Source: a virus. Taken from it: DNA of 64,000 bases. The DNA is taken from IMG/VR virus record IMGVR_UViG_3300031566_000001, positions 62,001-126,000 of that record. One strand, given 5' to 3'. Below the pieces are notes generated by a model. That model made no database searches, was not told where the DNA came from, and worked only from the letters and a program-made list of their open reading frames with translations. The position numbers and the translations under genes are program-made. How positions within the stretch are numbered: the stretch's first letter is position 1; each line of letters begins with the position of its first letter. This document shows positions 1 to 64,000 of the stretch, one piece after another.

Positions 1-10
1 TTTCAATATT

Positions 11-220
11 GTGAAGGTGGCAAATCCTTGGAACCATTCGAATCTTACATGGCGCGTCTACGGTCAACCGTTGTGTGGGTGTACATTGTCTAGTATACGA
101 AGAGATGAGCCCCCTTATGAGTTGCTGTGGCTGCCAAGGTTGTTTCAGTTCGTCAACCCGGAGGACCGGCAGGCATTAGAAGAGGCGTTGGTATTGATGG
201 CCCTGGCGGGGGAGATGTGA
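11..220 (+). CDS. hypothetical protein, possibly the 3' part of a longer gene
   Basis: A 69-residue frame opens with GTG at 11, and the same frame has no stop between the window edge and that codon, so the gene may begin outside the window. No SD is visible before the GTG. The product is rich in Trp and Leu, with a short acidic helix near its C-terminus; I recognise no domain. It is followed by a palindrome-type regulatory region, so it is probably the last gene of an upstream transcription unit. Confidence 0.4.
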   Translation: MKVANPWNHSNLTWRVYGQPLCGCTLSSIRRDEPPYELLWLPRLFQFVNPEDRQALEEALVLMALAGEM

Positions 221-226
221 TGCTTT

Positions 227-260
227 CTTTTGCTCCCAAAAGGTTTTAGCGATCTATAAT
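227..260 (+). promoter_or_regulatory. palindrome promoter, single-site member
   Basis: The imperfect palindrome CTTTTGCTCCCAAAAG (227-242) contains TTGCTC at 230-235, followed after 19 bp by TATAAT (255-260) and GAG. The same geometry recurs before genes at about 3.8, 14.4, 38.0, 45.2, 46.5 and 55.8 kb. Unlike most of those loci, no partner palindrome lies 30 bp up- or downstream. A second, consensus promoter follows at 283. Confidence 0.6.
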
Positions 261-282
261 GAGTGAGTGAAGTAAATGAGGC

Positions 283-311
283 TTGACAAACCGGAAGGAA
301 TCTGCTATACT
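283..311 (+). promoter_or_regulatory. sigma70-type promoter before the structured RNA and tnpB
   Basis: TTGACA (283-288), a 17-bp spacer and TATACT (306-311) make a near-consensus housekeeping promoter. Transcription should start near 317-319, exactly where the long inverted repeat of the downstream RNA begins. It probably drives that RNA and, by read-through, tnpB at 421. It lacks the phage palindrome, so it should be read by unmodified host polymerase. Confidence 0.75.
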
Positions 312-317
312 GATAAT

Positions 318-408
318 GCTACAGGTGCGGCGTGGTTGTTTTGTTATAGAAGGGGTCATGCAGGCCACGCGCACCTGTAGCGGGACGCAAGGCAATGTGT
401 GACCCCTT
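318..408 (+). ncRNA. putative structured RNA with an H-type pseudoknot
   Basis: Bases 318-335 pair with 365-381 in a long stem with one bulge, enclosing a 29-nt loop. Within that loop AAGGGGTCA (350-358) is the exact complement of TGACCCCTT (400-408), downstream of the stem, so an H-type pseudoknot can form. It starts at the predicted transcription start and ends 12 nt before the tnpB ATG. It could be a 5' control element of tnpB, an independent small RNA, or part of the transposon left end; the sequence alone does not decide. No SD is obvious between the pseudoknot and tnpB. Confidence 0.55.
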
Positions 409-420
409 TGACATAGGGCG

Positions 421-1632
421 ATGATTGTACAGAAGAGCCATAGGATACAACTGAGACCCAACAATGAGCACCGAAGCGGTTTCAACCGCTGGGTTGGTGC
501 TTACCGTTGGACCTACAACTGGGCGCTAGAACAGAAGAAGACAGCCTATGAGCAAGAGGGCAAGTCACTGAGTAAGTACGATGTGCAGAAACTCTTGACT
601 ATTGAGAAACACACGCTGGAAAGGGCGTGGCTCAATGATATCCTGCGAGACACGCTTGTCAATGCAATATGGAACATGGACAGGGCATACCAGAACTTCT
701 TCCGGCGGGTCAAGAATGGAGAGGCCAAAAAGGGTTTCCCAAAGTTCAAGTCAAGACGGACGGCGCGGCGCGTTTTCCACGTCACGGCGTACCTCGTGCA
801 ATTGAGCGAAGACCGACGGAGCGTCAAGTTGCCTAAACTTGGATGGGTTAGGATGAGCAAGGCCCTGCGATTTGAGGGCAAGATGGTTGGGACAGTGGCT
901 GTCAGTGAAGAGGCGGGGCGGTGGTATGCATCCTTCGTCGTTGAGACTGAGATACCCGATCCTCCGGATCGTAGTGCTGACCCTGTGGTGGGCATCGACG
1001 TCGGTATCAAAACGCTAATGACGCTTTCTGATGGGAAGCGATATGAGAATCCAAAGGCTACCTATGAGCTAGAGAAGCTACTGGCGCGGTCACAGCGCCA
1101 ACTATCCCGCAAGACTAAGGGGAGTAAGCGGCGGGCTAGGGCAAAGCTGAGAGTCCAGCGGATACAGAAGCGCATCAAGGATACACGGGTGAACGCGGCG
1201 CACCAAGCCACGGCGGAGGTGGTAAGGGACTATGGACTGGTGGCTATGGAGGACTTGAATGTCAAAGGCATGGTCAAGAATCGTCACTTGGCAAAGGCCG
1301 TGTCAGACTCCAATTTCAATCGGTTACGCCAGCAGTTGACGTACAAGACCGCGTGGAGCGGCAGTGAACTGAGGTTTGTGGACCGTTGGTTCCCGTCCAG
1401 TAAGCTGTGCTCCGAGTGCGGTTGCATCAATGATAATCTGACGCTTTCAGATAGGAGGTGGACTTGCGATTGTGGGGCTGTTCATGACAGGGACCTAAAC
1501 GCTGCCCAGAACATTCTTGCGGCGGCGCTAAAGTTGGCCGACGAATCGGCGGTCACTGGGCGTGGAGGGATAGGGGCCTTAAGTCCTCCCGATGAAGCGT
1601 CAAGCGGGCAGCAGGAGGTTTTAGATGCATAG
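421..1632 (+). CDS. tnpB: TnpB, RNA-guided nuclease of IS200/IS605-type elements
   Basis: This 403-residue protein has the usual TnpB length and architecture: an N-terminal helix-turn-helix region, a RuvC-like core and a zinc ribbon. The catalytic acids are in place: D in VGIDVG (about residue 193), E in MEDLNV (about 277) and D in HDRDLNAA (356-358). The zinc ribbon has CSEC and CDC pairs between the second and third acids. TnpB enzymes use an RNA from the element's 3' end to cut DNA. No tnpA lies nearby, so the element is non-autonomous or has been kept by the phage as a nuclease. The 3' end of the gene overlaps the guide-RNA scaffold. The protein looks intact. Confidence 0.93.
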   Translation: MIVQKSHRIQLRPNNEHRSGFNRWVGAYRWTYNWALEQKKTAYEQEGKSLSKYDVQKLLTIEKHTLERAWLNDILRDTLVNAIWNMDRAYQNFFRRVKNGEAKKGFPKFKSRRTARRVFHVTAYLVQLSEDRRSVKLPKLGWVRMSKALRFEGKMVGTVAVSEEAGRWYASFVVETEIPDPPDRSADPVVGIDVGIKTLMTLSDGKRYENPKATYELEKLLARSQRQLSRKTKGSKRRARAKLRVQRIQKRIKDTRVNAAHQATAEVVRDYGLVAMEDLNVKGMVKNRHLAKAVSDSNFNRLRQQLTYKTAWSGSELRFVDRWFPSSKLCSECGCINDNLTLSDRRWTCDCGAVHDRDLNAAQNILAAALKLADESAVTGRGGIGALSPPDEASSGQQEVLDA

Positions 1633-1658
1633 GACCCGCAACCCCGAAATGACGGGGT
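1535..1658 (+). ncRNA. omega/reRNA scaffold at the tnpB 3' end (right end of the element)
   Basis: In TnpB systems the guide RNA comes from the 3' end of the gene plus the right end. Here three possible stems are visible: GGCCG/CGGTC (1536-1540 with 1550-1554, one G-U pair), GGAGG/CCTCC (1564-1568 with 1585-1589), and a terminal hairpin ACCCCG-AAATGA-CGGGGT (1641-1658). The segment recurs with conserved sequence and compensatory stem changes at 34254-34361, which supports a functional RNA. The guide would begin just after about 1658, in the sequence that precedes the CRISPR-like array. Confidence 0.7.
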
Positions 1659-1692
1659 CTCCACAGCGCGTGGGCAATCGCTATTGTGAAGG

Positions 1693-1846
1693 GTGCACCC
1701 CATGCGCATGTGGGGGATTCGTCCGGTCGCCGGCACTCCAGGAAGGCTCCGAAGCGTGCACCCCATGCGCATGTGGGGGATTCGTACATCATGCAAAAGG
1801 GGCTTGCCGTGGTGGCGTGCACCCCATGGGCGTATGGGGGATTCGT
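1693..1846 (+). CRISPR. mini-CRISPR array, three repeats and two spacers, type I-E-like
   Basis: Repeats of 30 bp occupy 1693-1722, 1756-1785 and 1817-1846. The first two are identical, beginning GTGCACCCCATG and ending GGGGGATTCGT. The third has substitutions inside the loop but keeps a CCCCAT/ATGGGG stem, as terminal repeats often degenerate. Spacers are 33 nt (1723-1755) and 31 nt (1786-1816) and are unrelated to each other. Repeat length, the central GC palindrome and the 61-63 bp period fit type I-E arrays. No cas gene is visible, so the array would depend on host Cas proteins. It lies directly downstream of the tnpB element. Confidence 0.82.
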
Positions 1847-1856
1847 TCTAACGGTC

Positions 1857-1862
1857 TATAAT
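1857..1862 (+). promoter_or_regulatory. possible -10 element after the CRISPR array
   Basis: TATAATGAG here matches the -10 plus GAG of the palindrome promoters at 255, 3813 and 45205. No palindrome or good -35 stands upstream, because the last CRISPR repeat occupies that position. It may serve the helicase gene, through the repeat tract that follows. Confidence 0.3.
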
Positions 1863-1882
1863 GAGAGTGTATTGTGGCTAAG

Positions 1883-1962
1883 GTGTGGCGAGGTACGGTG
1901 AGGCCGGGTGTGGCGAGGTCTGGCGGGGTTCGGTCTGGCCTGGCATGGCGAGGTAGGGTAGG
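1883..1962 (+). repeat. pentamer-periodic G-rich tract before the helicase gene
   Basis: Sixteen consecutive 5-bp units fit G-[T/C]-N-N-G without a gap, for example GTGTG GCGAG GTACG. The longer block GTGTGGCGAGGT occurs at 1883-1894 and 1908-1919, and a related GCATGGCGAGGT at 1943-1954, spaced 25 and 35 bp, multiples of five. The strand is very poor in A. An iteron-like replication origin is possible because a DnaB-type gene follows at once, but the function is not shown by sequence. Confidence 0.6.
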
Positions 1963-1988
1963 GTTTCTTTTATCTTCTTTGGGGCGTG

Positions 1989-3305
1989 ATGATGGATGTT
2001 CCTTATGATGTTGATATAGAGAGGTCGGCCCTCGGCAGTCTGCTGATTGACCCCGCGCTCATGGCTGAGGCTGAGGCCGCTTTGCGTCCCGAGGATTTTT
2101 ACCGGGACGCCCACGGCATGATCTATGGAGCTATGCTGGAGCTGTGGCGTTCTGGGTCCGCTTTGGATTACACGCTGCTATGCGGCGCATTGGAAGAGCA
2201 GGGAGCCTTAGAGGCCGTGGGCGGGGCGGCGTATGTGGTCTTGCTCATAGAAGGCACTCCTACCAGTGCCCATTTCAGTTCTTATGCCCGCGAGGTTTTG
2301 GCCCTAGCCAACCGGCGGCGGCTGATGTCCGCAGGCATTGAGCTACAGAACATGGCCCGAGAGGGCGGTTGCGGTGTCCCGGAGCTTGTGGAGCAGGCCC
2401 AGGGCTTGCTCAGTGCGGTGTCTGCGCGGGCTGGGGCACATGGGGCAGCGGTACCCTTTGAGAGTGCCTTAGAAGCCTACTGGGGAGACCTCCGGAGTGA
2501 ATTATCTGGCTCTGTGGCGCGGGTGCCCTTCGGGTTCCGGGACCTGGATGCCCTGATAGGTGGATTGAAGGCTGGAGACCTGTGTTACATTGGGGCCAGC
2601 CCAAGTATGGGTAAAACGACTTTGTGCCTACAGGCAGCTCTAAATCTAGCCCTATTGGGCGTGGGGCCGACGGTGGTGTTCTCTGTGGAGAGCACGGAGG
2701 CGGAGCTGGCGGGGCGTATTCTTGGCTACGTTACCGGGGTCACCTCTGATGCCATACGCAAGGGGCACGTAGTTGGGGACACGCTACCCTGGCTGGGGTT
2801 GGTGGCCTCGGAGCTGCAGATACCCATTCTATTGAGGGAAGACTACGATCTGTCACCCGCAGGCATTGACGCGGCGCTTATGAGGGTATCCCCCAAGGCG
2901 CGGCTAGTGGTGGTGGATCATGTGCAGCGCATGGAGGGGGGACGCAGGTTCAAGGACCGCCGGGAGGAGGTGACCTACATCTCGCGGCGCCTGAAATCCC
3001 TGGCTCAGAAGCACGAGGTCCCGGTGATTGCGGTATGTACCTTGAGTAGGGCCGTGGAGAGCCGCAAGCCCCCGAGACCTATGCTGGCAGACCTCAAAGA
3101 GACCGGAGACCTGGAGTACGATGCGGACGTGGCGATCCTGCTCTACTGGGCAGGGCGTTACGATCCGGAAAGCCCGATGCAGTTTGTGACGGAGGCCATT
3201 GTAGCCAAACATAGGGATGGGCCGTGCGGCGTGGCATACCTGCGACGTGGGGGCCAGGGGCAGTTGAGCGACTTGGTGCATAGGAACGATTCAGTGACGC
3301 TTTAG
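1989..3305 (+). CDS. DnaB-type replicative helicase
   Basis: The product unwinds DNA at the phage replication fork. The N-terminal DnaB-like helical domain (about 1-130) begins DVDIERSALGSLL. The RecA-like domain has Walker A GASPSMGKTTL (about 200) and a Walker B-like LVVVDHVQRM (about 300), followed by the DLKETGDLEYDADV segment typical of DnaB. Length (about 438) is normal for the family. In-frame starts GTG 1986, ATG 1989 and ATG 1992 are all possible and no SD separates them. A DnaC-like loader lies at 9424. The order CRISPR array, pentamer tract, helicase suggests an origin nearby. Confidence 0.9.
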   Translation: MMDVPYDVDIERSALGSLLIDPALMAEAEAALRPEDFYRDAHGMIYGAMLELWRSGSALDYTLLCGALEEQGALEAVGGAAYVVLLIEGTPTSAHFSSYAREVLALANRRRLMSAGIELQNMAREGGCGVPELVEQAQGLLSAVSARAGAHGAAVPFESALEAYWGDLRSELSGSVARVPFGFRDLDALIGGLKAGDLCYIGASPSMGKTTLCLQAALNLALLGVGPTVVFSVESTEAELAGRILGYVTGVTSDAIRKGHVVGDTLPWLGLVASELQIPILLREDYDLSPAGIDAALMRVSPKARLVVVDHVQRMEGGRRFKDRREEVTYISRRLKSLAQKHEVPVIAVCTLSRAVESRKPPRPMLADLKETGDLEYDADVAILLYWAGRYDPESPMQFVTEAIVAKHRDGPCGVAYLRRGGQGQLSDLVHRNDSVTL

Positions 3306-3318
3306 AGGGAGGTAAGTG

Positions 3319-3753
3319 GTGAGTGAGGAAACGAGGCAACCTGTGGTGGCGGAAGCGCAAGTACAGACGGTGGAGGAGGAGGCCGCTGGTATCTTGGAGA
3401 GGATGGTGGTGATCATAACTGAGAACCTGGCAGCCACTGAGCAGCAACGTGAGTACTTGGAGCATGCACACAACACTGTGAAGAAGTGGGAGGCCGCTAT
3501 CGCGGAGGTCAATGCCAATCGTGATACGTTGCTGGCTGCGCTGGAAGCTGAGGCCAAGGGCCTGGGCCTGCAGGTCGCCCGCACCATCAAGACCACCTAT
3601 GGGACTATCAAGTACCGGAAGGGGGCCTTGAGGATCACCTATAACGCGAAGGATCTGGATGCAGTGGCCAAACTTCCTGAGCATGTCTGGTTGCTGGAGT
3701 ACCGGACGGAGAGCCAGGGCGCACCCTCAGTAACGGTCATCCCAGAGGGCTGA
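3319..3753 (+). CDS. Gam-like host-nuclease inhibitor / DNA-end binding protein
   Basis: Mu Gam-type proteins bind DNA ends as dimers and block RecBCD-like exonucleases. Here a long N-terminal helix (about 10-80, heptad-like, with QQREYLEHAHNTVKKWEAAI) is followed by KTTYGTIKYRKG, which resembles the conserved strand of Gam, and a short C-terminal domain. Length (144) is a little under Mu Gam. GTG at 3319 sits 5 nt after GGAGGT; the GTG at 3316 is too close. It lies just after the helicase and ends before a palindrome promoter. Confidence 0.7.
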   Translation: MSEETRQPVVAEAQVQTVEEEAAGILERMVVIITENLAATEQQREYLEHAHNTVKKWEAAIAEVNANRDTLLAALEAEAKGLGLQVARTIKTTYGTIKYRKGALRITYNAKDLDAVAKLPEHVWLLEYRTESQGAPSVTVIPEG

Positions 3754-3755
3754 GC

Positions 3756-3818
3756 CTTTTGCGCAAAAGTCAGGAGGCGGTTTTCTTTTGCCAGCAAAAG
3801 GTTCTAGTGACCTATAAT
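3756..3818 (+). promoter_or_regulatory. paired-palindrome promoter
   Basis: Palindrome A, CTTTTGCGCAAAAG (3756-3769, centre 3762.5), and palindrome B, CTTTTGCCAGCAAAAG (3785-3800, centre 3792.5), are 30 bp apart. TTGCCA inside B (3788-3793) is followed after 19 bp by TATAAT (3813-3818) and GAG. This is the cleanest copy of the family. A dimeric regulator could bind each palindrome; B overlaps the -35 position. Confidence 0.75.
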
Positions 3819-3834
3819 GAGAATGGAGGTGGGT

Positions 3835-4029
3835 ATGGATGAAGAAAAGCTATTCAACCGGGAAGTCGATGACGTGCTCTATGATGCCCGTGGTTGTCTC
3901 AGGGACCCCGACGTTTACCCTGACAGCCTTGAGGGGCGGGCTGAGCTGGCCCGTTGGCAGGAGGCAGAAGCGATGGGGATGGACCCGGCCACGGTGGACC
4001 TGCTGGACTCCGGCCAGTTGGGGTTGTGA
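3835..4029 (+). CDS. small acidic hypothetical protein
   Basis: A 64-residue acidic protein of unknown function. The in-frame ATG at 3817 overlaps the -10 box of the promoter above, so the ATG at 3835, preceded by GGAGGTGGGT, is preferred. Several conserved-looking acidic helices (EEKLFNREVDDVLYDAR) and a C-terminal DLLDSGQLGL are visible. It is the first gene after the paired-palindrome promoter, so it may be an early or regulatory product. Confidence 0.6.
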   Translation: MDEEKLFNREVDDVLYDARGCLRDPDVYPDSLEGRAELARWQEAEAMGMDPATVDLLDSGQLGL

Positions 4030-4156
4030 GCTGTGAGTATGGGGGCGGCGGTGGGTCAGCAGTGAGATCGGCTATGGCGTCACGGGTCGGACCAACGCCA
4101 CTGTGAAAACGTAGGCCGGGCCTCCCCCCGCCTCCTTATTTAGACAGGAGGAAACG

Positions 4157-4498
4157 ATGACAGAAGAAGCCGAAAACCCAGAGGTGGTAGAGTACCCGTT
4201 CGTCCTGCGGTCCTTGACACTGCGGGACGTGGGCAAGTTGCCCGGCCCGGTGCAGTATTCGTCTAGGGAGTACGGCACCCCTTATGCGACTTTCGACGTG
4301 AACTGGTCCGCGGAGGTCGTGGTGGAGGCCAACCCTGATGACCCGCTAGTGGAGGTTAGTGCGGCCCTGGGGGCGTTGATGAAGTGGTTTCAGAGCACCG
4401 GGGCGAAGATGGGCCGTGAGGTCCTGGCTGATATTGAGTTGAGCAAGCAAGAGGCCCGGCTGGGCATAGTCCCTAGCGTGGATGCCAACGAGCTATAG
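4157..4498 (+). CDS. hypothetical protein before the SSB-like gene
   Basis: A 113-residue protein with an acidic N-terminus, a beta-rich centre and a C-terminal helix (SAALGALMKWFQSTGAK). A strong SD (AGGAGGAAACG) precedes the ATG. It is 11 bp upstream of the SSB-like gene, which has the same SD, so the two are likely co-translated. I recognise no family; a role in DNA replication or recombination is only guessed from position. The 127 bp before it hold no convincing gene. Confidence 0.65.
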   Translation: MTEEAENPEVVEYPFVLRSLTLRDVGKLPGPVQYSSREYGTPYATFDVNWSAEVVVEANPDDPLVEVSAALGALMKWFQSTGAKMGREVLADIELSKQEARLGIVPSVDANEL

Positions 4499-4509
4499 GA
4501 GGAAACGAC

Positions 4510-5544
4510 ATGGCAAAGGTACAGGAGACTGAAGGACGAGGGGATTTCGAGCATGTGCCGCAGGGTGACTACATCGCCTTCTTCGCAGGGTTCGTGCCCC
4601 GCGACGAGAACACGATGAAGCCGCGAATCAACCAGTTTGATGAGTGGAAGGACGGGGTGAAGACAGGTGGTACGGCGCCTGCTCTGCTGTGGAAGTTCGA
4701 GATCATCCACCCCAAGGAGCACCGCGGCGAGGCGCCCACGGGCAAATCATGGTGGAAGGCCCTACGGGTGGTCCAGAACGAGAAGTCCGAGAACGTCGTA
4801 CAGGTGGACCGTGTGGGCAATCTGATCACTAACATCGTCAAGTGGTCTGAGCACTGCGGTATAGAATGGGCTGCAGACCTGGGGGCGGCACTGCCTGACA
4901 AAGGCCAGATCACTGACCAGATGATCGTGGAGGCCCTGGAGAGGGCGCTTTTGGACCATGCCCGTGAGGGTGCGCTTGTGGTCATCAAGATCGGTGAGAC
5001 CGGTTACGTGGATACCAAGGATCATAACAGCGACTGCGTGATGCCTTTACCTGCGGGGCCACAGGCCAAGAAAGTTGAAGGCATCAAGTACGAGGTGCCG
5101 GACTTCTACGGTGATGCGGGGATGTCAGGTGTGGAAGCAGGAAAGTGGGCCGATGAGGATCTGGACGCGATGCGGGGTTACCTTCGTGAAACCCTACAGC
5201 CGGCCCTGATTACAGGGGAGTCGGTGTTGACTATCATGGATGCCAAGGAACGGGAGTGGCTGGCCCAGGCATTGTCTGCGGGCGGTTCAGATTACGCTCT
5301 GCGGGCACAGACCTTCGCTAACAGTATGATCGCGGCGGGGTTCGATGCGGTGGATACCAGCCTGTTGATTAGTCTGGTGGCCCTGGTCACAGGCGCACCG
5401 GCCAAGGGTAGGATTGTGGATTCACTGGCCCCGCCGCAGCTTGAGGCAGCTGTGGAGCACCTGGTGGTCTTTGCGCGGGCCTTAGGCAAGGAAGTCCCTG
5501 ATGTGCCTGTGCGGGATGCCGATGAGGGTGAGATACCCTTCTAG
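4510..5544 (+). CDS. putative single-stranded DNA-binding protein with an SSB-like acidic tail
   Basis: The 344-residue protein has an N-terminal beta-rich region (about 1-150) resembling phage DUF669/SSB-like proteins, then a middle region of uncertain fold. Its last residues, DADEGEIPF, closely resemble the conserved acidic IPF tip of bacterial SSB, through which SSB recruits partner enzymes. That tail and the location next to helicase and Gam-like genes are the reasons for the call. The SD AGGAGGAAACG stands before ATG 4510. The central part (about 200-310) could be a second, unrelated domain. Confidence 0.55.
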   Translation: MAKVQETEGRGDFEHVPQGDYIAFFAGFVPRDENTMKPRINQFDEWKDGVKTGGTAPALLWKFEIIHPKEHRGEAPTGKSWWKALRVVQNEKSENVVQVDRVGNLITNIVKWSEHCGIEWAADLGAALPDKGQITDQMIVEALERALLDHAREGALVVIKIGETGYVDTKDHNSDCVMPLPAGPQAKKVEGIKYEVPDFYGDAGMSGVEAGKWADEDLDAMRGYLRETLQPALITGESVLTIMDAKEREWLAQALSAGGSDYALRAQTFANSMIAAGFDAVDTSLLISLVALVTGAPAKGRIVDSLAPPQLEAAVEHLVVFARALGKEVPDVPVRDADEGEIPF

Positions 5545-5551
5545 GGGAGTT

Positions 5552-5577
5552 GGGGCAGGCGGAGGATTGCCTGCCCC
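5552..5577 (+). terminator. hairpin after the SSB-like gene
   Basis: GGGGCAGGC (5552-5560) and GCCTGCCCC (5569-5577) form a perfect 9-bp stem with an 8-nt loop, starting 7 bp after the stop codon. A short T run follows only about 12 nt later, so this may be a weak terminator or an mRNA 3' protector. Confidence 0.5.
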
Positions 5578-5610
5578 GATCTTGCCTGTTTTACTGAGGA
5601 GGGGGAAGTG

Positions 5611-5742
5611 ATGTATGTTCAGATTAGGAAGAATGGACCTTGGCACATAGTTAGCCGGGGTAAAGATAGCGTTCTTTGGAGGGGAAGGGAATGCACCGCT
5701 TGCGGCATTCCACAGCCAGAGAGCTGGCCGGAGTTTGCTTGA
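5611..5742 (+). CDS. small CxxC protein
   Basis: A 43-residue frame: MYVQIRKNGPWHIVSRGKD, then RECTACGIPQPE. The SD GAGGAGGGGG is strong and ATG follows GTG directly (5608). One CxxC pair could be half of a metal site completed by dimerisation. It opens a run of very small proteins between the SSB-like gene and the loader. No function is recognised. Confidence 0.5.
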   Translation: MYVQIRKNGPWHIVSRGKDSVLWRGRECTACGIPQPESWPEFA

Positions 5743-5804
5743 CCCACGATAAGCAGCAGCCCCCGCGAACCACTCTGCAAACGCTGCCTGAAGAGGAGGA
5801 AGAA

Positions 5805-6029
5805 GTGAGCGAGAGAGAGAAGATGGAGACCATAACACTAGATGAATTGTGCGACTTCGATGTGGTGCCCGCTGATGGGTGGTACATTGCCGGAGAAACT
5901 ATGGAAGTCTACAGCAGCGGCAGGCGCGTGGAGCTTGGAGAGAAGGTCTATTGCTGGAACGGTTGGGTCTGTGATGACGAAGAAGATGCCCGCAAGCTCA
6001 GCATGATGCTAGATCTGGGCACGATATAG
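5805..6029 (+). CDS. small acidic hypothetical protein
   Basis: A 74-residue protein from GTG 5805, which has GAGGAGGAAGAA just upstream; the frame is open further upstream but that part looks non-coding. WYIAGETMEVY and KVYCWNGWVCDDEEDARK suggest a small beta-sheet with a C-terminal helix. The SD-start junction is almost the same as that of the gene at 6311, where GTGAGC also follows GGAGGAAGAA, so the two start regions appear duplicated. Function unknown. Confidence 0.5.
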   Translation: MSEREKMETITLDELCDFDVVPADGWYIAGETMEVYSSGRRVELGEKVYCWNGWVCDDEEDARKLSMMLDLGTI

Positions 6030-6065
6030 GCGGACTCAGAGCCGGAGATGGACGGAGGATGAATC

Positions 6066-6284
6066 ATGACCATGAGCAAGAGGAAGATACTGGCGCGCCG
6101 CAACAGACTTCGCGGGACGCTATGCTCAGGGTGCAGACACAACTACTACAACTGGCCCAAGGCTGCGAGCCCTCGGGGAGATGTAGCGGTGGCCGATGAC
6201 TATTACTGCTGGCACCTACCGGACGTAGACCTGCGGAAGAAGGAGCCTTGCTGGGCGCGGTTCGTACCGGGCCAGTATCGTTGA
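6066..6284 (+). CDS. small Cys-rich, probably zinc-binding protein
   Basis: 72 residues with a basic N-terminus (KRKILARRNRLRG), then CSGCRHNYYN, a distal CWHL and a third Cys near the end, enough for one metal site. ATG 6066 follows GGAGGATGAATC; ATG 6072 is an alternative. Possible nucleic-acid binding is inferred only from the basic N-terminus and Cys pattern. Confidence 0.5.
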   Translation: MTMSKRKILARRNRLRGTLCSGCRHNYYNWPKAASPRGDVAVADDYYCWHLPDVDLRKKEPCWARFVPGQYR

Positions 6285-6310
6285 CACCATCACTGCTACA
6301 GGAGGAAGAA

Positions 6311-6568
6311 GTGAGCACCGAGAGAGAACTGAGGGAAGCAATAGAAGATTATGATGTGAACATCGGCCTTGACCAGAGTGCCGTTGCATACGACGGGATA
6401 ATACAGGCCCTCGACGCCGCCCCCGACGGCCCGCAGATGGACCGGCTGGTGGAGTGGCTGGAGGAGAAGCGGACGACGCCAGCCAACACACCGGGAGACC
6501 GGGGCTGGGAGTCAGCATTTACGGTAGTGCTCCACCATATCGACGAGATGCAGGAGGAGCAGCCATGA
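6311..6568 (+). CDS. small acidic helical protein
   Basis: An 85-residue acidic protein, mostly helical by composition (ERELREAIEDYDVNIGLDQ, then MDRLVEWLEEKR). GTG 6311 is preceded by AGGAGGAAGAA. Its stop overlaps the ATG of the ASCH-like gene by ATGA, so the two are translationally coupled. No family recognised. Confidence 0.5.
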   Translation: MSTERELREAIEDYDVNIGLDQSAVAYDGIIQALDAAPDGPQMDRLVEWLEEKRTTPANTPGDRGWESAFTVVLHHIDEMQEEQP

Positions 6569-7038
6569 TCTTCAAACAGTGGAGGCAGGTACTCAACGGG
6601 ACCAAGACGCAGACGCGGCGGCTCAGAGGAAACAGAGATGTGTTCGACATGATGATGTGCAAGGAGCCATTCAGAGATACGGTGTTTCGGAAAGGCGTGG
6701 TGAAGTGGCAAGTTGGCCGCACCTACGCCTGCCAGCGTCCCGACGGCAAGACGATGGGGCGGACTCCTCCGCTGCGCAAGATACGGCGGGAGCGGTTGGG
6801 GGACATCTCGGACGCGGATTGCTACGCTGAGGGCATTTTGGAGGTCGAAGTCCTCGACCCGCTTTTGCGGCGGTTGGCTCACTATCCGTATCACCTTGTC
6901 TGCCCGCTGTGCGACGGAGCCTACGAAACGCCACAATCTGCCTACGCCTGCCTCTGGGACTGCTGCGGTGGGCGATGGGAGAATGACCAGAATGACGATA
7001 CGTGGGTGCTAGGGTTTGAATCGGGGTCGGGCCTCTAG
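6565..7038 (+). CDS. ASCH-domain-like protein
   Basis: The N-terminus MIFKQWRQVLNGTKTQTRR closely fits the start of phage ASCH-domain proteins (an RNA- or nucleotide-binding fold of the PUA-like group), including the K-T-x-T-R-R signature. Beyond residue 80 comes LGDISDADCYAEGI, also seen in this family, then a Cys-rich segment (CPLCDGAY, CLWDCCGG) that may bind zinc. 157 residues from ATG 6565, coupled to the gene before by ATGA. The true substrate is not known. Confidence 0.65.
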   Translation: MIFKQWRQVLNGTKTQTRRLRGNRDVFDMMMCKEPFRDTVFRKGVVKWQVGRTYACQRPDGKTMGRTPPLRKIRRERLGDISDADCYAEGILEVEVLDPLLRRLAHYPYHLVCPLCDGAYETPQSAYACLWDCCGGRWENDQNDDTWVLGFESGSGL

Positions 7039-7091
7039 TGGAAACCTATTACTACTAGGGGACACTGCCCGGCCCCGAGAGGAGAGGGAGG

Positions 7092-7766
7092 ATGGATAAG
7101 GAATGGCTTGAGAGAAGGCTGTATAAGCGAGTGGGAACCATCTACGGTGTCCAAGAAAAGACTGAGGACGTTGACACCATCGCCGCCCAGCACGAGCAGG
7201 ATGTAGCGAGCTTGGTAGCGGTTCGTGATATGTACGCCATAGAGATAGAGGGTCTACAGGCGCAGGTGGCGGAGATGGGCGGGGCGCTGGAGTATACGCT
7301 TGTTCGGCTGAAGCCTCTCCTTGAACTAATGCGCGAAGACAGAAGGCCGACAGAGTGGGTGGAGAAGATAGAAAAGGCCCTCACCGGTGCGCCGAAGGTG
7401 CTCTATCGTGTTCTCGGTAAACTCGCAAATCTAGATCCGGAGTTGATTCCAGTTGTGCATATATGCCAGGGGCAACCCATAGATTTGTGCACGACACATC
7501 TATTTCACTATGGGAAGATAAGCGGTTCTCCTGTCGCTGTGCTAGTGCTTGAGTGTCCACCCAAGGGCGAACAGGGCTATAAGCGAGCCAGGGGCGTGAT
7601 CTCGCTGGGGGGCAAACGGCCAGAGGATGTGATAGCGGAGATGAGAGGTAGGCCCACGGAGAGCGAACAGGACTTCCCCGGGATCGAGGCGTTTGACGTG
7701 GAGCCGGATGGAAGAATCAAGCGCGTAGAGAGCGAACAGGAGGAGGCCACGGATGAGGCTAATTAA
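7092..7766 (+). CDS. coiled-coil hypothetical protein
   Basis: 224 residues. Residues about 25-100 are heptad-rich (a coiled coil), followed by a beta-rich part and a C-terminal acidic tail (VESEQEEATDEAN). GGAGAGGGAGG precedes the ATG. Its last codons contain the SD and start region of the next gene, giving a C-terminal EEATD motif that recurs in the next genes. No function recognised. Confidence 0.6.
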   Translation: MDKEWLERRLYKRVGTIYGVQEKTEDVDTIAAQHEQDVASLVAVRDMYAIEIEGLQAQVAEMGGALEYTLVRLKPLLELMREDRRPTEWVEKIEKALTGAPKVLYRVLGKLANLDPELIPVVHICQGQPIDLCTTHLFHYGKISGSPVAVLVLECPPKGEQGYKRARGVISLGGKRPEDVIAEMRGRPTESEQDFPGIEAFDVEPDGRIKRVESEQEEATDEAN

Positions 7767-7950
7767 GCGCATTTGCGAGGGCTGTATTGGAGATGTGGGG
7801 ATTTGTCGGGAGAGGGGGATCATCAACAGACTAGAGAGCGTGAGGCGTGTGCTGTCAACCGAGTATACTGACGCCTTTGATTTGCTGGCGGGCATGGCGT
7901 CTTGTCCCAACAAGAAGAGCTTCAGGCGCGAGGAGGCCACTGATGACTAA
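7753..7950 (+). CDS. small Cys-containing hypothetical protein
   Basis: A 65-residue protein: RLIKRICEGCIGDVGICRER, a helical centre, then a single Cys and the tail REEATDD. It starts within the previous gene after GAGGAGGCCACG. The CxxC plus later Cys may bind a metal. It belongs to a chain of four genes that share the same start junction. Confidence 0.5.
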   Translation: MRLIKRICEGCIGDVGICRERGIINRLESVRRVLSTEYTDAFDLLAGMASCPNKKSFRREEATDD

Positions 7951-8167
7951 GTGCTTCTGCTTGGATTCACCGTTTGAGCGTATGCCCATCAATGTGAATG
8001 AGCGATGCCTGGATTGTCCTACCGATTGTGGGCACAACCCCAACGCCCTGAAATGGGATGGGACCTGCTTGATCTGTGCAATGGAATGGGCCGTTGAGCT
8101 ATTCGATGGCCTAGAGGAACGGCTTGCCACAGGCGCGTATGCAGACAGGGAGGCCACCGATGGATGA
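7943..8167 (+). CDS. small zinc-finger-like protein
   Basis: 74 residues from ATG 7943, with GAGGAGGCCACT upstream. Cys pattern CFC, CLDCPTDC and CLIC, plus one His, could make one or two zinc sites. The tail is DREATDG, encoded by the shared junction. No specific family recognised; overlaps both neighbours by 8 bp. Confidence 0.5.
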   Translation: MTKCFCLDSPFERMPINVNERCLDCPTDCGHNPNALKWDGTCLICAMEWAVELFDGLEERLATGAYADREATDG

Positions 8168-8600
8168 GCAATTCAGTCAAGCCTACAAGGACTTCATGCT
8201 CAGCGATGAGGCGCAGGGGTTGCAGAAACACCTAGATATTCGCTTTGGGACCGCAATCCTTGCGCCGGTCATGGGGCATGACGTGATTGTATTCGTCACT
8301 GAGGTTGAGCACGACCCCAGTGCAGCGTGTGACTTCTATGCTATCTTCGAGGGCTCTGGTACGCCTAACGCATTTCTGCGTGAGGACGTGACGGTGCTCC
8401 CCTCCCTCTCCCAACTGCTCGGCGTCATCGAGGGGGCTGGGTGGGAGTGGCGCAAGTTTGCAGGATTAGTCTATGGATGGCCGATTGATCCTAACGCCAA
8501 AATCAATGCTGAATACCCTGTGTCATTTGACGACAAAGACCTTATGCTCGCCGCCGCAAAGCTGGCGGCGAGGGCGGTGGAGGAGGTCACTGATGGCTAG
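8160..8600 (+). CDS. hypothetical protein
   Basis: 146 residues from ATG 8160, preceded by GGGAGGCCACC. A helical N-terminus is followed by a beta-rich centre (ILAPVMGHDVIVFVTEVEHD) and a C-terminal helix, with no catalytic signature I know. It ends in EEVTDG, again from the shared junction that carries the next gene's SD. Confidence 0.55.
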   Translation: MDEQFSQAYKDFMLSDEAQGLQKHLDIRFGTAILAPVMGHDVIVFVTEVEHDPSAACDFYAIFEGSGTPNAFLREDVTVLPSLSQLLGVIEGAGWEWRKFAGLVYGWPIDPNAKINAEYPVSFDDKDLMLAAAKLAARAVEEVTDG

Positions 8601-9066
8601 GGTTATTGTTAATTGTGGAGTAGTCCCTATTCAGCAAGGGGAGCAGGCTGATGGGGTGATCACCTTTGGTAAGCACGCAGGCCAGAAGCTGGGTGATGAG
8701 AGCATTTCATTCCGTTACCTGGCATGGGTCTATGCCTGGCTGGAGAACAACAGCCTACCCCCGAGCCTGGTTCATGTGCTGGAGCTAGTCTGGTACTGGG
8801 GTGACCGCAAGTGCTCCGAGGCCCAGCAGGGGGACGATAGGGAGTTCGACGAGTACGTGGACGAGGCCCGGCTGGGCATGGATGAGGCCTTCAAGGAAGA
8901 GAGTGAGGCCAAGAGATTGCAGGGTTTCCAGATGACCTACGACTATGATCCGGACCGGGACAACTGGGGCGTGGTGAGCCTGCGGGAGAAGCGTGTCCGA
9001 GACAAGGAACGGGCTCGTGAGAAGGCTGGTAAGGTTGTGGCGGAGGCAGTGGGGGGCAATGGCTAG
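8593..9066 (+). CDS. protein with a DUF3820/exodeoxyribonuclease-X-C-like motif
   Basis: 157 residues from ATG 8593 (SD GGAGGTCACT). ITFGKHAGQKLGD...FRYLAWVYAWL fits the short FGKxxGxxxxxxPxxYLxWL motif found at the C-terminus of some nucleases and in DUF3820 proteins, which may bind DNA. The rest is acidic, with a charged C-terminal helix. Located among replication genes upstream of the DnaC-like loader. Confidence 0.55.
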   Translation: MARVIVNCGVVPIQQGEQADGVITFGKHAGQKLGDESISFRYLAWVYAWLENNSLPPSLVHVLELVWYWGDRKCSEAQQGDDREFDEYVDEARLGMDEAFKEESEAKRLQGFQMTYDYDPDRDNWGVVSLREKRVRDKERAREKAGKVVAEAVGGNG

Positions 9067-9427
9067 GGCTGGCAGGCATATCATCAACCGCGTCTACTGG
9101 GCGGCTCAGGGGGCGATGGGAGCGGACTGGTCCGAGTCCGACCAGGGTATGAACAAGGCGCTTATCGGATATCTACTGGACCGGGGCTATTCTGAGAAGG
9201 ACATCATTAGCTGCGCAAGCTATGTGGGCCGGGAGCGATACATTGGCATAACGGATATGCGGCGTGTGCGCAACGTCATTGCGGCCTGGATACGGTCTGG
9301 TAGGCCTGAGGCACCCATGAAACCCGGTGAGGTTGTACGGCTGGGCAAGATAGAGGATTATGGGCGGCTGGGGCAGAAGGTGGATCATTGGACAGAGCGA
9401 TTACGGAGGCGGAGAAAAGCTGAATGA
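9059..9427 (+). CDS. hypothetical basic protein upstream of the loader
   Basis: A 122-residue basic protein from ATG 9059, overlapping the previous gene by 8 bp and coupled to the loader by ATGA. The central YLLDRGYSEKDIISCASYVG looks like a winged or helix-turn-helix segment, as expected of helicase-loading or origin-binding accessory proteins that sit before dnaC. This role is inferred from position. Confidence 0.55.
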   Translation: MARAGRHIINRVYWAAQGAMGADWSESDQGMNKALIGYLLDRGYSEKDIISCASYVGRERYIGITDMRRVRNVIAAWIRSGRPEAPMKPGEVVRLGKIEDYGRLGQKVDHWTERLRRRRKAE

Positions 9428-10371
9428 CCGGCTTTGCCCGCATAGAGGTCCTCACTAGCCGCATAGATGCACTGCGGTCTGCGTGGCAGCCGGGGGACCC
9501 CTTACCTGATTATGAGGTTGCCTTCGATGATGAAACGTGGCCCAGGGAGCGGCTACTGGAGGTTTTTCCTGAGAAGCGGGTTCCGTGGGCCTATGACCGG
9601 GGGGCGTGCCTTTGTGCAGGTCGTGTGGGGGATTGTCCCATGTGTCACGGCTCCGGCAAGTTGTGCCCCCGCTGCGGCGGGGCTGGGTATCTGGTAGAGT
9701 CGGGGGGCGGCATTACGGAGTGCACTTGCGGCTTTGCTCAAGAGCGGTACCTGCAGGCTTTGGTGGAGGAATCATCGTTTACCCCACACATGGGGGGCTG
9801 GACTTTTGAGAACGTGATGGGGAACCAGCCGGACCTTCTAGAGCTGGCTAGGGATGTGGAGGAGTGGACCAAGATCATGCTGGAGCAGCGCAAAGGATGG
9901 CTGTTTATGAACTCTTTGCCGGGTCGGGGCAAATCATACTTGGGAGCCTGTGTGCTCAACAAGGCGCGGACCTCTGGCATGGGTGGGGTGTTCTTCACGG
10001 GACCGGAGCTGGAGGAGTTTCTAAAGAGCCGCTTAGCACCTGGTGGGGGCCGCTATGAGAGCTTCCTGGAGTGGCTGATGGCTCTCAAACATACCCCACT
10101 GTTGGTCCTGGATGAGTACGGTACACAGCACACTAGCGACTGGGTAGCGGCCCGGTTCCGTGACCTTCTGGAGTTTCGTAGTGACCGGAGCGGGTTTCTG
10201 CCCACGGTGTTACTCACGAACATGACGGACCATGAGATGCCTGAGTGGCTGCTGAGTCGTCTCAGTTCACCGGAGGTTTACTGGCCGGGGACCATGGCGG
10301 CGCTCCCTGATTTGCGGCTATTGCGGGAGTTGAACCTAGACGGTGATGATATGGAGAATGCAGAGCTGTGA
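9424..10371 (+). CDS. DnaC/IstB-type AAA+ helicase loader with a DnaJ-like zinc domain
   Basis: 315 residues. The C-terminal AAA+ domain has Walker A NSLPGRGKSYL (about 160) and Walker B LLVLDEYG (about 228), as in DnaC and related loaders that place DnaB on DNA. Before it (about 60-105) lies a zinc domain with DnaJ-type spacing: CPMCHGSGKLCPRCGGAGY and ECTCG. DnaC relatives often have a short Cys cluster; a DnaJ-like arrangement is less usual. Works with the helicase at 1989. Start coupled by ATGA. Confidence 0.85.
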   Translation: MTGFARIEVLTSRIDALRSAWQPGDPLPDYEVAFDDETWPRERLLEVFPEKRVPWAYDRGACLCAGRVGDCPMCHGSGKLCPRCGGAGYLVESGGGITECTCGFAQERYLQALVEESSFTPHMGGWTFENVMGNQPDLLELARDVEEWTKIMLEQRKGWLFMNSLPGRGKSYLGACVLNKARTSGMGGVFFTGPELEEFLKSRLAPGGGRYESFLEWLMALKHTPLLVLDEYGTQHTSDWVAARFRDLLEFRSDRSGFLPTVLLTNMTDHEMPEWLLSRLSSPEVYWPGTMAALPDLRLLRELNLDGDDMENAEL

Positions 10372-10667
10372 GATTGTATCGTGTTGTTGTAGGGCCTGAG
10401 AAGGTCAGGGTACCTTATGAGCCGGTGGAGACGTTTCGGGACCGGTTGGTATTACCCTTGACCCGATTCCGGGAGGAGCACGGGCAGGAGCCGAACCGCT
10501 GCTACGTGGGCATGAGCTTTCCGGATTCTTTGCCTGCGCCGATGGGGCAGGTCTCATTCCGTAGGCAGACCCTGTTGGCAGAGAATGAGGTATTGATAGG
10601 CGTGGAGATCGAAACACAGTTAGGGGGAGGAGATCATGAGTGGTTCATTGAGCGTGCAGTCGGGTAA
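10368..10667 (+). CDS. hypothetical protein
   Basis: 99 residues from GTG 10368, which overlaps the loader's stop. A beta-rich protein with no motif I recognise (RLYRVVVGPEKVRVPYEPV). It overlaps the next gene by 32 bp, and that gene has its own SD inside this frame (GGGGGAGGAGATC). Function unknown. Confidence 0.5.
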   Translation: MRLYRVVVGPEKVRVPYEPVETFRDRLVLPLTRFREEHGQEPNRCYVGMSFPDSLPAPMGQVSFRRQTLLAENEVLIGVEIETQLGGGDHEWFIERAVG

Positions 10668-11487
10668 GCTGAATCGGACTTTGGCGAACGTGGATGAGCA
10701 GGGCGCCTTGGTCATGGTGCGCCAGGTTCACAGCGGCCAGATAGACCTGGGTATGGAGGCCGCGTCTTCCTGGGCGCTTCTGGTAGACATGGCGACCAAG
10801 GTAGCGGAGTCGGCTGAGGACATGCAGATGGTGTCCTGGGCCAGGCAGCGGTGCTATGCCCTGGCGGAGGTGGAGGAGTCAGAGCGGTGGTTCTTGAGGG
10901 CTGAGCAGATTTGGCACTTCAAGAACGACCAGATGAGCGTGCAGCGCGTCCAGGACATAGACGCTGAGACGGCGATCATCACGGGGGAGGACAAGCGCCC
11001 CCTGTGGGCATGGGGGTCCGATTGTGAGAACTGGCCTGACTTCTGCACGGACGCCCTGGGCATCAAGTCGGAGCAGGCCCGCGTCTTGGAGCGTATGTAT
11101 GACCTGTACGCCGTGAGGATGAACCTGCCCATGGAGGAGATCCTACGGCGCGGCAAGGCGAAGCAAGTCGTAGCCTTGGGGCTGGCGGAGTATCAGTGGG
11201 AGAATCAGGGCGCGATAGATGAGGACTTAGAAACCCTACTCAAGGAGGGCACCTGGCATGAGGTCCGTGAGTACGTGCAGGGGATGCGGAATAAGGTCGT
11301 GGCGGAGTACCGCAAGCCGTTGACTACTGACGGGGACGGCAAGATCACGTTCTGGGATGAGAACAGTTTGACCCTGGAGTTCGGGACCATCGTGCTCTAT
11401 GACCCGCCGGAGGAGTTGGGTGCGCGGGACAAGAGCATTTGGAAGCGGAGAATGCATGCCTTGATGGAGACTGTGGGGTTAGAATGA
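10636..11487 (+). CDS. hypothetical helical protein
   Basis: 283 residues, mostly helical and acidic, with SD GGAGGAGATC before ATG 10636. The centre (WARQRCYALAEVEESERWF) and C-terminus have no known catalytic motif. It sits between the helicase loader and the PD-(D/E)XK nuclease, so a recombination or replication accessory role is possible. Coupled by ATGA to the following gene. Confidence 0.6.
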   Translation: MSGSLSVQSGKLNRTLANVDEQGALVMVRQVHSGQIDLGMEAASSWALLVDMATKVAESAEDMQMVSWARQRCYALAEVEESERWFLRAEQIWHFKNDQMSVQRVQDIDAETAIITGEDKRPLWAWGSDCENWPDFCTDALGIKSEQARVLERMYDLYAVRMNLPMEEILRRGKAKQVVALGLAEYQWENQGAIDEDLETLLKEGTWHEVREYVQGMRNKVVAEYRKPLTTDGDGKITFWDENSLTLEFGTIVLYDPPEELGARDKSIWKRRMHALMETVGLE

Positions 11488-11747
11488 TGGCATACTGGGA
11501 TAGCCAGAAGCAAGTCGTCGTCCATATTCCAACGGAACCCCATCCTATCAATCCGGGGTGGGAGATAGTGGATTGCTCCTGCTGTGGTGGCTTGGAGTGG
11601 GGGGGTGATTATCCCAGAGAGTGCTCTACTTGCCAGGGTATAGGTCGCTACTGCCGTCACATAGAATCCGGTGCCTTGGCGCTTTACCCTGGTGGACCGT
11701 TTGTAGGACGTGAGCGGGTTATCAGGAGCACGGTGGGGTTGGGATGA
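11484..11747 (+). CDS. small DnaJ-like zinc-finger protein
   Basis: 87 residues from the first ATG at 11484 (ATGA overlap). CSCCGG, CSTCQGIGRYCRH and the spacing between them resemble half a DnaJ zinc domain. Two other proteins in the window (9424, 18016) use the same CxxCxGxG-type pattern. It probably stabilises a protein-protein or nucleic-acid contact; no partner is evident. Confidence 0.55.
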   Translation: MMAYWDSQKQVVVHIPTEPHPINPGWEIVDCSCCGGLEWGGDYPRECSTCQGIGRYCRHIESGALALYPGGPFVGRERVIRSTVGLG

Positions 11748-12409
11748 ACAGATACGCGGAGTTTGGCCCCATCGTCAAGGGGCATACCATCTACAAAAAG
11801 CCTGACGGTGTGATAGTGCCCGGTGTCTCCACCATCACGGGTCAGCTGTCTAAGCCCCGTCTCATAGACTGGGCGGCCAACGTGACGCGGCGGGGCCTGG
11901 ATCACCGGGCCATCCTGGAAGAGAGTGGTCGTGTGGGCACGCTTGCTCACGAGATGGTGCAGTGTCACCTCATGGGCGGTGAACCGAACTTGGCCAACTA
12001 TTCAGCTACTCAGGTGGCCCTGGCGCGGAACTCCATGGCGAAGTTCCTGCAATATTGTGAGCGGCACAAGGCGGAGCCGCTGTTTATGGAGCACCCATTG
12101 GTCTCTGAGGAATACGGCTATGGTGGTACGCCGGACTTCTACGGTTTGTTGGACGGCGTACCTGCACAACTGGACTGGAAGACTGGCTCTAATGTGTTTG
12201 AGGGGCACCGCCTACAGGCCGCGGCGTATTGGAATCTGCTGGTGGAGAACGGTCATGAAGTGAAGAGGGTGCGTATTCTACGCATTGGGAGGGAGGAGGG
12301 CGGGGGTTATCAGGAGAGCGGTGTGGGCCGCTTGGAGGAGCGCCTGGGTGTGTTCCTGGATTTGCTGTCGGCATATCAAGGGCGGTTAGAATTGGGAGAA
12401 GTTGAGTGA
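11744..12409 (+). CDS. PD-(D/E)XK nuclease, Cas4/RecB-like
   Basis: 221 residues with the motifs of RecB-type nucleases: an N-terminal HE pair in VGTLAHEMVQ (about 65), the acidic D in GYGGTPDFYG (about 130), the DxK of LDWKTG (about 146) and QAAAYW (about 160), the Q-x3-Y motif. Such phage exonucleases act in recombination or replication. Coupled to the zinc-finger gene by ATGA and followed by a GTGA-coupled membrane peptide. Confidence 0.85.
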   Translation: MNRYAEFGPIVKGHTIYKKPDGVIVPGVSTITGQLSKPRLIDWAANVTRRGLDHRAILEESGRVGTLAHEMVQCHLMGGEPNLANYSATQVALARNSMAKFLQYCERHKAEPLFMEHPLVSEEYGYGGTPDFYGLLDGVPAQLDWKTGSNVFEGHRLQAAAYWNLLVENGHEVKRVRILRIGREEGGGYQESGVGRLEERLGVFLDLLSAYQGRLELGEVE

Positions 12410-12555
12410 GTATGGATAGGACTGACCGGTTCCTATTGGTAGCGGCCCGCATACTCTTGGCAGTTCTAATCATCGGGCTGTGCCTGCTGTGCCAGGCGTT
12501 CACGTGGATGGGGTACCTGGAGTATTGGGTACCGAAACTGTTGGGGGGAGGATAG
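12406..12555 (+). CDS. small single-pass membrane protein
   Basis: A 47-49-residue frame: GTG 12406 overlaps the previous stop (GTGA) and ATG 12412 is in frame. Residues LLVAARILLAVLIIGLCLLC form one clear transmembrane helix, with charged residues at the N-terminus. It could modulate the host membrane; a holin role is unlikely this far from the lysis genes. Confidence 0.5.
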   Translation: MSMDRTDRFLLVAARILLAVLIIGLCLLCQAFTWMGYLEYWVPKLLGGG

Positions 12556-12560
12556 TGGTT

Positions 12561-12764
12561 ATGAGAGGATATGCAGTAGATCCCATGGCGTTGGCTGATT
12601 CGCTGGGCATACCGCGAGACGAGGTGGCGTCGTTGTTAGAATCAAGCGATCACCCCTATGATTGCCGGTGCAACGAGTGCCGTGAGTGGTGGCGCCAGAT
12701 GGGGCCTGACCCCGATACCGGTGAACATGGGCCGTTCACTGCGGAGGAGGTAAGGGGTGACTAA
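12561..12764 (+). CDS. small protein with a CxCxxC motif
   Basis: 67 residues from ATG 12561, with GGGGGGAGG upstream; the in-frame GTG 12555 is an alternative. DPMALADSLGIPRDEVASLL looks like a short helix-turn-helix, and CRCNECREWW may bind zinc. A small DNA-binding regulator is possible. Overlaps the next gene by 8 bp. Confidence 0.5.
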   Translation: MRGYAVDPMALADSLGIPRDEVASLLESSDHPYDCRCNECREWWRQMGPDPDTGEHGPFTAEEVRGD

Positions 12765-13023
12765 GACGAAGCGATCTGATATGCGCGGGCAGGCTGTATA
12801 CCGCGATCCGGTGTTTTATCCCTATAGACGACTGGCAGCGAGTCGGGTGGTGCGGGACATACAAGAGCATAATGGAGGCTTGCTGGGTTTAGTACAGCAC
12901 CGGAATTTCACGTGGGTAGTAGTGGCAAAGGACGCGAACGCCCCGAGGTGGTATGTAGATAGAATGCTGACGGTGGAATGGGTAAAACAGGGCAAGGCAG
13001 GCCGTTCAGCATGGATGAGGTAG
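12757..13023 (+). CDS. hypothetical basic protein
   Basis: 88 residues, basic, starting in the tail of the previous gene after GAGGAGGTAAGGG. It has a helical N-terminal half and a beta-rich VQHRNFTWVVVAKD segment. No family recognised. Its stop lies 2 bp before the preferred start of the RuvC-like gene. Confidence 0.5.
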   Translation: MTKTKRSDMRGQAVYRDPVFYPYRRLAASRVVRDIQEHNGGLLGLVQHRNFTWVVVAKDANAPRWYVDRMLTVEWVKQGKAGRSAWMR

Positions 13024-13025
13024 AG

Positions 13026-13625
13026 GTGAGCGATACTGTCACCGTCGCGGCTCTGGACCTCGGATATTTGCGCACCGGTTATGCTGTCATCCGTCAGCCC
13101 GGCGACCAGGTTCTCAAGTATGGTGTCATCAAGGCTGAGCCGTACCGGGCCAAAGTAACTGAACTGGTCCACGTCAAGCGGGCCAAGTCCGCCTTCGACG
13201 GCCTACGGCTGGCGCTGTACTATGCCGATGAGGATCACGGACCCCTGGATGCTCTGGTCTATGAAGAGCCTCAGTGGGTGGGGGCTGCTTTGCGCAGGGG
13301 CAAGATGTCCAAGGCCTCGGTGCTGGCCCTGGGTGCGGCCCTGGAGCGGATGTACCTGGTCCTGGTGGCGGTGGGCTGGTCCTGTGTGGAACCCAAGAGC
13401 GGACGCGTTCAGATGAGGCCAGTATACTCCATAGACCCGGCGCGGTGGCAGCCGCTGTTCACCGGGGCGGGGCGGCTCCCAGCAGGGCAGATGAAGCCCC
13501 TGGTACGCCGATACGTCAAGATGCGCACCGGGATTGCACTCTCAGAGTCCGAGCACGATGCAGCCGACGCTATCGCTATTGGCATCGTGGCTGGCAAGCT
13601 GTTACAAATCGAGGGTAAGATATGA
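13026..13625 (+). CDS. RuvC-like Holliday-junction resolvase
   Basis: About 199 residues. The RNase-H-like core has the acidic residues expected of RuvC: D in ALDLGYLRTGYAV near the N-terminus, E in VYEEPQWV (about 80) and D in EHDAADAIAIG near the C-terminus. Such enzymes cut branched phage DNA before packaging. GTG 13026 follows ATGAGGTAGA and puts the first motif near the N-terminus as in RuvC; in-frame ATGs at 13011 and 12978 would add 5 or 16 residues. Confidence 0.8.
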   Translation: MSDTVTVAALDLGYLRTGYAVIRQPGDQVLKYGVIKAEPYRAKVTELVHVKRAKSAFDGLRLALYYADEDHGPLDALVYEEPQWVGAALRRGKMSKASVLALGAALERMYLVLVAVGWSCVEPKSGRVQMRPVYSIDPARWQPLFTGAGRLPAGQMKPLVRRYVKMRTGIALSESEHDAADAIAIGIVAGKLLQIEGKI

Positions 13626-13662
13626 TCCATCCTCCTCATCCTCCTCACACGCCTAGCAGGAA

Positions 13663-13689
13663 GGGGCGGGTGCTAGCCACACCCGCCCC
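13663..13689 (+). terminator. strong GC hairpin after the RuvC-like gene
   Basis: GGGGCGGGTG (13663-13672) and CACCCGCCCC (13680-13689) form a perfect 10-bp stem with a 7-nt loop. No T run follows. A smaller hairpin, GGGCGC-TGTG-GCGCCC, lies just downstream (about 13704-13719). Together they probably end the replication operon or set mRNA levels for the lysin gene. Confidence 0.55.
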
Positions 13690-13738
13690 GCTGGGCGGTA
13701 TCTGGGGCGCTGTGGCGCCCGCTAAGGGGGTTTATGCT

Positions 13739-14314
13739 ATGAACGGGGGGCTGGGTATGGATTCTCGGTTGTGGGCTATTCTGGTGGCTCTGGTGGTATT
13801 GTGTTGCTGCCCTGTGCCTGCGGTGGCAGGTATGGATCGTGGCGTGGAGGACCCCGTGCCGACCAACGTGTACCTGATGGCCTTGACGGTTCTGTACGAG
13901 GCCACGGGGCAGCCGGTGTTGGGGCAGGAGCTTGTGGCCCGCGTGGTGTTCAACCGGGTTGCCTGGATAGAGGCCGCCTACTTCGAGCAGGTAGTCTTTG
14001 CCGATGGGCAGTTCATGGCCTGGACTCCAGAGCGCAGATGGGCCTTCGCCCGTTGTCAGATCGAGCAGGACAGTGATCCCGCATGTTTTGACCGCATGGC
14101 CCTGGAGTGGCTAGGTTCTGCACCCGATGCCCGTGAGCGGTGGCTGGACCTGCTGGCCATGTCTATGGCGGTAGTGAACGGCGCGGCGGATCCGGTGGGC
14201 TGGGCTGGCGTGCGGTACTTCGACAATCCGCGGTTCTGGCCGGAGGGCGAGCCTCCGTGGGCGCCTGCGAAGGTGTTTGTGGGCCAAATTGGAGATCATT
14301 GCTTCTGGCGGTGA
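13739..14314 (+). CDS. secreted SleB-like cell-wall hydrolase
   Basis: 191 residues from ATG 13739, with AAGGGGG upstream. The N-terminus has a hydrophobic signal (WAILVALVVLCCCPVPAVAG), with a likely cleavage after AVA. The mature part fits SleB/Hydrolase_2: LTVLYEATGQPVLGQELVAR, then VVFNRV, and a C-terminal WAGVRYFDNP with final HCFWR. SleB-type enzymes cleave peptidoglycan glycan strands. The early position and signal peptide are unusual; a separate amidase and holin-like protein lie at 45-46 kb. Followed by a paired palindrome. Confidence 0.75.
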   Translation: MNGGLGMDSRLWAILVALVVLCCCPVPAVAGMDRGVEDPVPTNVYLMALTVLYEATGQPVLGQELVARVVFNRVAWIEAAYFEQVVFADGQFMAWTPERRWAFARCQIEQDSDPACFDRMALEWLGSAPDARERWLDLLAMSMAVVNGAADPVGWAGVRYFDNPRFWPEGEPPWAPAKVFVGQIGDHCFWR

Positions 14315-14316
14315 GC

Positions 14317-14379
14317 CTTTTGTGCAAAAGCCGGGGTGACGGTTTCTTTTGCTGGCAAAGGGTTGGGCTGTGGCATGAT
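14317..14379 (+). promoter_or_regulatory. paired-palindrome promoter
   Basis: Palindrome A, CTTTTGTGCAAAAG (14317-14330, centre 14323.5), and palindrome B, TTTTGCTGGCAAA (centre 14353.5), are 30 bp apart. TTGCTG (14349-14354) is followed after 19 bp by CATGAT (14374-14379). The -10 is one of the weaker ones in the family. Confidence 0.6.
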
Positions 14380-14395
14380 GGAAGGGGGAATAGCG

Positions 14396-14596
14396 ATGCA
14401 GATTGAGGTCAAGGGCGGCAAGCCTGGTTACGTGATTCGGAGCGGAAAGGATGCCCTGGAGTGTGTGACCATAGTAGAGACCTTCGTGGATTCTGATGCG
14501 GCGTACAATACTGATTATGGCGCAGCGGCCAATGGCCTGGACCGCTGGCTGAAGCGGATGATAGCCGAGGAGGATAGTCATGGACACCAGAGATGA
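14396..14596 (+). CDS. small hypothetical protein
   Basis: 66 residues from ATG 14396, the first ATG that clears the -10 box; in-frame ATGs at 14375 and 14378 overlap it. SD GAAGGGGG. The acidic C-terminal half (DRWLKRMIAEEDSHGHQR) is helical. First gene after a paired-palindrome promoter. No function recognised. Confidence 0.5.
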   Translation: MQIEVKGGKPGYVIRSGKDALECVTIVETFVDSDAAYNTDYGAAANGLDRWLKRMIAEEDSHGHQR

Positions 14597-14831
14597 GTTC
14601 TGCGTGAAGTGCCGCCGCAAGATGCATGTGGCCAAGGTGGGCCAGGAGGTCCTGGAGCTGACTGAGAAGGGCACTCCGTACAGGCTCGCGGCTGGTGATG
14701 TGTTGGAGTGCCCTAAGTGTGGATATCAGGTCGTGACCCGCTTCGGCAAGGTCACTCCGCACTATGAGGCTGGATTCAATGAACTTGTGGGGCGTCTTCG
14801 CCGACGTGACCTGCTCCTGGAGGTGGTGTGA
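14580..14831 (+). CDS. small zinc-ribbon protein
   Basis: 83 residues. CVKCRRKM and CPKCGYQVV, about 36 residues apart, form a classical four-Cys zinc ribbon. SD GAGGAGGATAG. Probably a nucleic-acid or protein adaptor; overlaps the genes on both sides. Confidence 0.55.
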   Translation: MDTRDEFCVKCRRKMHVAKVGQEVLELTEKGTPYRLAAGDVLECPKCGYQVVTRFGKVTPHYEAGFNELVGRLRRRDLLLEVV

Positions 14832-15100
14832 TGCCTGATGACAGGTGTATCATCGTAGCCGTGCCCGTGGAGGTCAGTCAACGGGGTGAGATCGTCACCG
14901 GCTCCACCAAGGCAAGGTGCGCCGATTGTGACGCGGCGGTCTGGGTTGCGCCCAGCAGCCAGATTATGATGCGGAGGCAGACGTGTAAGGTGCTGTGTAT
15001 CCCCTGCGGCCTTGGAGCCATCGAGGAGGACCCGGATCCGGAGTTCAGTACCACTCATGAGGAGGCCTTCCGGTTGCTTACAGAGGAAGATAATGGTTGA
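14831..15100 (+). CDS. small zinc-ribbon protein
   Basis: 89 residues from ATG 14831, directly after GTG 14828; SD GGAGGTGG. CADCDAAVW and CKVLCIPCGLG make a second four-Cys ribbon next to the previous one, though the proteins are not alike overall. The C-terminus is acidic. Function unknown. Confidence 0.55.
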   Translation: MPDDRCIIVAVPVEVSQRGEIVTGSTKARCADCDAAVWVAPSSQIMMRRQTCKVLCIPCGLGAIEEDPDPEFSTTHEEAFRLLTEEDNG

Positions 15101-15827
15101 CAGCATAACAATCAACTGGAAGGATTCTGTTTGGAATGTACCCCTGGGTAGCTGGGAGCCGGTGGATGCTGTGTCCATTCGCCCTGTCCCGGCCCGTGAT
15201 GGTTGTCGCTGCGGGTCTTGCCGGTTTCTGGATCGTGAGGCTGAGGGCTGGAGATGCGCCAACTTCGTGAATATCCTTGCAACGAGGGCACTAAAGGGTA
15301 TGAGCCCCGTCAGTCCGCAGATGCGGCTCATGGCGTGCCTGGATTGGGAGGGCTACCCACCCCGCAACCCCGGCTGGTTCGCCTGCCCGCTGTGGCTCTC
15401 TGGTGAGTCTATGTCTACACGGGCCTATCGTGAGGGCCATTTTGGGGAGTTCTTAACACTGATGGCCCTGGCTGGGGCCGGGGAGCCTCACACCGAGTAC
15501 CGTACCCATGAGGGATCACAGGCACAGGGCGACCTGGCGGAGCTGGAACGGGCCGGTGCTGATATGAGGCGGAAGGACAAATGGTGGAAACTTCTAGGTA
15601 CGTGGAATCTTCCGGTTGATGGCTATCCTGGCGCACCCCATCCGATGAGCGGCCTGGTCAGCTTTGGGAGTACCCTGTCCACCAAGGCTGCGAGTTCCTT
15701 CGGGGGACTGTTATCACTTGTCACTACGGATTATCTCACGCAGAGCGAAGGGGCTTCTGTGGAGGTGTCCCGTCATGCCAATTGCCGGTGTGCAATTGTT
15801 GATGATGTGGAGGATGAGCTGGAGTAG
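15093..15827 (+). CDS. hypothetical Cys-rich protein before the terminase
   Basis: 244 residues from ATG 15093 (SD GAGGAAG). The N-terminal half has CRCGSCRFLD, then more Cys and WFACPLW, which could bind zinc. The C-terminus SRHANCRCAIVDDVEDELE resembles the NCRC ending of MuF-type head proteins, but no MuF domain precedes it. Its role is unclear. Confidence 0.5.
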   Translation: MVDSITINWKDSVWNVPLGSWEPVDAVSIRPVPARDGCRCGSCRFLDREAEGWRCANFVNILATRALKGMSPVSPQMRLMACLDWEGYPPRNPGWFACPLWLSGESMSTRAYREGHFGEFLTLMALAGAGEPHTEYRTHEGSQAQGDLAELERAGADMRRKDKWWKLLGTWNLPVDGYPGAPHPMSGLVSFGSTLSTKAASSFGGLLSLVTTDYLTQSEGASVEVSRHANCRCAIVDDVEDELE

Positions 15828-15841
15828 TCTTTGACCCCTAC

Positions 15842-15870
15842 TTGACAAGTTACAAACTATGCTGTACAAT
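15842..15870 (+). promoter_or_regulatory. sigma70-type promoter before the terminase genes
   Basis: TTGACA (15842-15847), 17 bp, TACAAT (15865-15870). With the promoter at 283 this is one of two near-consensus sites without the phage palindrome. It lies in a 139-bp gene-free gap and would start the packaging operon. Confidence 0.75.
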
Positions 15871-15883
15871 GTGACGGAGCATT

Positions 15884-15918
15884 AGCCCCGTCTACCCGGA
15901 CGGCGGGTGGGCGGGGCT
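15884..15918 (+). other. leader hairpin upstream of terS
   Basis: AGCCCCG (15884-15890) pairs with CGGGGCT (15912-15918), and inner CTACCCG/CGGGTGG extend the stem. The hairpin starts about 14 nt after the -10, so it would form in the first 50 nt of the transcript. A short T run follows. Attenuation or 5' mRNA protection is possible. Confidence 0.5.
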
Positions 15919-15966
15919 TTGCCATTACAGGTCGTCTGTATCTGTTGTCAGTAAAGGATTTGTTAG

Positions 15967-16461
15967 GTGCCCAAGAATCAAAGCCCTCATACCGTGAGCC
16001 ATAAGGTCCTGGTGGCCTTGCGTAGGCGGCAGGTGGCAAGCCTGCGGCTTCGGGGGTACACGGAGCGGGAGATAGCCGACGAGCTTGCCAACGAGGGCAT
16101 GCTGAACCCCAGGACGGGCATGCCCTGGACGCAACAGACTATGAACAATGACCTCAAAGCTATTCGTGAAGACTGGCGCAAGCGTGCTGCTGAGGACATC
16201 GCCGAACACATAGCCCGCATCCTGGCGGAGCTCTCTGAGGTCAAACGCTCTGCGTGGGCTGAGAAGGACTACCAGGCCATCTTGCGGGCCATTGAGAAGG
16301 AAGCCAAGATACTTGGGGTAGACAGTCCTGATAAGCAGATCGTGATTGAGGGAGACCTGGAGACATTTCTATCCAGGCTGCCGGAGGAGTACCAGATTGC
16401 CATCCGCAACCTCATCCTCACCGACTTTGTCGGAGGCGGCCCTGCGAGGCTTCGCCCCTGA
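15967..16461 (+). CDS. terS: terminase small subunit
   Basis: 164 residues with a helix-turn-helix (RRRQVASLRLRGYTEREIA...WTQQTMNNDLKAI) for DNA recognition, then a helical oligomerisation region and an acidic C-terminus. It sits directly before terL, as usual. GTG 15967 follows TTAG with no clear SD. The C-terminal codons overlap or abut the terL start. Confidence 0.75.
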   Translation: MPKNQSPHTVSHKVLVALRRRQVASLRLRGYTEREIADELANEGMLNPRTGMPWTQQTMNNDLKAIREDWRKRAAEDIAEHIARILAELSEVKRSAWAEKDYQAILRAIEKEAKILGVDSPDKQIVIEGDLETFLSRLPEEYQIAIRNLILTDFVGGGPARLRP

Positions 16462-16489
16462 CGACTTCGCCCGGACCTTCGTGGGGGCT

Positions 16490-18007
16490 ATGGGGGATGT
16501 ATCCCAGGGTCGGCTCAAGGAGTGGGCCATGCGCGGCACCGACATCACCCCGGCGGATTGGGGGGAACGGTACTTCTACATCGAGGATCCCTGCGATGTG
16601 GAGACCGGGCGGCAGCTGACCCCAGGGCCTATAAGGCTGTTTTCGCTCCAGAAGGCATTGCTCAAGGCAGCGCTGGAGATCACACCGGAGTTGGGATTTC
16701 GTTGGCAGAGCATTGTATTTTCGGCTATCAAGAAATCAGGAAAGTCCAGGCTGGCGGCTATGGTGGATGCGTGGGTGGCTGACCAGATGGGGCCGTTTGC
16801 GGAAGTCTACCTGGCGGCCAATGATGGGAAGCAGTCGGGGGATCGGCTTCTGAACTGCATCGCCCGGAGCATAGAGCTGAATCAGAAATTGGGGACCGGC
16901 CTTGTGATGACCCGGTGGAAGGACCGCAAGACCGCAATCTCGCTACCCAACGGCTCGGTCATTGAGGCCATCCCTGTAGACCCCACAGGTCAGGCAGGTG
17001 GTAACCCGGCCTGTGTTACGTTCTCAGAGCTTTGGGGATACCGCCTGGAGGACAAGCAAAGGCTGTGGGCGGCGCTTACGCTATCGCCTACGAAGCGTGG
17101 GCTGTCCTTTCGTTGGGTGGACACCTATGCGGGGTACGAGGGGGAAAGCAACACCCTGGAGAACCTGTACGACCAGGGTGTGAACAAGGGCCGCCTCTGG
17201 GTGGACTGGGCTGATGAGAACCGCATCGAGTATGACCCCATCCTGAGAGAGCAGGAGATACCCTTGTTCGTCAACGAGGCCACAAGGTTATGGTGCTACT
17301 GGGAGACGGAGCCGCGGTTCCCCTGGCAGACGGAAGCGTACTATCAGGAGCAGGCCGGGGCCTTGACGGAGCTGGAATTCCGCCGGGTACACAAGAATGA
17401 GTGGGTCACCTCGGAGGATGTTTTCGTACCTATCGAGTGGTGGCACGGCTGCGCGGTGGAGACGCCCTTCCCGCCGTTGCAGTCGAGTGAGGAAGTGATC
17501 CTGGGGGTAGACGCAGCGGTCAGTGGCGATTCGTTCGCAGTGGTGGGTGTCACGCGGCATCCGATGGCCCCTGGCACTCACGTGGCGGTGCGCTACAGCC
17601 GGGTATGGTACCCACCCAAGGGCGGGGAGCTGGACTTCGGCCCTATCGACCAGGAGATACGGCGCTTCTGTGGGGAGCACAACGTGGTGGAGGTGGCCTA
17701 CGACAAGTGGCAGCTACACAAGCTGGCCACAGACCAGGGCAAGGACTACGTGGCCCACTGGAGGTCCTTCAGCCAGGGGTCCGAGCGTTTGGAGTCGGAC
17801 GTACAGCTATACCAGCTCATCAGGGCCAAGGAATGCACCCATGATGGGACGCACCATGAGCTGACCCGGCACATCGCCAATGCCAATAGCAAGATGAGCA
17901 AGGAAGAGGAGACGCGGCTGCGGATTGTCAAGAGCAAACGGGGCAAGATTGATGCGTGTGTGGCGCTCTCTATGGCGGCGCACCGGTGTTTATACCTGAA
18001 CCTGTGA
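16490..18007 (+). CDS. terL: terminase large subunit
   Basis: About 505 residues from ATG 16490. The packaging ATPase has a deviant Walker A FSAIKKSGKSRL (about 82) and CVTFSELWGY in the Walker B region. The nuclease domain has ILGVDAAVSGDSFAVVGV (about 340), VAYDKW and KIDACVALSMA, matching the RNase-H-like metal sites. The reading frame remains open upstream to ATG 16346; the stretch just after the terS stop (APDDFARTFVGAM) looks coding, so a non-ATG start or GTG 16481 is possible. Confidence 0.9.
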   Translation: MGDVSQGRLKEWAMRGTDITPADWGERYFYIEDPCDVETGRQLTPGPIRLFSLQKALLKAALEITPELGFRWQSIVFSAIKKSGKSRLAAMVDAWVADQMGPFAEVYLAANDGKQSGDRLLNCIARSIELNQKLGTGLVMTRWKDRKTAISLPNGSVIEAIPVDPTGQAGGNPACVTFSELWGYRLEDKQRLWAALTLSPTKRGLSFRWVDTYAGYEGESNTLENLYDQGVNKGRLWVDWADENRIEYDPILREQEIPLFVNEATRLWCYWETEPRFPWQTEAYYQEQAGALTELEFRRVHKNEWVTSEDVFVPIEWWHGCAVETPFPPLQSSEEVILGVDAAVSGDSFAVVGVTRHPMAPGTHVAVRYSRVWYPPKGGELDFGPIDQEIRRFCGEHNVVEVAYDKWQLHKLATDQGKDYVAHWRSFSQGSERLESDVQLYQLIRAKECTHDGTHHELTRHIANANSKMSKEEETRLRIVKSKRGKIDACVALSMAAHRCLYLNL

Positions 18008-18015
18008 GGGGAGAG

Positions 18016-18189
18016 ATGAAGCAAGAACTCTGTCCGGTATGCCGCGGTAAGAAAATAATCGTGTCCACTCATATCTCGGGGGTTCTCTCCCAGAGGAAGT
18101 GCTCAGCCTGCGGTGGCACGGGAATCGTCAAGCCGAAGACCTGCAACATGCCCCCAGGATCGTGTGGGGGCTGCCCAGGTCGGTTCTAA
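18016..18189 (+). CDS. small DnaJ-like zinc-finger protein
   Basis: 57 residues from ATG 18016 (SD GGGGAGAG). CPVCRGKK and CSACGGTG, 18 residues apart, then CNMPPGSCGGCPGRF. This is a compact zinc fold of the DnaJ type. It lies between terL and the first virion-type protein. Confidence 0.6.
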   Translation: MKQELCPVCRGKKIIVSTHISGVLSQRKCSACGGTGIVKPKTCNMPPGSCGGCPGRF

Positions 18190-18219
18190 GGCGCTTAAAG
18201 CTGAGATGAGGGGTATCCC

Positions 18220-18777
18220 ATGTCTAACACGGTAATCATTGCGGGCAGGAACTACACTGACCCAGATAGGCCAGCACAGGCTCCGCACATTGACGCGGAC
18301 GGTACTGCGTATATCAGGACGCTGGGTCAGAGTGACGTGGTGATGCTGTCCGAACCAGCATTGGCTGCCGCCAGGGCGGGGACAGCATTCTGCCACAAGG
18401 TGAACAGTAAGGTGGGCATCAATGGTGCGCCAACGGTGCTGACGGATGCGGGCCTGCTCAGGACAACGACTGCAGGCTACAGGGACGTTATCACTTGCCT
18501 CTATGCCTATCTGAGCACATTCAGCGATTCGTGTGAGTTTGAGATAGGCTACACGGCAAACGCGGATGGCACGGGGGCATTTACGGCGATGACGATGATG
18601 TTTGGCCTTGATACTGGCGCTGCCTCTTCGGTGCCTTCACCAAGCCTTACGATGCTTAGCCCACCCATTGTCATCACACCAGCCATGGGCGGGGCATGGA
18701 CTATCAGGGCACAGACCAATGATGCAGGTGCAACGGTGACATTCGGCATAAACGGCTGGCGCGAGCTTATCACCTAA
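18220..18777 (+). CDS. putative virion protein
   Basis: 185 residues, rich in Ala, Thr and Gly with alternating beta pattern; no enzyme motif. ATG 18220 follows GAGGGGTATCCC. The N-terminus NTVIIAGRNYTDPDRP is similar in style to the proteins at 18833 and 19236 (AQTVLIAGRGADGTP), so these may be related capsid decoration proteins. Position between terminase and portal fits a structural role. Confidence 0.5.
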   Translation: MSNTVIIAGRNYTDPDRPAQAPHIDADGTAYIRTLGQSDVVMLSEPALAAARAGTAFCHKVNSKVGINGAPTVLTDAGLLRTTTAGYRDVITCLYAYLSTFSDSCEFEIGYTANADGTGAFTAMTMMFGLDTGAASSVPSPSLTMLSPPIVITPAMGGAWTIRAQTNDAGATVTFGINGWRELIT

Positions 18778-18779
18778 TT

Positions 18780-18824
18780 CTTTGCCAGCAAAGGAAACGC
18801 TGGCCTAGCCTTTTGTGCAAAAGG
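18780..18824 (+). promoter_or_regulatory. paired palindromes in reversed order
   Basis: CTTTGCCAGCAAAG (18780-18793, centre 18786.5) precedes CCTTTTGTGCAAAAGG (18809-18824, centre 18816.5). The 30-bp centre spacing is kept but the B-type copy comes first. No -10-like hexamer lies 19 bp after TTGCCA (18782-18787), so this may be an operator without a promoter. The second palindrome also places AAAAGGGGAGAA, an SD, before ATG 18833. Confidence 0.55.
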
Positions 18825-18832
18825 GGAGAACG

Positions 18833-19228
18833 ATGGCGAGAGTAGAGATAGCGGGACACGGCCAGGATAGCAATACGCCCATCGGTGCGGTATTCAGTGA
18901 GCAGGGCATCATCGTGCCGCCTTATGATGACTTGGTTAGTTACGGGCCGACCGATGCGCCCGCTGTCAACAAGGCGATATACACGCCCAGTGCCAGCTTC
19001 CGGTTCATCCCTCAGTTGGTTGTGATGTCCTGTGAGGGGGCACAGATCTTCACTTTCGCCTGCGGGACCTGGCACATGACCATTTACATCTCTGGGCAGT
19101 CAGGGGGCACGGAGGTCATTCCCTTCGTCGGTGGGGGCCTGCGGCTGGCACGGCTGCCGTTGTTATTGACTACGCCCAACGCGGTGAATCACTACGTGGG
19201 CTTCATGGGTAGGCAGGTGGTGGAATAG
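18833..19228 (+). CDS. putative virion protein
   Basis: 131 residues, beta-rich (FRFIPQLVVMSCEGAQIFTF, MTIYISGQSGGTEVI). SD AAGGGGAGAACG. It may be a capsid decoration or fibre component together with 18220 and 19236. No enzyme motif recognised. First gene after the reversed palindrome pair. Confidence 0.45.
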   Translation: MARVEIAGHGQDSNTPIGAVFSEQGIIVPPYDDLVSYGPTDAPAVNKAIYTPSASFRFIPQLVVMSCEGAQIFTFACGTWHMTIYISGQSGGTEVIPFVGGGLRLARLPLLLTTPNAVNHYVGFMGRQVVE

Positions 19229-19235
19229 GGGGCGC

Positions 19236-19637
19236 ATGATGAGCATAGCACAAACGGTACTGATAGCAGGTAGAGGAGCGGACGGGACACCTCAGGTTAT
19301 TGAGGTAACTGTTGGGGGTGCATTGCCGGTCAGCGCATCGGCGGCGGACAACCCTACCTATCCTCTGGTGCGGAACCTGACCCTGACCCTGGCTAATACG
19401 GAATATGCACAGGTTCTCCCTGCTAACTGTCGGTCCTTCGAGTTTCATTGCCGCACGGCCAACGATATTCGGTTTGCGTTCGAGCCGGGGCGTGTCGGCC
19501 CACCGGCGGCGCCGTACATGACCTTGCCCTCTGGCTTGTGGTACTACTCCGAGGAGGTCTACTTGCAACCAGTGTGGACCCTCTACTTCGCCAGCGCGGT
19601 TGCCGCCGTGGTGGTGGAACTCATAGGGTGGACGTAA
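19236..19637 (+). CDS. putative virion protein
   Basis: 133 residues, beta-rich and hydrophobic near the end (LYFASAVAAVVVELIGWT). ATG 19236 has no strong SD but is 7 bp after the previous stop. Its N-terminal AQTVLIAGRGADG resembles the start of the gene at 18220. Role inferred from position only. Confidence 0.45.
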   Translation: MMSIAQTVLIAGRGADGTPQVIEVTVGGALPVSASAADNPTYPLVRNLTLTLANTEYAQVLPANCRSFEFHCRTANDIRFAFEPGRVGPPAAPYMTLPSGLWYYSEEVYLQPVWTLYFASAVAAVVVELIGWT

Positions 19638-19638
19638 G

Positions 19639-20712
19639 ATGCCGGTAAGGGGTGGCGCGGGCCTTCTAGCGGCCTTGCTGGAGACGGGGCAGATAACGCC
19701 CTACAGCTTCTTCGATGATGGGAGCTACGAGGCGGGCGTAGCCAAAGCCTATACCGTCAACGCCCTGGCGGGCAACACCGATATTGAGGTCGCCCACTAC
19801 GCGGCGGGTACGCTCAGCTTCACCGCGCCCGGCACCATAGCGGATGCTGCAAATGGGCTGGCGGGCTGGGCGGTGAATGACCGCATGGTCATCAAGGGTA
19901 GTGGCTCCAACGACGGTGAGGTTACAGTCACGGGCATCGGTGGAGCACCGGCGAACCTGACCATCTCTGCGGCGGTGAATGAGCTGGCAGGGGCCATGAC
20001 CTCATTGTATAAGGTGGCTGCGCACTCAAACAACGTCGTCACGGACACCAACACGGGGTTAATGTGGAGCCGCAACACCTCCACAGGTGAGGCCGTAGGG
20101 CCGATGAGCAACGGTCTATTGAACTGGTACAACGTGGCGACGGACTGTGCAATCTATGCTGGGGTTAACACCGTGAGTGTGATAATGCCCGGCAATATCT
20201 TCCGCGTCATCGGAGGGGCCGCCTTGACCCAATTTCATATCGGGGACTGCATCATGGCGGCGGGGTTCGTCAACGGGGTCAACAATCTCCCCAATGCCTA
20301 TGTGGTGAGCGCCACACCTAATGGTGCCGATTTGGACATCGTTGTGGACCCCGGCAATCAGGTCTTGATAGCTGAGGGCGCAGTAGGCGACTGGATTTAT
20401 CTCAATTGCCAGTCCATCTTCAACTATGCGGCGGGGGCACGGCTGGGGAGCGTGGGCACGTACACGGATTGGCGAGTGCCAAATCGGGTCGAGATTATGG
20501 GCCTTGTTGGAATGGAAGCAGGGGCAGTATTGCCTGATGTACTCGCATTCCCTGGCTGGCCCGCAGCGCCTATTTGGCAGTCAACCACCTGCCCAGGACA
20601 GATACTAGCCGCCTGGAGAATCGATTTGGCGGCGGGCATTAACCAAGGGCAAGCGTTAAGGATAGCCAAGGCTGCGAATGGTATCACTGCCCTTGTGAGG
20701 CTAGGAACATGA
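19639..20712 (+). CDS. virion protein with a DUF1566-like domain
   Basis: 357 residues. The stretch VVTDTNTGLMWSRNTSTG and, far downstream, YTDWRVPNRVEIMGL match the two halves of DUF1566, a C-type-lectin-like fold (usually TGLMWQ...YTDWRLPNxxEL). About 125 residues are inserted between them. The N-terminal part is a beta-rich domain. DUF1566 occurs in surface and fibre proteins, so receptor binding or decoration is likely. Coupled by ATGA to the next gene. Confidence 0.6.
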   Translation: MPVRGGAGLLAALLETGQITPYSFFDDGSYEAGVAKAYTVNALAGNTDIEVAHYAAGTLSFTAPGTIADAANGLAGWAVNDRMVIKGSGSNDGEVTVTGIGGAPANLTISAAVNELAGAMTSLYKVAAHSNNVVTDTNTGLMWSRNTSTGEAVGPMSNGLLNWYNVATDCAIYAGVNTVSVIMPGNIFRVIGGAALTQFHIGDCIMAAGFVNGVNNLPNAYVVSATPNGADLDIVVDPGNQVLIAEGAVGDWIYLNCQSIFNYAAGARLGSVGTYTDWRVPNRVEIMGLVGMEAGAVLPDVLAFPGWPAAPIWQSTTCPGQILAAWRIDLAAGINQGQALRIAKAANGITALVRLGT

Positions 20713-21266
20713 TAGACCTGCAATCTAAGACGCTGGACGAACTCAGGGCGATGGACAAAGAGGACATCATCAAGGCCATCTTCGAGGGCGAGACTTACAG
20801 CGACCCTCATTTGGTCAAGGACCAGTTTGGCAACAACGTGGAGCTGGTTGATGAGATTCGCCAGAAGTACGACGGCAACCTGGTGGGGCGGCGCGTTGTC
20901 AGGTGGACCTATCACGACGCTAAAGAGGGCATTGTCAACGAAATCATCACTGAGGACGGCAAGGTGAGGGATATGGTCACCCACCCGCTAGACGGCAGGC
21001 AGCCTACGCTCAGGAGGGTGCCCATTGCGGAGCCGGTGCCGCTGGAGGAGCTGGGCGGCATGGGCGGCGCGGCTGTTGTGCCGGAACCAGTGCTGCCGGA
21101 GCCGGAGCCGCTTATCTTGCCGGTGCCCCTTCGAGCTGTAGAGGTCACACCGGAGCCGGTTATCACTGAAGAGCCAGCTATCATCGAGGCACCGCTGACC
21201 AAGTGGCAGCGGTTCAAGAAGCGGGCGGAGCGCATCATCTTCCTGCTACCGGACGACGTAGTATAA
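20709..21266 (+). CDS. hypothetical protein with a Pro/Glu-rich region, before the portal
   Basis: 185 residues. Residues 1-100 are a charged domain; about 105-160 is a run of P-E-P and V-P repeats (PEPVLPEPEPLILPVP), probably an extended linker; the C-terminus is basic then hydrophobic (KWQRFKKRAERIIFLLPDD). Such linkers tether virion parts. Ends 9 bp before the portal gene. Confidence 0.5.
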   Translation: MIDLQSKTLDELRAMDKEDIIKAIFEGETYSDPHLVKDQFGNNVELVDEIRQKYDGNLVGRRVVRWTYHDAKEGIVNEIITEDGKVRDMVTHPLDGRQPTLRRVPIAEPVPLEELGGMGGAAVVPEPVLPEPEPLILPVPLRAVEVTPEPVITEEPAIIEAPLTKWQRFKKRAERIIFLLPDDVV

Positions 21267-21275
21267 GGGGAAGGC

Positions 21276-23501
21276 ATGGCTAAGAAGAAGCGCAGACCGG
21301 AGCCGACCAAAGAAGAGGTCATCCTGGAAGAGGACGCTAAGGTCGCCAAGCCGCCTGCAGACATTGCGGCTGCGGCCAGGGCCTCCGTGCAGGAAACGGC
21401 CCCGACGGGCTGGGGTGGTTCTCAGATATTCCTGTTCCAGATGGCGCTCAAGGCAGATGAGGCCCCCTTGTGGTGGACCGTGCAGCGTGACGCGTGGCTG
21501 CGTTCATTCTGGCAGACTGCACCTTTCTTACCGGGGGTCATTTACTCTATAGCGGCCCGCAATGCAGCCTTCCGATTTGAGTTCACTGGTCCGGAGGAGC
21601 AGGTTCAATATTCTAAGGACCTGTGTGCTCAGGCAGACCTTGGAGCGGGCTGGCAGTCGTTTGTGATGAAGCTCACGCAGGACTTGCTTACACAAGATAA
21701 TGGTGCATTTATCGAGGTCATTCGGCCTGCCAGGGTACGCACTAAGAAGGGATTACTCCAGGCGGTCAAGGCCCGCGGCTCAGATGGGGAGATGGAATGG
21801 TTCCAGGTGTACCGCAATCAGATAGAACCCATTGACCTGGAGGAGTACAAGGTTGAGGACTCGCCGGTGGACCAACCTCTGGGTATTGCACATCTGGATG
21901 CAGGACGGTGCCAGAGGACGGGGGATATTGATTATCCTGTAGTCTACACAGACCGCAAGAATCAGAAACACAAATTGGCCTGGTGGCAAGTTATCACTCT
22001 AGAGGACATGCCCAGCCCTCAAGAGGACATGAACAATGTGGGCTTCTGCGCGGTGTCTCGGATACTGAGGGCGGCGCAGATACTACGAGACGTTGCAATC
22101 TACAAGCAGGAGAAGGTTTCAGGGCGTTTTGCGGGTTCTGTGTGGGTGACTAATGTGGATGCAACTCGTGTCACGGATGCGGTGAAACAGGCCAAGGTGA
22201 ATGCGGACCAGTTGGGGTTGTCTCGATATATGCCGCCTATCATCGCCTCACTTTTGGATCCCCAGGCCGATCCCAAAGCCATAGAGATAGCCCTAGCTTC
22301 TTTGCCCGATGGCTTCGATGAAGAGGTTGCTCTGCGGTGGTACATTACGGAGCTGGCGCTGGGCACGGGCACGGATTACACCTACCTGGCCCCATTGCCG
22401 GGGCAGGGGCTGGGTACGGCTACTCAGGTAGAGACCATGGCCCGGCAGACCAAGGGCAAGAGTTCAAGAATATTTATGAACACGTTGGAGTTCAAGTTCC
22501 GGTATCATCGACTGCTGCCGGGTCAGGTAGACATGAACTTTGTGGAGGTAGATGCAGAGGAGCAGGAGACCAAGGATGCGGCAACGCAGCGCCGGGCTGA
22601 GACGAGAGCTATATGTATCCAGAGCGGGGAGATCACCCCGCAGGTGGCCCGTCAGATCGCAGTGGACCAGGGGGACCTGGAGCCGGACTACCTGGATATG
22701 ATGGAGGAAGAGGAAGTTACGTCAGAGGTCACGGAAGAGCCGGAGGAGTCACCCGGCGGGTTTGAGCCGGGGGATGTGACCGAAGAGCCAGAGGAGAAAG
22801 GGGTCTGGGCACGGCTCAAGGCCCTGGGGGATCGGCTGCAGCTCAGACGTCGGAACTCCGGCTACGAGGGCAAGGTCAACGCCTATGCTGAGAAGTTGAT
22901 AACAGCCTACGATGAGTGGGCGCAGAAGTGGGCCAAGCGCATCGCCGGGGCCTCCTTGATAGATCGGGATGTGTTTATCAGGGATGCGGCTAATGAGATA
23001 GATGACATCATGCAGGAGATCGCCCTCAAGGGTCTACCGGAGGCCTACGCGCTGGGCCTAGAAGAGGAGGAGCTGACTCAGGATGGTGCGCTGGCCGTAG
23101 AGGCGTATACGGACCGCAACCTGCGCTTCCTGGAGTTCAGCTTGAACCCTGACGTGCAGACCAAGCTCAAGGGGTTGGGCGATGAGGGGTTGAAGGATGC
23201 AGGGGCCGTGCTGGGTGTCCTGGGTACGTTCAGGGGCCGTGTAGCGACGTATGCGGGGCCGTACTGGGTAATGGTATGGAAGGGTACAGAAGAGCGTGCC
23301 AAGGCGCAGGGGCAGGCACAGGAGCGTGTGATACCCGTCACACGGCATCTGGACGACAGGGCTGAGCACTGTGATACCTGCCCGCCCAAGGCCGGGGCGT
23401 ACAAGTCCTGGGCGGAGATGATTGCAGAGTGCGGCGGGGTCCCGGCGGATTCTTCGGATTCATGTGGCTGTAATTGTCGCTGCTGGATCACGCTAGGATA
23501 G
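21276..23501 (+). CDS. portal protein fused to a MuF-type head morphogenesis domain
   Basis: 741 residues. Residues about 60-490 fit a phage portal: a long alpha-beta core, IIASLLDPQADPKAIEIAL and MARQTKGKSSRIF. An acidic EEPEE linker (about 490-515) joins a C-terminal MuF-like domain ending HCDTCPPKAGAYKSWAEM and CGCNCRCWITLG, the usual Cys-rich end of MuF proteins. Portal-MuF fusions are known in other phages. The portal is the DNA channel; MuF domains are internal head proteins. SD AAGGGGAAGGC. Confidence 0.8.
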   Translation: MAKKKRRPEPTKEEVILEEDAKVAKPPADIAAAARASVQETAPTGWGGSQIFLFQMALKADEAPLWWTVQRDAWLRSFWQTAPFLPGVIYSIAARNAAFRFEFTGPEEQVQYSKDLCAQADLGAGWQSFVMKLTQDLLTQDNGAFIEVIRPARVRTKKGLLQAVKARGSDGEMEWFQVYRNQIEPIDLEEYKVEDSPVDQPLGIAHLDAGRCQRTGDIDYPVVYTDRKNQKHKLAWWQVITLEDMPSPQEDMNNVGFCAVSRILRAAQILRDVAIYKQEKVSGRFAGSVWVTNVDATRVTDAVKQAKVNADQLGLSRYMPPIIASLLDPQADPKAIEIALASLPDGFDEEVALRWYITELALGTGTDYTYLAPLPGQGLGTATQVETMARQTKGKSSRIFMNTLEFKFRYHRLLPGQVDMNFVEVDAEEQETKDAATQRRAETRAICIQSGEITPQVARQIAVDQGDLEPDYLDMMEEEEVTSEVTEEPEESPGGFEPGDVTEEPEEKGVWARLKALGDRLQLRRRNSGYEGKVNAYAEKLITAYDEWAQKWAKRIAGASLIDRDVFIRDAANEIDDIMQEIALKGLPEAYALGLEEEELTQDGALAVEAYTDRNLRFLEFSLNPDVQTKLKGLGDEGLKDAGAVLGVLGTFRGRVATYAGPYWVMVWKGTEERAKAQGQAQERVIPVTRHLDDRAEHCDTCPPKAGAYKSWAEMIAECGGVPADSSDSCGCNCRCWITLG

Positions 23502-23514
23502 ATTGGAGGGCACA

Positions 23515-23952
23515 ATGGTTGCCGACAATTCTGAATCCGCTAAGGCCGAAGTTACTATCTATGCTTTCCATCATCCTGATTGGAAGCGTGATGAACCAGG
23601 TTCATGGATATATGTTGGTCACACTGCCCGTGAGCTACAAGAGAGACTCAGAGAACACTTAGAGGCTGCCGATAATGGTAGTACAAGTCCTTGGCCTATG
23701 ATTGATCACCTGCGTGAATTGCTGAATGAGGACAGGATGCCAGTAGGAGGTATTTTAGAAACCTGTCCGTATGAACTTCGGTATTCTGCGGAAGCCTACT
23801 GGATTTGTATACTCAAAACAGAGGGGCATAATGTTGTCAACGGTGGCGGCCGAGAAGTAATGATAGCTCTTGATTGGGCTATTCAGATTGCCACCGAATT
23901 TCAAGAAGCAGGAAATTCTTGGGCACATTATGCCCTTAGGAGATTACAATGA
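23515..23952 (+). CDS. GIY-YIG-like nuclease
   Basis: 145 residues from ATG 23515 (SD TTGGAGG). TIYAFHHP and SWIYVGHTARELQERLREHL fit the GIY-YIG start and the Y-V-G-x-T/S segment; AEAYWICILKTEGHNVVNGG fits the later E and N motifs. Base composition is visibly more AT-rich than neighbours, and it splits the portal from the minor head genes, so it may be a recently gained homing-type nuclease. Confidence 0.7.
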   Translation: MVADNSESAKAEVTIYAFHHPDWKRDEPGSWIYVGHTARELQERLREHLEAADNGSTSPWPMIDHLRELLNEDRMPVGGILETCPYELRYSAEAYWICILKTEGHNVVNGGGREVMIALDWAIQIATEFQEAGNSWAHYALRRLQ

Positions 23953-24131
23953 CAAAGAGCATAGACATTCCCATAGCGAGCGTCACTAAGGACCTCACCG
24001 TCCAGGTGAACCTTACAGGCTTCCGCCAGTGGCACCTGCGGCTGCGTGTGGGTATGGTCCTGATGCGGCTCGCCATCTGGATATCAGGTATGGGATGCAA
24101 TGTGGAGGAACCGGTAAACGATGCCCCCTAG
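23949..24131 (+). CDS. small phage protein, possible membrane or tail component
   Basis: 60 residues: IDIPIASVTKDLTVQV, then RQWHLRLRVGMVLMRLAIWI, an amphipathic or membrane-associated helix. This V-R-L-R-x-G-x-x-L-x-x-L pattern is common in small proteins near phage head-tail genes. Overlaps the next gene by 11 bp. Confidence 0.5.
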   Translation: MTKSIDIPIASVTKDLTVQVNLTGFRQWHLRLRVGMVLMRLAIWISGMGCNVEEPVNDAP

Positions 24132-24618
24132 AATCAGGCTTGAGCGCATCGGGTCTGATAAACCCATTGTGGATACCAAGAAGTTCGTCAGGGGCCTGGT
24201 GCGGGCCGTGGATGATACCGTGGCCATCGTGGAGAGCAACTTCAAGGCCACTACAAGAACCTGGAAGCACCAGGTCCGGTTCAAGCGCCGCAGAGCCACC
24301 AGGCGGGGTGATACCATCGAGGGTGACGTGACCACGAACGATGAGATATACGGTTACGTCTCAGGGGGTACACGGAGGCATTTCGTGCGGCCCCGTCGAG
24401 CTAAGGCACTGCGATTCAGGGGTGGCAAGTATGGAGCCAAGACACGCCCCAGGGTTTTGGGATCACGCAAGGGTGGTGGTCGGGGTGCGTTTGTGTTCTC
24501 TAAAGGGCATTGGGTGAAGGGCATCAAGGCTAGGGAGTTCCCGCAAGAGATCGCCAAGCGGCGCCAAAGGAACCTGCACAACTTCGTCATCAGGGCATAC
24601 GCGGAGGCCAGAGGGTGA
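24121..24618 (+). CDS. putative neck/minor tail protein of the HK97 gp10 type
   Basis: 165 residues, very basic (KVRFKRRRATRRGD). GTRRHFVRPRRAKALRFRGG resembles the conserved H-x-I-x-P-K-x-A-K-x-L-x-F segment of HK97 gp10 family proteins that complete the neck. Position after the portal fits. The stop overlaps a GTG of the next small frame (GTGA). Confidence 0.6.
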   Translation: MPPRIRLERIGSDKPIVDTKKFVRGLVRAVDDTVAIVESNFKATTRTWKHQVRFKRRRATRRGDTIEGDVTTNDEIYGYVSGGTRRHFVRPRRAKALRFRGGKYGAKTRPRVLGSRKGGGRGAFVFSKGHWVKGIKAREFPQEIAKRRQRNLHNFVIRAYAEARG

Positions 24619-24764
24619 ACAGCAAAGACCGCAAGCTGCTGATGGAACAACGCAGGGCTTTGTTGCTACAGGTAGACGCTATTGAGCGCAGGGTGGGGAT
24701 TGCACCCACGACAGCAGACTTGCGTAAGCAAACGAAATGTGATAAGGTTGTTGTCAAACCATAA
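24615..24764 (+). CDS. small helical protein, possible
   Basis: A 49-residue frame from GTG 24615: NSKDRKLLMEQRRALLLQVD, then AIERRVGIAPTTADLRKQ. It overlaps the previous stop as GTGA, and the N-terminal half is a strong amphipathic helix, so it may be a real short gene. No SD other than GGCCAGAGG. Between it and ATG 24842 are about 77 bp with an AGGAGG at 24823. Confidence 0.45.
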   Translation: MNSKDRKLLMEQRRALLLQVDAIERRVGIAPTTADLRKQTKCDKVVVKP

Positions 24765-24841
24765 GAAGGCTTCCCGAGAGGCACGCCGTTCACCATGCGG
24801 TCACCGCGCAAGCGACCACCGCAGGAGGGCGGCGTTTCTTT

Positions 24842-27262
24842 ATGAGACCACCGGGATTGTACCTCAAACCACCACACGGGGAGCTGTCCTTCACCGGGGT
24901 CAAGACCGCGCTGGCCAAGGCCCGCGACTTCAGTTTTGAGGGGCCTTACACGCTGTGCTCAGGGCCGTTTGCCTATGGTGAGCTAGCGTTGTCCGAGCCG
25001 GAGGTGGTGGGCGTTGAGGAGTTCGATGCCCGGTTCAGCGAGCACAGGGTCTCAGTCAAAGAGCGCCGCAAGTGGTGGCCGGACTCAGAGCAATTGTACC
25101 TGTATGCCTACAACGGTTGGGTGCCCTATGAGTCACCGCAGCGGGTCGATGTACCTGCTCAGGTGCAGACATTGATGGGGCCGGTGGAGTTCGTAAAGGC
25201 CGAAGGAGGGGTGGACATGGGACAGGGAGTAACCATCAACTATCACTATAACACTGATGCGCCAGCGGAGTCGGGCGTTGTTAAAGACTTCAAGTTGCTG
25301 AAGGCCATGGCCGGGGATGGTGAGGCTATCAAGGCACTGACCGGGGACAACAGTGAAGAGACGAAGGTATGGAAGCCCTCGGATGCGCCATCGCACACAG
25401 AAGCGGCGGATACCCCGAAGAAGCGGAACCAGTGGGCCGGGGCGGCCAATGGAGCGCGGGAGACCTGCCTGGACAAGATAGACGGTACGCCCACAAAGGC
25501 ACAAGTCGATGCTTGTGAGGCCAGCGCCATCCGGATAGCCAACGCAGCGGTCAAGAGTGCGGAGATTCAGGATTCCCGTAGCGAGAAGGGTGAGTTGAGC
25601 CTGTCAGATATCCAGAGCATGATGTGGACGGCTTTGTCTCCTAGTGAAGATAGCAAGCCGTACGTTCAGGACATAGACATCTATGACAATTATGTCACGT
25701 ACAAGCTGGAGGGTATGGACTACCTACGCGTCTATACGATTGTGGATGGGAAGCTCCAGATGGGTGAGGCTACTGAGATTGAGTACGTGATACGGCCCAA
25801 AGTAGAGGTATTGGGCAAGGGTTACAAGGCGGAGCTGGTCCAGGAGTTCGATGCTTTGGAACTGGGCGACAAGTCCCTGGGTGATGATGAGAAGGCCGCT
25901 TTGACCTCTGCGCAGCGCAAGGCACTCCCCAACAGTTCCTTCGCCTGGATCGAGACCGGTGAGGGCTGTGAGAAGGTGGACGGCAAGACACCGGAGAAGT
26001 GCCGCCACCTCCCCTACAAGAAGGCGGACGGGAGCCTAGACTGTGCCAGGGTGCGCAATGCCAGGGCCAGAATACCGCAGATGAGCGGTGTGCCCCAGGC
26101 CGCTAAGGACAAGATCGAGGGAGCACAGAAGAAGTGCACCGAGGAGAAGAGTTTACCAGCGTCATTGAGAGCCCAGGCTAACAAGGCACTTGAGGGCATG
26201 GTGGGCCTGTGGAGGGCTGTGACCGGCGATGACAAGCTCTTAGAGGGTGAGACCGGGTTCAAGGCATTTAAGGGTACAGACGGCAAGACCTACATCCTCA
26301 CATGGACCACTAATGCCTTCATGGACCGGGATGGTGAGATATTCACCACCAAGTCCATCGAGGACTACGCGGACCGGGCCTGGCAGGAGATCAAGGCCAC
26401 GGGCAGCAAGGGGCAATATGACTGCTGGCACATACCCGGCAGTGAATTCGCTGACATCACGTGGGCCGGAGCAGAGGGCCGGTACCTGGTGGAGATGGGC
26501 ACCTTCCATGACGATGAGGTGGGGAAGGTGTTTGAGAAATTCTTCACGGAGTGCCCAGAGGCCCAGAAAGAGATTGCCCCTGACGGCTGGGGGGTCTCTC
26601 ATAAGTTCACTTTCAAGCCTGGGGACCGGGACGATGGGGTGTTTGACTGGTTTGACAAGAGCCGTACTTCGGTTCTGTCAATTCGCCGGGCTGCCAATCC
26701 GTACACAGCTATGGAGGTGCTTCAGATGAGTTTGGATGAAGAGCAAATCAACGTACTCAAGACGATTGGTGAGGCCGCGGACGTGGACTTGCTGGGCATG
26801 GTGCAGAAGGCCGGAGCCGCATCCAAGACCCTTGAGGAGGCCGGAGTGGCCCACAAGAGCGCCGATGAGAAGCCTGCGGGGGAGCAGGAGCCAACCAATG
26901 AAGATAGTGATGAGACCGCCGACGTGCCGGTCGATGATGTAGCGCAGCGCGTGGCCGAGATCATGGGTATGAAGGAGCTGAGCGTGTTGCTCCAGAAGTT
27001 TGATGGGCGCCTGACCGCTGTGGAGCAGGGTGACGAGGAACAGAAGAAGCGCCTGGCCGAAGTGGAGAAGGACGATACGGCTAGGTTGAGCGAGAAGCAA
27101 GCCTGGCGGCCAAATGTGGTGTGGCTCCGTCCCTCCACGGCTGACGGCACTCTCCTTGACGAGAGCAAGGATTTAGCCGACAAGAAGCCGATGACTCCCA
27201 AGGCCATTGATCACGTCTCTGATGTGGTATTGGGAAGACCGGCACCGGGAGGTAAGACATAA
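24842..27262 (+). CDS. capsid maturation protease fused to a scaffold-like domain
   Basis: 806 residues. Residues about 340-440 match DUF6582 (LPNSSFAWIETGEG, RHLPYKKADGS, RVRNARARIPQ), common beside phage proteases. About 470-610 resembles a prohead protease: YILTWTTNAFMDRDGEIF, DCWHIPGSEFADI and GWGVSHKFTF, supplying possible catalytic His and Ser. The C-terminus (about 630-806) is a charged coiled coil, as in scaffold domains. It ends in TAATG overlap with the capsid gene. The protease call is by pattern and position; the catalytic residues are not certain. Confidence 0.65.
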   Translation: MRPPGLYLKPPHGELSFTGVKTALAKARDFSFEGPYTLCSGPFAYGELALSEPEVVGVEEFDARFSEHRVSVKERRKWWPDSEQLYLYAYNGWVPYESPQRVDVPAQVQTLMGPVEFVKAEGGVDMGQGVTINYHYNTDAPAESGVVKDFKLLKAMAGDGEAIKALTGDNSEETKVWKPSDAPSHTEAADTPKKRNQWAGAANGARETCLDKIDGTPTKAQVDACEASAIRIANAAVKSAEIQDSRSEKGELSLSDIQSMMWTALSPSEDSKPYVQDIDIYDNYVTYKLEGMDYLRVYTIVDGKLQMGEATEIEYVIRPKVEVLGKGYKAELVQEFDALELGDKSLGDDEKAALTSAQRKALPNSSFAWIETGEGCEKVDGKTPEKCRHLPYKKADGSLDCARVRNARARIPQMSGVPQAAKDKIEGAQKKCTEEKSLPASLRAQANKALEGMVGLWRAVTGDDKLLEGETGFKAFKGTDGKTYILTWTTNAFMDRDGEIFTTKSIEDYADRAWQEIKATGSKGQYDCWHIPGSEFADITWAGAEGRYLVEMGTFHDDEVGKVFEKFFTECPEAQKEIAPDGWGVSHKFTFKPGDRDDGVFDWFDKSRTSVLSIRRAANPYTAMEVLQMSLDEEQINVLKTIGEAADVDLLGMVQKAGAASKTLEEAGVAHKSADEKPAGEQEPTNEDSDETADVPVDDVAQRVAEIMGMKELSVLLQKFDGRLTAVEQGDEEQKKRLAEVEKDDTARLSEKQAWRPNVVWLRPSTADGTLLDESKDLADKKPMTPKAIDHVSDVVLGRPAPGGKT

Positions 27263-28761
27263 TGCCACCGCAACTGAATCAGGATCAAATGGTAACCCTG
27301 GGGCAGGCCATCGCTCAGGGGATGATGAAGGCTGGCCTGGTGCAAGGCCAGAAGTACGCTACAGGGACGCCGACGACCAACTGGATTCATGGCCCTGGTG
27401 GGATCCTCGGTTCGTCAGCCCTGGACCAGCAGATCATCTCTGGGCGCATCACGCCTATGGGCCTCAGCTCAGTGCTCCCGATCAACATGAGCCGGGACAC
27501 GAATCCCGAGTTTGGGTATCTCACGGGCATGACGCCCAGTGGTGAGGCAGAGCCGAGCGGCCCTTGCGCGGACTGCCCAAGCGGCCTCTCTCAGTCGTGC
27601 ATCCAGACCACGCAGTTTGGGCGCGTCTGCCGTGAGACCAAGGAGATGGATATCGACCGGACCATCGAGCGCATCAACCGTGGCGAGATCGACTACCAGC
27701 TCCTCAATGACATCCTGGGCATCGAGCCCGCAGACGTCTTCCGGGCCATCAACCAGCCGGACTACCGGACCGTGCTCAACGTAGCAACGGCCTGGGGTAT
27801 GGTGGAAGTGGGGATGATGTTCCAGGAGGCGCTAACGCCCATGACCTTCCAGGGGAACCCTGTGAACAACACCGCCGGGGGCGGGTACAAGGAGTTTGCG
27901 GGGCTGGACCTGCTCATCAGCACCAACTACGTTGATGCTCACACAGGCGCCAACTGCGGTGCCTTGGACGCCGATGTCAAGACGTTCAACTGGGCGGACG
28001 TGAACTCTGTGGACGCCAATGGCAACTTCGCCATCGTGTCTCAACTGTCCTGGATGGAGGAGTACGTTCACCGCAATGCCAGGCGCATGAAGCTCATGCC
28101 TGCCAGCTGGACGTGGGTGATGCGTGAGGAGCTGTGGTATATGCTCACGGAGATCTGGCCCACCGCCTATTACACCAGCCGGGGCCTGACCGCAGTGCCC
28201 CCTGGTGTCTCTGTGAACGTGGACGGTGTGGACCTGACTCAGCTCCGGGACAACATGCGTGCCGGGATGTTTTTGGACATCAACGGGCGCAGGCACCCCG
28301 TCGTGATAGACGATGGGATAGTGGAGTACAACGAGGAAACCGGCCAGGGCAACCTTGTGGCCGGGGACTTCGCCAGCACGATTTACCTAGTGCCCATCAC
28401 CGTCAGGGGAGGCACGCAGGCCACCTTCTACGAGACGAAGGACTACCGGTTTACGGCGGCGGAGATGGCCGCCAGTCCGGGGGGCATGCTGCAAGACCAG
28501 TTCTGGACGGACGATGGACGGTTCCTGTGGACGCTTGACCGCCAGCTGTGGTGCTACATCCTGGCGGGCAAGATTGAGCCGCGGATCCTCCTGCGGACTC
28601 CCATGCTGTCGGGCAAGCTGGAATACATCAAGTACACGCCCGTACAGCACTTCAGGGACTACGCATCGACGAGCGACTACTTCGTGAAGGGTGGAGTTCC
28701 CTCCAGGCCAGCCCCGAGTTTCTGGGGCACCTGGAACCTGCCTGCAACCTATAGCCGCTAA
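27262..28761 (+). CDS. major capsid protein
   Basis: 499 residues following the protease by TAATG overlap. The N-terminal 100 residues are helical, as for a delta or scaffold segment, then comes a domain rich in aromatic beta-strands: YKEFAGLDLLISTNYVDAHT, WVMREELWYMLTEIWPTAYY and DYRFTAAEMAASPGGM. These fit an HK97-fold capsid protein. An insert with five Cys (CADCPSGLSQSC, CRETKE) near 110-125 is unusual. A very stable hairpin follows the gene. Confidence 0.8.
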   Translation: MPPQLNQDQMVTLGQAIAQGMMKAGLVQGQKYATGTPTTNWIHGPGGILGSSALDQQIISGRITPMGLSSVLPINMSRDTNPEFGYLTGMTPSGEAEPSGPCADCPSGLSQSCIQTTQFGRVCRETKEMDIDRTIERINRGEIDYQLLNDILGIEPADVFRAINQPDYRTVLNVATAWGMVEVGMMFQEALTPMTFQGNPVNNTAGGGYKEFAGLDLLISTNYVDAHTGANCGALDADVKTFNWADVNSVDANGNFAIVSQLSWMEEYVHRNARRMKLMPASWTWVMREELWYMLTEIWPTAYYTSRGLTAVPPGVSVNVDGVDLTQLRDNMRAGMFLDINGRRHPVVIDDGIVEYNEETGQGNLVAGDFASTIYLVPITVRGGTQATFYETKDYRFTAAEMAASPGGMLQDQFWTDDGRFLWTLDRQLWCYILAGKIEPRILLRTPMLSGKLEYIKYTPVQHFRDYASTSDYFVKGGVPSRPAPSFWGTWNLPATYSR

Positions 28762-28773
28762 CGGTGACAAACA

Positions 28774-28796
28774 TGGGGGCGGTTCTTCCGCCCCCA
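28774..28796 (+). terminator. strong hairpin after the capsid gene
   Basis: TGGGGGCGG (28774-28782), loop TTCTT, CCGCCCCCA (28788-28796): a perfect 9-bp stem. No T run follows. It may stabilise capsid mRNA or reduce read-through into the glycosyltransferase gene. Its core GCGGTTCTTCCGC recurs exactly at 28845-28857, inside that gene. Confidence 0.65.
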
Positions 28797-28818
28797 CATA
28801 CCCATAGGAGATAGATTG

Positions 28819-31449
28819 ATGCGTGTCCAGATGGTGCCGGGGGAGCGGTTCTTCCGCTCGCATGAGAGCGGCATAAAGCGGGTCGTGGAGGCGTACTGCC
28901 AGTACCTGCCCGAGTTCGGTGTGGAGGTTGTGAACACCGACGAGGGCACAGACTACGATGTCAAAGCGGTACATGCGGGGATGGCCCCGGATTGCGACGT
29001 GGCGCATTTGCACGGGCTGTACTGGACCTCTGACTATGAGGCCCAGGCGTGGGAGTGGAAGGCCAACAGCGGGGTCATTCAGAACCTGCGTGTGGCCAGG
29101 GAGGTCACGGTGCCCTCGGAGTGGGTGGCCATGACTCTCAGGCGGGACCTGCGCATTCAGCCCCATGTGATTCCCCACGGCATAGAGTGGGATGAATGGG
29201 CGCATCACCACGAGGAGAGCGGCGGGTACGTGCTGTGGAACAAGAATAGGGATGCTGACGTGTGCACGCCCTACCCGATGGCAGACCTGGCACGCATGAT
29301 GCCAGAGGTGAAGTTCCTGTCCACGTTTGCGCCGCAGGATGCGCCTGACAATGTGGAGGTCATTGGGCTACAGGAGTACGATGGGATGCGGCTTCTGGTG
29401 CAGGGTGCAGGGGTGTACCTGAGCACGACCAAAGAGACGTTCGGAATCGGCATCCTGGAGGCCATGGCAGCGGGTGTGCCGGTGCTAGGATTTGCGTGGG
29501 GCAACATCGGGAACCTGGTGCAACATCAAGTCAACGGGTGGTTATCTGCACCAGGGGATTTCGATCACTTACGGGAAGGGCTGGAGTACTGCTTACAACA
29601 TCGGGTAAGGATGGGCGAGGCCGGGCGTGAGATGTCCAGGCATTATCACTGGAGGGATGCCTGTGAGCAAGTGGCAGAGGTCTACAGGCTGGCAGGGCAG
29701 GAGCGCCCTGCAGACGTGGCGGTGATCATCCCATCCCACAACTACGCGGACAAGGTAGGAAGGGCCATAGAGAGTGCCCTGGCACAGACCTATGAAGGGC
29801 TTACAGATGTAGTGGTAGTAGATGACGGGAGCGATGACAACACGGGGCAGGTCGTAGTAGAGTATGAAAAAGACAACCGGGTGCGATACATCAAGCAACA
29901 GAATCAGGGTGTGGCGGTGGCCCGGAACAAGGGCATTGCCAGTGTCAACACAAAGTACGTCTGCTGCCTGGATGCGGACGATGCCATCGCACCGGAGTTC
30001 CTGAGCAGGTGCATCGAGCCACTGGAAGCAGACCGGTCATTGGGGCTGTCATTTGCGGGGCTGTGGGCTATGACCCCGGACGGCCAGGCAGCTCAGTCCA
30101 GGTGGCCGGACGGCTACGACTTCGAGCAGCAGATAGCACGGCGCAACCAGGTCCCCACGTGCTGCGTGTTCCGTAGGGAGGCCTGGGAGAGATTGGGCGG
30201 GTATCGGAAAAGGTATTGCCCAGACGGCGCGGGTAGCGAGGATGCGGAGTTCTGGACTCGCATGGGGGCTTACGGCTGGGGCGGGGTACAGGCTACCAAG
30301 GAACCGCTGTTCCTTTACTCCCTAGGTGCGGGCCACGTGACGAAGAAGCTGGGGGAAGGCAATTACCAGGAGCCGGACTGGCTGGCGTGGCACCCGTGGG
30401 TTCAGGATAGACAATTCCCCCTAGCTTGTGTGGCGGAAGTAGAGAGATTCAGCCACCCGGTACGGGCCTACGATACGCCGTGGATCAGCGTGATCGTGCC
30501 CGTGGGTCCAGGGCATGAGGAGATCGTGGTGGACGCACTGGACAGCCTTGAGGCGCAGATGTTCCGCCAATGGGAGTGCGTGCTGGTAAATGACACAGGG
30601 GAGCCGTTGCCGGAGCAGCTACTAAGGGCATATCCCTATGTAACACTGGTGGAGACGCCGGGGTCAAAGGGTGCAGGTTATGCACGGAACAGGGGCGTGG
30701 AGGCAGCCAGGGGTCCCCTGCTTACTTTCCTAGATGCAGACGACTACTTGCAGCCGGGGTTTTTGCAGGCGTGTATAGATGCCAGGCTGCAGACGGGCAA
30801 GTGGGTCTACACGGATTTGTGGTCATCGTGGCCCAACGGCGAGATACACGAGTACCCCGTAGACGACTTCGGCGTGGAGAGCCTGTGGCGGGACGGCCTG
30901 GGGGCGGTAACGCTGGTCACTGATCATGCCGAGTTCCAGGCCGTAGGGGGCTTCGATGAGGAGATGCACACGCGGGAAGATTGGGACTTCCAGCTCAAGC
31001 TGGCCATGGCGGGATTCTGCGGCGTGCGTGTGTCCGCTCCCTTGATGACCTACCGCCTGGCTACGGGGGAGCGCAGGGACCAGCAGGCGAGTGATACCGC
31101 GACTATGCTGAGAGAGAAATACCCACTGGAGGATTTGATGGCAAGATGCGGAGGGTGCGGGCAGGCTCAAGCAATGAGTATAGACCCGCCTCAGAACTGG
31201 AGTACCAAAGAGGCAGCGGGCTTCGAGCGGCTGGAATACACAGGCTCAAACCGGGGCACCTCTACGTTCAGGGGCATAACGGGGCGCAGCTACCGCTTCG
31301 GGAACAACGATGACTCGCGGGTGGGCTTGGTGCACCCTGAGGATGCCCGCAACTTTATCGACGTGAAGCATCTACCTTTCAAGCGTGTACAGACGCTAGT
31401 TCCGGCACAGTCGCTGCCCACAGCGCTGGTGGCCCCGGTTTCAGGGTAG
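28819..31449 (+). CDS. triple glycosyltransferase (GT4, GT2, GT2) with a virion-type C-terminal domain
   Basis: 876 residues. Residues 1-295 fit a GT4 GT-B enzyme (FGIGILEAMAAGVPVLGF near 215). About 299-540 is a GT2 domain (VAVIIPSHNY, VVVDDGSDDNTG, CLDADDAI). About 555-775 is another (ISVIVPVGPGHEE, LTFLDADDYL, REDWDFQL). After CGGCG (about 778) a 100-residue tail, YTGSNRGTSTFRGITGRSYRFG then VHPEDARNF, resembles a small domain found in phage neck proteins. It lies between capsid and connector genes. It probably builds a glycan on the virion or is itself packaged. SD AGGAGATAG. Confidence 0.8.
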   Translation: MRVQMVPGERFFRSHESGIKRVVEAYCQYLPEFGVEVVNTDEGTDYDVKAVHAGMAPDCDVAHLHGLYWTSDYEAQAWEWKANSGVIQNLRVAREVTVPSEWVAMTLRRDLRIQPHVIPHGIEWDEWAHHHEESGGYVLWNKNRDADVCTPYPMADLARMMPEVKFLSTFAPQDAPDNVEVIGLQEYDGMRLLVQGAGVYLSTTKETFGIGILEAMAAGVPVLGFAWGNIGNLVQHQVNGWLSAPGDFDHLREGLEYCLQHRVRMGEAGREMSRHYHWRDACEQVAEVYRLAGQERPADVAVIIPSHNYADKVGRAIESALAQTYEGLTDVVVVDDGSDDNTGQVVVEYEKDNRVRYIKQQNQGVAVARNKGIASVNTKYVCCLDADDAIAPEFLSRCIEPLEADRSLGLSFAGLWAMTPDGQAAQSRWPDGYDFEQQIARRNQVPTCCVFRREAWERLGGYRKRYCPDGAGSEDAEFWTRMGAYGWGGVQATKEPLFLYSLGAGHVTKKLGEGNYQEPDWLAWHPWVQDRQFPLACVAEVERFSHPVRAYDTPWISVIVPVGPGHEEIVVDALDSLEAQMFRQWECVLVNDTGEPLPEQLLRAYPYVTLVETPGSKGAGYARNRGVEAARGPLLTFLDADDYLQPGFLQACIDARLQTGKWVYTDLWSSWPNGEIHEYPVDDFGVESLWRDGLGAVTLVTDHAEFQAVGGFDEEMHTREDWDFQLKLAMAGFCGVRVSAPLMTYRLATGERRDQQASDTATMLREKYPLEDLMARCGGCGQAQAMSIDPPQNWSTKEAAGFERLEYTGSNRGTSTFRGITGRSYRFGNNDDSRVGLVHPEDARNFIDVKHLPFKRVQTLVPAQSLPTALVAPVSG

Positions 31450-31455
31450 GGAGAG

Positions 31456-32721
31456 ATGAGTAGGGATACAACACCGACTCTACTGTCACTGGACAGATAC
31501 GCCAAGTGGCTGGGGCTGGACCCTTTGCACTTCGCGGGGGGATACAGTGCGCTCCGGCCCGTGGGCACCTGCAACAGTGTGTGGATGCAGTACGATTGGC
31601 AGAACGCTAGCCATGTGGGCCGACACCAGATGGCAGACCTCATTGCCAAGGCGGAGCAAGACATCGCCCTGCACACGGGGTACTGGCCCGCCCTGGTGTG
31701 GATCTCGGATGAGTGGCACCCGTATCCCAGGCCGCACCGCCGGGAGCTGTACGGGACCGGGCTAACGCGGCGTGGTAACTACAAACCCATGAACCTCAAA
31801 TGGGGCTACACGTGGTACGGGGGGCAGAGGGCAGTAACAGCCATCGACCCGGCCAACGTGACACGGGACGCAGATGTAGACGCTGATGGTGACGGCTTCG
31901 CGGAGTGGGCACAGTTCACCATCATCAATGTAGCGACGGATTTCAACGTGTGTCAGTTGAGGGCGTATTTCAAGGCCTACGCCGCGCTGGACGCAACCAA
32001 CTGCCGAACTGACCCGGCCAGCGCGGGAGCGGACCCGGCCTGGGAAGTGCAGCCCGTAACGGCTACGCTATCAGGCACGACGTTGACGGTATTGATCCCG
32101 ATATGGTGCCTGTTCAAGCCGCAGCTGCAGGAGGCGTTCAACGCGACGGGCATAGATGCGGACGCCCCAGCTAGTTATGTGGACACACTCCTGTTCTACC
32201 GAGAGTACAATGACCCGTCGGAGCAGGTGCAATTCCTGTGGGGCGAGCCGGGTTGCAGGACCGCGGCCTGTGCTGTCAGCATACAAGCAGGTTGTTTTGG
32301 GGTGCAGGACCCCAGGGAGAGCACCGTGGTCCCGCAGCCTGGGGTGTGGGATGCAACTGCTCAATCCTTTACCCTTGCATCGTGGACTGAAGTAAGAGAG
32401 CCTGATTCGGTACGTTTCTGGTACCGGGCAGGATATCAGCCAGAGGTGGCCCCAGGCTGCGATCCGCTGAGCGACTACTGGGCCAACCTGATAGCCATCC
32501 TGGCGACGTCCAGGCTGGAGCGGCCCTTGTGTACGTGCTCAGCGGCCAGGACGAAGGCCGAACTCTGGCGTACAGATGTGACCAGAACCGATGAGGTCAG
32601 TTACCAGTTGGGCATGGACGCGCCAGAGTGCCCTCTGGGGCACCGCAGGGGAGAGGTACACGTGTGGAAGAATATCTCAGGCCGTCCCGGTCTGATTAAG
32701 GGGCAGGCCGTACAGTGGTAG
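31456..32721 (+). CDS. putative head-tail connector or neck protein
   Basis: 421 residues, six bp after the glycosyltransferase. TPTLLSLDRYAKWLGLDPLH and LIAKAEQDIALHTGYWPA fit the start of adaptor proteins that follow the capsid gene. The C-terminal half contains a Cys-rich, beta-rich region (CTCSAARTKAEL, CPLGHRRGEVHVW). No enzyme motif. Structural role inferred from position and the N-terminal helices. Confidence 0.55.
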   Translation: MSRDTTPTLLSLDRYAKWLGLDPLHFAGGYSALRPVGTCNSVWMQYDWQNASHVGRHQMADLIAKAEQDIALHTGYWPALVWISDEWHPYPRPHRRELYGTGLTRRGNYKPMNLKWGYTWYGGQRAVTAIDPANVTRDADVDADGDGFAEWAQFTIINVATDFNVCQLRAYFKAYAALDATNCRTDPASAGADPAWEVQPVTATLSGTTLTVLIPIWCLFKPQLQEAFNATGIDADAPASYVDTLLFYREYNDPSEQVQFLWGEPGCRTAACAVSIQAGCFGVQDPRESTVVPQPGVWDATAQSFTLASWTEVREPDSVRFWYRAGYQPEVAPGCDPLSDYWANLIAILATSRLERPLCTCSAARTKAELWRTDVTRTDEVSYQLGMDAPECPLGHRRGEVHVWKNISGRPGLIKGQAVQW

Positions 32722-32731
32722 GAGGTGGAGA

Positions 32732-34246
32732 ATGAGTAACGGCAATGCAACACCAGCACAAAAGGGATTCAGCCGTGTGTTCCTCATCGAGGGGAGGGCA
32801 CGGGGTGACCATGTGCCTGTATACATGGGGTGTATGAGTGCCGGGGGGATAGACTGGTCCTTGGGTACCGTCTCCAAGATCGATTGTCCCAGCGACCGGC
32901 AGTACGATGCGTTTGTGGAGCGGGGGAAGAGCAAGTCGGAATCAGACCGGCCCTCAAGCTCACTGGTGGGTCGGTATGCGGCGGACCTGGAGAGCACGAT
33001 GATTCGGCTGGCCAGGACCGGCTGTGCATTTGACCTGCACTATCATTTTGGGGTGTGCACAGACCCGCAGCTGTTCAACGTCTTCCAGAAGGCCGTTGTA
33101 TGGGAAGATGTTGACATGACCAAATACTCCACGGACCCCCTCGGTGCCTTGGAGGAGGGAGACCGCGGAGCGATAAATGAGACCGGGGAGCTATCCGCCA
33201 GGGAGTTCTACGAGGTGCTCCCCATGGCCTTCGCAGAGGTGGCGGCGGCCATTGTCACCAATGAGATCATGGACGTGGTGGTCTGTGATAGCGTATCATG
33301 CGGGGAGTGCGCGGACCAGTCAGGCGGCTGCGAGAGGGTGTACTCAGTCAGCCTGGCAGCAGGCGGATCACCGGGTACACCTGCTGATGTAGTGTACACG
33401 CTGAACGGCGCGGCAGGGCCTTGGGCCACCAGCGAGATCGACTCACTCGGTGCAACGGAGGACCCGACGGGGCTGGCATGCCTGGCCGGGTACGTGGTGG
33501 TGGTATCAGCAGACTCGTGCTCCCTGCACTACGTACTACAGGCTGATCTGGACACGGTGGGTGACGAGACCTGGGTGGAGAACCTTGTGGGGTTCGTGGA
33601 CAAGGGAACGGGAACCTGCCCCTTGGACATCTGGAGCGTGGGCAACTACGCCTTCATCTCCGCTGAGGGCGGGTATGTGTACGGCACTGCTGACCCGACA
33701 GCGGGTGTGACTATCTTGGAAGCGGGCAACGCGGTGACCAACGCCTTGTGGGCCATCCACGCCATGAACCGGAACGTCTGTGTGGCTGTGGGCAGCGCAG
33801 GCGCAGTGATCCGGACAGGGAACGGTGGGGACACCTGGCAGCACATGAGCGCGCCTGTGGGCCTTGGCACGTCCCTACAATCGGTGTGGGTCAAGACCGA
33901 GACAGAGTGGTGGGTCGGTTCCAGTGACGGGCGGCTGTTTGAGACCTTGGACGGAGGCGATACGTGGAACCTGCGGCAGAACTGGGCCGGGGGTGCCGTC
34001 AGTGATATCGCGTTCTCCTCGGACAATGTGATGACCGTTTCGCACACCACGGCTGCCGGGGTGGGGCGGCTACTGCGCAGCTACAACGGCGGTAACAGCT
34101 TCGTGGTGCTACCGGAGAGCGCAGGGGCCTTGCCAGCCAGCAGTCGGCTGAACGCCATTGCCCTGTGTGAGGATGATGTCAACCAGGTGGTCGCGGTCGG
34201 GTTGGACGGCGCCACAGACGGCATCATAATCTGGGGCGAGGACTAG
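32732..34246 (+). CDS. major tail protein with a C-terminal beta-propeller-like domain
   Basis: 504 residues. The N-terminal 190 residues fit a tail tube protein (RVFLIEGRARGDHVPVYMGC, SLVGRYAADLESTMIRLAR). From about 210 on there are repeated blades of the YCF48/BNR type (VGSAGAVIRTGNGGDTWQHM, VGSSDGRLFETLDGGDTWN), so a propeller likely projects from the tube. Propellers often bind glycans. Located before the chaperone genes, as tube genes are. SD GGAGGTGG. Confidence 0.7.
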   Translation: MSNGNATPAQKGFSRVFLIEGRARGDHVPVYMGCMSAGGIDWSLGTVSKIDCPSDRQYDAFVERGKSKSESDRPSSSLVGRYAADLESTMIRLARTGCAFDLHYHFGVCTDPQLFNVFQKAVVWEDVDMTKYSTDPLGALEEGDRGAINETGELSAREFYEVLPMAFAEVAAAIVTNEIMDVVVCDSVSCGECADQSGGCERVYSVSLAAGGSPGTPADVVYTLNGAAGPWATSEIDSLGATEDPTGLACLAGYVVVVSADSCSLHYVLQADLDTVGDETWVENLVGFVDKGTGTCPLDIWSVGNYAFISAEGGYVYGTADPTAGVTILEAGNAVTNALWAIHAMNRNVCVAVGSAGAVIRTGNGGDTWQHMSAPVGLGTSLQSVWVKTETEWWVGSSDGRLFETLDGGDTWNLRQNWAGGAVSDIAFSSDNVMTVSHTTAAGVGRLLRSYNGGNSFVVLPESAGALPASSRLNAIALCEDDVNQVVAVGLDGATDGIIIWGED

Positions 34247-34253
34247 AAAATAC

Positions 34254-34361
34254 TGACCGATAAATCAGCGGTCACTGGGCGTGGAGGGCTAGACCAGTAG
34301 GTTCCCTATGAAGCGTCAAGGGGGCATTGATGTAAGACCCTTAGTCCTGAATTGACAGGAC
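34254..34361 (+). ncRNA. solitary guide-RNA scaffold related to the tnpB right end
   Basis: The segment repeats 1535-1658: 21 identical bases (34268-34288, GCGGTCACTGGGCGTGGAGG and G), 13 identical bases (ATGAAGCGTCAAG, 34308-34320) and a terminal hairpin GTCCTG-AATTGA-CAGGAC (34344-34361). The hairpin differs from the tnpB copy at three pairs, each compensated, and has a near-identical loop. A first stem GACCG/CGGTC has A-U where the other has G-U. There is no tnpB here. It ends about 20 nt before the SD of the chaperone gene, so its guide would overlap that SD. Confidence 0.65.
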
Positions 34362-34389
34362 CTATATTTGGATTTGGGAGGATCTTCCC

Positions 34390-34926
34390 ATGGCAACAAA
34401 AGTGAAGCATACCAAGAAGAAGGGCTTGCCGCCTGCTGCATTGGCGGCTATCGAGACCGCCAAGGAGATGCACAAGGCAGAGAAGCCCTTGGAGGTGACG
34501 CTGATACACGGGGTCACGGCCACGCTGCATGCTGTGGCCCCGTCCCTGATACAAGATGTGCAGCTGCGCATCGAGGACCCCAAGGTCCCAGTGGTCTACA
34601 TCGAGGCCAAGGAGCGGGACGAGGAGAACCCGAACGACCCCTCATACCTAGCTGCAATGGATCGGGCGGCGCAAGAGCGTAACGCGGCGGTCATGGACGC
34701 CCTAATTATGATGGGCGTAGAGCTGCCCGAGGGGTTCGAGGTGCCGCCGAAGTGGGTGAAGCGTCTCAAGATACTGGGCTTCGACTTCGATGAGGATGAT
34801 CCTGACGAGGTGGAGTTCGTCTTCAAGAAGTACCACACTAGCACTAGCGTCATAGCGACGCTGTCTGTGATGTCGGGTATCCGGGAGGAGGACGTGGCCG
34901 CATTCCGCGAGCTTTTTCGCGGTTAA
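34390..34926 (+). CDS. tail assembly chaperone, upstream part (gpG-like)
   Basis: 178 residues between the tail tube and tape measure genes, the usual place of the chaperone pair. It is acidic in the C-terminal half (FDFDEDDPDEVEFVFKKYHT) and ends EDVAAFRELFRG. SD GGGAGGAT at about 34376-34383. The last codons CTT TTT CGC carry a likely slip site leading into the next frame. Confidence 0.65.
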   Translation: MATKVKHTKKKGLPPAALAAIETAKEMHKAEKPLEVTLIHGVTATLHAVAPSLIQDVQLRIEDPKVPVVYIEAKERDEENPNDPSYLAAMDRAAQERNAAVMDALIMMGVELPEGFEVPPKWVKRLKILGFDFDEDDPDEVEFVFKKYHTSTSVIATLSVMSGIREEDVAAFRELFRG

Positions 34927-35188
34927 GCGGCATAGCACACCCATCCGGGACTATCCCCTCTCGGACGCAGTCAAGACGGGCATCACGGCCAGCGGTCACT
35001 TCGTGCAGTGGGAGGCTGCTAACGCGGCGGGCTTGGACCTGTACCTGTGGGACCGGGGCTTTTATCCCCTGCGGTTCATGGCTAAGGTTCTGGCCTGGCA
35101 TGAGGATCATGAGCTGATAGAGCAGCACAAACAATCTGCGCTGCTCAAGGACGCGGAGCGTAAGGCCAAGAAAAAGGGGAAGCGGTAG
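34919..35188 (+). CDS. tail assembly chaperone, downstream part reached by frameshift (gpT-like)
   Basis: The +1 frame is open from before 34919 to the stop at 35186-35188: AVKRHSTPIRDYPLSDAVK, then a helical, basic C-terminus (KDAERKAKKKGKR). No ATG or SD precedes it; the only start is a GTG at 35003 without an SD. Slippage of tRNA-Phe from TTT to TTC at TTT-C (34915-34918) would join the first 176 residues of the chaperone to this part. The tape measure follows 1 bp after. Confidence 0.6.
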   Translation, partial: AVKRHSTPIRDYPLSDAVKTGITASGHFVQWEAANAAGLDLYLWDRGFYPLRFMAKVLAWHEDHELIEQHKQSALLKDAERKAKKKGKR

Positions 35189-37780
35189 GTGGCAATAGAG
35201 ACCATCGGCGTCCGGGTAGTGGTTGAGGGCGCAAACAAGGCGGTCGATGACCTGAACAGGGTCAACAAGGCAGCGTCAAGCCTGGGCGGCGCGGCTGCGG
35301 CCACTGCTTCCCCTTTGGGTATCCTGGGCAGTGCGCTGGCCAACGTAGGGCAGATCGCCGCGGGCATCATCAGCGCGCACCTGTTCACCAACCTGGTAGA
35401 AGGCCTGAAAAGTGTAGCGTATGAGGCCCTGTTTGGTGCAGGGCGCGTCGAGGAGCTTGAGGTCATCCTGGAACTCTTAGGCACGCGGGCTGGTTACAGC
35501 GCAAGCCAGCTCTACCAGTGGCGTGACGCGATGGTGGACGCGGGTATCCGCAGCGACGTAGCCACTAAGAGTATTGCAGAGTTCATTCGTTACCAGATGG
35601 ACGCGACCAAGGCCGTAGAGCTGGCGGCTGTGGCCCAGGACGCGGCTACCTTTGCAGCTGAGGATAGCACCGAGGCCCTAGCAGGCCTGATGCACGGTAT
35701 CCTCACCCAGAGGTCCATCGTCCTACGGACCTACGGCATCATCGTGGACACAAACCAGGCAATGGAGGACTACAAGGACGTCATCGGCGCGGTTGGCAGG
35801 GAATTGACCGCCTCCGAGCGCGTGCAGGCTATGATGAATGCGGTATTAGCCCAAGGCGTTGCTATCAGCGGGGCCTACGAGGCGGCGATGGGCACCTGGA
35901 CCAAGATGTGGAGGACGCTGACAGGAAGACTCATCCCGGAGATGATCTGGCAGCTGGGTGGCCCGTTCCAGCAGGTCATGGGTTCTGCGGTTTTTGCTAT
36001 CGCCGACTTCGTCAAGGTGCTGACCGCAGCGGTGTCGGAGGGTGGCAGGCTGAGGCCTATCTTAGATGCGTTAGTTGTGGTCGTCAACAGGCTCCTGGCC
36101 CCGGTCATAGCCCTGACCCGCGTGGTAGGCGATTGGCTAGGGACCACGGCGGAGGGTGCCAAGAAGGTAACCAAGGCCATGGAGGAGATGGCGGGTAAGG
36201 TGACCGCAGTACAGGCCCCTAACCTGGCAGCCGCTTTTGAGAGCGGGGCTACGAAGATCATTGACGCCAACAGGGATCTCACTAAGTCCATCACCCGCAT
36301 GTGGGACGATCACAACCGCAGGCTGGTGCAGACTACATTTGATTTCAACCTGGGGCGGTTGAGGGATGAGCTGGACTGGCAGCGGCGTAGAGAGCGGGGC
36401 CTGGAGGAGCATAACCGCAAGATGGCGGACATGTACGCGGAGCTGGATGAGCTGCGCACGGGCAAGCAACGCCAAGAGATCAAGGCCCAGATGCAGGACG
36501 AACAGAAGGACTACGCAACCCAGCGGTCACAGTTCGAGCGGTTGCTGGCTCAGGCGCAATCCGATGAAGAGAAGCAGCGCATTCAGGGCTGGCTCGATGT
36601 ACTAGCCATTGAACATCAGGGCAACCAGGAGGCGCTACAAGAAGAGGTAAGCGCCATAGATGCTGAGCAAGCAGCTCTGGAGAAGCGCATCGCCTTAGAG
36701 GAGAAAGCCTTTAAGGACCGGAGAGCCCTAGAGGCAGAGGATCGGCGCATCCGGTTGGCCCGTGAGGATGAGGACTTTGCGCGGCGCACGGCCAGGGAAG
36801 AGGAAGAGGCGCGGCGCAGGGAGACCTTGCAACGTGAGGAAACCACAGAGCGGATTGCTCTCATACGGGAGCAGATCGCCGAGGAGAACGCGGCCAAGCT
36901 GGCTGCGTACCAGGAGCAGGGGGCGATGCTCACGCAGTCTGTAGGGGAGCAAAAGGGCATCCTGGAGGAACTGGGCAAGGAGCAGAAGAGTTTGATAGAT
37001 GAATGGAAGACGACTATAGAAGGCTGGTTTGAAACCATCAAGGATGTTGACTGGAAGGGATTGGCTGCAGACGTGAGTTCTATCGCTCAGAGCCTCGGTG
37101 ATATAGCTGGGCCAGCGGCGATTATTACGGGTATTCTAACCACGGGCTATATCAGGGGCCTGATAACCTCATTCGGTGGCTTTAATCAAGTCCTGAAGGG
37201 CACAGGCGATATCGTGCAAGGAATATTCGGCCTTGACATTCCACGTATCTTGACTGGAACTAAGACGTTTGTCGAGGGCTGGATGATCACCTTTATTGGA
37301 TTCTTCGGTGGGGCTTTGCAAAGCGTCTATAACCTACTAACAGGCAAGTCAGTCAGAATTGTAGATGATGTGGTGGATGAATTACGGCGTTTATCTAGTG
37401 AAAGCACAAGACTCGGTGGTGAGTTCATAGAAGGCCTCATCCTTGGCATAAATCGTTGGTGGCAGCAGCTCATAAACCGGGTGAGGGAACTGGCCGAGGC
37501 CATCATCTACGAGGTCAAGGTTAGACTACTTATGGGCTCACCATCCAAGGTATTCATCGGTATAGGCCAGGAGATCTCACGGAGCTTGGCGGAAGGTATT
37601 CGGTCGATGGGGGACCTACCCGCGCTACAGATGGGTCAGGTCACCTTGGGCACCCTGGCGGCTGTACCTGCGTCAACGACGACCGTTAGCAACAGCTACA
37701 ACCTCAATATGACCAGTATGGCCCCGGTGTCTACGGTGGTCTCAGACTTCCGGCTGATAAAGGTGATCGCGGGGCGGTAG
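35189..37780 (+). CDS. tail tape measure protein
   Basis: 863 residues from GTG 35189. The N-terminus has VNKAASSLGGAAAATASPLG and hydrophobic helices (GQIAAGIISAHLFTNLVEGL), the centre (about 380-620) is a long charged coiled coil, and the C-terminus has membrane-like segments (GPAAIITGILTTGYIRGLI, MITFIGFFGGALQSVYNLL) and GSPSKVFIGIGQEI, a common tape-measure ending. It sets tail length; 863 residues suggests a tail of roughly 130 nm at 1.5 Å per residue. Confidence 0.8.
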   Translation: MAIETIGVRVVVEGANKAVDDLNRVNKAASSLGGAAAATASPLGILGSALANVGQIAAGIISAHLFTNLVEGLKSVAYEALFGAGRVEELEVILELLGTRAGYSASQLYQWRDAMVDAGIRSDVATKSIAEFIRYQMDATKAVELAAVAQDAATFAAEDSTEALAGLMHGILTQRSIVLRTYGIIVDTNQAMEDYKDVIGAVGRELTASERVQAMMNAVLAQGVAISGAYEAAMGTWTKMWRTLTGRLIPEMIWQLGGPFQQVMGSAVFAIADFVKVLTAAVSEGGRLRPILDALVVVVNRLLAPVIALTRVVGDWLGTTAEGAKKVTKAMEEMAGKVTAVQAPNLAAAFESGATKIIDANRDLTKSITRMWDDHNRRLVQTTFDFNLGRLRDELDWQRRRERGLEEHNRKMADMYAELDELRTGKQRQEIKAQMQDEQKDYATQRSQFERLLAQAQSDEEKQRIQGWLDVLAIEHQGNQEALQEEVSAIDAEQAALEKRIALEEKAFKDRRALEAEDRRIRLAREDEDFARRTAREEEEARRRETLQREETTERIALIREQIAEENAAKLAAYQEQGAMLTQSVGEQKGILEELGKEQKSLIDEWKTTIEGWFETIKDVDWKGLAADVSSIAQSLGDIAGPAAIITGILTTGYIRGLITSFGGFNQVLKGTGDIVQGIFGLDIPRILTGTKTFVEGWMITFIGFFGGALQSVYNLLTGKSVRIVDDVVDELRRLSSESTRLGGEFIEGLILGINRWWQQLINRVRELAEAIIYEVKVRLLMGSPSKVFIGIGQEISRSLAEGIRSMGDLPALQMGQVTLGTLAAVPASTTTVSNSYNLNMTSMAPVSTVVSDFRLIKVIAGR

Positions 37781-37806
37781 CCAGTGCGTTGTTAGCGGCG
37801 CCCAGG

Positions 37807-37824
37807 CTGCCCAGGGCAGTTTTT
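37807..37824 (+). terminator. rho-independent terminator after the tape measure gene
   Basis: CTGCC (37807-37811), loop CAG, counterpart with GGCAG (37815-37819), followed by TTTTT (37820-37824). It stands 27 bp after the stop codon. The gap to the next gene also holds a paired-palindrome promoter, so transcription is split here. Confidence 0.7.
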
Positions 37825-37890
37825 GGGGTGAAATGAGTAATATGTTATGAGGTACGCTCAATCGGTAGAATCAGGGGACCACCTGAGGCG

Positions 37891-37954
37891 GTTTTTGCGC
37901 AAAAACCTGGAGCATCTTTTCTTTTGCGGGCAAAAGGTTCACGGGGGCGATAAT
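37891..37954 (+). promoter_or_regulatory. paired-palindrome promoter for the tail-tip genes
   Basis: Palindrome A, GTTTTTGCGCAAAAAC (37891-37906, centre 37898.5), and palindrome B, CTTTTGCGGGCAAAAG (37921-37936, centre 37928.5), are 30 bp apart. TTGCGG (37924-37929) is followed after 19 bp by GATAAT (37949-37954). It follows a terminator and precedes the distal tail gene. Confidence 0.7.
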
Positions 37955-37982
37955 ATGGGCAAAAGAGTTCACGGAGGGCATC

Positions 37983-40352
37983 ATGGTCAAGAAGCGATTG
38001 GCTCTTGCGGCTGCCCTGCTGCTGATACTTATGGTGGCAGGGGGTAGGGACATGGGCATTTGTGACATCAAGTATGAGCTGATAACGCCGGACGGTCAGA
38101 CGTTCAACTTCATGGGTCCAGGGAGGGCACCGGGATCTGCTGCATCCCTGCAAGCACATGAGGGCTTTGGGTTGCCGCCGGTGCGCCACGTTACCCAGGA
38201 CCTATACGATGTGCCGGGGAACCTCCTGGTGGACGTGGTGGTACAGGGCCGGATAATCACCATCACCGAGTCGGCCTACGCCACGGACGCCACGAGGAAG
38301 GGGTTGCACAAAGCCTTGGCGGCTATCTGGGACGCTGTGCGTTGGGACCGGGGGGCCACGAATACCACACCAAGCACCCTACGGTACACAGTGGACGGGA
38401 ATAGCTGGGACCTGAAGGTAGTGCTCTCAGGGGTTGTAGAGTCACCCCAGGGTCGATACGGGAAGAACGAGATCGTGGGCCTGCGTTTTGAGGCACATGA
38501 CCCGCTATGGTGGGACGACGAAGAGAGCAGCCTGACGTTGGACTGGACCGACGACTATTTGGTCCGGTTGGTCCTGAGCAACGTGGACGGCGTTTGGGAC
38601 AACATGGGACCGCCAGCGGCGATTGCCGCAGGTGCCGGCGGGTTTACCGTGGTCCGTGGAGTCCAAGTCTCGCCAGATCAACAGTATGTGTATTATGGCG
38701 GCGACTTTCAGACGTGGAACAACCTACCGGCGGGCAATCACGTTGTCCGGTGGAACATCGCAACGGAGACCTGGGAGCCGGTGGGCGGGGGCCTGAATAA
38801 TGCGGTGTGGGGCCTCTACTTTGGGCCTGATGGGACGCTGTACGCCGTTGGGGATTTTACCAACGGGTCCGGTGGCGTGGGCGATGGGGCTGCCGACTAC
38901 CTGGCGCGGTACGACCCGCTAACTGACACCTGGGTCAACGTGGGCGGCGGTCCTGGGGTCGGCGTTGTGACGCGTGTTGAGACCGTCCTAGTGGGCCACG
39001 ATGGGACCTTGTACGTCGGCGGCGATTATACCGACTGGCAAGGGATCGGCGCGGACTACATCGTCTCGTACACGGTGGCGGGCGGTTGGGCGACGTTGGG
39101 GGCCGCTGCGCTCGATGCCGAGGTACTCGCGTTGGTCAACCTGCCAAACGGCCACGTCGTCCTGGGCGGGACTTTCCGAAATATCGGCGCGGTCGCTTAT
39201 GAGCGCATCGCCGAATGGGACCCGGTGGCCGGGGCCTTTACTACCGTTGGGCCGGGCTTCTCGGGGCCGGTCTACGCGCTCACTGTCGGGCTAGACGGCA
39301 AGCTGTACGCGGGCGGCGTGTTCAACTGGGTTGGCTGGCCCGCCATGATCCTAGAAGTGTTCAATATCGCTGTTTGGAATGGGACGATATGGTCTAGCAT
39401 GGACGGCGGCTTTCCAGTCCTGGCCATCGCCGGGATGCAGCTAGTTACGCGGCCTGATGGAGACATCTACGCTCTAGGAGGCTTCCAGGACGCAAGCGGG
39501 TTGCCGTTGGCTGATTTCGTTGCCCGATGGAATGGGTTTACTTGGATACCGATTGACGTTGTGCTTCCAGTGCCGGCAGCTCTGCGGGGGCATCCTCATG
39601 TTGCGTTTACGGAATCGAATGATATGTACCTGACAACCGATGCGTTGGCCGTGACGGTCCCGGTTGGAGCTGACAACAGCGTGGTCAACCTGGGATCGGC
39701 TGCCACCTTGCCTGTTATCGAGGTCAAGAATCAAGGCGACGTCTCAATAATCCGCAGCGAGACCACCGGCGGCGAGCTGGCGTTCAAACCCATGCACCTA
39801 CAAGACGGCGAGATCGTCATTGTGGACCTGAGCACGGGCCGCAAAACGATCACGTCGAGCTGGCGGGGCAACCGCCTGGGAGACCTGTTGCCGCCAGGCG
39901 TCGGCGGGTTTGAGCTGGAGTCAAACCCCAGGGCGCAGTACGGCGGCGTGGACGGTGCCAACCTGATAACCGTGTTCATCACGGACGCGGACCCCAGGGA
40001 GCACAACGACGACAACAACCAGCTCTCCGGTTGGGCCAACGTCACCGGGATTGAGCAGACCAACACGGACCTGGGGCGGTTGTACGTGAGCATCGTTTTC
40101 GACGGCGTGGACTATCACGTCAATCTATACAGCGATGCGGCCAGGACTGAGCTTGTGGGCCATACGGCGGACTATGCCGCACCTGGGGCACAGGTGATCG
40201 TGGCCGACAACGATTCAGGCCTGGGGGGCAGTATCACCGTGGACGCCGTGGTCGCTGCGGACGATGACATCGAGGTCTACTTTACCATCGTCACGGCCAC
40301 CTGGTACAACCGGTGGTGGAGTCTGAGTGAGGCCGTTCTAGCGGCAGAATGA
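37983..40352 (+). CDS. distal tail protein with a large beta-propeller insertion
   Basis: 789 residues from ATG 37983 (SD GGAGGG). The part starting GICDIKYELITPDGQTFNF, with WDDEESSLTL near 175, fits a Dit-type tail protein; the C-terminal 200 residues complete it. Between them (about 200-540) are repeated WNxxTxTWxxVGGG blades, a propeller. The first 23 residues (VKKRLALAAALLLILMVAGG) look like a signal peptide, odd for a tail protein; ATG 38052, preceded by AGGGGGTAGGG, would remove them and is an equally good start. Confidence 0.7.
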   Translation: MVKKRLALAAALLLILMVAGGRDMGICDIKYELITPDGQTFNFMGPGRAPGSAASLQAHEGFGLPPVRHVTQDLYDVPGNLLVDVVVQGRIITITESAYATDATRKGLHKALAAIWDAVRWDRGATNTTPSTLRYTVDGNSWDLKVVLSGVVESPQGRYGKNEIVGLRFEAHDPLWWDDEESSLTLDWTDDYLVRLVLSNVDGVWDNMGPPAAIAAGAGGFTVVRGVQVSPDQQYVYYGGDFQTWNNLPAGNHVVRWNIATETWEPVGGGLNNAVWGLYFGPDGTLYAVGDFTNGSGGVGDGAADYLARYDPLTDTWVNVGGGPGVGVVTRVETVLVGHDGTLYVGGDYTDWQGIGADYIVSYTVAGGWATLGAAALDAEVLALVNLPNGHVVLGGTFRNIGAVAYERIAEWDPVAGAFTTVGPGFSGPVYALTVGLDGKLYAGGVFNWVGWPAMILEVFNIAVWNGTIWSSMDGGFPVLAIAGMQLVTRPDGDIYALGGFQDASGLPLADFVARWNGFTWIPIDVVLPVPAALRGHPHVAFTESNDMYLTTDALAVTVPVGADNSVVNLGSAATLPVIEVKNQGDVSIIRSETTGGELAFKPMHLQDGEIVIVDLSTGRKTITSSWRGNRLGDLLPPGVGGFELESNPRAQYGGVDGANLITVFITDADPREHNDDNNQLSGWANVTGIEQTNTDLGRLYVSIVFDGVDYHVNLYSDAARTELVGHTADYAAPGAQVIVADNDSGLGGSITVDAVVAADDDIEVYFTIVTATWYNRWWSLSEAVLAAE

Positions 40353-40364
40353 TTGTGAGGGGCT

Positions 40365-41477
40365 ATGCCCGCTGAGTACGAGGTACACCTGCTGGAGGCC
40401 GCAAGGGACAACCGTCTGGACATCATAGATGACTTCGCGGTCCTGTCTTATGCCCAGCGGGTCAATGAGATAGGTGCCTTTGGCCTGTCTGTGTGGGCGG
40501 ACAATTTCAACATCACTTTCGCACACCTGGACGGGCGCATCGTCGTCTGGCGCAAGCCAGAGGGAGGGCGGCGCTACATCGACTTTGCGGGCTTCATTCG
40601 GGGTGTGAAGCGCCAGTATAGGGATGGTAGGCAGCAGGTGATACTCTCCGGTACGGACTATAACGACCTCCTGCGTAGGCGCCGGGTGGCTTATGCGGCT
40701 ACTACCGCAGAGGCCAGGAAGGCGGACCAGGCCGACGATATGATGGTGGAGCTGGTGAACGAGAACCTGGGGGCTACCGCTGTCGCGGGCCGGGACCTCA
40801 CGGGGCTGGGGTTCTCCGTAGCGGCTTCACCCTCCGCGGGGACCATCGTGAGGGGCGACTTCGCCTACGAGAAGCTGCTGGACACGCTACAGGGCATTTC
40901 CGATGCCAGTCGGCAGACCCCAACGACACAAGCCTTCTTTGGTATTGTGCCCATCAACAGCGGGTGGGAGATGGAGTTTCGCACCAACGTGCCGCAGTGG
41001 GGCCAGGACCATAGCCACCCCAACGGAATACACGGACCGGTGGTGTTCTCACAGGAGTACGAAAACATGGCCAACCCGGAACTAGAGTGGGATAGGCACG
41101 ATGAGGTAACAGTGGTCTACGGCGGGGGGCGGGGAGAGGACCTGACTAGGCCTGTCATAGAGGTGGCGGACACGACCCGTGAGGGCGAGAGCCCACTGAA
41201 CCGCTGTGAGGGTTTCGAGTCCGTGGATGCGGCCACGACCCTGGAGCTTATTGACGGGGCCAACGCCAAGCTGGACGAGGGCCGGGGCAAGAGGCGGTTC
41301 ACCTTTGACGTGGTGGAGATTCCCAGCACGCTCTACGGTCTACATTGGGGGTTTGGAGATTTAGTGACCGCTGTTTATGGGGGCGAGCAGTGGGACCTGC
41401 ACGTGGCGGCGGTAGAGGTCACGGTGGAGGGCAAGATAGAGACCATCAAGCCGCGTTTTGAGGAGTTTGCAGGGTGA
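40365..41477 (+). CDS. tail protein of the Gp37-like (ReqiPepy6) type
   Basis: 370 residues. YEVHLLEAARDNRLDIIDDF, then RVNEIGAFGLSVWADNFN and FAGFIRGVKRQYRDGRQQV, followed by GTDYNDLLRRR, fit this family of siphovirus tail-tip proteins found next to Dit. Its C-terminus (LVTAVYGGEQWDLHVAAVEV) also fits. Presumably the hub on which fibres are mounted. Its GTGA overlap couples it to the first lectin-like gene. Confidence 0.75.
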   Translation: MPAEYEVHLLEAARDNRLDIIDDFAVLSYAQRVNEIGAFGLSVWADNFNITFAHLDGRIVVWRKPEGGRRYIDFAGFIRGVKRQYRDGRQQVILSGTDYNDLLRRRRVAYAATTAEARKADQADDMMVELVNENLGATAVAGRDLTGLGFSVAASPSAGTIVRGDFAYEKLLDTLQGISDASRQTPTTQAFFGIVPINSGWEMEFRTNVPQWGQDHSHPNGIHGPVVFSQEYENMANPELEWDRHDEVTVVYGGGRGEDLTRPVIEVADTTREGESPLNRCEGFESVDAATTLELIDGANAKLDEGRGKRRFTFDVVEIPSTLYGLHWGFGDLVTAVYGGEQWDLHVAAVEVTVEGKIETIKPRFEEFAG

Positions 41478-42157
41478 GTACTACCGTAGAGCAGCTCGTG
41501 GCGGGTGTTGCCACGTTGGAACAGGGCATCAGGGCGCTTGAGGTCCGGGAAAGGCCCCTGGCCTTGCGCGGCTGGCGGGACGACTTTCAGGGAGATGCCT
41601 TACACGAGCAGTACAGCACGCATGTAAATAATGGCACGGTGGGTTTCTCAGTGGGCGGGCAGCACGGCGGTGTCTTGGAGCTGTCCGTGAACGCGATAGC
41701 CGATTCCTGGGCCGATATGTTCCTGGGTACCAGGGCCGACAACTACCTCACCCTCGATGCCGATAGCGGTTGGACTATGATCTGGCGAATGAAAGTCAGT
41801 TCCGTAGCAGGCAACCTCCGTGCACGAGCTGGGGCGAGGGATGATGCAGCCAATAACTATATCGCCGCTGGCCTGTGGCAGGATTTTGGAAACAACTGGA
41901 TCGTGGTGAACCGCTCAGGGGGCGGTGTCGTCAACACGGCAGCCAGCTCCATCGCCGCGGACACTGACTGGCATGTGCATCGGATCGATGCTACCTCAGG
42001 GCGCGTTGATTACTTCCTGGATGGAGACCTTCTTGTAACAACCACCGTGAGTGTGCCAATCGCTGTACTCACACCATGGATAAGTACCTATGTTAATGCT
42101 GCTGTGGCTAGGATCGCCTACTATGACTACTGGAATACCATCCCAAGGAACTTGTGA
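41474..42157 (+). CDS. lectin-like tail fibre or receptor-binding protein, copy 1
   Basis: 227 residues. A short N-terminal coiled coil (TTVEQLVAGVATLEQGIRAL) is followed by RERPLALRGWRDDFQGD, and then a beta-rich domain of concanavalin/laminin-G character (WTMIWRMKVSS, HRIDATSGRVDYFLDGDLLV, TTTVSVPIAVLTP). The last signature is typical of such domains measured against a size term. The next gene is a paralogue. Likely binds host glycans. Starts GTG 41474. Confidence 0.65.
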   Translation: MSTTVEQLVAGVATLEQGIRALEVRERPLALRGWRDDFQGDALHEQYSTHVNNGTVGFSVGGQHGGVLELSVNAIADSWADMFLGTRADNYLTLDADSGWTMIWRMKVSSVAGNLRARAGARDDAANNYIAAGLWQDFGNNWIVVNRSGGGVVNTAASSIAADTDWHVHRIDATSGRVDYFLDGDLLVTTTVSVPIAVLTPWISTYVNAAVARIAYYDYWNTIPRNL

Positions 42158-42849
42158 TGATTAAACAGCTTGTAGCACGATTAGCTGCTGCGCAGAAGAA
42201 ACTAGATGCCTTAGAGACCAGGGAGCGTCCCCTGGCCCTGCGGGGTTGGAGAGATGACTTCTTGGGTGACAGCATCCAGGAGCAGTACACCGCTGTCTCT
42301 AACGGTGTGGGTAGCGGCGGGGCTTTGCAGAACAATGCACACGGTGGGGTCTATAAGCTGACTGCCGGGGCCGGGGCTGGCCGGTATCACTACCTCTGGC
42401 TGGGTAATGCGGCAGATGGGTACGCCACCCTAGACGCCGACTATGGCTGGAAGATGATAGCACGGATGGCAATAAGTCATACGACGACCTTCGATGGTCA
42501 ATTTGGTGTAGCTGATTCAGCATACAACAATTTTGTCTTGGCCGGGATAGGAACGACATTTCTAGCAGCCAACTGGGTGCTGATTACAAGGATCGGCGGC
42601 GGTGCGGTGAATGTTGTGGATACTGATATAGCCGCCGACACAGACCCCCACGTACACCGGTTAGGGGTCTGCCCCACGTTGGCAGGGCACCAAGCAGACT
42701 ACTTGCTCGATGGAACTCGAATCGCCACCACCACGGTGTCAGTGCCTATCGCGGTCTTGACCCCGATTGTGCGTGCTAGTGCAACCGCTGCATTCGCACG
42801 ATGGGATGACCTAGATTACTGGGTAGTAATACCGCAAAACCTAACGTAA
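42154..42849 (+). CDS. lectin-like tail fibre or receptor-binding protein, copy 2
   Basis: 231 residues, a tandem paralogue of the previous gene: shared RERPLALRGWRDDF, LDADYGWKMI and TTTVSVPIAVLTP, but the part between them is strongly divergent. Both copies keep the N-terminal coiled coil. Duplication followed by divergence of the putative binding surface suggests a changing receptor range. Starts GTG 42154 or ATG 42157. Confidence 0.65.
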   Translation: MMIKQLVARLAAAQKKLDALETRERPLALRGWRDDFLGDSIQEQYTAVSNGVGSGGALQNNAHGGVYKLTAGAGAGRYHYLWLGNAADGYATLDADYGWKMIARMAISHTTTFDGQFGVADSAYNNFVLAGIGTTFLAANWVLITRIGGGAVNVVDTDIAADTDPHVHRLGVCPTLAGHQADYLLDGTRIATTTVSVPIAVLTPIVRASATAAFARWDDLDYWVVIPQNLT

Positions 42850-42879
42850 AGCTCGTAAGGCTTTTGGGGGAGGGATATC

Positions 42880-43344
42880 TTGAACGGTGAGGGCGTCAGG
42901 AAGAAGGCAGAGCTGTTTGATGAGGAGCAGTCAGTTGATACCGTCTCCAATGAGGACCTGCGCTGGATGCTGCTCTTCTCACGCAAGGACTTTCAGGGTG
43001 GCCTTGACGGTCTGAAGGGTTCCCTCGACCGATTGGAGAAGGACCACCAGGTCGTGTCCACGCGGGTTCAGGCTAATGCCCTAGCAGTGGGGCGTATCCA
43101 GCAGGCCCATGATGATTGCCCCCTGTCCGGTCAGGAGGGCAGAGACGGCTTCATGGTCAAGGTTACGAAGATCTGTTTGGAGGCGGCCAAGGCAGGGGTC
43201 AAGGAGGCCAACGGCAACAAGGCCGTGCTGGGGCCGCTGAGTAGGAATGAGGCTTTTCAGATCATGGGCTGGGTGATCACGATACTGGTGATAGCCCTGG
43301 TATTTTTGGCAACGAACGGGCAGATTCACATCCCAATCCCGTAA
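42880..43344 (+). CDS. coiled-coil protein with a C-terminal membrane helix
   Basis: 154 residues from TTG 42880, which has GGGGGAGGGATATC upstream. A helical N-terminal region (LDGLKGSLDRLEKDHQVV) leads to one transmembrane segment, IMGWVITILVIALVFLA, and a short tail. Similar XhlA-like proteins act with holins, but the place here, between fibre and glycosidase genes, also allows a tail role. Confidence 0.55.
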   Translation: MNGEGVRKKAELFDEEQSVDTVSNEDLRWMLLFSRKDFQGGLDGLKGSLDRLEKDHQVVSTRVQANALAVGRIQQAHDDCPLSGQEGRDGFMVKVTKICLEAAKAGVKEANGNKAVLGPLSRNEAFQIMGWVITILVIALVFLATNGQIHIPIP

Positions 43345-43355
43345 AGGAGGTACAG

Positions 43356-45086
43356 ATGTCTGTCTTGTGGCCCGTGCCTGTAGGGGACACCGGTATAGGT
43401 GTCCACTCCGACCCCAATGCCTACTACAAGCCCTCGGATTTCGAGGCCTACGCTGATGACCTGCTAGCCCACAAATCGCCTTGGTTCCTGCACTGGTTCT
43501 TTGACGAGGGTGCTGCCGACTTCATCGAGGCGATGCGCCGGAAGGGCATCGAGGTCATAGGTAGGCCTGGCCCTGCCAAGATGCCGAACCCTATGATCGA
43601 CGTCGCCCACCTGGACGCCTACATCGAGGCGGGTGTTAGGTGGTTCGTGATCATGAACGAATTGAACCTGCATGAGGAGTGGGTAGTCGATTGGAAACGC
43701 TTTGAGAAGCCTGTCCGTAAATGTGCCGACCAGTTCGTGCGCTACGCCGACATCATCCGGGGTAAGGGCGATCACCTGTGGGTGCTGACCCCGCCGCCTT
43801 CCTTGGGCGGACACATGAATCACAGGGAGTGGTTTACCCGGTTCATGTATGCTATGTGCAACATTGCGGCGGAACGCGGCCAGACGCTGCGGCAGCTCCT
43901 ATATCACTGCGGCATCGGGATACACTGCCGCTCGGTGGGCAACCCCTTGGAGGCCGGGCCGAGTTGGTATGATTGCAGCTCACGAGAGTGGGAGTGGTTC
44001 CGGGACACGCTCATTGCCATGCTGAGGGAGACCCGCGAGGAGTTCGAGGCCGACCCCATCCCCTTCATTAACACGGAGGCCTTAGACCAGCCTGACTGGC
44101 TACCCAGGCTGGGCGGCAACTATGACTGGGGCCTATGGGAACGGCGCAACCTGCGGCAAATGAGCTGGTTCAACCCCGACAATGAGGAGTACCGATACCC
44201 ATCATACGTTGTGGCCAACTGCTTCTGGGTCATCCACACTGACAGGTTTAGCCCCTGGCCGCAGTGCGGGCTATACGGCAACTACCCGCACTTCCTACAG
44301 CGGGGTGACTACACCACTAACCTGTGGCGGGCCATGCCCGCTCACATAAACTGGACGAGGAGGGACGACGTGGAACCAGGACCAACACCGGAAGTACCAG
44401 AGGTCAAGTTGAGGGTCTACGATTTCGAGGGCACGAAGCAGAGCCTAGAGTGGGTGCAGGGCAAGTACGGCGTGCAGCTGGAGCAGTGCAAGGGCAAGGG
44501 CTGGCACGTGTCGCAGATGAGGGAGCGCGTAAACGCTGCCGCGGGCATGGAGATGTTCTTCTACGACGACAACGGTGCAGTACAGGGGTTGCCGGTGGAG
44601 TTTCACTGGCCTGGCGGGTGCGACTGTGACAAGAAGACAGAGGTTGACGGCAAGGTAGGGTTTGCCTATAACGCCTGGATATGGGACCCTGCTGTTGGGG
44701 GGCCATACTGGATCGAAGTGCCTGAGCCGTCGGACTCCCTGGGGGGCCTGGGCATGCTGGCCATGACCAATCATGACCATCTCGATTTCGTGTGGAAGTT
44801 CGGGGTTTTGGAGGGCTCGGGGCCAGTGGATCCCTTAGAGGTCATCCTGCCCCTGGCGGAGGAGAAGTTACAAGCGATCCCGGTCCCGAACGACTGGGCA
44901 TACCCTGCCAAGGCCATTGAAAACGGCCACCCCATCCAGGTGGGCGGGTATGCGCAGGTGGAGATCGGTGGGGTGTTGTGGGGATACCAGACCTTCACCA
45001 ACGAGGCGCAGGACAGCTACGGGGTGGCCTATTCACCGGAGGGTCAGTACGACAAAACCGAGTTTGCGGTCATTGAGAGAGATTAA
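43356..45086 (+). CDS. glycoside-hydrolase-like tail protein
   Basis: 576 residues. Residues 1-330 look like a TIM-barrel glycosidase of clan A: VIMNELNLHEEW (about 107) supplies an N-E acid/base candidate and FINTEALDQPDW (about 232) a nucleophile candidate. The C-terminal 230 residues form a second, beta-rich domain (LPVEFHWPGGCDCDKKTEV). It may degrade host capsule or the glycan the phage itself uses. SD AGGAGG. Clan assignment is by motif only. Confidence 0.55.
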   Translation: MSVLWPVPVGDTGIGVHSDPNAYYKPSDFEAYADDLLAHKSPWFLHWFFDEGAADFIEAMRRKGIEVIGRPGPAKMPNPMIDVAHLDAYIEAGVRWFVIMNELNLHEEWVVDWKRFEKPVRKCADQFVRYADIIRGKGDHLWVLTPPPSLGGHMNHREWFTRFMYAMCNIAAERGQTLRQLLYHCGIGIHCRSVGNPLEAGPSWYDCSSREWEWFRDTLIAMLRETREEFEADPIPFINTEALDQPDWLPRLGGNYDWGLWERRNLRQMSWFNPDNEEYRYPSYVVANCFWVIHTDRFSPWPQCGLYGNYPHFLQRGDYTTNLWRAMPAHINWTRRDDVEPGPTPEVPEVKLRVYDFEGTKQSLEWVQGKYGVQLEQCKGKGWHVSQMRERVNAAAGMEMFFYDDNGAVQGLPVEFHWPGGCDCDKKTEVDGKVGFAYNAWIWDPAVGGPYWIEVPEPSDSLGGLGMLAMTNHDHLDFVWKFGVLEGSGPVDPLEVILPLAEEKLQAIPVPNDWAYPAKAIENGHPIQVGGYAQVEIGGVLWGYQTFTNEAQDSYGVAYSPEGQYDKTEFAVIERD

Positions 45087-45097
45087 CGCCTTATATT

Positions 45098-45131
45098 ACT
45101 TACTACCTTTAGAGATATCTCTAAAGTAAGT
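45098..45131 (+). other. intergenic 20-bp perfect palindrome
   Basis: CTTTAGAGATATCTCTAAAG (45107-45126) is a perfect palindrome, flanked by ACTTAC/GTAAGT (45098-45103 and 45126-45131, off by 3 bases). It lies 20 bp after the glycosidase stop in an AT-rich gap. Without a T run it may be a regulator binding site rather than a terminator. Confidence 0.55.
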
Positions 45132-45148
45132 GTATAGTATATGGCGGA

Positions 45149-45210
45149 CTTTTCGCCAAGTTGATGGTTCGCAGTTCTTTTGCCAGCAAAACATCGCCCT
45201 GGTGTATAAT
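45149..45210 (+). promoter_or_regulatory. palindrome promoter for the lysis genes
   Basis: Palindrome B, CTTTTGCCAGCAAAA, is at 45177-45191 (centre 45184.5). TTGCCA (45180-45185) is followed after 19 bp by TATAAT (45205-45210) and GAG. At the expected place of palindrome A (centre 45154.5) there is only the degenerate CTTTTCGCCAAG (45149-45160). Confidence 0.65.
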
Positions 45211-45238
45211 GAGATAAACGGTTGTGTGAGGTTGATTC

Positions 45239-45430
45239 ATGGCCCGTTATTTCATAGCAGGGGATGAGCTTATTGTAGCAGTGGCGTGTAACGACAACGG
45301 CGCGCAGGTCCTTGAGTGCACGGGTTACGTTGAGTGCACGCAGGAGGAATATGAGCTGTTGCTGGAGTTGTTTCAGAAAAAGGGCATCGGTGATGCCTAT
45401 ATCGAGGTACGTGACATTCATGGAGACTGA
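45239..45430 (+). CDS. small acidic hypothetical protein
   Basis: 63 residues from ATG 45239, the first gene after the lysis promoter. ARYFIAGDELIVAVACND and a C-terminal acidic helix (QEEYELLLELFQKKG). No membrane segment. Its stop lies 3 bp before the amidase. It may regulate lysis, but no family is recognised. Confidence 0.5.
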   Translation: MARYFIAGDELIVAVACNDNGAQVLECTGYVECTQEEYELLLELFQKKGIGDAYIEVRDIHGD

Positions 45431-45433
45431 CCC

Positions 45434-45979
45434 ATGGGCGCTTTGATAGACATCCTGGGGGCGGGCGGCGTGCACCTTGTGGAGAAGCGGCACCTGCTGC
45501 CCGTGAACCCTAAGCAGCCCTGGCTCTACCGGGAGTTACATGATGTCAAGGGCGCTATTATTCATCATATCGCCGGGGTGGCGTGGGCTACCTCTGAGCG
45601 CATTCACAAGATGCACCAGGACTTTGGCTGGCCTGGCATGGCGTACACCTTCTACGTGCATTATGACTATGGGCAGCCGGGGCTGCCGGTGGTGACGGAC
45701 TTCGATCATCGGCTCCGCGATTGGGGTCCGCAGGCGGGCGCGGGACCGCATAGCGTGAACCCGGAGACCTTCGGGGTGGCCCTGGGCGGGAACTTCGTCC
45801 GGGTGGCACCTGCCCCGGAGATGATTGCGGAGCTGGTCAACCTGATGCACGGTTTGCAAGTGTTTTTCACGCGTGAGGTGGGGTATTCTCTGTTCATCAA
45901 ACCTCACTTTCAAGTCGGCAAGACGAAATGCCCGGGGTTGGCCTGGGACTCGTACCTCGCGGCCATAGGCTGCGCGTAG
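45434..45979 (+). CDS. N-acetylmuramoyl-L-alanine amidase (endolysin)
   Basis: 181 residues of the amidase_2/PGRP type. Zinc-ligand candidates are His in GAIIHHIAG (about 40) and the C-terminal His and Cys of KPHFQVGKTKCPG (about 160); YTFYVHYDYG and GVALGGNF fit the family. It cuts the peptide from peptidoglycan at lysis. No signal peptide, so it needs the holin-like protein next to it. Confidence 0.85.
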   Translation: MGALIDILGAGGVHLVEKRHLLPVNPKQPWLYRELHDVKGAIIHHIAGVAWATSERIHKMHQDFGWPGMAYTFYVHYDYGQPGLPVVTDFDHRLRDWGPQAGAGPHSVNPETFGVALGGNFVRVAPAPEMIAELVNLMHGLQVFFTREVGYSLFIKPHFQVGKTKCPGLAWDSYLAAIGCA

Positions 45980-45989
45980 GGAGGTAGAC

Positions 45990-46343
45990 ATGGGACTGGT
46001 AGAGCTGATTGTAGGGCTGCTCAGGAACCCGGCGGTGTTGGGCGCTATCGCTGTGGCATTGGTGTGGCTCCTGCGCAAGGTCAAGTGGTCTGTGGACGGC
46101 CCGAAGGCCATTTGGATGACGTATGTCGTGGCCCTGTGTATCGCCGTTGGGGAGAAGCTGCTCCTAGAGGGCTTCCCCGTCGTGGTCACCTGCGGCTTGG
46201 TGCCCACTGATCCGCCAACTTTCATCGTCTGCGTGTTTCAGATCATCGAGAATATCCTTGCTTGGTCTGGTGTGCTTTTCGTGGCGGCGACGGTGATATA
46301 CAAGGTCCTGCGCAGCAAGATGCTACTCGGTGAGCGCATCTGA
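45990..46343 (+). CDS. holin-like membrane protein
   Basis: 117 residues with three hydrophobic segments: AVLGAIAVALVWLLRK, MTYVVALCIAVG and ILAWSGVLFVAATVIYKVL. The short basic loops and the position right after the amidase make a holin most likely. SD GGGAGGTAG. Confidence 0.65.
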   Translation: MGLVELIVGLLRNPAVLGAIAVALVWLLRKVKWSVDGPKAIWMTYVVALCIAVGEKLLLEGFPVVVTCGLVPTDPPTFIVCVFQIIENILAWSGVLFVAATVIYKVLRSKMLLGERI

Positions 46344-46379
46344 CCTTGATGTGTGTTTTGGGGCAGGGTCGGCATCGGC

Positions 46380-46442
46380 CTTTTGCACAAAAGAGCGAGC
46401 CATCCGTTCTTTTGCCAGCAAAAGGTTGAGTCTAACTATACT
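46380..46442 (+). promoter_or_regulatory. paired-palindrome promoter of the glycan region
   Basis: Palindrome A, CTTTTGCACAAAAG (46380-46393, centre 46386.5), and palindrome B, CTTTTGCCAGCAAAAG (46409-46424, centre 46416.5), are 30 bp apart. TTGCCA (46412-46417) is followed after 19 bp by TATACT (46437-46442). It should drive the fucose-synthase gene and the long operon behind it. Confidence 0.75.
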
Positions 46443-46498
46443 AGGGGTGGTATAGTCGGCACGGTCCTGCCCCCCTCAGCCGTTCCCGGAGGAGTGAG

Positions 46499-47503
46499 AT
46501 GTCTAGCTACTGGAAGGACCGCCGGGTTATCTGCACGGGGGGATCGGGCTTTCTCGGCTCTCACCTGGTCGATGCCCTGAGGCGCTTGGATTGCAAGCCG
46601 TTTGTCCCCCGCTCCGGCCAGTACGATTTGCGGAGTGAAGAGGGCGTTATCAATATGTTCAACGATGCCATGGCGCTGTGGGGCCAGGAGGGGTGCCAAA
46701 CCCTGTTTCACCTCGCGGCGCTGTGTGGTGGTATCGGGTTCAATCAGAAGTTCCCCGCTCGGTTGTGGCATGACAATTTGCTGATGGGCATCCATCTCAT
46801 CAACACGGCGGCATTTTGCGGGGTGGAGAAGTTTGTGGGTGTGGGTACGGTGTGCTCATACCCGAAGCATACCCCGACGCCGTTCAATGAACAGTCCTTG
46901 TGGGACGGTTACCCTGAGGAGACCAATGCTCCTTACGGCCTCGCCAAGAAGGCGCTCCTGGTTGGCCTGCAGGCGTATGGGCAAGAGAGGCAATTAGAGT
47001 GGACCTACGTCATGCCCACGAACCTCTACGGGCCGCGGGATCACTTCGGGGCGCGGTCCCACGTCATCCCGGCCCTGATTGACAAGTTTCTACACGCCAA
47101 AGGGGAGCCTACGGTGTCTGTGTGGGGCACGGGCACGCCCACGCGCGACTTTCTGTACGTCAAGGACTGCGCTGCGGCGCTGCTCCTGGCGGGGGAGTTG
47201 CTTTCGGGAGGTCCGTACAACATCGGCTCAGGACGCGAAATCAGCATCGAGGACCTGGCACGCCTCATAGCGGACGCAGTGGGCTTCCGGGGTCAAATCT
47301 GCTTTGATGCCTTCAAGCCCGACGGCCAGCCACGCCGGGTGCTCGATAGTTCCAAGTTTATGAAACTAACAGAGTGGTCCCCACAGGTGGGGTTCGAGCA
47401 GGGATTGACTCAGACGGTGCAGTGGTATAGAGATTTACAGCAGGACGGCAAGCCTGAGTTGACCGGTGTGCGTGCTGAATCCGGTGGGTCGCCGTCGGTA
47501 TAG
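46499..47503 (+). CDS. fcl: GDP-L-fucose synthase-like epimerase/reductase
   Basis: 334 residues, SDR fold: ICTGGSGFLGSHL for NAD(P), KFVGVGTVCSYPK with catalytic Ser/Cys position, and NAPYGLAKKALL carrying Y-x3-K. CGGIGFNQKFPARLW and NLYGPRDHF fit GDP-L-fucose synthase, which turns GDP-4-keto-6-deoxymannose into GDP-L-fucose. No GDP-mannose dehydratase is in the window, so the substrate must come from the host or from outside. It opens the glycan operon; a GT10 gene lies 4 kb downstream. Confidence 0.8.
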   Translation: MSSYWKDRRVICTGGSGFLGSHLVDALRRLDCKPFVPRSGQYDLRSEEGVINMFNDAMALWGQEGCQTLFHLAALCGGIGFNQKFPARLWHDNLLMGIHLINTAAFCGVEKFVGVGTVCSYPKHTPTPFNEQSLWDGYPEETNAPYGLAKKALLVGLQAYGQERQLEWTYVMPTNLYGPRDHFGARSHVIPALIDKFLHAKGEPTVSVWGTGTPTRDFLYVKDCAAALLLAGELLSGGPYNIGSGREISIEDLARLIADAVGFRGQICFDAFKPDGQPRRVLDSSKFMKLTEWSPQVGFEQGLTQTVQWYRDLQQDGKPELTGVRAESGGSPSV

Positions 47504-47512
47504 GGAGGGAAC

Positions 47513-48160
47513 ATGAACGAGATTGCTGTTTTTCAGATGGGCAAGTGCGGGTCGTCCACGGTCATTGAGCTGGCGCGGAAGCTGGGCATCCACGCTTCGC
47601 GGGCGTACACCCCGATGAATGCTGTGCAGGCACAGTATCCCAACGTCATCAGCATGGCTCGGGAGCCGGTGATCCGGAACGTCTCAGCGTTCTTCCACGA
47701 GATGGCGGGCACGCTGACAGAGACGGGCTACAGCCAGGCGCTGCTAGATGAGTTCCTGCTGGGGAAGCATGATGTGCCGCTGACGTGGTTCTCTAAGGAG
47801 TTCCAGGCTGAGACCGGCATCAGCATCTATGCAGAGAAGTTCGACCGCAAGCGGGGCTGGTCCATCTATGAGAGTGGTAACAGGCGCATCTTGGTCATCA
47901 GGACTGAGGATATGACCAGGTGCCTCCTGGAGGCCATGGGTGCCCTACTGGGTGAGGAGCTGCCACGGGTAGAGGTAGAGCATTGGTTTAGTGATGCTGA
48001 GCGGCCTCACGGCGTGGGCGCTTTGTATCGGCAGTTCATGAGGGAGGCTGTTATGTCGGAGGCGTACCTGAGGCGCATGTATGGCAGCCGGTATGCCAAG
48101 CACTTCTACTACAAGAAGGAGCTTGACAGCTTTCGCGAGTTCTGGAGCGCACCGAGATGA
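47513..48160 (+). CDS. putative sulfotransferase
   Basis: 215 residues. IAVFQMGKCGSSTVIELARK is a PAPS 5'-phosphosulfate P-loop and ISMAREPVIRNVSAFFHEM the 3'-phosphate motif with R and S. These enzymes move sulfate from PAPS to sugars. The first of three such proteins in this region. SD GGAGGG; ends in an ATGA overlap with the next gene. Confidence 0.7.
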   Translation: MNEIAVFQMGKCGSSTVIELARKLGIHASRAYTPMNAVQAQYPNVISMAREPVIRNVSAFFHEMAGTLTETGYSQALLDEFLLGKHDVPLTWFSKEFQAETGISIYAEKFDRKRGWSIYESGNRRILVIRTEDMTRCLLEAMGALLGEELPRVEVEHWFSDAERPHGVGALYRQFMREAVMSEAYLRRMYGSRYAKHFYYKKELDSFREFWSAPR

Positions 48161-48876
48161 GGGTATTCGTGACCACTAATGACCGGCACTTGTGGATACT
48201 TCCGGCCTTTGCGTACCTGTTCAACAAGTACTGGTCCTCTTTGCAACCTGTGGTCGTGGCGGGCTACAGCCGCCCCGACTTTGAGCTGCCCCCCAATTTC
48301 GAGTTCTACCAGATCGCGGAGGCGAACTACCCTGTTGAGAAATGGTCTGACGGGGTGGTGCAGTTCTTGGAATCCGTGAACGATGAGCTGTTCGTGTGGA
48401 TGCTGGAGGATATGCTTCTCACGCGCACGGTAGATGTGCGGGCCGTGGGTAGCCTGGCGGAGTACATGACGCTGCACCACGAGGTCATTAGGATAGACCT
48501 AACTGCTGACAGGCTCTACGCGGGGGCATCGCCGGGGCAGAGGCCTGAGTATGAGTACTACGGTAGCATGGACCTTGTGTGGTCGGAGCCGTCCAGCCCG
48601 TATCATCTCAGCCTGCAAGCGGCTATCTGGCGGCGGGACTACCTGCTGAATTATATGATCCCCGGTGAGACGCCCTGGCAGCTGGAGATGGCAGGTACGG
48701 AGCGGCTATCGAGCACGCCGGAGGTGGTGGTACTGGGCACCCGGCAGCTCCCATGTAGATATACATTGGCCCTCAAGAGCGAGCATCCCACGGAGCCGAG
48801 CATAACCGGGATGCGCCAGGAGGACTATGACTATCTGGTGGAGCGGGGCTGGCTTCCGGAGGGGTGTCTGACGTGA
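48157..48876 (+). CDS. glycosyltransferase-like protein
   Basis: 239 residues: RVFVTTNDRHLWILPAFAYL, then QPVVVAGYSRPDFELPPNFE and FVWMLEDMLLTR. The last is where a DxD-like metal motif would be, here E-D. Alpha-beta pattern and surroundings suggest a GT-A fold enzyme, but no family is certain. Coupled by ATGA upstream and GTGA downstream. Confidence 0.5.
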   Translation: MRVFVTTNDRHLWILPAFAYLFNKYWSSLQPVVVAGYSRPDFELPPNFEFYQIAEANYPVEKWSDGVVQFLESVNDELFVWMLEDMLLTRTVDVRAVGSLAEYMTLHHEVIRIDLTADRLYAGASPGQRPEYEYYGSMDLVWSEPSSPYHLSLQAAIWRRDYLLNYMIPGETPWQLEMAGTERLSSTPEVVVLGTRQLPCRYTLALKSEHPTEPSITGMRQEDYDYLVERGWLPEGCLT

Positions 48877-50090
48877 AGCGAGACATAGACTCAATCATCA
48901 TCGGTGAGCGGCATCGCAAGAACCTGGGGGATATCAAGGTTTTGGCTGCTAGTATAGCGGATATTGGCCTTTTGCATCCTGTGGTGATACGTCCTGATGG
49001 GGTACTCATTGCTGGCCTGCGCAGGCTAGAAGCCTGCAAATTGCTAAGTTGGTCCAAGGTTCCCGTCACAGAGGTGAACCTGGAAGAGATAGTCCGTGGC
49101 GAATCTGCTGAGAATATCTATCGCAAGGACTTTCCATTATCTGAGGCCGTCGCCATAGGCGAGGCCCTAGAACCGTTGGAGGAAGAAGCAGCCAAGAAGA
49201 GAAAGCGAGAAGCTGGCATTGCGAATTTACCGACTGTGAGTGCCAAAAAGTTTTCGGCACTCACGAAGAAAGAAACAGGTGAAACCCTTTCCAAGGTCGC
49301 CGCTGCTATAGGGATGTCTAAGCCGACTTATAAGAAGGCCAAAGAGATTGTTGAAGCAGCACGGAAGAAACCTAAAAAGTATGCTCCGCTTGTAGAGAAG
49401 ATGGACCAGATTGGTAAGGTGGCTGGTATCCACAAAGACCTGAAAAGAATGCAGAAAGCTGAGAAAAAAGCTAAGCAAGCGAAGGCGCAACCTTGCATGG
49501 ATGGGATACTCGTTGGCTCGATCACGGAGGTCGGCACTCAAATTACTGATGATACCGTGGACTTTGTGCTCACGGACCCACCATATGCTGGCGGTCAAGT
49601 TAGTTTGTTCAGTGACTTATCCGCTCTCGTGGCTAGGGTACTAAAACCTGGGGGCCTCTGTTTGGTCTATAGTGGCCAGATGTTCTTGCCGGAGGTTATC
49701 GTTGGCTTGGGTGAACATCTGGAGTACGTTTGGACTTTTGCCATTCGGCACAGTGGCGGCAATCAGCGTATCCACAAGTTCAATCTCAATAACGCGTGGA
49801 AGCCGGTCTTGGCATATTGCAAACCGCCGCTCGAAGTATGGTGGGATAGTTTCATTGATCTCACGACTGGGGGCCGAGAGAAGGACCTTCATAAATGGCA
49901 GCAAGCCGAAACGGAGGCCGCTTATTTCATTGAGCATTTGACCATGCCGGGGGCCCTGGTATTGGATCCGTTCATGGGTAGTGGTACGGTCCTGGCGGCG
50001 GCGAAGCGCTTGGGTCGGGCTTACTTGGGCATCGAAATTGATTCTGACGTGGCTGCGAAGGCGGCGAAGAGGATTGGAGAAGTCAAATGA
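48873..50090 (+). CDS. ParB-like domain fused to a DNA methyltransferase
   Basis: 405 residues from GTG 48873 (SD CGGAGGGG; overlap GTGA). Residues about 1-95 form a ParB/sulfiredoxin-like domain (LAASIADIGLLHPVVIRPDG, LIAGLRRLEAC), a Lys-rich linker follows, and about 200-405 is an N6/N4-type DNA methylase with LTDPPYAGG and DPFMGSGTVL. ParB-methylase fusions occur in phages and protect or mark DNA. The gene is more AT-rich than its neighbours. The DNA target is unknown. Confidence 0.85.
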   Translation: MKRDIDSIIIGERHRKNLGDIKVLAASIADIGLLHPVVIRPDGVLIAGLRRLEACKLLSWSKVPVTEVNLEEIVRGESAENIYRKDFPLSEAVAIGEALEPLEEEAAKKRKREAGIANLPTVSAKKFSALTKKETGETLSKVAAAIGMSKPTYKKAKEIVEAARKKPKKYAPLVEKMDQIGKVAGIHKDLKRMQKAEKKAKQAKAQPCMDGILVGSITEVGTQITDDTVDFVLTDPPYAGGQVSLFSDLSALVARVLKPGGLCLVYSGQMFLPEVIVGLGEHLEYVWTFAIRHSGGNQRIHKFNLNNAWKPVLAYCKPPLEVWWDSFIDLTTGGREKDLHKWQQAETEAAYFIEHLTMPGALVLDPFMGSGTVLAAAKRLGRAYLGIEIDSDVAAKAAKRIGEVK

Positions 50091-50524
50091 CCCGACAACG
50101 CATGGATGGAAAAGGAACACCCTTTGGCGAATGGCTTAGGACCCGCCACCAAGGCAAGATAGGGTCGCACACTTTCTCCGCCCAGAACCTTGACTACATT
50201 TGGCACAATTACCGCGAGAATTGGTTCATCACCATCGAAGAGAAGCGCTACGGCGGTATGAGGGACCGGAGTGCGCAGAGAGCTCAAAGGGATACCCATG
50301 GCATAGTAGCGCAATTGCTCGAAGGGTCTTCGGGTATGGATGTTGATACGCTGCGGGGCCATCGAAGGGCTGAGTATCGTGGTCATTATGAGATTGTGTT
50401 TGACCGGACCAGCCCGGACGATGGTGATATGACCATCAATGGGAGGCAGGCGAACGAGCAAGATTTGCTTAGACTCTTGACGGTTGGCAGATGGTCATGG
50501 AGTTCTGCGGAGTTGGAGCTATGA
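50087..50524 (+). CDS. hypothetical protein after the methylase, possible nuclease
   Basis: 145 residues, coupled by ATGA to the methylase. GTPFGEWLRTRHQGKIGS and WHNYRENWFITIEEKRYGG; the E-E-K strand could be part of a PD-(D/E)XK active site, but the other residues are not obvious. If a nuclease, it might pair with the methylase. Low certainty; it is also AT-richer than most genes here. Confidence 0.45.
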   Translation: MTRQRMDGKGTPFGEWLRTRHQGKIGSHTFSAQNLDYIWHNYRENWFITIEEKRYGGMRDRSAQRAQRDTHGIVAQLLEGSSGMDVDTLRGHRRAEYRGHYEIVFDRTSPDDGDMTINGRQANEQDLLRLLTVGRWSWSSAELEL

Positions 50525-51423
50525 TCACCGTCCCCATCCGCGACGGCACCTTCCCGCACAGCGCCTCCATGTCCCTGGCTGGCGAGAACGCGGGCGAGGC
50601 CCCGAAGTCTCTGCACTGGCGCCGTGTGCCGGACCTCCTGGATGATGCGCCTGTGATGGTGTTCACGGATATGTGCCTGGATGAAGTCTTGCTCTCCCGG
50701 TCCCCGACGAACATCGCCATTCTTATAGAGCCGCCTGCGTTCTCCACGACTCATTATGAGAAAGCTGTGATGCTGGAGAAGTACTTTGATGCCATATTCA
50801 CCTATGACCTGGAGCACCTGCGCCGTGGCGGCCCGTGGCGGTTCTACCCCTATGGCGGGTCGAGGATTCAGGAGTGGCACGTCTACGAGAAGCTGGGGCT
50901 AGTGAGCCTCATTGTGTCGGATAAGCACGTCACGGAGGGGCACCGCCTCCGCCATGAGGCTGTTGAGCGGTTCGGCTCGCACCTACACGTCTTTGGGGAG
51001 CCTTATACCGAGTACCTTAACCCGAAGGGACCAGGGCTGCGGCCCTTCTGTTATTCCGTTGTCATCGAGTCTGGGCGGAGTGACTACTATTTTAGTGAGA
51101 AGCTCGTTGACTGCTTCTCACAGGGAGCGGTGCCCATCTACTGGGGCTGCCCTGGCATTGACGGGTTTTTTGAGGGGAACGGGATCATCTCCTTTGAGAC
51201 CCTGGATGACCTGGCGTACATCCTGGCGTCCATCTCAATGCAAGACTATCACGACCGCTTGCCTGCTATCATGCGTAATCTGGAGCTGGCGCGGAGCTTT
51301 CGGTGTGCCGAGGACCACCTGGTACGGGAGTATGGCTGGCTTTTCGAGGACAGTGAGCAGGCGGCCCTGATGCGCATGCAGAGCAAGGAGCAGCTGGTGC
51401 AGAGTGAGCCGGTAATCAGGTAA
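50521..51423 (+). CDS. GT10-family fucosyltransferase-like protein
   Basis: 300 residues from ATG 50521, coupled by ATGA. The C-terminal part has FCYSVVIESGRSDYYFSEKL then VDCFSQGAVPIYWGCPGI, the donor-binding signature of GT10 alpha-1,3/1,4-fucosyltransferases. These move fucose from GDP-fucose to a glycan. A GDP-fucose synthase gene lies in the same operon, so a phage fucosylation step is likely. The acceptor is unknown. Confidence 0.75.
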   Translation: MITVPIRDGTFPHSASMSLAGENAGEAPKSLHWRRVPDLLDDAPVMVFTDMCLDEVLLSRSPTNIAILIEPPAFSTTHYEKAVMLEKYFDAIFTYDLEHLRRGGPWRFYPYGGSRIQEWHVYEKLGLVSLIVSDKHVTEGHRLRHEAVERFGSHLHVFGEPYTEYLNPKGPGLRPFCYSVVIESGRSDYYFSEKLVDCFSQGAVPIYWGCPGIDGFFEGNGIISFETLDDLAYILASISMQDYHDRLPAIMRNLELARSFRCAEDHLVREYGWLFEDSEQAALMRMQSKEQLVQSEPVIR

Positions 51424-51430
51424 GGAGGGG

Positions 51431-51775
51431 ATGATGCATGATGTGGGGGACATTCATGTAGCAGTAGATGTCAGGCCCTTTGGCGGCGTTGAGATTTATA
51501 TTGGGCGTGGGAGGGGTTCTGGTTTTGAGGTGGCTCAGCCTGTAGAGCTGATATTCAAGTCCGCGAAGCCGGAGGAGGTATCCGAGCCAACTTTGCGGTT
51601 AGGTGAGTACTATGCCCATGAGCTGTTACAGGCGCTGGCTGAGGGGTTCGATAGTATTGGTATCAGGACCGACAAAGATGCCAAGATTGAAGGCACGCTG
51701 GGAGCGACGCGGTATCACCTGGAAGATTTGCGGAGCTTGCTGAAGTTGGGGGGGGATGAGAACCAATCTCAGTGA
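51431..51775 (+). CDS. hypothetical protein
   Basis: 114 residues from ATG 51431 or 51434 (SD AAGGAGGGG). IHVAVDVRPFGGVEIYIGRG and a helical C-terminal half. No recognised family. The last 20 bp overlap the sulfotransferase gene. Confidence 0.5.
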   Translation: MMHDVGDIHVAVDVRPFGGVEIYIGRGRGSGFEVAQPVELIFKSAKPEEVSEPTLRLGEYYAHELLQALAEGFDSIGIRTDKDAKIEGTLGATRYHLEDLRSLLKLGGDENQSQ

Positions 51776-52475
51776 CAAACGGCTGTTCTTCGTGATCGGT
51801 CCACCCCGGTCCGGCACGACCATCGTGGCCAGAGTATTCAACTCCTTAGAAGATGGGTTCTGCTTAGGGGAGCCGCACTGGATTCACGAGGCTGAGGGCG
51901 GCAAGGCTGACGGGCAGGCCTACGGCAAGGTCGAACGGTGGCACAAGCCCGTGGATGATTACCGGCTCATCATGCAGGCCAATGTGATACCGATCCTGGA
52001 GCGGGGTCCTTTCAAGGTTGGAGGCTACAAGGAGACTTACCAGCACTTCCGGCATACCTGCGAGCCTTTGCTGGAGGCTCACATGCCCTTGGTAGACTTC
52101 TTCATCGTGGTGCTTCGGGACCCCCGACTGGTGCTATCCTCGCTGCGGGCGCTGGGCTGGGACAATGTGCGAGTGAGAGACATCAATCAAGACTACGAGC
52201 GCATGAGTGAGCTGGCGCAGGATGAGCGGGCGGTCGTGGTGGTCTTGGAGGACTTCGTGAAGGACCCCCTGGGATACCTGAATGCGTGGCTGCCCTTTCA
52301 GATCGAGGGGCCTTTGGAACTGAAGCCCACGGGTCACAGGTACGGTGACACGGTTGCCAATAAGGGTGATACTGTGGACCCCGAGGCGCCGGGCCGGAGA
52401 GTTATGGACCTCAGCGACAAGTGGGTGCGGGGTTTGGCCCCGGCCATGGGGGTGTGGGAACGATGGAAGAGCTAA
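51756..52475 (+). CDS. sulfotransferase-like protein
   Basis: 239 residues with a clear P-loop, FVIGPPRSGTTIVARVF (about 12-28), typical of sulfotransferases, and VVLRDPRLVLSSLRAL (about 110), the 3'-phosphate motif. Donor would be PAPS, substrate probably a sugar. SD GGGGGG. Confidence 0.75.
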   Translation: MRTNLSDKRLFFVIGPPRSGTTIVARVFNSLEDGFCLGEPHWIHEAEGGKADGQAYGKVERWHKPVDDYRLIMQANVIPILERGPFKVGGYKETYQHFRHTCEPLLEAHMPLVDFFIVVLRDPRLVLSSLRALGWDNVRVRDINQDYERMSELAQDERAVVVVLEDFVKDPLGYLNAWLPFQIEGPLELKPTGHRYGDTVANKGDTVDPEAPGRRVMDLSDKWVRGLAPAMGVWERWKS

Positions 52476-53281
52476 GGGCCTTGATGGGACGGTACACTGT
52501 GGAGAACCTGGACCCTTTTGAGGCATCTGACGGGATGGAGGCCAAGCGGTTCCAGGAGCGCATCGAGTCCCTGCCGGGCACGGTGTACGGTGATGACCCC
52601 AATCAGCGCCCGTTTGATAACGTGTTCACCTGGGGGCACGACCATGATTTCGGGACCTTCCAGATGAAGGGCCAGATGGGAGATCGGCACATCCGGGTGG
52701 TCAAGGCGTTCCTGGATATGGGGGTGGAGTTCAAGGGCCGTGTGCTGGACGTGGGCTGCTGGACTGGTGGCACATCGCTCCTACTGGCGGCGATGGGGTG
52801 CGAAGTCACCGCTGTTGAAGAGGCTCTTCATTATGCTGGGGTCATGAACTTTTTGGCGCAGGCCTTTGGCCTTGGGAGTCAACTGGAGGTCATTCATTGG
52901 TCCCTTTACGACCTTCCGGGCTTTTGTGAGCCGGTGGACATGGTGGGGAGGTTTGACCTGGTTTTGTGCGCGGGCGTCCTGTACCATGTGACTGATCCTG
53001 TACGTGCTCTACGCATCATGTTTGAGCGTTTGGCAGACGGCGGGACGTTGTTGCTGGAGACCGCGATCTCTGAGGTTACGGGCAAGCATTTGGTCTACTG
53101 CGGCCCGCAAGAGCCGGGTTACCGATGGCTCCTACCTACGGTGGAGGTGTTGTACTGCATGTTGGTGGACGTGGGTTTCAAGGACATTCAACACGAACTG
53201 CACGCTGACGGCAGCCGGGCTACGGTAGTCGCTAAAAGGAAGGAACACGTGAGTATGATGATGGCGGGGGTATCGAGGTGA
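52463..53281 (+). CDS. class I SAM-dependent methyltransferase
   Basis: 272 residues from ATG 52463. VLDVGCWTGGTSLLLAAMGC (about 90) is motif I with the usual acidic end of strand 2 (VEEAL), and FDLVLCAGVLYHVTDPVRAL the motif IV region. Resembles small-molecule or tRNA-modifying methylases (CmoB-like shape) as well as sugar methylases; the neighbours favour a glycan. Overlaps the sulfotransferase. Confidence 0.75.
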   Translation: MEELRALMGRYTVENLDPFEASDGMEAKRFQERIESLPGTVYGDDPNQRPFDNVFTWGHDHDFGTFQMKGQMGDRHIRVVKAFLDMGVEFKGRVLDVGCWTGGTSLLLAAMGCEVTAVEEALHYAGVMNFLAQAFGLGSQLEVIHWSLYDLPGFCEPVDMVGRFDLVLCAGVLYHVTDPVRALRIMFERLADGGTLLLETAISEVTGKHLVYCGPQEPGYRWLLPTVEVLYCMLVDVGFKDIQHELHADGSRATVVAKRKEHVSMMMAGVSR

Positions 53282-53817
53282 CCATAACAGCTTTTGACCT
53301 TTCAGATGGGAATGAACCAATGAGTTACGGCGAGATCAACTTCCTGGTCTCATTGGTCAAGGACCTTACGGCAGAACCGGTCATCGTCAACATCGGGGCC
53401 GCGGATGGTGTGTCCACCGTGGCTATGCTGGAGGCCCGCAGGGATGCCTTCATCTTCTCTGTGGACATCGGCGAGTGCCCCCAGGAGCGGGCCAACGTAG
53501 AGGCTGCTGGGCTTGATGTAACCCGCGTGGTGCGACTCTTAGGGCGCAGTCAGGACGTCGGCAAGCGGTTCCCCTATGAGGCTGATATGGTGCTTGTGGA
53601 TGGAGGGCATGATTATGAGTCCGTGGGGGGGGATATTGAGGTCTGGGCTTGGCGCGTGCGACCTAGCGGGGTGCTGGCGTTTCACGACTACATCGAGCCA
53701 CCCCGGCCTGCGAACAACCCGAGTGAGGCTTTTGAGGCTGTGAATGATAACCTACCGGACGGGTTTGAGCTGGTCAGCCGTGTGGACAGGCTGATTGCAT
53801 TCAGGAGGGTGGGGTGA
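53278..53817 (+). CDS. SAM-dependent methyltransferase, Methyltransf_24-like
   Basis: 179 residues from GTG 53278. VIVNIGAADGVSTVAMLEAR, FIFSVDIGECPQER and ADMVLVDGGHDYESVGGDIE fit this family. The C-terminal domain of the protein at 56000 is a paralogue, with the same VNIGAAxG and VRxLGRSQ pattern. Probably a glycan methylase. Confidence 0.75.
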   Translation: MTITAFDLSDGNEPMSYGEINFLVSLVKDLTAEPVIVNIGAADGVSTVAMLEARRDAFIFSVDIGECPQERANVEAAGLDVTRVVRLLGRSQDVGKRFPYEADMVLVDGGHDYESVGGDIEVWAWRVRPSGVLAFHDYIEPPRPANNPSEAFEAVNDNLPDGFELVSRVDRLIAFRRVG

Positions 53818-54065
53818 AGGCCAATCTAGTGTCGCTGGGCCTCCCAGCTGATGAGGTTCTCAGGCGCGTGAAGAGGCCGAAGCGCACGCGGCGCCTGGGC
53901 CTGGACCCTGACTTGCGCGGCTGGATGGGTGGCATTCAGGGCAAGGTTTTTGAGTGGGTGTATCCCTGGGGGGTGCTGGTGTTCAAACGCCGCCGGGATG
54001 AAGGGCATGGTCCGCACTGCTACCGCGTGGTGGAGAAGAGGGTGAATGATGGCAAGAAGAGATAA
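53814..54065 (+). CDS. small basic protein
   Basis: 83 residues from GTG 53814. Very basic (RRVKRPKRTRRLGLDPDLRG), with a beta-like GKVFEWVYPWGVLVFKRRR. A nucleic-acid or membrane contact is possible. Overlaps both neighbours. Confidence 0.45.
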   Translation: MKANLVSLGLPADEVLRRVKRPKRTRRLGLDPDLRGWMGGIQGKVFEWVYPWGVLVFKRRRDEGHGPHCYRVVEKRVNDGKKR

Positions 54066-54456
54066 TGGGGAACTGCGGGAGCTGGACGCACAGGTGGCCG
54101 AGGAGGTGATGGAAGTTGAACTCTGTCACCATGAGTTGCACGAGACGAAGCCCGTTTGCAAGTACTGCCACCTTAATGAGGGTTTCTGGCAGCCGAAGTG
54201 GGGAAGAATAGAGCCACCGAATCACTATTCCACTGACATGGCCCATGCCTGGCCGGTTCACAAGATGGCTTGCTCATGGCTCTTCAGTAAGCGTAGGCTC
54301 TACTTGGTGGCGCTGCAGGGTGTGGTGTGTGAAAGGCTACGTAAAGAGGGCGAGCTAAGGGTAAAGGGCAAGGTGGCATGGCCCGATGTGCTGGTTTTCT
54401 TGGGGCCGATAGACATCTGCAATGCGGCCCTGGAGGTGGTGCGAGATGTCCCTTGA
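54046..54456 (+). CDS. phage ABA-sandwich-domain-like protein
   Basis: 136 residues from ATG 54046 or 54049. CHHELHETKPVCKYCH is a small metal site, and PNHYSTDMAHAWPVHKM fits the start of the Phage ABA sandwich domain (P-x-Y-S-T-D-x-x-A-A-W). Found in many phages, function unknown. It sits inside the glycan region as an unrelated insertion. Confidence 0.6.
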   Translation: MMARRDNGELRELDAQVAEEVMEVELCHHELHETKPVCKYCHLNEGFWQPKWGRIEPPNHYSTDMAHAWPVHKMACSWLFSKRRLYLVALQGVVCERLRKEGELRVKGKVAWPDVLVFLGPIDICNAALEVVRDVP

Positions 54457-54973
54457 CCCTATGACTACCGGCCCTGCATACCAGGGTTGGGCGGTGGACT
54501 TCCTGAACCCGCGGATTGAAAAGCACTTCCGTGCCTTCGAGTGGGGTAGCGGTTGGAGCACTATCTGGCTGGCTGCGCGGTGTGCCAGCGTGGTCAGCGT
54601 AGAGCATGACCGAGAATGGTTTCAGGACGCGGAGTCCAACATGCGGCGGTATGGGGTGGGGGAGAACGTGAGCCTGCTGCACATACCCAAGGACCGAGGC
54701 GCGTCGGAGTACGCGTACTATGCCGACGTCATCCTGGGCTATCCCGATGAGCACTTTCACATCATCTGCGTGGACGGACGCAACCGGGCAGGGTGTATCC
54801 GGAACGCCATGGTGAAGCTGGTGAGGCCCGGCGGGATGATGGTGGTGGATGACTACCCCAGGGCGCAGTACCAGGAGGCTTTGCAGCTGATGGACAGTTG
54901 GAGCCGTAACCTGGTCTATCGGGGCACCGAGACCATGGCCACGGGCGTGTGGTTCAGACCGACGGAGGGGTGA
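54446..54973 (+). CDS. methyltransferase-like protein
   Basis: 175 residues from ATG 54446. FEWGSGWSTIWLAARCASVV is a motif I variant, then SVEHDREW, HIICVDGRNRAGCIRNAM and PGGMMVVDDY. These match a family of small SAM-dependent methylases common near glycosyltransferases. Overlaps the previous gene by 11 bp. Confidence 0.65.
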   Translation: MSLDPMTTGPAYQGWAVDFLNPRIEKHFRAFEWGSGWSTIWLAARCASVVSVEHDREWFQDAESNMRRYGVGENVSLLHIPKDRGASEYAYYADVILGYPDEHFHIICVDGRNRAGCIRNAMVKLVRPGGMMVVDDYPRAQYQEALQLMDSWSRNLVYRGTETMATGVWFRPTEG

Positions 54974-54974
54974 G

Positions 54975-55733
54975 ATGACCCTTTTCGCTCATACTCACTG
55001 TGTAGCGTTTGAGCTGTCTAATACCTGTCCGTATGCCTGGTTACACAAGAAGTGCCCTCTACACTTGGAGTTGGCATCGGCCTTTCGACTGAAGGAGACA
55101 AAACACCTGCCCGGCAGTGTTGTAAGGGCTGTGCTGGACACTTTGGGAAAGCACGGGTACAAGAGTACCATCTCCTTTCATCAGTACAATGAGCCGTTAG
55201 TTGACCCGCGCCTGTTCGAGTTCATCCGCTACGCCAGGAAGCAATGCCCGGAGGCCAGGATCATCATTCTGACCAACGGGGTTTTTCTATCGCGGCAACT
55301 GGCCCTGGAACTGGAAGAGGCTGGCCTGACGGGCTTGTGGGTGACGCTTTACGGTGGTCAGGAGGATGAAGGGGCTACATGGGAATGGATGAAACGTGAG
55401 ATCATACCCATCTTCTCGGAGAGCAATGTCCAGACCTGGGCTATGAATGATGGACTGGATGACAGGCTGTGCATTTATGATCGGGAATATCAGACTGACA
55501 GGCGCAATTGTTATGCGCCGTTTAGTGCAGTCATTATCACCAGGGATGCGGAATGGGGATTGTGTTGTATGGATTGGAAGCGCACGGTATCCCTGGGGAG
55601 CCTGAGGGAGCATACCCTGGAAGAACTGATGCAGTCCGGTGAGCCGGAGCGCATCTATGCGGCATTGCAAGGGGGGGATCGGACGGTATTGGACCTGTGC
55701 CGCCGCTGCACGTTTACGATAACCCCAAGGTGA
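54975..55733 (+). CDS. radical-SAM-like protein with an unusual Cys motif and SPASM-like tail
   Basis: 252 residues. FELSNTCPYAWLHKKCPLH stands where radical SAM proteins have C-x3-C-x2-C, but only two Cys are present here. STISFHQYNEPLVDPRLFEF, IIILTNGVFLS and LTGLWVTLYGG follow the radical SAM barrel order. The C-terminus NCYAPFSAVIITRDAEWGLC...CMDW...DLCRRC fits a SPASM-like auxiliary cluster. It could bind a different cluster or use a third ligand. Substrate unknown, possibly sugar or peptide. Confidence 0.65.
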   Translation: MTLFAHTHCVAFELSNTCPYAWLHKKCPLHLELASAFRLKETKHLPGSVVRAVLDTLGKHGYKSTISFHQYNEPLVDPRLFEFIRYARKQCPEARIIILTNGVFLSRQLALELEEAGLTGLWVTLYGGQEDEGATWEWMKREIIPIFSESNVQTWAMNDGLDDRLCIYDREYQTDRRNCYAPFSAVIITRDAEWGLCCMDWKRTVSLGSLREHTLEELMQSGEPERIYAALQGGDRTVLDLCRRCTFTITPR

Positions 55734-55736
55734 GAC

Positions 55737-55780
55737 CTTTGCTGGCAAAAGGTTTGGGTGTGGTATATTTTGTGCAAAAG
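55737..55780 (+). promoter_or_regulatory. paired palindromes, reversed, with a -10 between
   Basis: Palindrome B, CTTTGCTGGCAAAAG (55737-55751, centre 55743.5), precedes palindrome A, TTTTGTGCAAAA (centre 55773.5); spacing 30 bp. TTGCTG (55739-55744) is followed after 19 bp by TATATT (55764-55769), which overlaps palindrome A. A protein on A would cover the -10, so the reversed order may mean repression. Confidence 0.65.
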
Positions 55781-55790
55781 GGAGGACACC

Positions 55791-56000
55791 ATGTTTGAGA
55801 TTTTTCAGGGCGTTATTCTTAAATCGGATTGCCGACTAATCATTGTGTTTCGTGATGAGGGGTCTATGCAGGCTGAGTTGATAACCCTCAATACTCATGG
55901 TCTGTTGGTCCATGCTGAAGGGGGCACTATGTATGTGCCTTGGACCTCAGTCAAGACTGTCGAGCTTCTTGATATTCTCGATGATTCTAGTGGGGAATAG
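55791..56000 (+). CDS. small acidic protein
   Basis: 69 residues from ATG 55791 (SD GGGAGGACACC). FEIFQGVILKSDCRLIIVFR and GTMYVPWTSVKTVELLDI look like a small SH3-like or Hfq-like beta barrel. Starts after a reversed palindrome pair. No specific function. Confidence 0.5.
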   Translation: MFEIFQGVILKSDCRLIIVFRDEGSMQAELITLNTHGLLVHAEGGTMYVPWTSVKTVELLDILDDSSGE

Positions 56001-57202
56001 TGGAGCCAAGGGGCATTCTCTACTTTGCCATAGGTAGTAGGTATCTCATGCAGGCACAGAAGGCCGTGGCTCGCGTGCGGGACGTGTGGCCTGGGATGCC
56101 GTGCGCTATCTGGACGGAGCGGGTACCTGGTCCGGTGATGCTATCCCGTATGGAGGCCTGGCGGCAATCACCCTTCGAGCGCACCCTGGCCCTGGATGCA
56201 GACGTGTGGCTGGCGGAGCCGGTGCCGGAGGTCTTTGACTTACTGGACCGCTTCGACCTGGCGGCGGCGTATGCCCCCTGGAGAGAGGGTTATCCTGTGA
56301 ATGTGCCCGATGCCTTCCCGGAGCACAACTGCGGCGTGGTGGCCTTTCGTAAAGATGTGATCCTACTGGATTTCATGAACGATTGGGAGCGGAGGTTCCG
56401 GGAGCGCTACAGGGACATAGAGGAGATCAAGGGTTTCCACAATGATCAACCCGCTTTCCGGGAGGCCCTGTACTACTCAAGGGTGCGTGTCGCTACCCTG
56501 CCAGCGGAGTACAACTGGCGGGGTGTGGGTTATGTTTGGGGGAAAGTGAAGGTGCTGCACGTCAGGCGCCCGCCCCAGATGGTAGAACGGGAGATCAATG
56601 AGCGACTTGGACCAAGGGTGTGTATGAACTGGAAGATTCACTATGGAGAGGAGTTCCACCCGTCGATGATGCTGGAGGCGATAGACCTGACTGGCAAGGA
56701 CTACCATCACGAGCTAGAGGACATAGACACGCTGAAACGGCTGGCGGGGATGCTGCCCAGGGATGCGGTGGTAGTCAACATCGGGGCTGCGTTTGGTACG
56801 AGCGCCCTAGCACTCCTGGAGGCCCGTGAGGACCTGTTCGTGTTCTCTGTGGATGTGAAGCCCTGTGAGAAGGAGAGGGAACACCTGGCGCAGTCGGGCG
56901 TGGACCCGGCGCGGTGCGTGCGGGTGCTGGGTCGCTCTCAGGAGATAGGGTGGCCGCGTGTGGTGGATATGGTTTTTCTGGATGGTTCCCATGCCCGCAA
57001 GGACGTGATAGCGGACATCGAGGCATGGCTGCCCCGAATCAAGCCAGGGGGCATCGTGGCGGCTGATGACTACGAGAAGGGCTGCACACCTGCGGTGAAG
57101 CCTGTGGTGGATGAGGTGCTGATGGGCAAGTATGAGATGATCCTGCACGTGGGGGATATCGTGGCATTCAGGATACAGGGAGGGGACGATGGCAGAGCGT
57201 GA
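56000..57202 (+). CDS. glycosyltransferase fused to a Methyltransf_24-like domain
   Basis: 400 residues from GTG 56000. The N-terminal half has RTLALDADVWLAEPVPEVFD, a DxD motif in a GT-A context, and NCGVVAFRKD, as in nucleotide-sugar transferases with known donor sugar. The C-terminal half (about 235-395) has VVVNIGAAFGTSALALLEAR, VRVLGRSQEIGW and VDMVFLDGSHARKDV, paralogous to the protein at 53278. So one chain both adds and methylates a sugar. The gene at 60390 has the same two functions in opposite order. Confidence 0.75.
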   Translation: MEPRGILYFAIGSRYLMQAQKAVARVRDVWPGMPCAIWTERVPGPVMLSRMEAWRQSPFERTLALDADVWLAEPVPEVFDLLDRFDLAAAYAPWREGYPVNVPDAFPEHNCGVVAFRKDVILLDFMNDWERRFRERYRDIEEIKGFHNDQPAFREALYYSRVRVATLPAEYNWRGVGYVWGKVKVLHVRRPPQMVEREINERLGPRVCMNWKIHYGEEFHPSMMLEAIDLTGKDYHHELEDIDTLKRLAGMLPRDAVVVNIGAAFGTSALALLEAREDLFVFSVDVKPCEKEREHLAQSGVDPARCVRVLGRSQEIGWPRVVDMVFLDGSHARKDVIADIEAWLPRIKPGGIVAADDYEKGCTPAVKPVVDEVLMGKYEMILHVGDIVAFRIQGGDDGRA

Positions 57203-57380
57203 GTGCCTGGAGTGCGGCTGCGTGCGCGGCGAGTACCTGTGCCGGGTGGCGGAGCATCTCTGGGGCAGGGTAGAGTCGTTCTACCAGCGCAGCCAGAGGA
57301 TGGGCTTCGATGAGAAGACCTGGAGCGATTATCAAGGGGCGCTGGCAGACTACAAGGCGCATTTCGGCAGGGAATCATGA
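57189..57380 (+). CDS. small zinc-like protein
   Basis: 63 residues from ATG 57189 (SD GGGAGGGGACG). CLECGCVRGEYLC is a compact Cys group at the N-terminus, the remainder is helical. Coupled to the sugar methylase by ATGA. Function unknown. Confidence 0.5.
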   Translation: MAERECLECGCVRGEYLCRVAEHLWGRVESFYQRSQRMGFDEKTWSDYQGALADYKAHFGRES

Positions 57381-58183
57381 ATGAGCAAGACCTCAAGGAC
57401 GCCTTCGCGGCCCTGGAGCCGATGAGTGACGAGGCCCCGCCCCGGTACACGTGGGAGCGGCACCGGTGGGAGATGCGCCGCCATGTGCGCCGGGATCCCA
57501 TTGCGGGGTTCTTGAACTGGCCCACGGTGACGGCTACCATGTTCGCGGGGGAGACCCCGTTTATCCGTTCTGAGCTGGAGGCCCTGCGGGCGCAGCCTGA
57601 TTGGGCGATCCCTTGGCGGCCTGCCATCGCGGATAGCGGAATAGGCAATGCCCCACGGATGTCCGGCGACACTTCCACGAACGCCAATATGATTCATCAG
57701 GCTTTTCACCTGATGATGTGGAACAAGGCCACGCTCAAGGAGCTGCGGGACCTGGAGACCATCACGGAGTTCGGTGGGGGCTATGGGGCCATGTGCCTGA
57801 TAGCGTCAAGATTGGGGTTCCGGGGCACCTACCGCATGGTGGACTTCCCCGAGATGCGGCTTCTGCAGACCTACTACCTGTCACAGCACGAGCTGGGGTG
57901 CACGGTGGAGTTTCGGGAGGTCATCGGCCCACCGCGTTCAGACCTGTTGGTGGCTTGTTATTCGCTGAGTGAGGTCCCGCTAGAGGATCGCAAGCCGCTT
58001 CTCGGGGACGGGCGCGCTGACCATGCGGCCAATAGCTATCTCTTTGCCATGCAGGATAAGTGGGATGACGTGGACAATCTGGATTGGGTGAGGCAGTTTA
58101 CTATGTGGGACAGGGACGACTTGCTGTGGTCCATCTTCCCGATGGTGAGGCCGGGGCACTGGTACGCGATGGGCAATGCCTAA
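57377..58183 (+). CDS. putative sugar O-methyltransferase
   Basis: 268 residues. ITEFGGGYGAMCLIASRLGF is a methylase motif I and GTYRMVDFPEMRLLQTYYL its motif II region; the pair E-F-G-G-G-Y-G is typical of a family annotated as putative sugar O-methyltransferase. Acts with GTs on LPS or capsule in bacteria. ATGA overlap upstream. Its 3' end overlaps the first MPKW copy. Confidence 0.7.
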   Translation: MNEQDLKDAFAALEPMSDEAPPRYTWERHRWEMRRHVRRDPIAGFLNWPTVTATMFAGETPFIRSELEALRAQPDWAIPWRPAIADSGIGNAPRMSGDTSTNANMIHQAFHLMMWNKATLKELRDLETITEFGGGYGAMCLIASRLGFRGTYRMVDFPEMRLLQTYYLSQHELGCTVEFREVIGPPRSDLLVACYSLSEVPLEDRKPLLGDGRADHAANSYLFAMQDKWDDVDNLDWVRQFTMWDRDDLLWSIFPMVRPGHWYAMGNA

Positions 58184-58238
58184 ATGGATCAACGACCTAA
58201 ATGCACAGGTCATAGAGTGTGATGAAGGTGGAGGATGA
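58176..58238 (+). pseudogene. truncated copy 1 of the HNH gene start
   Basis: ATG 58176 opens MPKWINDLNAQVIECDEGGG then TGA. The first 17 codons match the start of the HNH gene at 58709 (MPKWIDDLNLEVIERDE). The copy is cut off after GATGAAGGTGGAGGATGAG, a sequence also found in copy 2 and including an SD. It probably gives no functional product. Confidence 0.6.
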
Positions 58239-58247
58239 GGAGGAGAA

Positions 58248-58394
58248 ATGAATGAGATAGTTGCGGTGCTCGTGGTGGTCTTGGTGCTGTTCTTTGTAGG
58301 GGTGCCCCTGGCGATGGTGCTCATTTCTCTTGGATGGCGCTGGCTTGACTTCGTAAATAGCAAGCTACATATCGTCAAGGGTCCGTGGGACTAG
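58248..58394 (+). CDS. small single-pass membrane protein
   Basis: 48 residues from ATG 58248 (SD GAGGAGGAG). VAVLVVVLVLFFVGVPLAMV is a strong transmembrane helix. It is framed by two truncated MPKW copies, so it may have arrived with them. Role unknown. Confidence 0.5.
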   Translation: MNEIVAVLVVVLVLFFVGVPLAMVLISLGWRWLDFVNSKLHIVKGPWD

Positions 58395-58458
58395 ATGCCC
58401 AAGTGGACTGAGGATCTAAACGCATAGGTCATAGAACGCGACGAAGGTGGAGGATGAG
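58395..58458 (+). repeat. truncated copy 2 of the HNH gene start
   Basis: ATG 58395 begins MPKWTEDLNA and stops at TAG. At DNA level the copy continues through GGTCATAGAACGCGACGAAG and GTGGAGGATGAG, like copy 1 and, in its first part, the intact HNH gene. The premature stop shows it is decayed as a coding sequence, while its SD-like end still serves the next gene at 58461. Confidence 0.6.
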
Positions 58459-58460
58459 GG

Positions 58461-58733
58461 ATGACCGAGAATGATGCTAGGTACTGTCTCAAGCTGCTAC
58501 GAGATGAGTTGCCAGACGGGATAGACAAGGTTCTTGCCGAAGACCCCGACGTGGTAGTGCTGGCTAAGGAGTTGATGGAAGAGCATACCCTCATGGACGA
58601 AGAGGGAGTTCTGTGGGTGAACTTAGAGCACGGGCTGCTAGAGGGCATCTTAGAGGTGCAGTTCGGCATTCGCCTGACGCCCGGTGGCTATGAGTGGGTA
58701 GGAGGACAATGCCTAAGTGGATCGACGATCTAA
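58461..58733 (+). CDS. small acidic hypothetical protein
   Basis: 90 residues. TENDARYCLKLLRDELPDGI and LEHGLLEGILEVQFGIRLTP are helical and acidic. GGAGGATGAGGG before the ATG comes from the MPKW repeat. No family recognised. Overlaps the HNH gene by 25 bp. Confidence 0.5.
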   Translation: MTENDARYCLKLLRDELPDGIDKVLAEDPDVVVLAKELMEEHTLMDEEGVLWVNLEHGLLEGILEVQFGIRLTPGGYEWVGGQCLSGSTI

Positions 58734-59002
58734 ACCTAGAGGTCATAGAACGCGATGAGGAACGATGTATCCTCTGTCCTGCGCCAGCGATGTATAAGCC
58801 GCACCACATCGTCCCCAGGTCTAGGGGCAAGGGGCGGAGTCCGAAACTATGGCGCTTAGAGAATATGTGTTGCGTCTGCCCACTACACCATGACAATACC
58901 AAGGCACTGCGAATCAGGTTGCTTGAGAGAATGGTTGAGCTTGGGCATGATATGACTTGGGCCAGAGAATTTGTCGGCGAGATCGCGGGGGTGACATGCT
59001 AA
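58709..59002 (+). CDS. HNH-type endonuclease-like protein
   Basis: 97 residues from ATG 58709 (SD GGAGG). CILCPAPAMYKPHHIVPRSR and LENMCCVCPLHHDNTK carry the H-H, N and H of an HNH site with two CxxC pairs for structural zinc. Phage HNH proteins nick DNA in packaging or act as homing enzymes. The first 17 codons are duplicated twice upstream. Overlaps a DNA methylase gene by 7 bp. Confidence 0.75.
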   Translation: MPKWIDDLNLEVIERDEERCILCPAPAMYKPHHIVPRSRGKGRSPKLWRLENMCCVCPLHHDNTKALRIRLLERMVELGHDMTWAREFVGEIAGVTC

Positions 59003-60393
59003 TCTGCGCTGACTCTAGGGCTGCGCTGGCAGAGATAGAAGAGGGGAGCGTACAGTGCTGCATCACCTCTCCGCCATACTGGAGCCTCCGCAGGTACGGC
59101 GATGCAGCGGAGATGGTCTTTGGCGGCGATGCTGGCTGTGAGCATGAGTGGGGGCAGCACATTGTCAATCGGCGGGGCGCAGGCGGCGAGAGGGAATATG
59201 GCAGCTCTGATAGCGGTGTGGGCCGGGGGCCGGCACCCGAGTTGCCCTCCTCCAATATCTGCTCCCTCTGCGGCTGCTGGCGCGGTCAGTTCGGATTAGA
59301 GCCCACCCCCGAGATGTACGTGGAGCACATGCTGGACTTTTTGCGGGCAATATGGCGGGTGCTGAGGGATGATGGGACGCTGTGGCTGAATCTCGGGGAC
59401 TCTTATGCGAGTCAGGGGGGGGCTAAGACAGAAGCCTCATACGCCTCAGCAGGCACGGGCAATAGTGCCAATCGGACGCTGCGGGTTGATGCCCGGAGAC
59501 CACCCGGAGGCCTCAAGCCCAAGGACCTCGTGATGATCCCCTTCCGCGTGGCGTTGGCTGCGCAGGCAGACGGGTGGTGGGTGCGGTCGGTGATCATCTG
59601 GTCCAAGCCTAACCCCATGCCAGAGTCAGTGCGGGACAGGCCGACAACGGCGCATGAATACGTGTTCCTCTTGACGAAGAGCAAGACCTACTTCTACGAT
59701 GCCGATGCGATAAGGGAGCCATGTACCATGACGCCCCAGGCCAGGTTGACTCCACGAGACATGAAGAATGGCAAGGATAGCCAGCGGGCCGTTCACCGTA
59801 GACCACAATACCAGCTCCGAGATGAGCCAGGGGTAGAGGGCAACCCATTAGGCCGCAACAAGCGTACGGTCTGGGAGATAGCCACGGCCCCATATCCCGG
59901 CGCCCACTACGCAACATTTCCTCCCAAGCTAGTAGAGCCGATGATACTGACCACGCCCACGAAGGTCTGCGCTGAGTGCGGGGCTGGGTGGGAGAGGGTG
60001 GTTCAGAAGCCCGACATGAAGGAGCGACCAAAGCGCAACCAGCAGAAATACGGAGCAGAGCGCATCAATGTTGGCTGGGGTGACTACCCGCAGAGCGCGG
60101 GGCAGGAGTGGCAAAAGTGGCGCAACGAGAACCCTGACGTAACCCTTGGCTTCCGCCCCACCTGCTCCTGTGATGCTGAGACCAAGCCCGCCGTCATCTT
60201 AGACCCCTTCTGTGGTAGGGGCACCGTTCTCAAAGAGGCAAGAGCGCATGGCCGGGACTGGATAGGCATAGACGTCGATCCTCAATCTATCAAGCTGGCG
60301 GAGGAATGGCTGGGGCTAGGGGAGGTTACCTATGAGATTGACGAAGAGCATTGGATACAGCCGCAATTAGTCAATGAGGAGTCAGCACAATGA
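58996..60393 (+). CDS. DNA methyltransferase (N4-cytosine or N6-adenine type)
   Basis: 465 residues from ATG 58996. CCITSPPYWSLR is the catalytic motif IV (SPPY, as in many N4-cytosine methylases) and ILDPFCGRGTVLKEARAHGR motif I, in the beta-class order. Two CxxC pairs (CSLCGC; CAECGAGW) may bind zinc. Probably protects phage DNA; with the HNH gene next to it a restriction-modification-like pair is conceivable but not shown. ATGA overlap downstream. Confidence 0.8.
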   Translation: MLICADSRAALAEIEEGSVQCCITSPPYWSLRRYGDAAEMVFGGDAGCEHEWGQHIVNRRGAGGEREYGSSDSGVGRGPAPELPSSNICSLCGCWRGQFGLEPTPEMYVEHMLDFLRAIWRVLRDDGTLWLNLGDSYASQGGAKTEASYASAGTGNSANRTLRVDARRPPGGLKPKDLVMIPFRVALAAQADGWWVRSVIIWSKPNPMPESVRDRPTTAHEYVFLLTKSKTYFYDADAIREPCTMTPQARLTPRDMKNGKDSQRAVHRRPQYQLRDEPGVEGNPLGRNKRTVWEIATAPYPGAHYATFPPKLVEPMILTTPTKVCAECGAGWERVVQKPDMKERPKRNQQKYGAERINVGWGDYPQSAGQEWQKWRNENPDVTLGFRPTCSCDAETKPAVILDPFCGRGTVLKEARAHGRDWIGIDVDPQSIKLAEEWLGLGEVTYEIDEEHWIQPQLVNEESAQ

Positions 60394-61652
60394 TCTTTTC
60401 CAATCGTCACGAGGTGGAGACACACCTGGCTGAGCAGGCCGATGGGGGTGTCATCGTCGAAGTGGGCTGCGGCGTAGGCGATGGCCTGGTGGCCCTGCTC
60501 AACGGCACGCGGTACGGTAGACTTTTGCCTGTGTATGCTGTCGATCCTTATACTCCCTACGTGGACAAGCTGGGGGGCACCTACGGGCCGGAGAGCAAGC
60601 AGGAGGCCCTGGATAAGGTGGTGGGCACGGGGTTGGGGCGGTTGGTGGCCTTCGTCGAGGAGGACGGCGTACTGGTGGGCGAAAATTGGGACTTGCCTAC
60701 GGCCCTGGTGTGGATTGACGTCAGCATGGAGTATGACGGTCTCAAATGCGTCTGGGACGCCTGGGCGGACAAGGTCATGGAGGACGGACATATCGCTATC
60801 GCGGGCCTGGGTTATAGCAGCCTGGGTACAGCGCGGGTGATGCAGGAGGCCGTTGACTCGGGGGACTTCGTGCGGGTGCTGTCGGAGCAGGACAGGGTGG
60901 CGGTACTACGCAGGGTGCCCCGGAATAGGCGGGCCGTGTTCTACATCGTGGATGGTGAACCCTATGCTGAGGAGGCGGCTTACAGTGCGTCCAGTGTCAA
61001 GGAGCACATGCCCGGCGTGGAGACCTTTCTGTTTGCGGTGGGTGGCACAGGGGCCAGGGAGAGCATCGACCACGTAGTGCTCTTGCCGCCTCGGGAGAGC
61101 GAGCTGTGGTACCTGGACAGCACGCGGTACTTCAACCAGGCGGTGGCGCACCTCCACGAGTACAACCGTCTTTTGTACCTTGACACGGATACCTGGGTGG
61201 CCTGGGACTGTTTGGATATGTGGTGGCTCCTAGAGCAGTTTGACGTGTGCCTGGGGCACAGTGCGGGCCGGGAGGCCATGCCTTCAGCGATTGGGACGCC
61301 CCCGGCGTTCACTACCCTGTCTATCGGGGTTAGTTTATTCCGCAACAACGCGGAGGTCCGGGCTACGCTGGCGGACTGGCTGGCGTTCTACGAGAAGTAC
61401 CAGGGCATCTACGGCGACAATGATGAGAGTCCTTTAAGGGATGTGCTGTGGCTGAATCGGCAGGGGCTGAAAATGTATATCCTGCCCCCTGAGTACAACG
61501 TCCGAGCTGGGTTTGGGTGCTGGCTCTACGGTCGGGCTAGGATAGTTCATGCTCGGCTGCCTCGGTTGAGGCATGTAGCAGAGCAGTTGAATGAGCACAC
61601 GTCTATGCGTTTGTGGCACGATGGTGAGTTCTTGTGGTGGCATCAGAAGTGA
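60390..61652 (+). CDS. methyltransferase-like domain fused to a glycosyltransferase
   Basis: 420 residues. N-terminal VIVEVGCGVGDGLVALLNGT (about 22-41) is a SAM motif I, and TALVWIDVSMEYDGLKCVWD follows. From about 185 FYIVDGEPYAEEA, then LLYLDTDTWVAWDCLDM, a DxD, and TLSIGVSLFRNN, as in GT8-like enzymes. So the order is methylase then glycosyltransferase, the reverse of the protein at 56000. Coupled by ATGA to the DNA methylase. Confidence 0.7.
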   Translation: MIFSNRHEVETHLAEQADGGVIVEVGCGVGDGLVALLNGTRYGRLLPVYAVDPYTPYVDKLGGTYGPESKQEALDKVVGTGLGRLVAFVEEDGVLVGENWDLPTALVWIDVSMEYDGLKCVWDAWADKVMEDGHIAIAGLGYSSLGTARVMQEAVDSGDFVRVLSEQDRVAVLRRVPRNRRAVFYIVDGEPYAEEAAYSASSVKEHMPGVETFLFAVGGTGARESIDHVVLLPPRESELWYLDSTRYFNQAVAHLHEYNRLLYLDTDTWVAWDCLDMWWLLEQFDVCLGHSAGREAMPSAIGTPPAFTTLSIGVSLFRNNAEVRATLADWLAFYEKYQGIYGDNDESPLRDVLWLNRQGLKMYILPPEYNVRAGFGCWLYGRARIVHARLPRLRHVAEQLNEHTSMRLWHDGEFLWWHQK

Positions 61653-61665
61653 AAGGTGGTGAAGG

Positions 61666-61944
61666 ATGGACAGCAACGTCTTAACCCGAGGCATAATTCC
61701 CCTGAGGCGCATCAAGCGCCTGCGTAGGTGCATGAACCCCAGTTGCCGCTTCGTGGTCGGCGCGGGCAAGATGGCCTTGGAGAGCACCAACATCGGTGAG
61801 TTCGCGCGGTTGACCTGCCCTAAGTGCGGAGCACTGCATGTGTTCAACCCCATCTCTACTGTGAGGCCTGATGCTGAGCGGCACATCTTCGTGGTCCGTG
61901 ACCGGGGTGGTCAGGTAGAGCATATTTTCCCGAGGGTGCAATGA
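61666..61944 (+). CDS. small zinc-ribbon protein
   Basis: 92 residues. CMNPSCRFVV and CPKCGALHVF, about 36 residues apart, form a zinc ribbon; the N-terminus is basic (LRRIKRLRR). Coupled to the following gene by ATGA. Function unknown. Confidence 0.55.
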   Translation: MDSNVLTRGIIPLRRIKRLRRCMNPSCRFVVGAGKMALESTNIGEFARLTCPKCGALHVFNPISTVRPDAERHIFVVRDRGGQVEHIFPRVQ

Positions 61945-62390
61945 GGCGGCGCTACTTTGAGTGGGATTACGTTAGTAACCGCATGACTGAGTGGGCTCGC
62001 GTGGGGCACTGCTGCCAGTGCGCCGCGTGTTGTCAGAACAGCATCGGCTTCAAGTTTGAGAGCAGCAAGCTCTATGAAGCGAAGAAATCGGGCAGTTACT
62101 ACACCACTGGCAAGGGCATCTGGCAGGAGGTCCGCGTAGGGGGCCGGTACAGGCACTTCTTCCAAATGGAGTACGTGGCTGCCAAAGGGAAGGGGTGCGC
62201 CAGCCTGGAGCGTGGCTTGTGCGAGGAGTATGAGCACCGTACTTGGATTTGCCGGGAGTGGCCCTTCTCGCCGCGCTGCATAGAAGCCACCTCGGAGTGT
62301 ACTTATGGATTCCGCGAGGTTGATCGTAGGTCTTTTGTGGTCGTCGTCCCTGAGAAGGACGAGGGCGATTTCGTACATGTGCCATTGTAG
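61941..62390 (+). CDS. YkgJ-like metal-cluster-binding protein
   Basis: 149 residues. CCQCAACCQN at about 24-33, GCASLERGLCEEYEHRTWIC (about 89-108), then REWPFSPRC, fit the YkgJ family (C-x3-C-x2-CC then C-x-I/L...C-x-I/V-Y-x-x-R-P-x-x-C-R-x-W-P), thought to bind Fe or Zn. Its role is not known. In this cluster it may modify a sugar or peptide. Confidence 0.65.
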   Translation: MRRRYFEWDYVSNRMTEWARVGHCCQCAACCQNSIGFKFESSKLYEAKKSGSYYTTGKGIWQEVRVGGRYRHFFQMEYVAAKGKGCASLERGLCEEYEHRTWICREWPFSPRCIEATSECTYGFREVDRRSFVVVVPEKDEGDFVHVPL

Positions 62391-62399
62391 GAGGGTGTT

Positions 62400-63059
62400 A
62401 TGGTCACTAAGGCCATCATGCTCATCCACGTCTTCCGGACCGGTGGTTACATGGTGCAGGGGGTCCTACGGAAGGTCCCTGGCCTGGTGATGGTCTCGGA
62501 TAGGCCCACGGAGCACCTGACCTATGATCAGATGGCTGTGGTGTGCGCGAGAGAACGCATGGGGAACCCGCCCGCTATGGTTTTTATCCGCAACCCTTTT
62601 GACTGGTATGTCTCTATGTGGTGCTGGGTCAACATGGCGCCGAACATGCCTCCAGTCTCGGAGTTCCGCGAATACCTGGAGGTCATCCGGGTGCGGCGCT
62701 ATGGCACCACGGGGACGGGCCGCAACTATAGCAGGCTCTCCGAGCACTGGGCTGACATGGGGGCAGGCAAGGCGCAGTGGGAGGGGCGCTTTGAGACTCT
62801 ACGGGAGGACTTCATGGACATCATGCTCAAGGTCATGCCCAGCCTGGTGAACGAGAAGATGTTAGGGGACCTCATGGCCAAGGAACCCATCTATCACCCC
62901 AGCAGGCATCCTCAGACAGGTAGGCATCCTGGGGACTATCGGCAATACTACACCCCGGAGACAAGGGCATTGGTCGAGGAGTGGGACAGTGAGCTTCTAG
63001 AGCGGTTCGGTTACACTTTTGAGGAGAAGGTAGATGATATACCCAATCCCGGTGCCTGA
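62400..63059 (+). CDS. sulfotransferase-family protein
   Basis: 219 residues. IMLIHVFRTGGYMVQGVLRK occupies the P-loop position but is altered (R-T-G-G rather than G-x-x-R-S-G-T); MVFIRNPFDWYVSMWCWV is the 3'-phosphate motif, and DYRQYYTPETRALVEEWDSE the C-terminal helix typical of the family. The weak P-loop may mean a changed donor or loss of activity. SD GTAGGAGGG. Confidence 0.65.
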   Translation: MVTKAIMLIHVFRTGGYMVQGVLRKVPGLVMVSDRPTEHLTYDQMAVVCARERMGNPPAMVFIRNPFDWYVSMWCWVNMAPNMPPVSEFREYLEVIRVRRYGTTGTGRNYSRLSEHWADMGAGKAQWEGRFETLREDFMDIMLKVMPSLVNEKMLGDLMAKEPIYHPSRHPQTGRHPGDYRQYYTPETRALVEEWDSELLERFGYTFEEKVDDIPNPGA

Positions 63060-63927
63060 TGAGTTCCGCCCGGCCAGCCAGGGTTACACTATGCCGCCGC
63101 ACTGCCCGCCGGAGGGGTACGGCGTGGAGCAGGACTTTGACGCTTGGTTACGGACGCAAGGGGAGCTTTTGACTGATTCCGCGGAGGCCGACTGGCTGTA
63201 CCTCCCGGTGTTCTGGAACCGGCTCTTTATTGCCACCTGGAAGTGGGCGCAGGATGAGGCCGCCATAGCCCGCTGCGCCGATTGGCTGGCGGCTCTCAGG
63301 GATAGTTTGGGCGGCTTTGAGAGGGTGTTCACCGTCTGTGAATGGGACCTGACCACGGAGCGGCAGGAGCTGGGCACGGACGGGCTGACTGTGTTCACGG
63401 CGGGGCGTCGGGATCGCGCAGGCCTTGATATACCGTTGCTCTGTGCCCCACATGGCGTCCCGCCGGTTTCATACGGCAAGCAATACCTGGCGTCATTTGT
63501 GGGCAACATTGGGACGTCAGGCTGGCGTCAGGGTATGTTGGAGGCCCTGGAGGGCTACGGCGGGGTCCTCATCGAGCACGCACAGAAGGGGCCAGCCTAT
63601 TTCTGTGATGTGATGACCAAGAGCTACGTGGCCCTGGCCCCCAGGGGTCACCGGGGGCAGAGCTTCCGGTTCTACGAGGCCATGGACATGGGTGTGGCCC
63701 CGGTCCTGATCGGTGATATGGATACCCGGCCCTTTAAGAATTGGGTCAATTGGGACTCATGCTCTTACTACGTTCCTGACGCCTCGGAACTTCCCGGCTT
63801 TATTGACAACCTGGACCTGGAGGACGCGTTACGCAAGGGCGCGGAGGCGGCACGGGTATACCATGAGTGTCTGCGGTTCGGGCGGTGGTGCATGTTTGTG
63901 GTGCCTGAGCTGCTGAGCGTGCCGTAA
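63034..63927 (+). CDS. exostosin/GT47-like glycosyltransferase
   Basis: 297 residues from ATG 63034, overlapping the previous gene by 26 bp. KSYVALAPRGHRGQSFRFYE, then AMDMGVAPVLIGD and PFKNWVNWDSCSY, fit the C-terminal nucleotide-sugar-binding region of exostosin-like enzymes. The N-terminal half is less clear. Final gene before a hairpin at the window end. Confidence 0.7.
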   Translation: MIYPIPVPDEFRPASQGYTMPPHCPPEGYGVEQDFDAWLRTQGELLTDSAEADWLYLPVFWNRLFIATWKWAQDEAAIARCADWLAALRDSLGGFERVFTVCEWDLTTERQELGTDGLTVFTAGRRDRAGLDIPLLCAPHGVPPVSYGKQYLASFVGNIGTSGWRQGMLEALEGYGGVLIEHAQKGPAYFCDVMTKSYVALAPRGHRGQSFRFYEAMDMGVAPVLIGDMDTRPFKNWVNWDSCSYYVPDASELPGFIDNLDLEDALRKGAEAARVYHECLRFGRWCMFVVPELLSVP

Positions 63928-63931
63928 CTCC

Positions 63932-63952
63932 TGCCACCTTGCCAGGGGTGGC
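63932..63952 (+). terminator. hairpin after the last glycan gene
   Basis: GCCACC (63933-63938) pairs with GGTGGC (63947-63952) around an 8-nt loop, followed by GCGTTTCCTCCTTTT. A terminator for the glycan operon is likely, though the T run is interrupted. Confidence 0.5.
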
Positions 63953-64000
63953 GCGTTTCCTCCTTTTGGGGGCGGGTGGGGCCGGGCCTGCCCGCCCCCT

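What the first reader, a model, noticed from the sequence alone, without database searches (positions are those of the whole stretch)
34254..34361. Solitary guide-RNA scaffold, copy of the tnpB right end, 32.6 kb from tnpB
Seen directly: 21 and 13 identical bases, and a terminal hairpin that differs at three base pairs in a compensated way (ACCCCG/CGGGGT against GTCCTG/CAGGAC) with near-identical 6-nt loops; a second stem changes G-U to A-U. Covariation implies selection on an RNA fold, not on protein. No tnpB accompanies this copy. Known: TnpB uses right-end RNAs with a guide from the flanking DNA. Inference: the phage may feed its TnpB with a second guide, or make a decoy RNA. The guide would overlap the SD of the tail chaperone gene.
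Basis: partly seen in the sequence, partly recalled or inferred. Interest (0 to 1): 0.87.

Follow-up and report, generated by a model that had tools for sequence, protein, structure and literature searches.

The report
Stand-alone guide RNA for phage TnpB
A phage that carries the RNA-guided DNA cutter TnpB also carries, 33 kb away and with no cutter gene beside it, a second complete copy of the cutter's guide-RNA scaffold whose fold has been kept by matched mutations, so it probably aims the phage's own nuclease at a second target.

Summary
Window 34254-34371 is a diverged homologue of the tnpB right-end RNA (blastn E=1e-12), lying between two co-directional late genes with no tnpB. It spans 118 nt, from the stem-1 base to the nucleotide before the guide, matching the 116-nt minimal ISDra2 scaffold. 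All 25 nested pairs compared are kept despite 10 substitutions. The linked tnpB scaffold in the same phage has lost its pseudoknot core.

The 143-kb source record joins two related phages. Phage A has the solitary copy; phage B lacks it at the same site. Solitary scaffolds recur in at least 4 of 33 other TnpB virus records. Most are PATE-like, but a 335-kb record has one without a left end, again between two genes.

Best reading: a functional trans-acting guide RNA for the phage's TnpB (0.58). Main rival: a transposon-end remnant. Transcription, TAM and target are unknown.

In passing: a CRISPR-like array directly follows the tnpB scaffold. Its repeat end is a perfect 7-nt complement of the scaffold's pseudoknot loop.

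The parts
34254..34371 (+). Solitary TnpB guide-RNA scaffold (118 nt, from stem-1 base to the last base before the guide)
   Evidence: blastn 80% to tnpB 3' end, E=1e-12; pair counts; no TnpB beside it
34254..34274 (+). Stem 1 (34254-34259 with 34269-34274); G-U in the tnpB copies, A-U here; its loop carries pseudoknot strand TAAAT at 34261-34265
34278..34320 (+). Stem 2 (GGCGT/GCGTC) enclosing stem 3 (GGG/CCC, inner GACC/GGTT where cis has GGGG/TCCT), with conserved CGTGGAG and ATGAAGC motifs
   Evidence: the same motif pair is found in other TnpB right ends
34344..34361 (+). Terminal hairpin, three compensated base pairs against the tnpB copies
34366..34370 (+). Pseudoknot strand ATTTG, pairs with TAAAT of the stem-1 loop; same offset (4 nt after the hairpin) as ATTCG in phage B's tnpB scaffold
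   Evidence: ISDra2 pseudoknot in PMC10097598
34372..34387 (+). Predicted 16-nt guide ATTTGGGAGGATCTTC, covers the Shine-Dalgarno GGGAGG; a second pseudoknot register (GATTTG) would move it about 5 nt downstream
   Evidence: sequence
32732..34246 (+). Upstream gene (504 aa, BNR-like repeats), stop codon 7 nt before the scaffold
34390..34926 (+). Downstream gene (178 aa), by position just before the tape-measure gene (35189-37780) a possible tail assembly chaperone
   Evidence: tape measure phrog_4372; no family match of its own
421..1632 (+). tnpB, 403 aa, RuvC catalytic residues D, E, D and zinc finger present
   Evidence: dN 0.010 and dS 0.075 between phages A and B
1535..1669 (+). Cis scaffold overlapping the tnpB 3' end; pseudoknot strand damaged (ATTCG to ACAGCG)
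   Evidence: same bases in the independent contig 3300031565_000109
1693..1845 (+). CRISPR-like mini-array: repeats at 1693-1721, 1756-1784, 1817-1845 (last one degenerate), spacers of 34 and 32 nt
   Evidence: repeat 3' end complementary to the cis stem-1 loop

Best explanation
Window 34254-34371 is a stand-alone guide-RNA (omegaRNA) gene that supplies the phage's TnpB in trans. Shown by sequence: it is homologous to the tnpB right end; it contains every structural element of a minimal TnpB scaffold and nothing of tnpB upstream of it; its stems and pseudoknot are kept by matched changes; the TnpB in the same phage has intact catalytic residues; the related phage B has an empty site. Inferred: the RNA is transcribed as part of the late mRNA, TnpB trims it at its 5' end as other TnpBs do on their own mRNA, and the 16 nt from 34372 become the guide. 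The complex would cut copies of this locus that lack the insertion (A-like competitors), so that repair restores the insertion and rivals are damaged, as proposed for TnpB in IS200/IS605 elements. Because the cis scaffold of phage A has lost its pseudoknot core, the solitary copy may now be the phage's main self-contained guide.
For: Homology E=1e-12. The 118-nt length and the start at stem 1 match the 116-nt scaffold that suffices for ISDra2 TnpB (PMC10097598). Nested pairs 25/25 kept, simulation P=0.00015. Structure test with pseudoknot: 5 doubly changed pairs, 2/500 shuffles. Pseudoknot 5/5 in the solitary copy and in phage B's cis scaffold, 1/5 ungapped (3/5 when gapped) in phage A's cis scaffold. 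Solitary-to-cis divergence is 0.30-0.32, similar to fourfold-site divergence between phages A and B (0.33-0.41), so decay had time to occur but the fold held. TnpB matches ISDra2 TnpB, E=2e-73, with the catalytic triad in place. TnpB processes the 5' side of its RNA itself (PMC10278001) and accepts reRNA expressed from a separate plasmid (PMC8612924). A left-end-less solitary scaffold in the same kind of place, between two co-directional genes, is found in a 335-kb phage record with pairs and TTCAC end kept.
Against: No transcript data, no TAM, and no target found: the guide has no match with fewer than 6 mismatches elsewhere in the record, and a 21-nt stretch made of the guide plus the following bases is found only in phage A itself. 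Phage B's allele differs at 5 of 16 guide positions, so it is not a present target. Only one phage lineage carries this copy. A model of other TnpB scaffolds (R2) does not detect these scaffolds. Cutting the late mRNA here would cost the downstream gene.
Confidence: 0.58

Rival explanations
1. It is a fossil or terminal-only remnant (PATE-like) of an IS200/IS605 element that inserted in phage A and lost everything but its right end; the fold reflects recent function or the need of the DNA hairpin for transposase, not present use as a guide.
For: Terminal-only IS605 derivatives are known (PATEs, PMC3119063). Most solitary scaffolds found in other TnpB viruses are of that kind: four left-end + scaffold copies in one record and one internal deletion derivative. 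The related phage B has an empty site.
Against: No left end: only 7 nt separate the upstream stop codon from stem 1. No TnpA gene in the record. The piece kept is exactly the RNA scaffold, and stems 1, 4, 5 and the pseudoknot are all kept by paired changes; transposase would need only the terminal hairpin.
Confidence: 0.24
2. It is an RNA operator: TnpB binds the scaffold in the leader of the tail gene and blocks or processes the mRNA, so that tail gene expression depends on TnpB level.
For: The scaffold sits in the leader and the guide position covers the Shine-Dalgarno; a second phage has a scaffold in a gene leader; TnpB cleaves RNA at the 5' side of its scaffold (PMC10278001).
Against: Phage B keeps the homologous gene without it. 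No precedent was found for TnpB as a translational regulator. Two cases only, and in the second the 16-nt guide does not reach the Shine-Dalgarno.
Confidence: 0.1
3. It is a decoy that titrates TnpB of the phage or of a competitor, similar to solitary CRISPR repeats (Racrs).
For: Phages use solitary CRISPR repeat units as RNA anti-CRISPRs (PMC10651486).
Against: The pseudoknot next to the guide is kept, as needed for an active complex; a decoy would not need it. The phage carries the TnpB itself.
Confidence: 0.05

Closest known systems
ISDra2 TnpB omegaRNA/reRNA (IS200/IS605)
   Same: Stem 1 with pseudoknot strand in its loop, stem 2 enclosing stem 3, terminal hairpin, pseudoknot strand directly before a guide from flanking DNA; protein relative at E=2e-73
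   Different: Not attached to tnpB; pseudoknot sequence changed to UAAAU/AUUUG; an extra stem between stem 2 and the terminal hairpin; no detectable left end or TnpA
PATEs and other terminal-only IS605 derivatives
   Same: Right end without tnpB, expected to need proteins in trans
   Different: PATEs keep both ends; this copy has only the scaffold, between two genes
Stand-alone trans-acting IscB omegaRNAs (Altae-Tran 2021; from memory, the paper was not readable here)
   Same: Guide RNA far from its nuclease gene
   Different: IscB not TnpB; bacterial genome not phage
Delocalized crRNA of CAST elements (PMC11656645)
   Same: A diverged guide RNA outside the main guide locus directing homing
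   Different: CRISPR-Cas transposons, not TnpB; the separate RNA is near the element
Racrs, solitary CRISPR repeats of phages (PMC10651486)
   Same: Single guide-scaffold copy in a phage genome
   Different: Lacks pseudoknot-guide architecture; acts on the host's Cas proteins

Membership tests
TnpB omegaRNA (IS200/IS605) | Sequence homology to a tnpB right end | tested here: met
   blastn E=1e-12 to the tnpB 3' end
TnpB omegaRNA (IS200/IS605) | Stems 1, 2, 3 and a terminal hairpin | tested here: met
   all pairs kept
TnpB omegaRNA (IS200/IS605) | Pseudoknot between stem-1 loop and the strand before the guide | tested here: met
   5/5 pairs at the homologous offset, one doubly changed; chance 0.017 on shuffled flank
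TnpB omegaRNA (IS200/IS605) | Cognate TnpB with catalytic triad in the same genome | tested here: met
   same 42-kb contig
TnpB omegaRNA (IS200/IS605) | Match to a covariance model of other TnpB scaffolds | tested here: inconclusive
   R2, built from 17 more distant members (GGAAC/TTCAC type), gives no match to any of the window's scaffolds, the tnpB-linked one included, so the model is too narrow; R1 finds a distant one at E=0.1
TnpB omegaRNA (IS200/IS605) | Bound and processed by TnpB; guides cleavage next to a TAM | not testable with these tools
   needs RNA-seq and cleavage assay
PATE or non-autonomous IS605 element | Left-end palindrome and right end both present | tested here: not met
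   7 nt between the stop codon and stem 1; upstream sequence aligns with phage B coding sequence
PATE or non-autonomous IS605 element | TnpA available | tested here: inconclusive
   no Y1 transposase in the record or its two component contigs; the host is unknown and could supply one
Racr decoy | Mimic of a CRISPR repeat | tested here: not met
   resembles the TnpB scaffold; no complementary run of 6 nt or more with the phage's own array repeat; host CRISPR repeats unknown

The most novel reading that the evidence does not exclude
Phages A and B carry an intermediate between TnpB and a type V CRISPR system. The order tnpB - omegaRNA - array copies that of Cas12f loci; crRNAs from the array use their repeat end GATTCGT to pair with the stem-1 loop ACGAATC of the linked omegaRNA, which acts like a tracrRNA, and spacers serve as TnpB guides. 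In phage A the linked scaffold has lost its own pseudoknot strand, while the solitary scaffold with a re-matched, array-incompatible pseudoknot has taken over as the self-contained guide.
Probability: 0.17. Interest if true: 0.93.

Novelty: new variant of a known kind. Interest (0 to 1): 0.64.

Why it matters
If right, a phage has split its TnpB system: the nuclease gene lies beside the replication genes and an independent guide gene in the structural-gene region, with a pseudoknot that has drifted to its own matched pair. That is the kind of separation of guide from nuclease thought to precede CRISPR-type type V systems. The survey found solitary scaffolds in about one in eight TnpB-bearing virus records with a recognisable scaffold, so annotation that looks only next to tnpB misses guides, and each such guide names a testable target.

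Tried and rejected
Looked for further scaffold copies in the record with a covariance model: only three. Looked for the scaffold elsewhere in IMG/VR by two DNA patterns: only phages A and B, plus two chance hits (L011, and L179 inside coding sequence). Looked for empty sites or targets of the guide: only phage A itself. Looked for close TnpB relatives in GTDB genomes: best 42%. Rejected the idea that the record is one 143-kb phage: the two halves align collinearly at about 75%. Rejected TldR (nuclease-dead TnpB): the catalytic residues are present. Rfam has no match. Single-sequence folding energies were uninformative. Spacer targets: none found in the A/B record, in the loci fetched or in INPHARED (best E=3). 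The array repeat was not found in 400 Chloroflexota genomes or in plasmids beyond chance, so the host stays unknown. The downstream protein has no match in the phage collection or PHROGs.

Full report
What is there. The region 34254-34371 lies between a 504-aa gene (stop at 34246) and a 178-aa gene (ATG at 34390), all on the + strand. It matches the tnpB 3' end of the same window at 80% over 76 bases (E=1e-12); the next match has E=1.1. No ORF of TnpB type is near it, and the record holds only three scaffold copies: the two tnpB-linked ones and this one.

The source record. The window is part of a 143,142-base IMG/VR record. A self-comparison shows two collinear genomes of about 70-74 kb at about 75% identity, joined at tnpB. 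Phage B corresponds to the 69,345-base contig 3300031539_000018. Phage A is partly held in contig 3300031565_000109, which independently contains the tnpB 3' part, its array and the solitary scaffold. So the pairing of TnpB and solitary scaffold in one phage does not rest on the joined record.

Empty site. In phage B the gene pair is the same, but only 39 nt separate the two genes, with no scaffold (L096). A distant relative (L098) also lacks it. The simplest history is gain in the phage A lineage.

The fold. Aligning the solitary copy with the two tnpB-linked scaffolds gives the same architecture. In stem 1 a G-U pair became A-U; stem 2 is unchanged; the outer part of stem 3 is unchanged while its inner part has different but paired sequence; stem 4 has a G-C to G-U and a C-G to G-U change; the terminal hairpin has three double changes. 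With the same number of substitutions placed at random per arm, all 25 nested pairs survive in 0.015% of trials. The pair count with pseudoknot gives 5 doubly changed pairs, reached by 2 of 500 shuffles, and registers slid by 1-3 columns collapse to 37-50% paired. These are three sequences only, and the structure was derived from them.

The pseudoknot. In ISDra2 TnpB the UUC before the guide pairs with GAA in the stem-1 loop, and a scaffold cut to 116 nt is fully active (PMC10097598). Other TnpB right ends fetched here mostly show a G(A/G)A 16-17 nt before TGGAG together with TTCAC at the end. In phage B's cis scaffold the loop has CGAAT, 17 nt before TGGAG, and ATTCG lies 4 nt after the terminal hairpin, giving five Watson-Crick pairs. 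In the solitary copy the loop is TAAAT and ATTTG lies at the same 4-nt offset, giving five pairs, one doubly changed and one G-U (chance on a shuffled flank 0.017). A second register, GATTTG, is also possible. In phage A's cis scaffold ATTCG has become ACAGCG and the core pairs are lost. So in phage A the solitary copy, not the linked one, keeps a whole pseudoknot.

The nuclease. TnpB has Pfam OrfB_IS605 and Cas12f1-like_TNB domains, matches ISDra2 TnpB with E=2e-73 and keeps D, E and D of the RuvC site and the zinc finger. Between phages A and B dN is 0.010 and dS 0.075, with about 600 nt (window about 425-1025) identical. No TnpA is present.

Time for decay. The solitary and cis scaffolds differ at 0.30-0.32 of aligned sites, and fourfold sites of the neighbouring genes differ at 0.33-0.41 between phages A and B. 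The solitary copy therefore diverged about as much as unconstrained sites, yet kept its pairs. It may also have come from another phage, which would weaken this argument.

How general. A model of other TnpB scaffolds (R2) was searched in 47 TnpB virus records and compared with TnpB positions. Of 33 records with a hit, at least four hold internal scaffolds without TnpB. G007 has four copies, at least three with a left-end palindrome like that of a tnpB in the same record, each with a different guide, that is, PATE-like elements. G046 has an internal-deletion derivative and G025 one copy. G050, a 335-kb record, has a scaffold without a left end, starting 26 nt after one gene's stop and ending 36 nt before the next gene's ATG, with its guide in that gene's leader. 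PATEs are known (PMC3119063). The left-end-less intergenic type thus has two independent cases.

Most likely working. Shown: homology, complete scaffold, conserved pairing, intact TnpB. Inferred: late transcription, 5' trimming by TnpB as on its own mRNA (PMC10278001), use in trans as with reRNA from a separate plasmid (PMC8612924), guide ATTTGGGAGGATCTTC, and cutting of insertion-free alleles of this locus. Phage B's allele differs at 5 of 16 guide positions, including the first four, and should escape. The TAM is unknown.

The array next to tnpB. The array begins 23 nt after the cis scaffold in phage A and consists of 29-nt repeats with 31-34-nt spacers: two spacers in phage A, four in phage B, none shared. 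No Cas6e-type gene (PF08798) was found in the record. The repeat looks like a type I-E repeat (from memory). Its end plus the base that follows in most units, GATTCGT, is the only Watson-Crick run of 6 nt or more with the cis scaffold, and it falls on the pseudoknot loop ACGAATC (chance 0.0006 for that place, 0.185 for a run of 7 anywhere). The solitary scaffold has no such run. Viral TnpBs near CRISPR arrays have been noted (PMC12607003). I give 0.17 to the reading that the array feeds TnpB; a host-type mini-array (PMC6858448, listed) is the simpler alternative.

Noticed in passing
window 1693-1845; G000 about 137489-137760: CRISPR-like mini-array directly after the tnpB scaffold in both phages, with no shared spacers; the repeat 3' end is complementary to the stem-1 loop of the cis scaffold, in the layout of Cas12f loci.
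   Followed up: partly
G000 whole record: The 143-kb record is a join of two related phages (about 70 and 74 kb) at the near-identical tnpB block.
   Followed up: yes
window 226-1700: The tnpB block is 90-100% identical between phages whose genomes are about 75% identical, with about 600 nt identical; recent exchange or homing is likely, or assembly sharing.
   Followed up: partly
L193-L197 (IMGVR_UViG_3300042332_001032): Four PATE-like elements carrying a TnpB scaffold and four different guides in one virus that has two TnpB genes.
   Followed up: partly
L200 (IMGVR_UViG_3300028888_000045): Left-end-less solitary TnpB scaffold between two co-directional genes in a 335-kb phage record, same layout as the finding.
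   Followed up: partly
window 34376-34389: The Shine-Dalgarno of the 34390 gene lies in a 14-nt stretch (GGGAGGATCTTCCC; GGGAGGACCTTCCC in phage B) that folds into a hairpin.
   Followed up: no
window 28816-31449: 877-aa protein with two glycosyltransferase domains in the structural region of the phage.
   Followed up: no

What the first reader, a model, noticed from the sequence alone, without database searches (positions are those of the whole stretch)
46380..63927. A 17-kb phage glycan assembly and modification region
One promoter-led region holds a fucose synthase, at least five glycosyltransferase domains, three sulfotransferase-type proteins, at least six methylase domains not aimed at DNA, a radical-SAM-like protein and a YkgJ-like protein. 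Together with the triple GT this is far more than the single GT usually seen in phages. A fucosylated, sulfated and methylated glycan on the virion or host surface is a reasonable hypothesis, perhaps to avoid receptor or defence recognition.
Basis: inference. Interest (0 to 1): 0.82.

Follow-up and report, generated by a model that had tools for sequence, protein, structure and literature searches.

The report
Phage virion sugar-coating gene cassette
This uncultured phage carries about fifteen enzymes that would build and decorate a fucosylated, sulfated, methylated sugar chain; in its relatives the same kinds of genes sit directly beside the capsid gene, which suggests that the sugar coats the virus particle.

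Summary
The block is real. Of its 26 ORFs, about 15 are glycan-type enzymes: a GDP-L-fucose synthase, five glycosyltransferase (GT) domains, three sulfotransferase-type proteins, six non-DNA methyltransferase domains, a SPASM/radical-SAM-like and a YkgJ-like protein. It also holds two DNA methyltransferases. No leading promoter was found, and some cyanophages carry comparable gene counts. The 143-kb record is an assembly chimera of two sister phages joined at a TnpB gene. Both carry the block, and its enzymes are under purifying selection as strong as on virion genes (dN/dS 0.09-0.23). The key result comes from relatives. The triple GT (window 28819-31449) has 223 relatives in IMG/VR. In 50 of 50 loci where all three genes were recognised it lies between the putative major capsid gene and a downstream head gene. 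All 66 recognised homologues of this block's genes in those loci lie in that same interval, none in 539 kb outside. The window's lineage keeps only the triple GT there and carries the rest 15 kb downstream. Best reading: cytosolic glycosylation of virion proteins, cassette relocated. DNA hypermodification and O-antigen conversion are less likely. No acceptor, glycan or expression has been shown. New variant of a known kind.

The parts
27262..28761 (+). putative major capsid protein (g118), 499 aa
   Evidence: profile of 45 homologues vs annotated major head protein of Streptomyces phage TG1: hhalign E 1.2e-4, score 40.7; 10 other TG1 proteins score at most 22.7, five shuffles at most 18.1; 91% identical in sister A; no PDB match
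28819..31449 (+). triple glycosyltransferase GT4-GT2-GT2 plus C-terminal extension (g119), 876 aa
   Evidence: Pfam; catalytic-type residues of all three domains invariant in 8 relatives; 223 viral relatives; between capsid candidate and g120 in 50/50 loci
31456..32721 (+). conserved head-module gene (g120) that closes the capsid-side interval
   Evidence: found downstream of the triple GT in all loci where both were seen
46499..47503 (+). GDP-L-fucose synthase (SDR epimerase/reductase)
   Evidence: PDB GDP-L-fucose synthases E 2e-52; PF01370 E 2e-45; no separate GDP-mannose 4,6-dehydratase gene in the record
47513..48160 (+). NKWYS-family sulfotransferase-type protein
   Evidence: PF10364 E 1.4e-10; dN/dS 0.135
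48157..48876 (+). GT-like protein (g136) that lies beside the capsid gene in relatives
   Evidence: 36-member family alignment, in capsid-side intervals wherever the interval is resolved; Pfam hits only weak GT2/GT-D in a few members; AlphaFold model unusable, pLDDT 41
48873..50090 (+). ParB-like + N6/N4 DNA methyltransferase; not in the sister phage at this place; probably not part of the glycan pathway
50521..51423 (+). GT10-type (alpha1,3-fucosyltransferase-like) glycosyltransferase
   Evidence: PDB FucT 2nzw E 1.2e-4; cyanophage GT10-type proteins 33-39% identity
51756..52475 (+). PAPS-type sulfotransferase
   Evidence: PF13469 E 9e-9; PRSGTT loop and LRDPR motif
52463..53281 (+). class I SAM methyltransferase
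   Evidence: PF13489 E 3.5e-13
53320..53817 (+). Methyltransf_24 methyltransferase (the longest ORF starts at 53278)
   Evidence: PF13578 E 8e-16
54446..54973 (+). Methyltransf_24-like methyltransferase
   Evidence: PF13578 E 8e-6
54975..55733 (+). SPASM/radical-SAM-like protein, BtrN-like
   Evidence: PF13186, PF04055; BtrN 4m7s E 9e-13; cysteines at 9, 18, 27, no CX3CX2C
56048..57202 (+). fusion: DxD glycosyltransferase-like domain + Methyltransf_24
   Evidence: PF13578 E 3e-14; DxD domain homologous to that of 60390-61652
57377..58183 (+). putative sugar O-methyltransferase
   Evidence: cyanophage sugar O-methyltransferase-type proteins E 4e-4 to 2e-5; 32-36% identity to homologues in relatives
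58996..60393 (+). N6/N4 DNA methyltransferase; not in the sister phage at this place
   Evidence: PF01555 E 6e-36, phrog_67
60390..61652 (+). fusion: Methyltransf_24 + DxD glycosyltransferase-like domain
   Evidence: PF13578 E 3e-6; 90% identical in sister, dN/dS 0.085
61941..62390 (+). YkgJ-like CxxCxxCC protein
   Evidence: PF03692 E 1.7e-4, just below cut-off
62400..63059 (+). sulfotransferase-type protein
   Evidence: phrog_3347 Galactose-3-O-sulfotransferase E 1.5e-4
63034..63927 (+). exostosin-type GT47 glycosyltransferase
   Evidence: PF03016 E 4e-13; exostosin-1 E 3e-4

Best explanation
The block encodes a cytosolic pathway that builds and decorates a glycan on virion proteins, most likely the capsid and perhaps tail proteins. 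The triple GT next to the putative capsid gene would lay down the core sugars (inferred: one GT4 and two GT2 domains, so up to three linkages). The block's GTs (GT10, GT47, the two GT/methyltransferase fusions, g136) would extend it. GDP-L-fucose synthase would supply GDP-fucose from the host's GDP-4-keto-6-deoxymannose, since the phage has no separate 4,6-dehydratase gene. Sulfotransferases (using host PAPS) and O-methyltransferases would cap it. Shown: enzyme families, conservation in a sister phage, purifying selection, absence of membrane glycan machinery, and a capsid-side location of the same gene kinds in relatives. Inferred: joint action, acceptor, glycan structure, and relocation of the cassette in this lineage.
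For: Relatives: in 50/50 loci with all three genes, order is capsid candidate < triple GT < g120; 66/66 recognised homologues of block genes (22 g136-type GT, 19 Methyltransf_24, 13 fucose synthase, 5 sugar methyltransferase, 3 GT10, 3 ParB-methyltransferase, 1 YkgJ) lie in that interval, 0 in 539 kb outside. Pfam of 146 interval ORFs: Methyltransf_24 in 16, GT2 in 14, DegT sugar aminotransferase in 12, epimerase in 6, Sulfotransfer_1 in 5. The window lineage has the three smallest intervals, holding only the triple GT (2.7 kb; median 6.8 kb), and carries the other genes in the block. Sister phage A keeps the glycan enzymes in the same order, dN/dS 0.085-0.227 against 0.06-0.29 for virion genes; the DNA methyltransferases of the block differ between sisters. 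No multi-TM protein in the block; 2 of 186 interval ORFs with two or more TM-like segments. Precedent: cluster O mycobacteriophages have three tandem GTs downstream of an O-methyltransferase that modify capsid and tail tube (PMC11600133).
Against: No acceptor, glycan or expression data. In this phage the block is after the lysis genes, not beside the capsid gene. Capsid identity of g118 rests on gene order and one modest profile match; both AlphaFold models failed. The relatives were chosen by their triple GT, are partly redundant, and the flanks outside the interval are dense with structural genes, so the binomial p (4e-35) is overstated. The sulfotransferases of the block (apart from one NKWYS match), its GT47 and its radical-SAM-like protein were not recognised in the relatives' loci by their own profiles.
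Confidence: 0.62

Rival explanations
1. The enzymes remodel the host's surface polysaccharide during infection, blocking competing phages or stopping released virions from binding debris, as proposed for cell-surface sugar genes of cyanophages.
For: Cyanophages carry the nearest cultured-phage homologues of the GT10, epimerase and sugar methyltransferase, and those gene sets are interpreted as host cell wall/LPS modification (PMC9602691).
Against: No flippase, polymerase or membrane-bound GT in the block or, with one or two exceptions, in relatives' cassettes; capsid-side location in relatives. The cyanophage interpretation is itself not experimental in the passage read.
Confidence: 0.17
2. 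The enzymes glycosylate or otherwise hypermodify DNA bases.
For: Virus-encoded GTs can act on DNA (Pyle et al. 2024, cited in PMC12619734; not read here); the block contains two DNA methyltransferases.
Against: No thymidylate-synthase-family hydroxymethylase (controls rang) and no C5-cytosine methyltransferase (controls rang); TET/JBP search negative but without a positive control. The DNA methyltransferases differ between sister phages while the glycan enzymes stay.
Confidence: 0.06
3. The block is a storage area of unrelated morons (independent acquisitions with separate substrates) rather than one pathway.
For: GT10, GT47, NKWYS, radical-SAM-like and YkgJ proteins belong to unrelated families; small ORFs and DNA methyltransferases vary between sisters.
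Against: Gene order and content of the glycan enzymes conserved at dS about 1; recurrent co-occurrence of epimerase, GT, methyltransferase, sulfotransferase and aminotransferase families in one interval of relatives.
Confidence: 0.12

Closest known systems
Virion glycosylation of mycobacteriophages (Corndog, Che8, Myrna; Freeman et al. 2023 as cited in PMC12363180 and PMC11600133)
   Same: Phage-encoded GTs with a methyltransferase neighbour; capsid and tail tube reported as acceptors; three GT activities (three tandem genes in cluster O, three domains in one protein here).
   Different: Here a fused GT4-GT2-GT2 beside the capsid candidate, plus fucose synthase, GT10, GT47, sulfotransferases and many methyltransferases. 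No mycobacteriophage was matched by the triple GT among the organism names counted. No virion chemistry here.
Cell-surface sugar gene sets of T4-like cyanophages (S-SCSM1, S-SSM7)
   Same: GDP-fucose synthase, fucosyltransferases, several GTs, sugar O-methyltransferase; nearest cultured-phage homologues.
   Different: Those are large T4-like phages, S-SCSM1 with its own GDP-mannose dehydratase; here a roughly 70-kb siphophage-like genome, no separate dehydratase, sulfotransferases, and a capsid-side core GT.
Chlorovirus PBCV-1 capsid glycosylation
   Same: Virus-encoded cytoplasmic glycosylation of the capsid protein; fucose pathway; multi-domain protein A064R with two GT domains and a methyltransferase domain; methylated terminal sugar (PMC7019647).
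   Different: Algal virus; no sulfotransferase mentioned in the passages read; homology was not tested here.

Membership tests
phage virion glycosylation systems | glycan demonstrated on capsid or tail protein | not testable with these tools
   needs purified virions
phage virion glycosylation systems | phage-encoded GTs with accompanying methyltransferase genes | tested here: met
phage virion glycosylation systems | genes lie with the virion structural genes | tested here: met
   triple GT next to putative capsid gene in window phage and relatives; block-type genes beside it in relatives, but not in the window phage itself
GtrABC-type O-antigen conversion | membrane flippase and membrane-bound serotype-specific GT | tested here: not met
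   no multi-TM protein in the block
DNA base hypermodification pathways | hydroxymethyl-pyrimidine source (thymidylate synthase homologue, or C5-methyltransferase + TET) | tested here: not met
   PF00303 and PF00145 absent with working controls; PF12851 negative without control
GDP-L-fucose synthase | closest to solved GDP-L-fucose synthases among SDR epimerases | tested here: met
   top PDB hits E 2e-52; MPTNLYGP and SHVxPALI-type motifs aligned
GT10 fucosyltransferases | sequence match to GT10 enzymes | tested here: met
   2nzw E 1.2e-4 over 58 residues; homologue annotated as glycosyltransferase family 10 in S-SCSM2R; no Pfam match at E<0.1
radical SAM enzymes | CX3CX2C cluster motif | tested here: not met
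   Cys at 9, 18, 27 in both sisters; sequence matches to BtrN, Radical_SAM and SPASM remain
HK97-type major capsid protein (g118) | sequence/profile relation to a known capsid protein | tested here: inconclusive
   one specific hhalign match, E 1.2e-4; no PDB profile match; AlphaFold failed

The most novel reading that the evidence does not exclude
A widespread, uncultured phage lineage (223 viral contigs seen) in which capsid glycosylation is a hallmark trait: a conserved triple GT beside the capsid gene builds a core glycan, and an exchangeable neighbouring cassette (sugar nucleotide synthesis, GTs, methyl-, amino- and sulfo-transferases) gives each phage its own virion 'serotype'. In the window's lineage the cassette was expanded and moved out of the head operon.
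Probability: 0.4. Interest if true: 0.8.

Novelty: new variant of a known kind. Interest (0 to 1): 0.62.

Why it matters
Virion glycosylation has been demonstrated in few phages (mycobacteriophages in the papers read here). If this reading is right, it is a defining trait of a large lineage with no recognisable relative of its capsid candidate among 50,697 GenBank phage records, with far richer chemistry (fucose, sulfate, methyl, amino sugars) and a locus that varies beside the capsid gene like an O-antigen locus. It gives a concrete gene set to test what sugar coats do for phages in soil and water, where antibodies are not the selecting agent.

Tried and rejected
Structure prediction of g136 and of the capsid candidate failed (pLDDT 41 and 29), so no fold search was run. 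Search for the block's MT+GT fusion in IMG/VR found only the sister phage. The C-terminal extension of the triple GT found no relative in PHROGs and none of note in GenBank phages. A promoter before the block: not found. Host: one capsid relative lies in a contig of an archaeal MAG, probably mis-binned; host left open. Small-interval relatives L089, L105 and L095 showed no g136-type GT (no positive control in that call) and no epimerase elsewhere in their contigs, so relocation of a cassette is seen only in the window's lineage. A tandem double genome was considered for the 143-kb record and rejected: two independent assemblies of sister A run straight through the TnpB gene.

Full report
The record and the window. 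The window is 62001-126000 of a 143,142-base IMG/VR record. Gene calling gave 187 genes, 186 on one strand. Comparing the record with itself shows two successive versions of one gene order, mostly at 50-90% protein identity. Independent contigs of sister A from two metagenomes (IMGVR_UViG_3300031539_000018, 69,345 b, and 3300031565_000061) run directly from about 62.2 kb to 136.0 kb of the record through a TnpB gene that is 98% identical in both versions. 143,142 minus 73,797 (the distance between the two TnpB copies) is exactly 69,345. The record is therefore a chimera of phage A (about 69 kb) with the whole of phage B (about 74 kb) looped in. The finding's block lies entirely in phage B, and phage A has a syntenic counterpart in contigs assembled separately.

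What is in the block. Families were assigned with Pfam, PHROGs, PDB sequence search and GenBank phage search. The fucose synthase is the best supported (E 2e-52 to solved GDP-L-fucose synthases). A search for the GDP-mannose dehydratase family in the record hit only that same gene and its sister, so the precursor would have to come from the host. The radical-SAM-like protein is closest to BtrN, known to me as an alcohol dehydrogenase of an aminocyclitol, but it lacks CX3CX2C in both sisters. The GT-like halves of the two fusion proteins share a DxD domain with only weak glycogenin matches. The block's GC is like that of the rest of the window.

Selection. With dS near 1 between A and B, dN/dS of the block's enzymes is 0.085-0.227, within the range of the other genes (0.06-0.31). 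The block is an old, maintained component. DNA methyltransferases and several small ORFs in it differ between sisters.

Relatives. A scan with the g136 GT found IMG/VR contigs in which g136, methyltransferase, fucose synthase and sugar methyltransferase homologues stand next to a full-length homologue of the triple GT, between homologues of g118 and g120. An alignment of eight triple GTs keeps the catalytic-type residues of all three domains (E206 and E214; D385/D387/D388 with E474/D475; D639/D641/D642 with E720/D721). Scanning IMG/VR with it gave 223 relatives, of which 80 were fetched. Profile mapping: in all 50 loci where the three genes were recognised the order is capsid candidate, triple GT, g120; a further 21 show triple GT before g120. 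The interval is 2.7-13.6 kb, median 6.8 kb, and 36 of the 50 contain at least one of the block's gene families. All 66 recognised homologues lie inside, none outside. Pfam on 146 interval ORFs shows methyltransferases, GT2, DegT-type aminotransferases, epimerases, sulfotransferases and a few DNA methylases. Caveats: loci were selected on the triple GT, some contigs are near-duplicates, and the outside sequence is structural and gene-dense.

Relocation. Phages A, B and a third relative C (L051) have the three smallest intervals, with only the triple GT in them. A and B carry the other genes about 15 kb downstream, after an amidase and a holin-like gene with three TM-like segments. C's contig ends before that point. 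Relocation is the simplest reading, but independent gain of the block cannot be excluded.

Is g118 the capsid protein? Gene order (terminase; then large head-module genes; tape measure downstream) and high conservation suggest it. A 45-member profile matches the annotated major head protein of Streptomyces phage TG1 (E 1.2e-4) and none of ten other TG1 proteins or five shuffles. There is no PDB match, and AlphaFold with three sequences failed. Supported, not proven.

Target. Virion: capsid-side location in relatives, no membrane machinery, and the mycobacteriophage precedent, where three tandem GTs and an O-methyltransferase lie together and capsid and tail tube are modified (PMC11600133; PMC12363180). 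Host surface: the cyanophage interpretation (PMC9602691), not excluded. DNA: no known route to a hydroxymethyl base was found.

Known or new. Phage glycan gene sets and virion glycosylation are known. New here are the fused GT4-GT2-GT2 as a fixed neighbour of the capsid candidate across a large uncultured lineage (no GenBank phage record with a g118 relative; none matching the triple GT over 80% of its length), the cassettes with sulfotransferases, and the distal block in the window's lineage. Two literature searches for capsid-linked glycan cassettes in phages found nothing equivalent, in an open-access library only.

Noticed in passing
record G000 62226-63847 and 136022-137643 (window 226-1847 for the first): The 143-kb IMG/VR record is a chimera of two sister phages joined at a 98%-identical IS605-type TnpB gene; sister A alone is IMGVR_UViG_3300031539_000018.
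   Followed up: yes
window 421-1632: The same TnpB gene sits at the same place in both sisters with dS 0.07 against about 1 for other genes: recent transfer, gene conversion or assembly mixing.
   Followed up: partly
window 31180-31449: The C-terminal extension of the triple GT carries CxxC and a conserved domain, followed in several relatives by a helix-hairpin-helix-like tail; no family found.
   Followed up: partly
window 54975-55733: Radical-SAM-like protein without CX3CX2C (Cys 9, 18, 27) yet under strong purifying selection (dN/dS 0.085): a variant cluster motif or a repurposed fold.
   Followed up: partly
L129: An 82-kb contig binned as Candidatus Nitrosotalea (an archaeon) encodes terminase, portal, capsid and triple-GT-like relatives: mis-binned phage, or a hint at an archaeal host.
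   Followed up: no
L007:4741-7379 (G000 130240-132878): Adjacent MoxR-like AAA ATPase and DUF2201 VWA/metallopeptidase genes, conserved in both sisters; role in a phage unclear.
   Followed up: no
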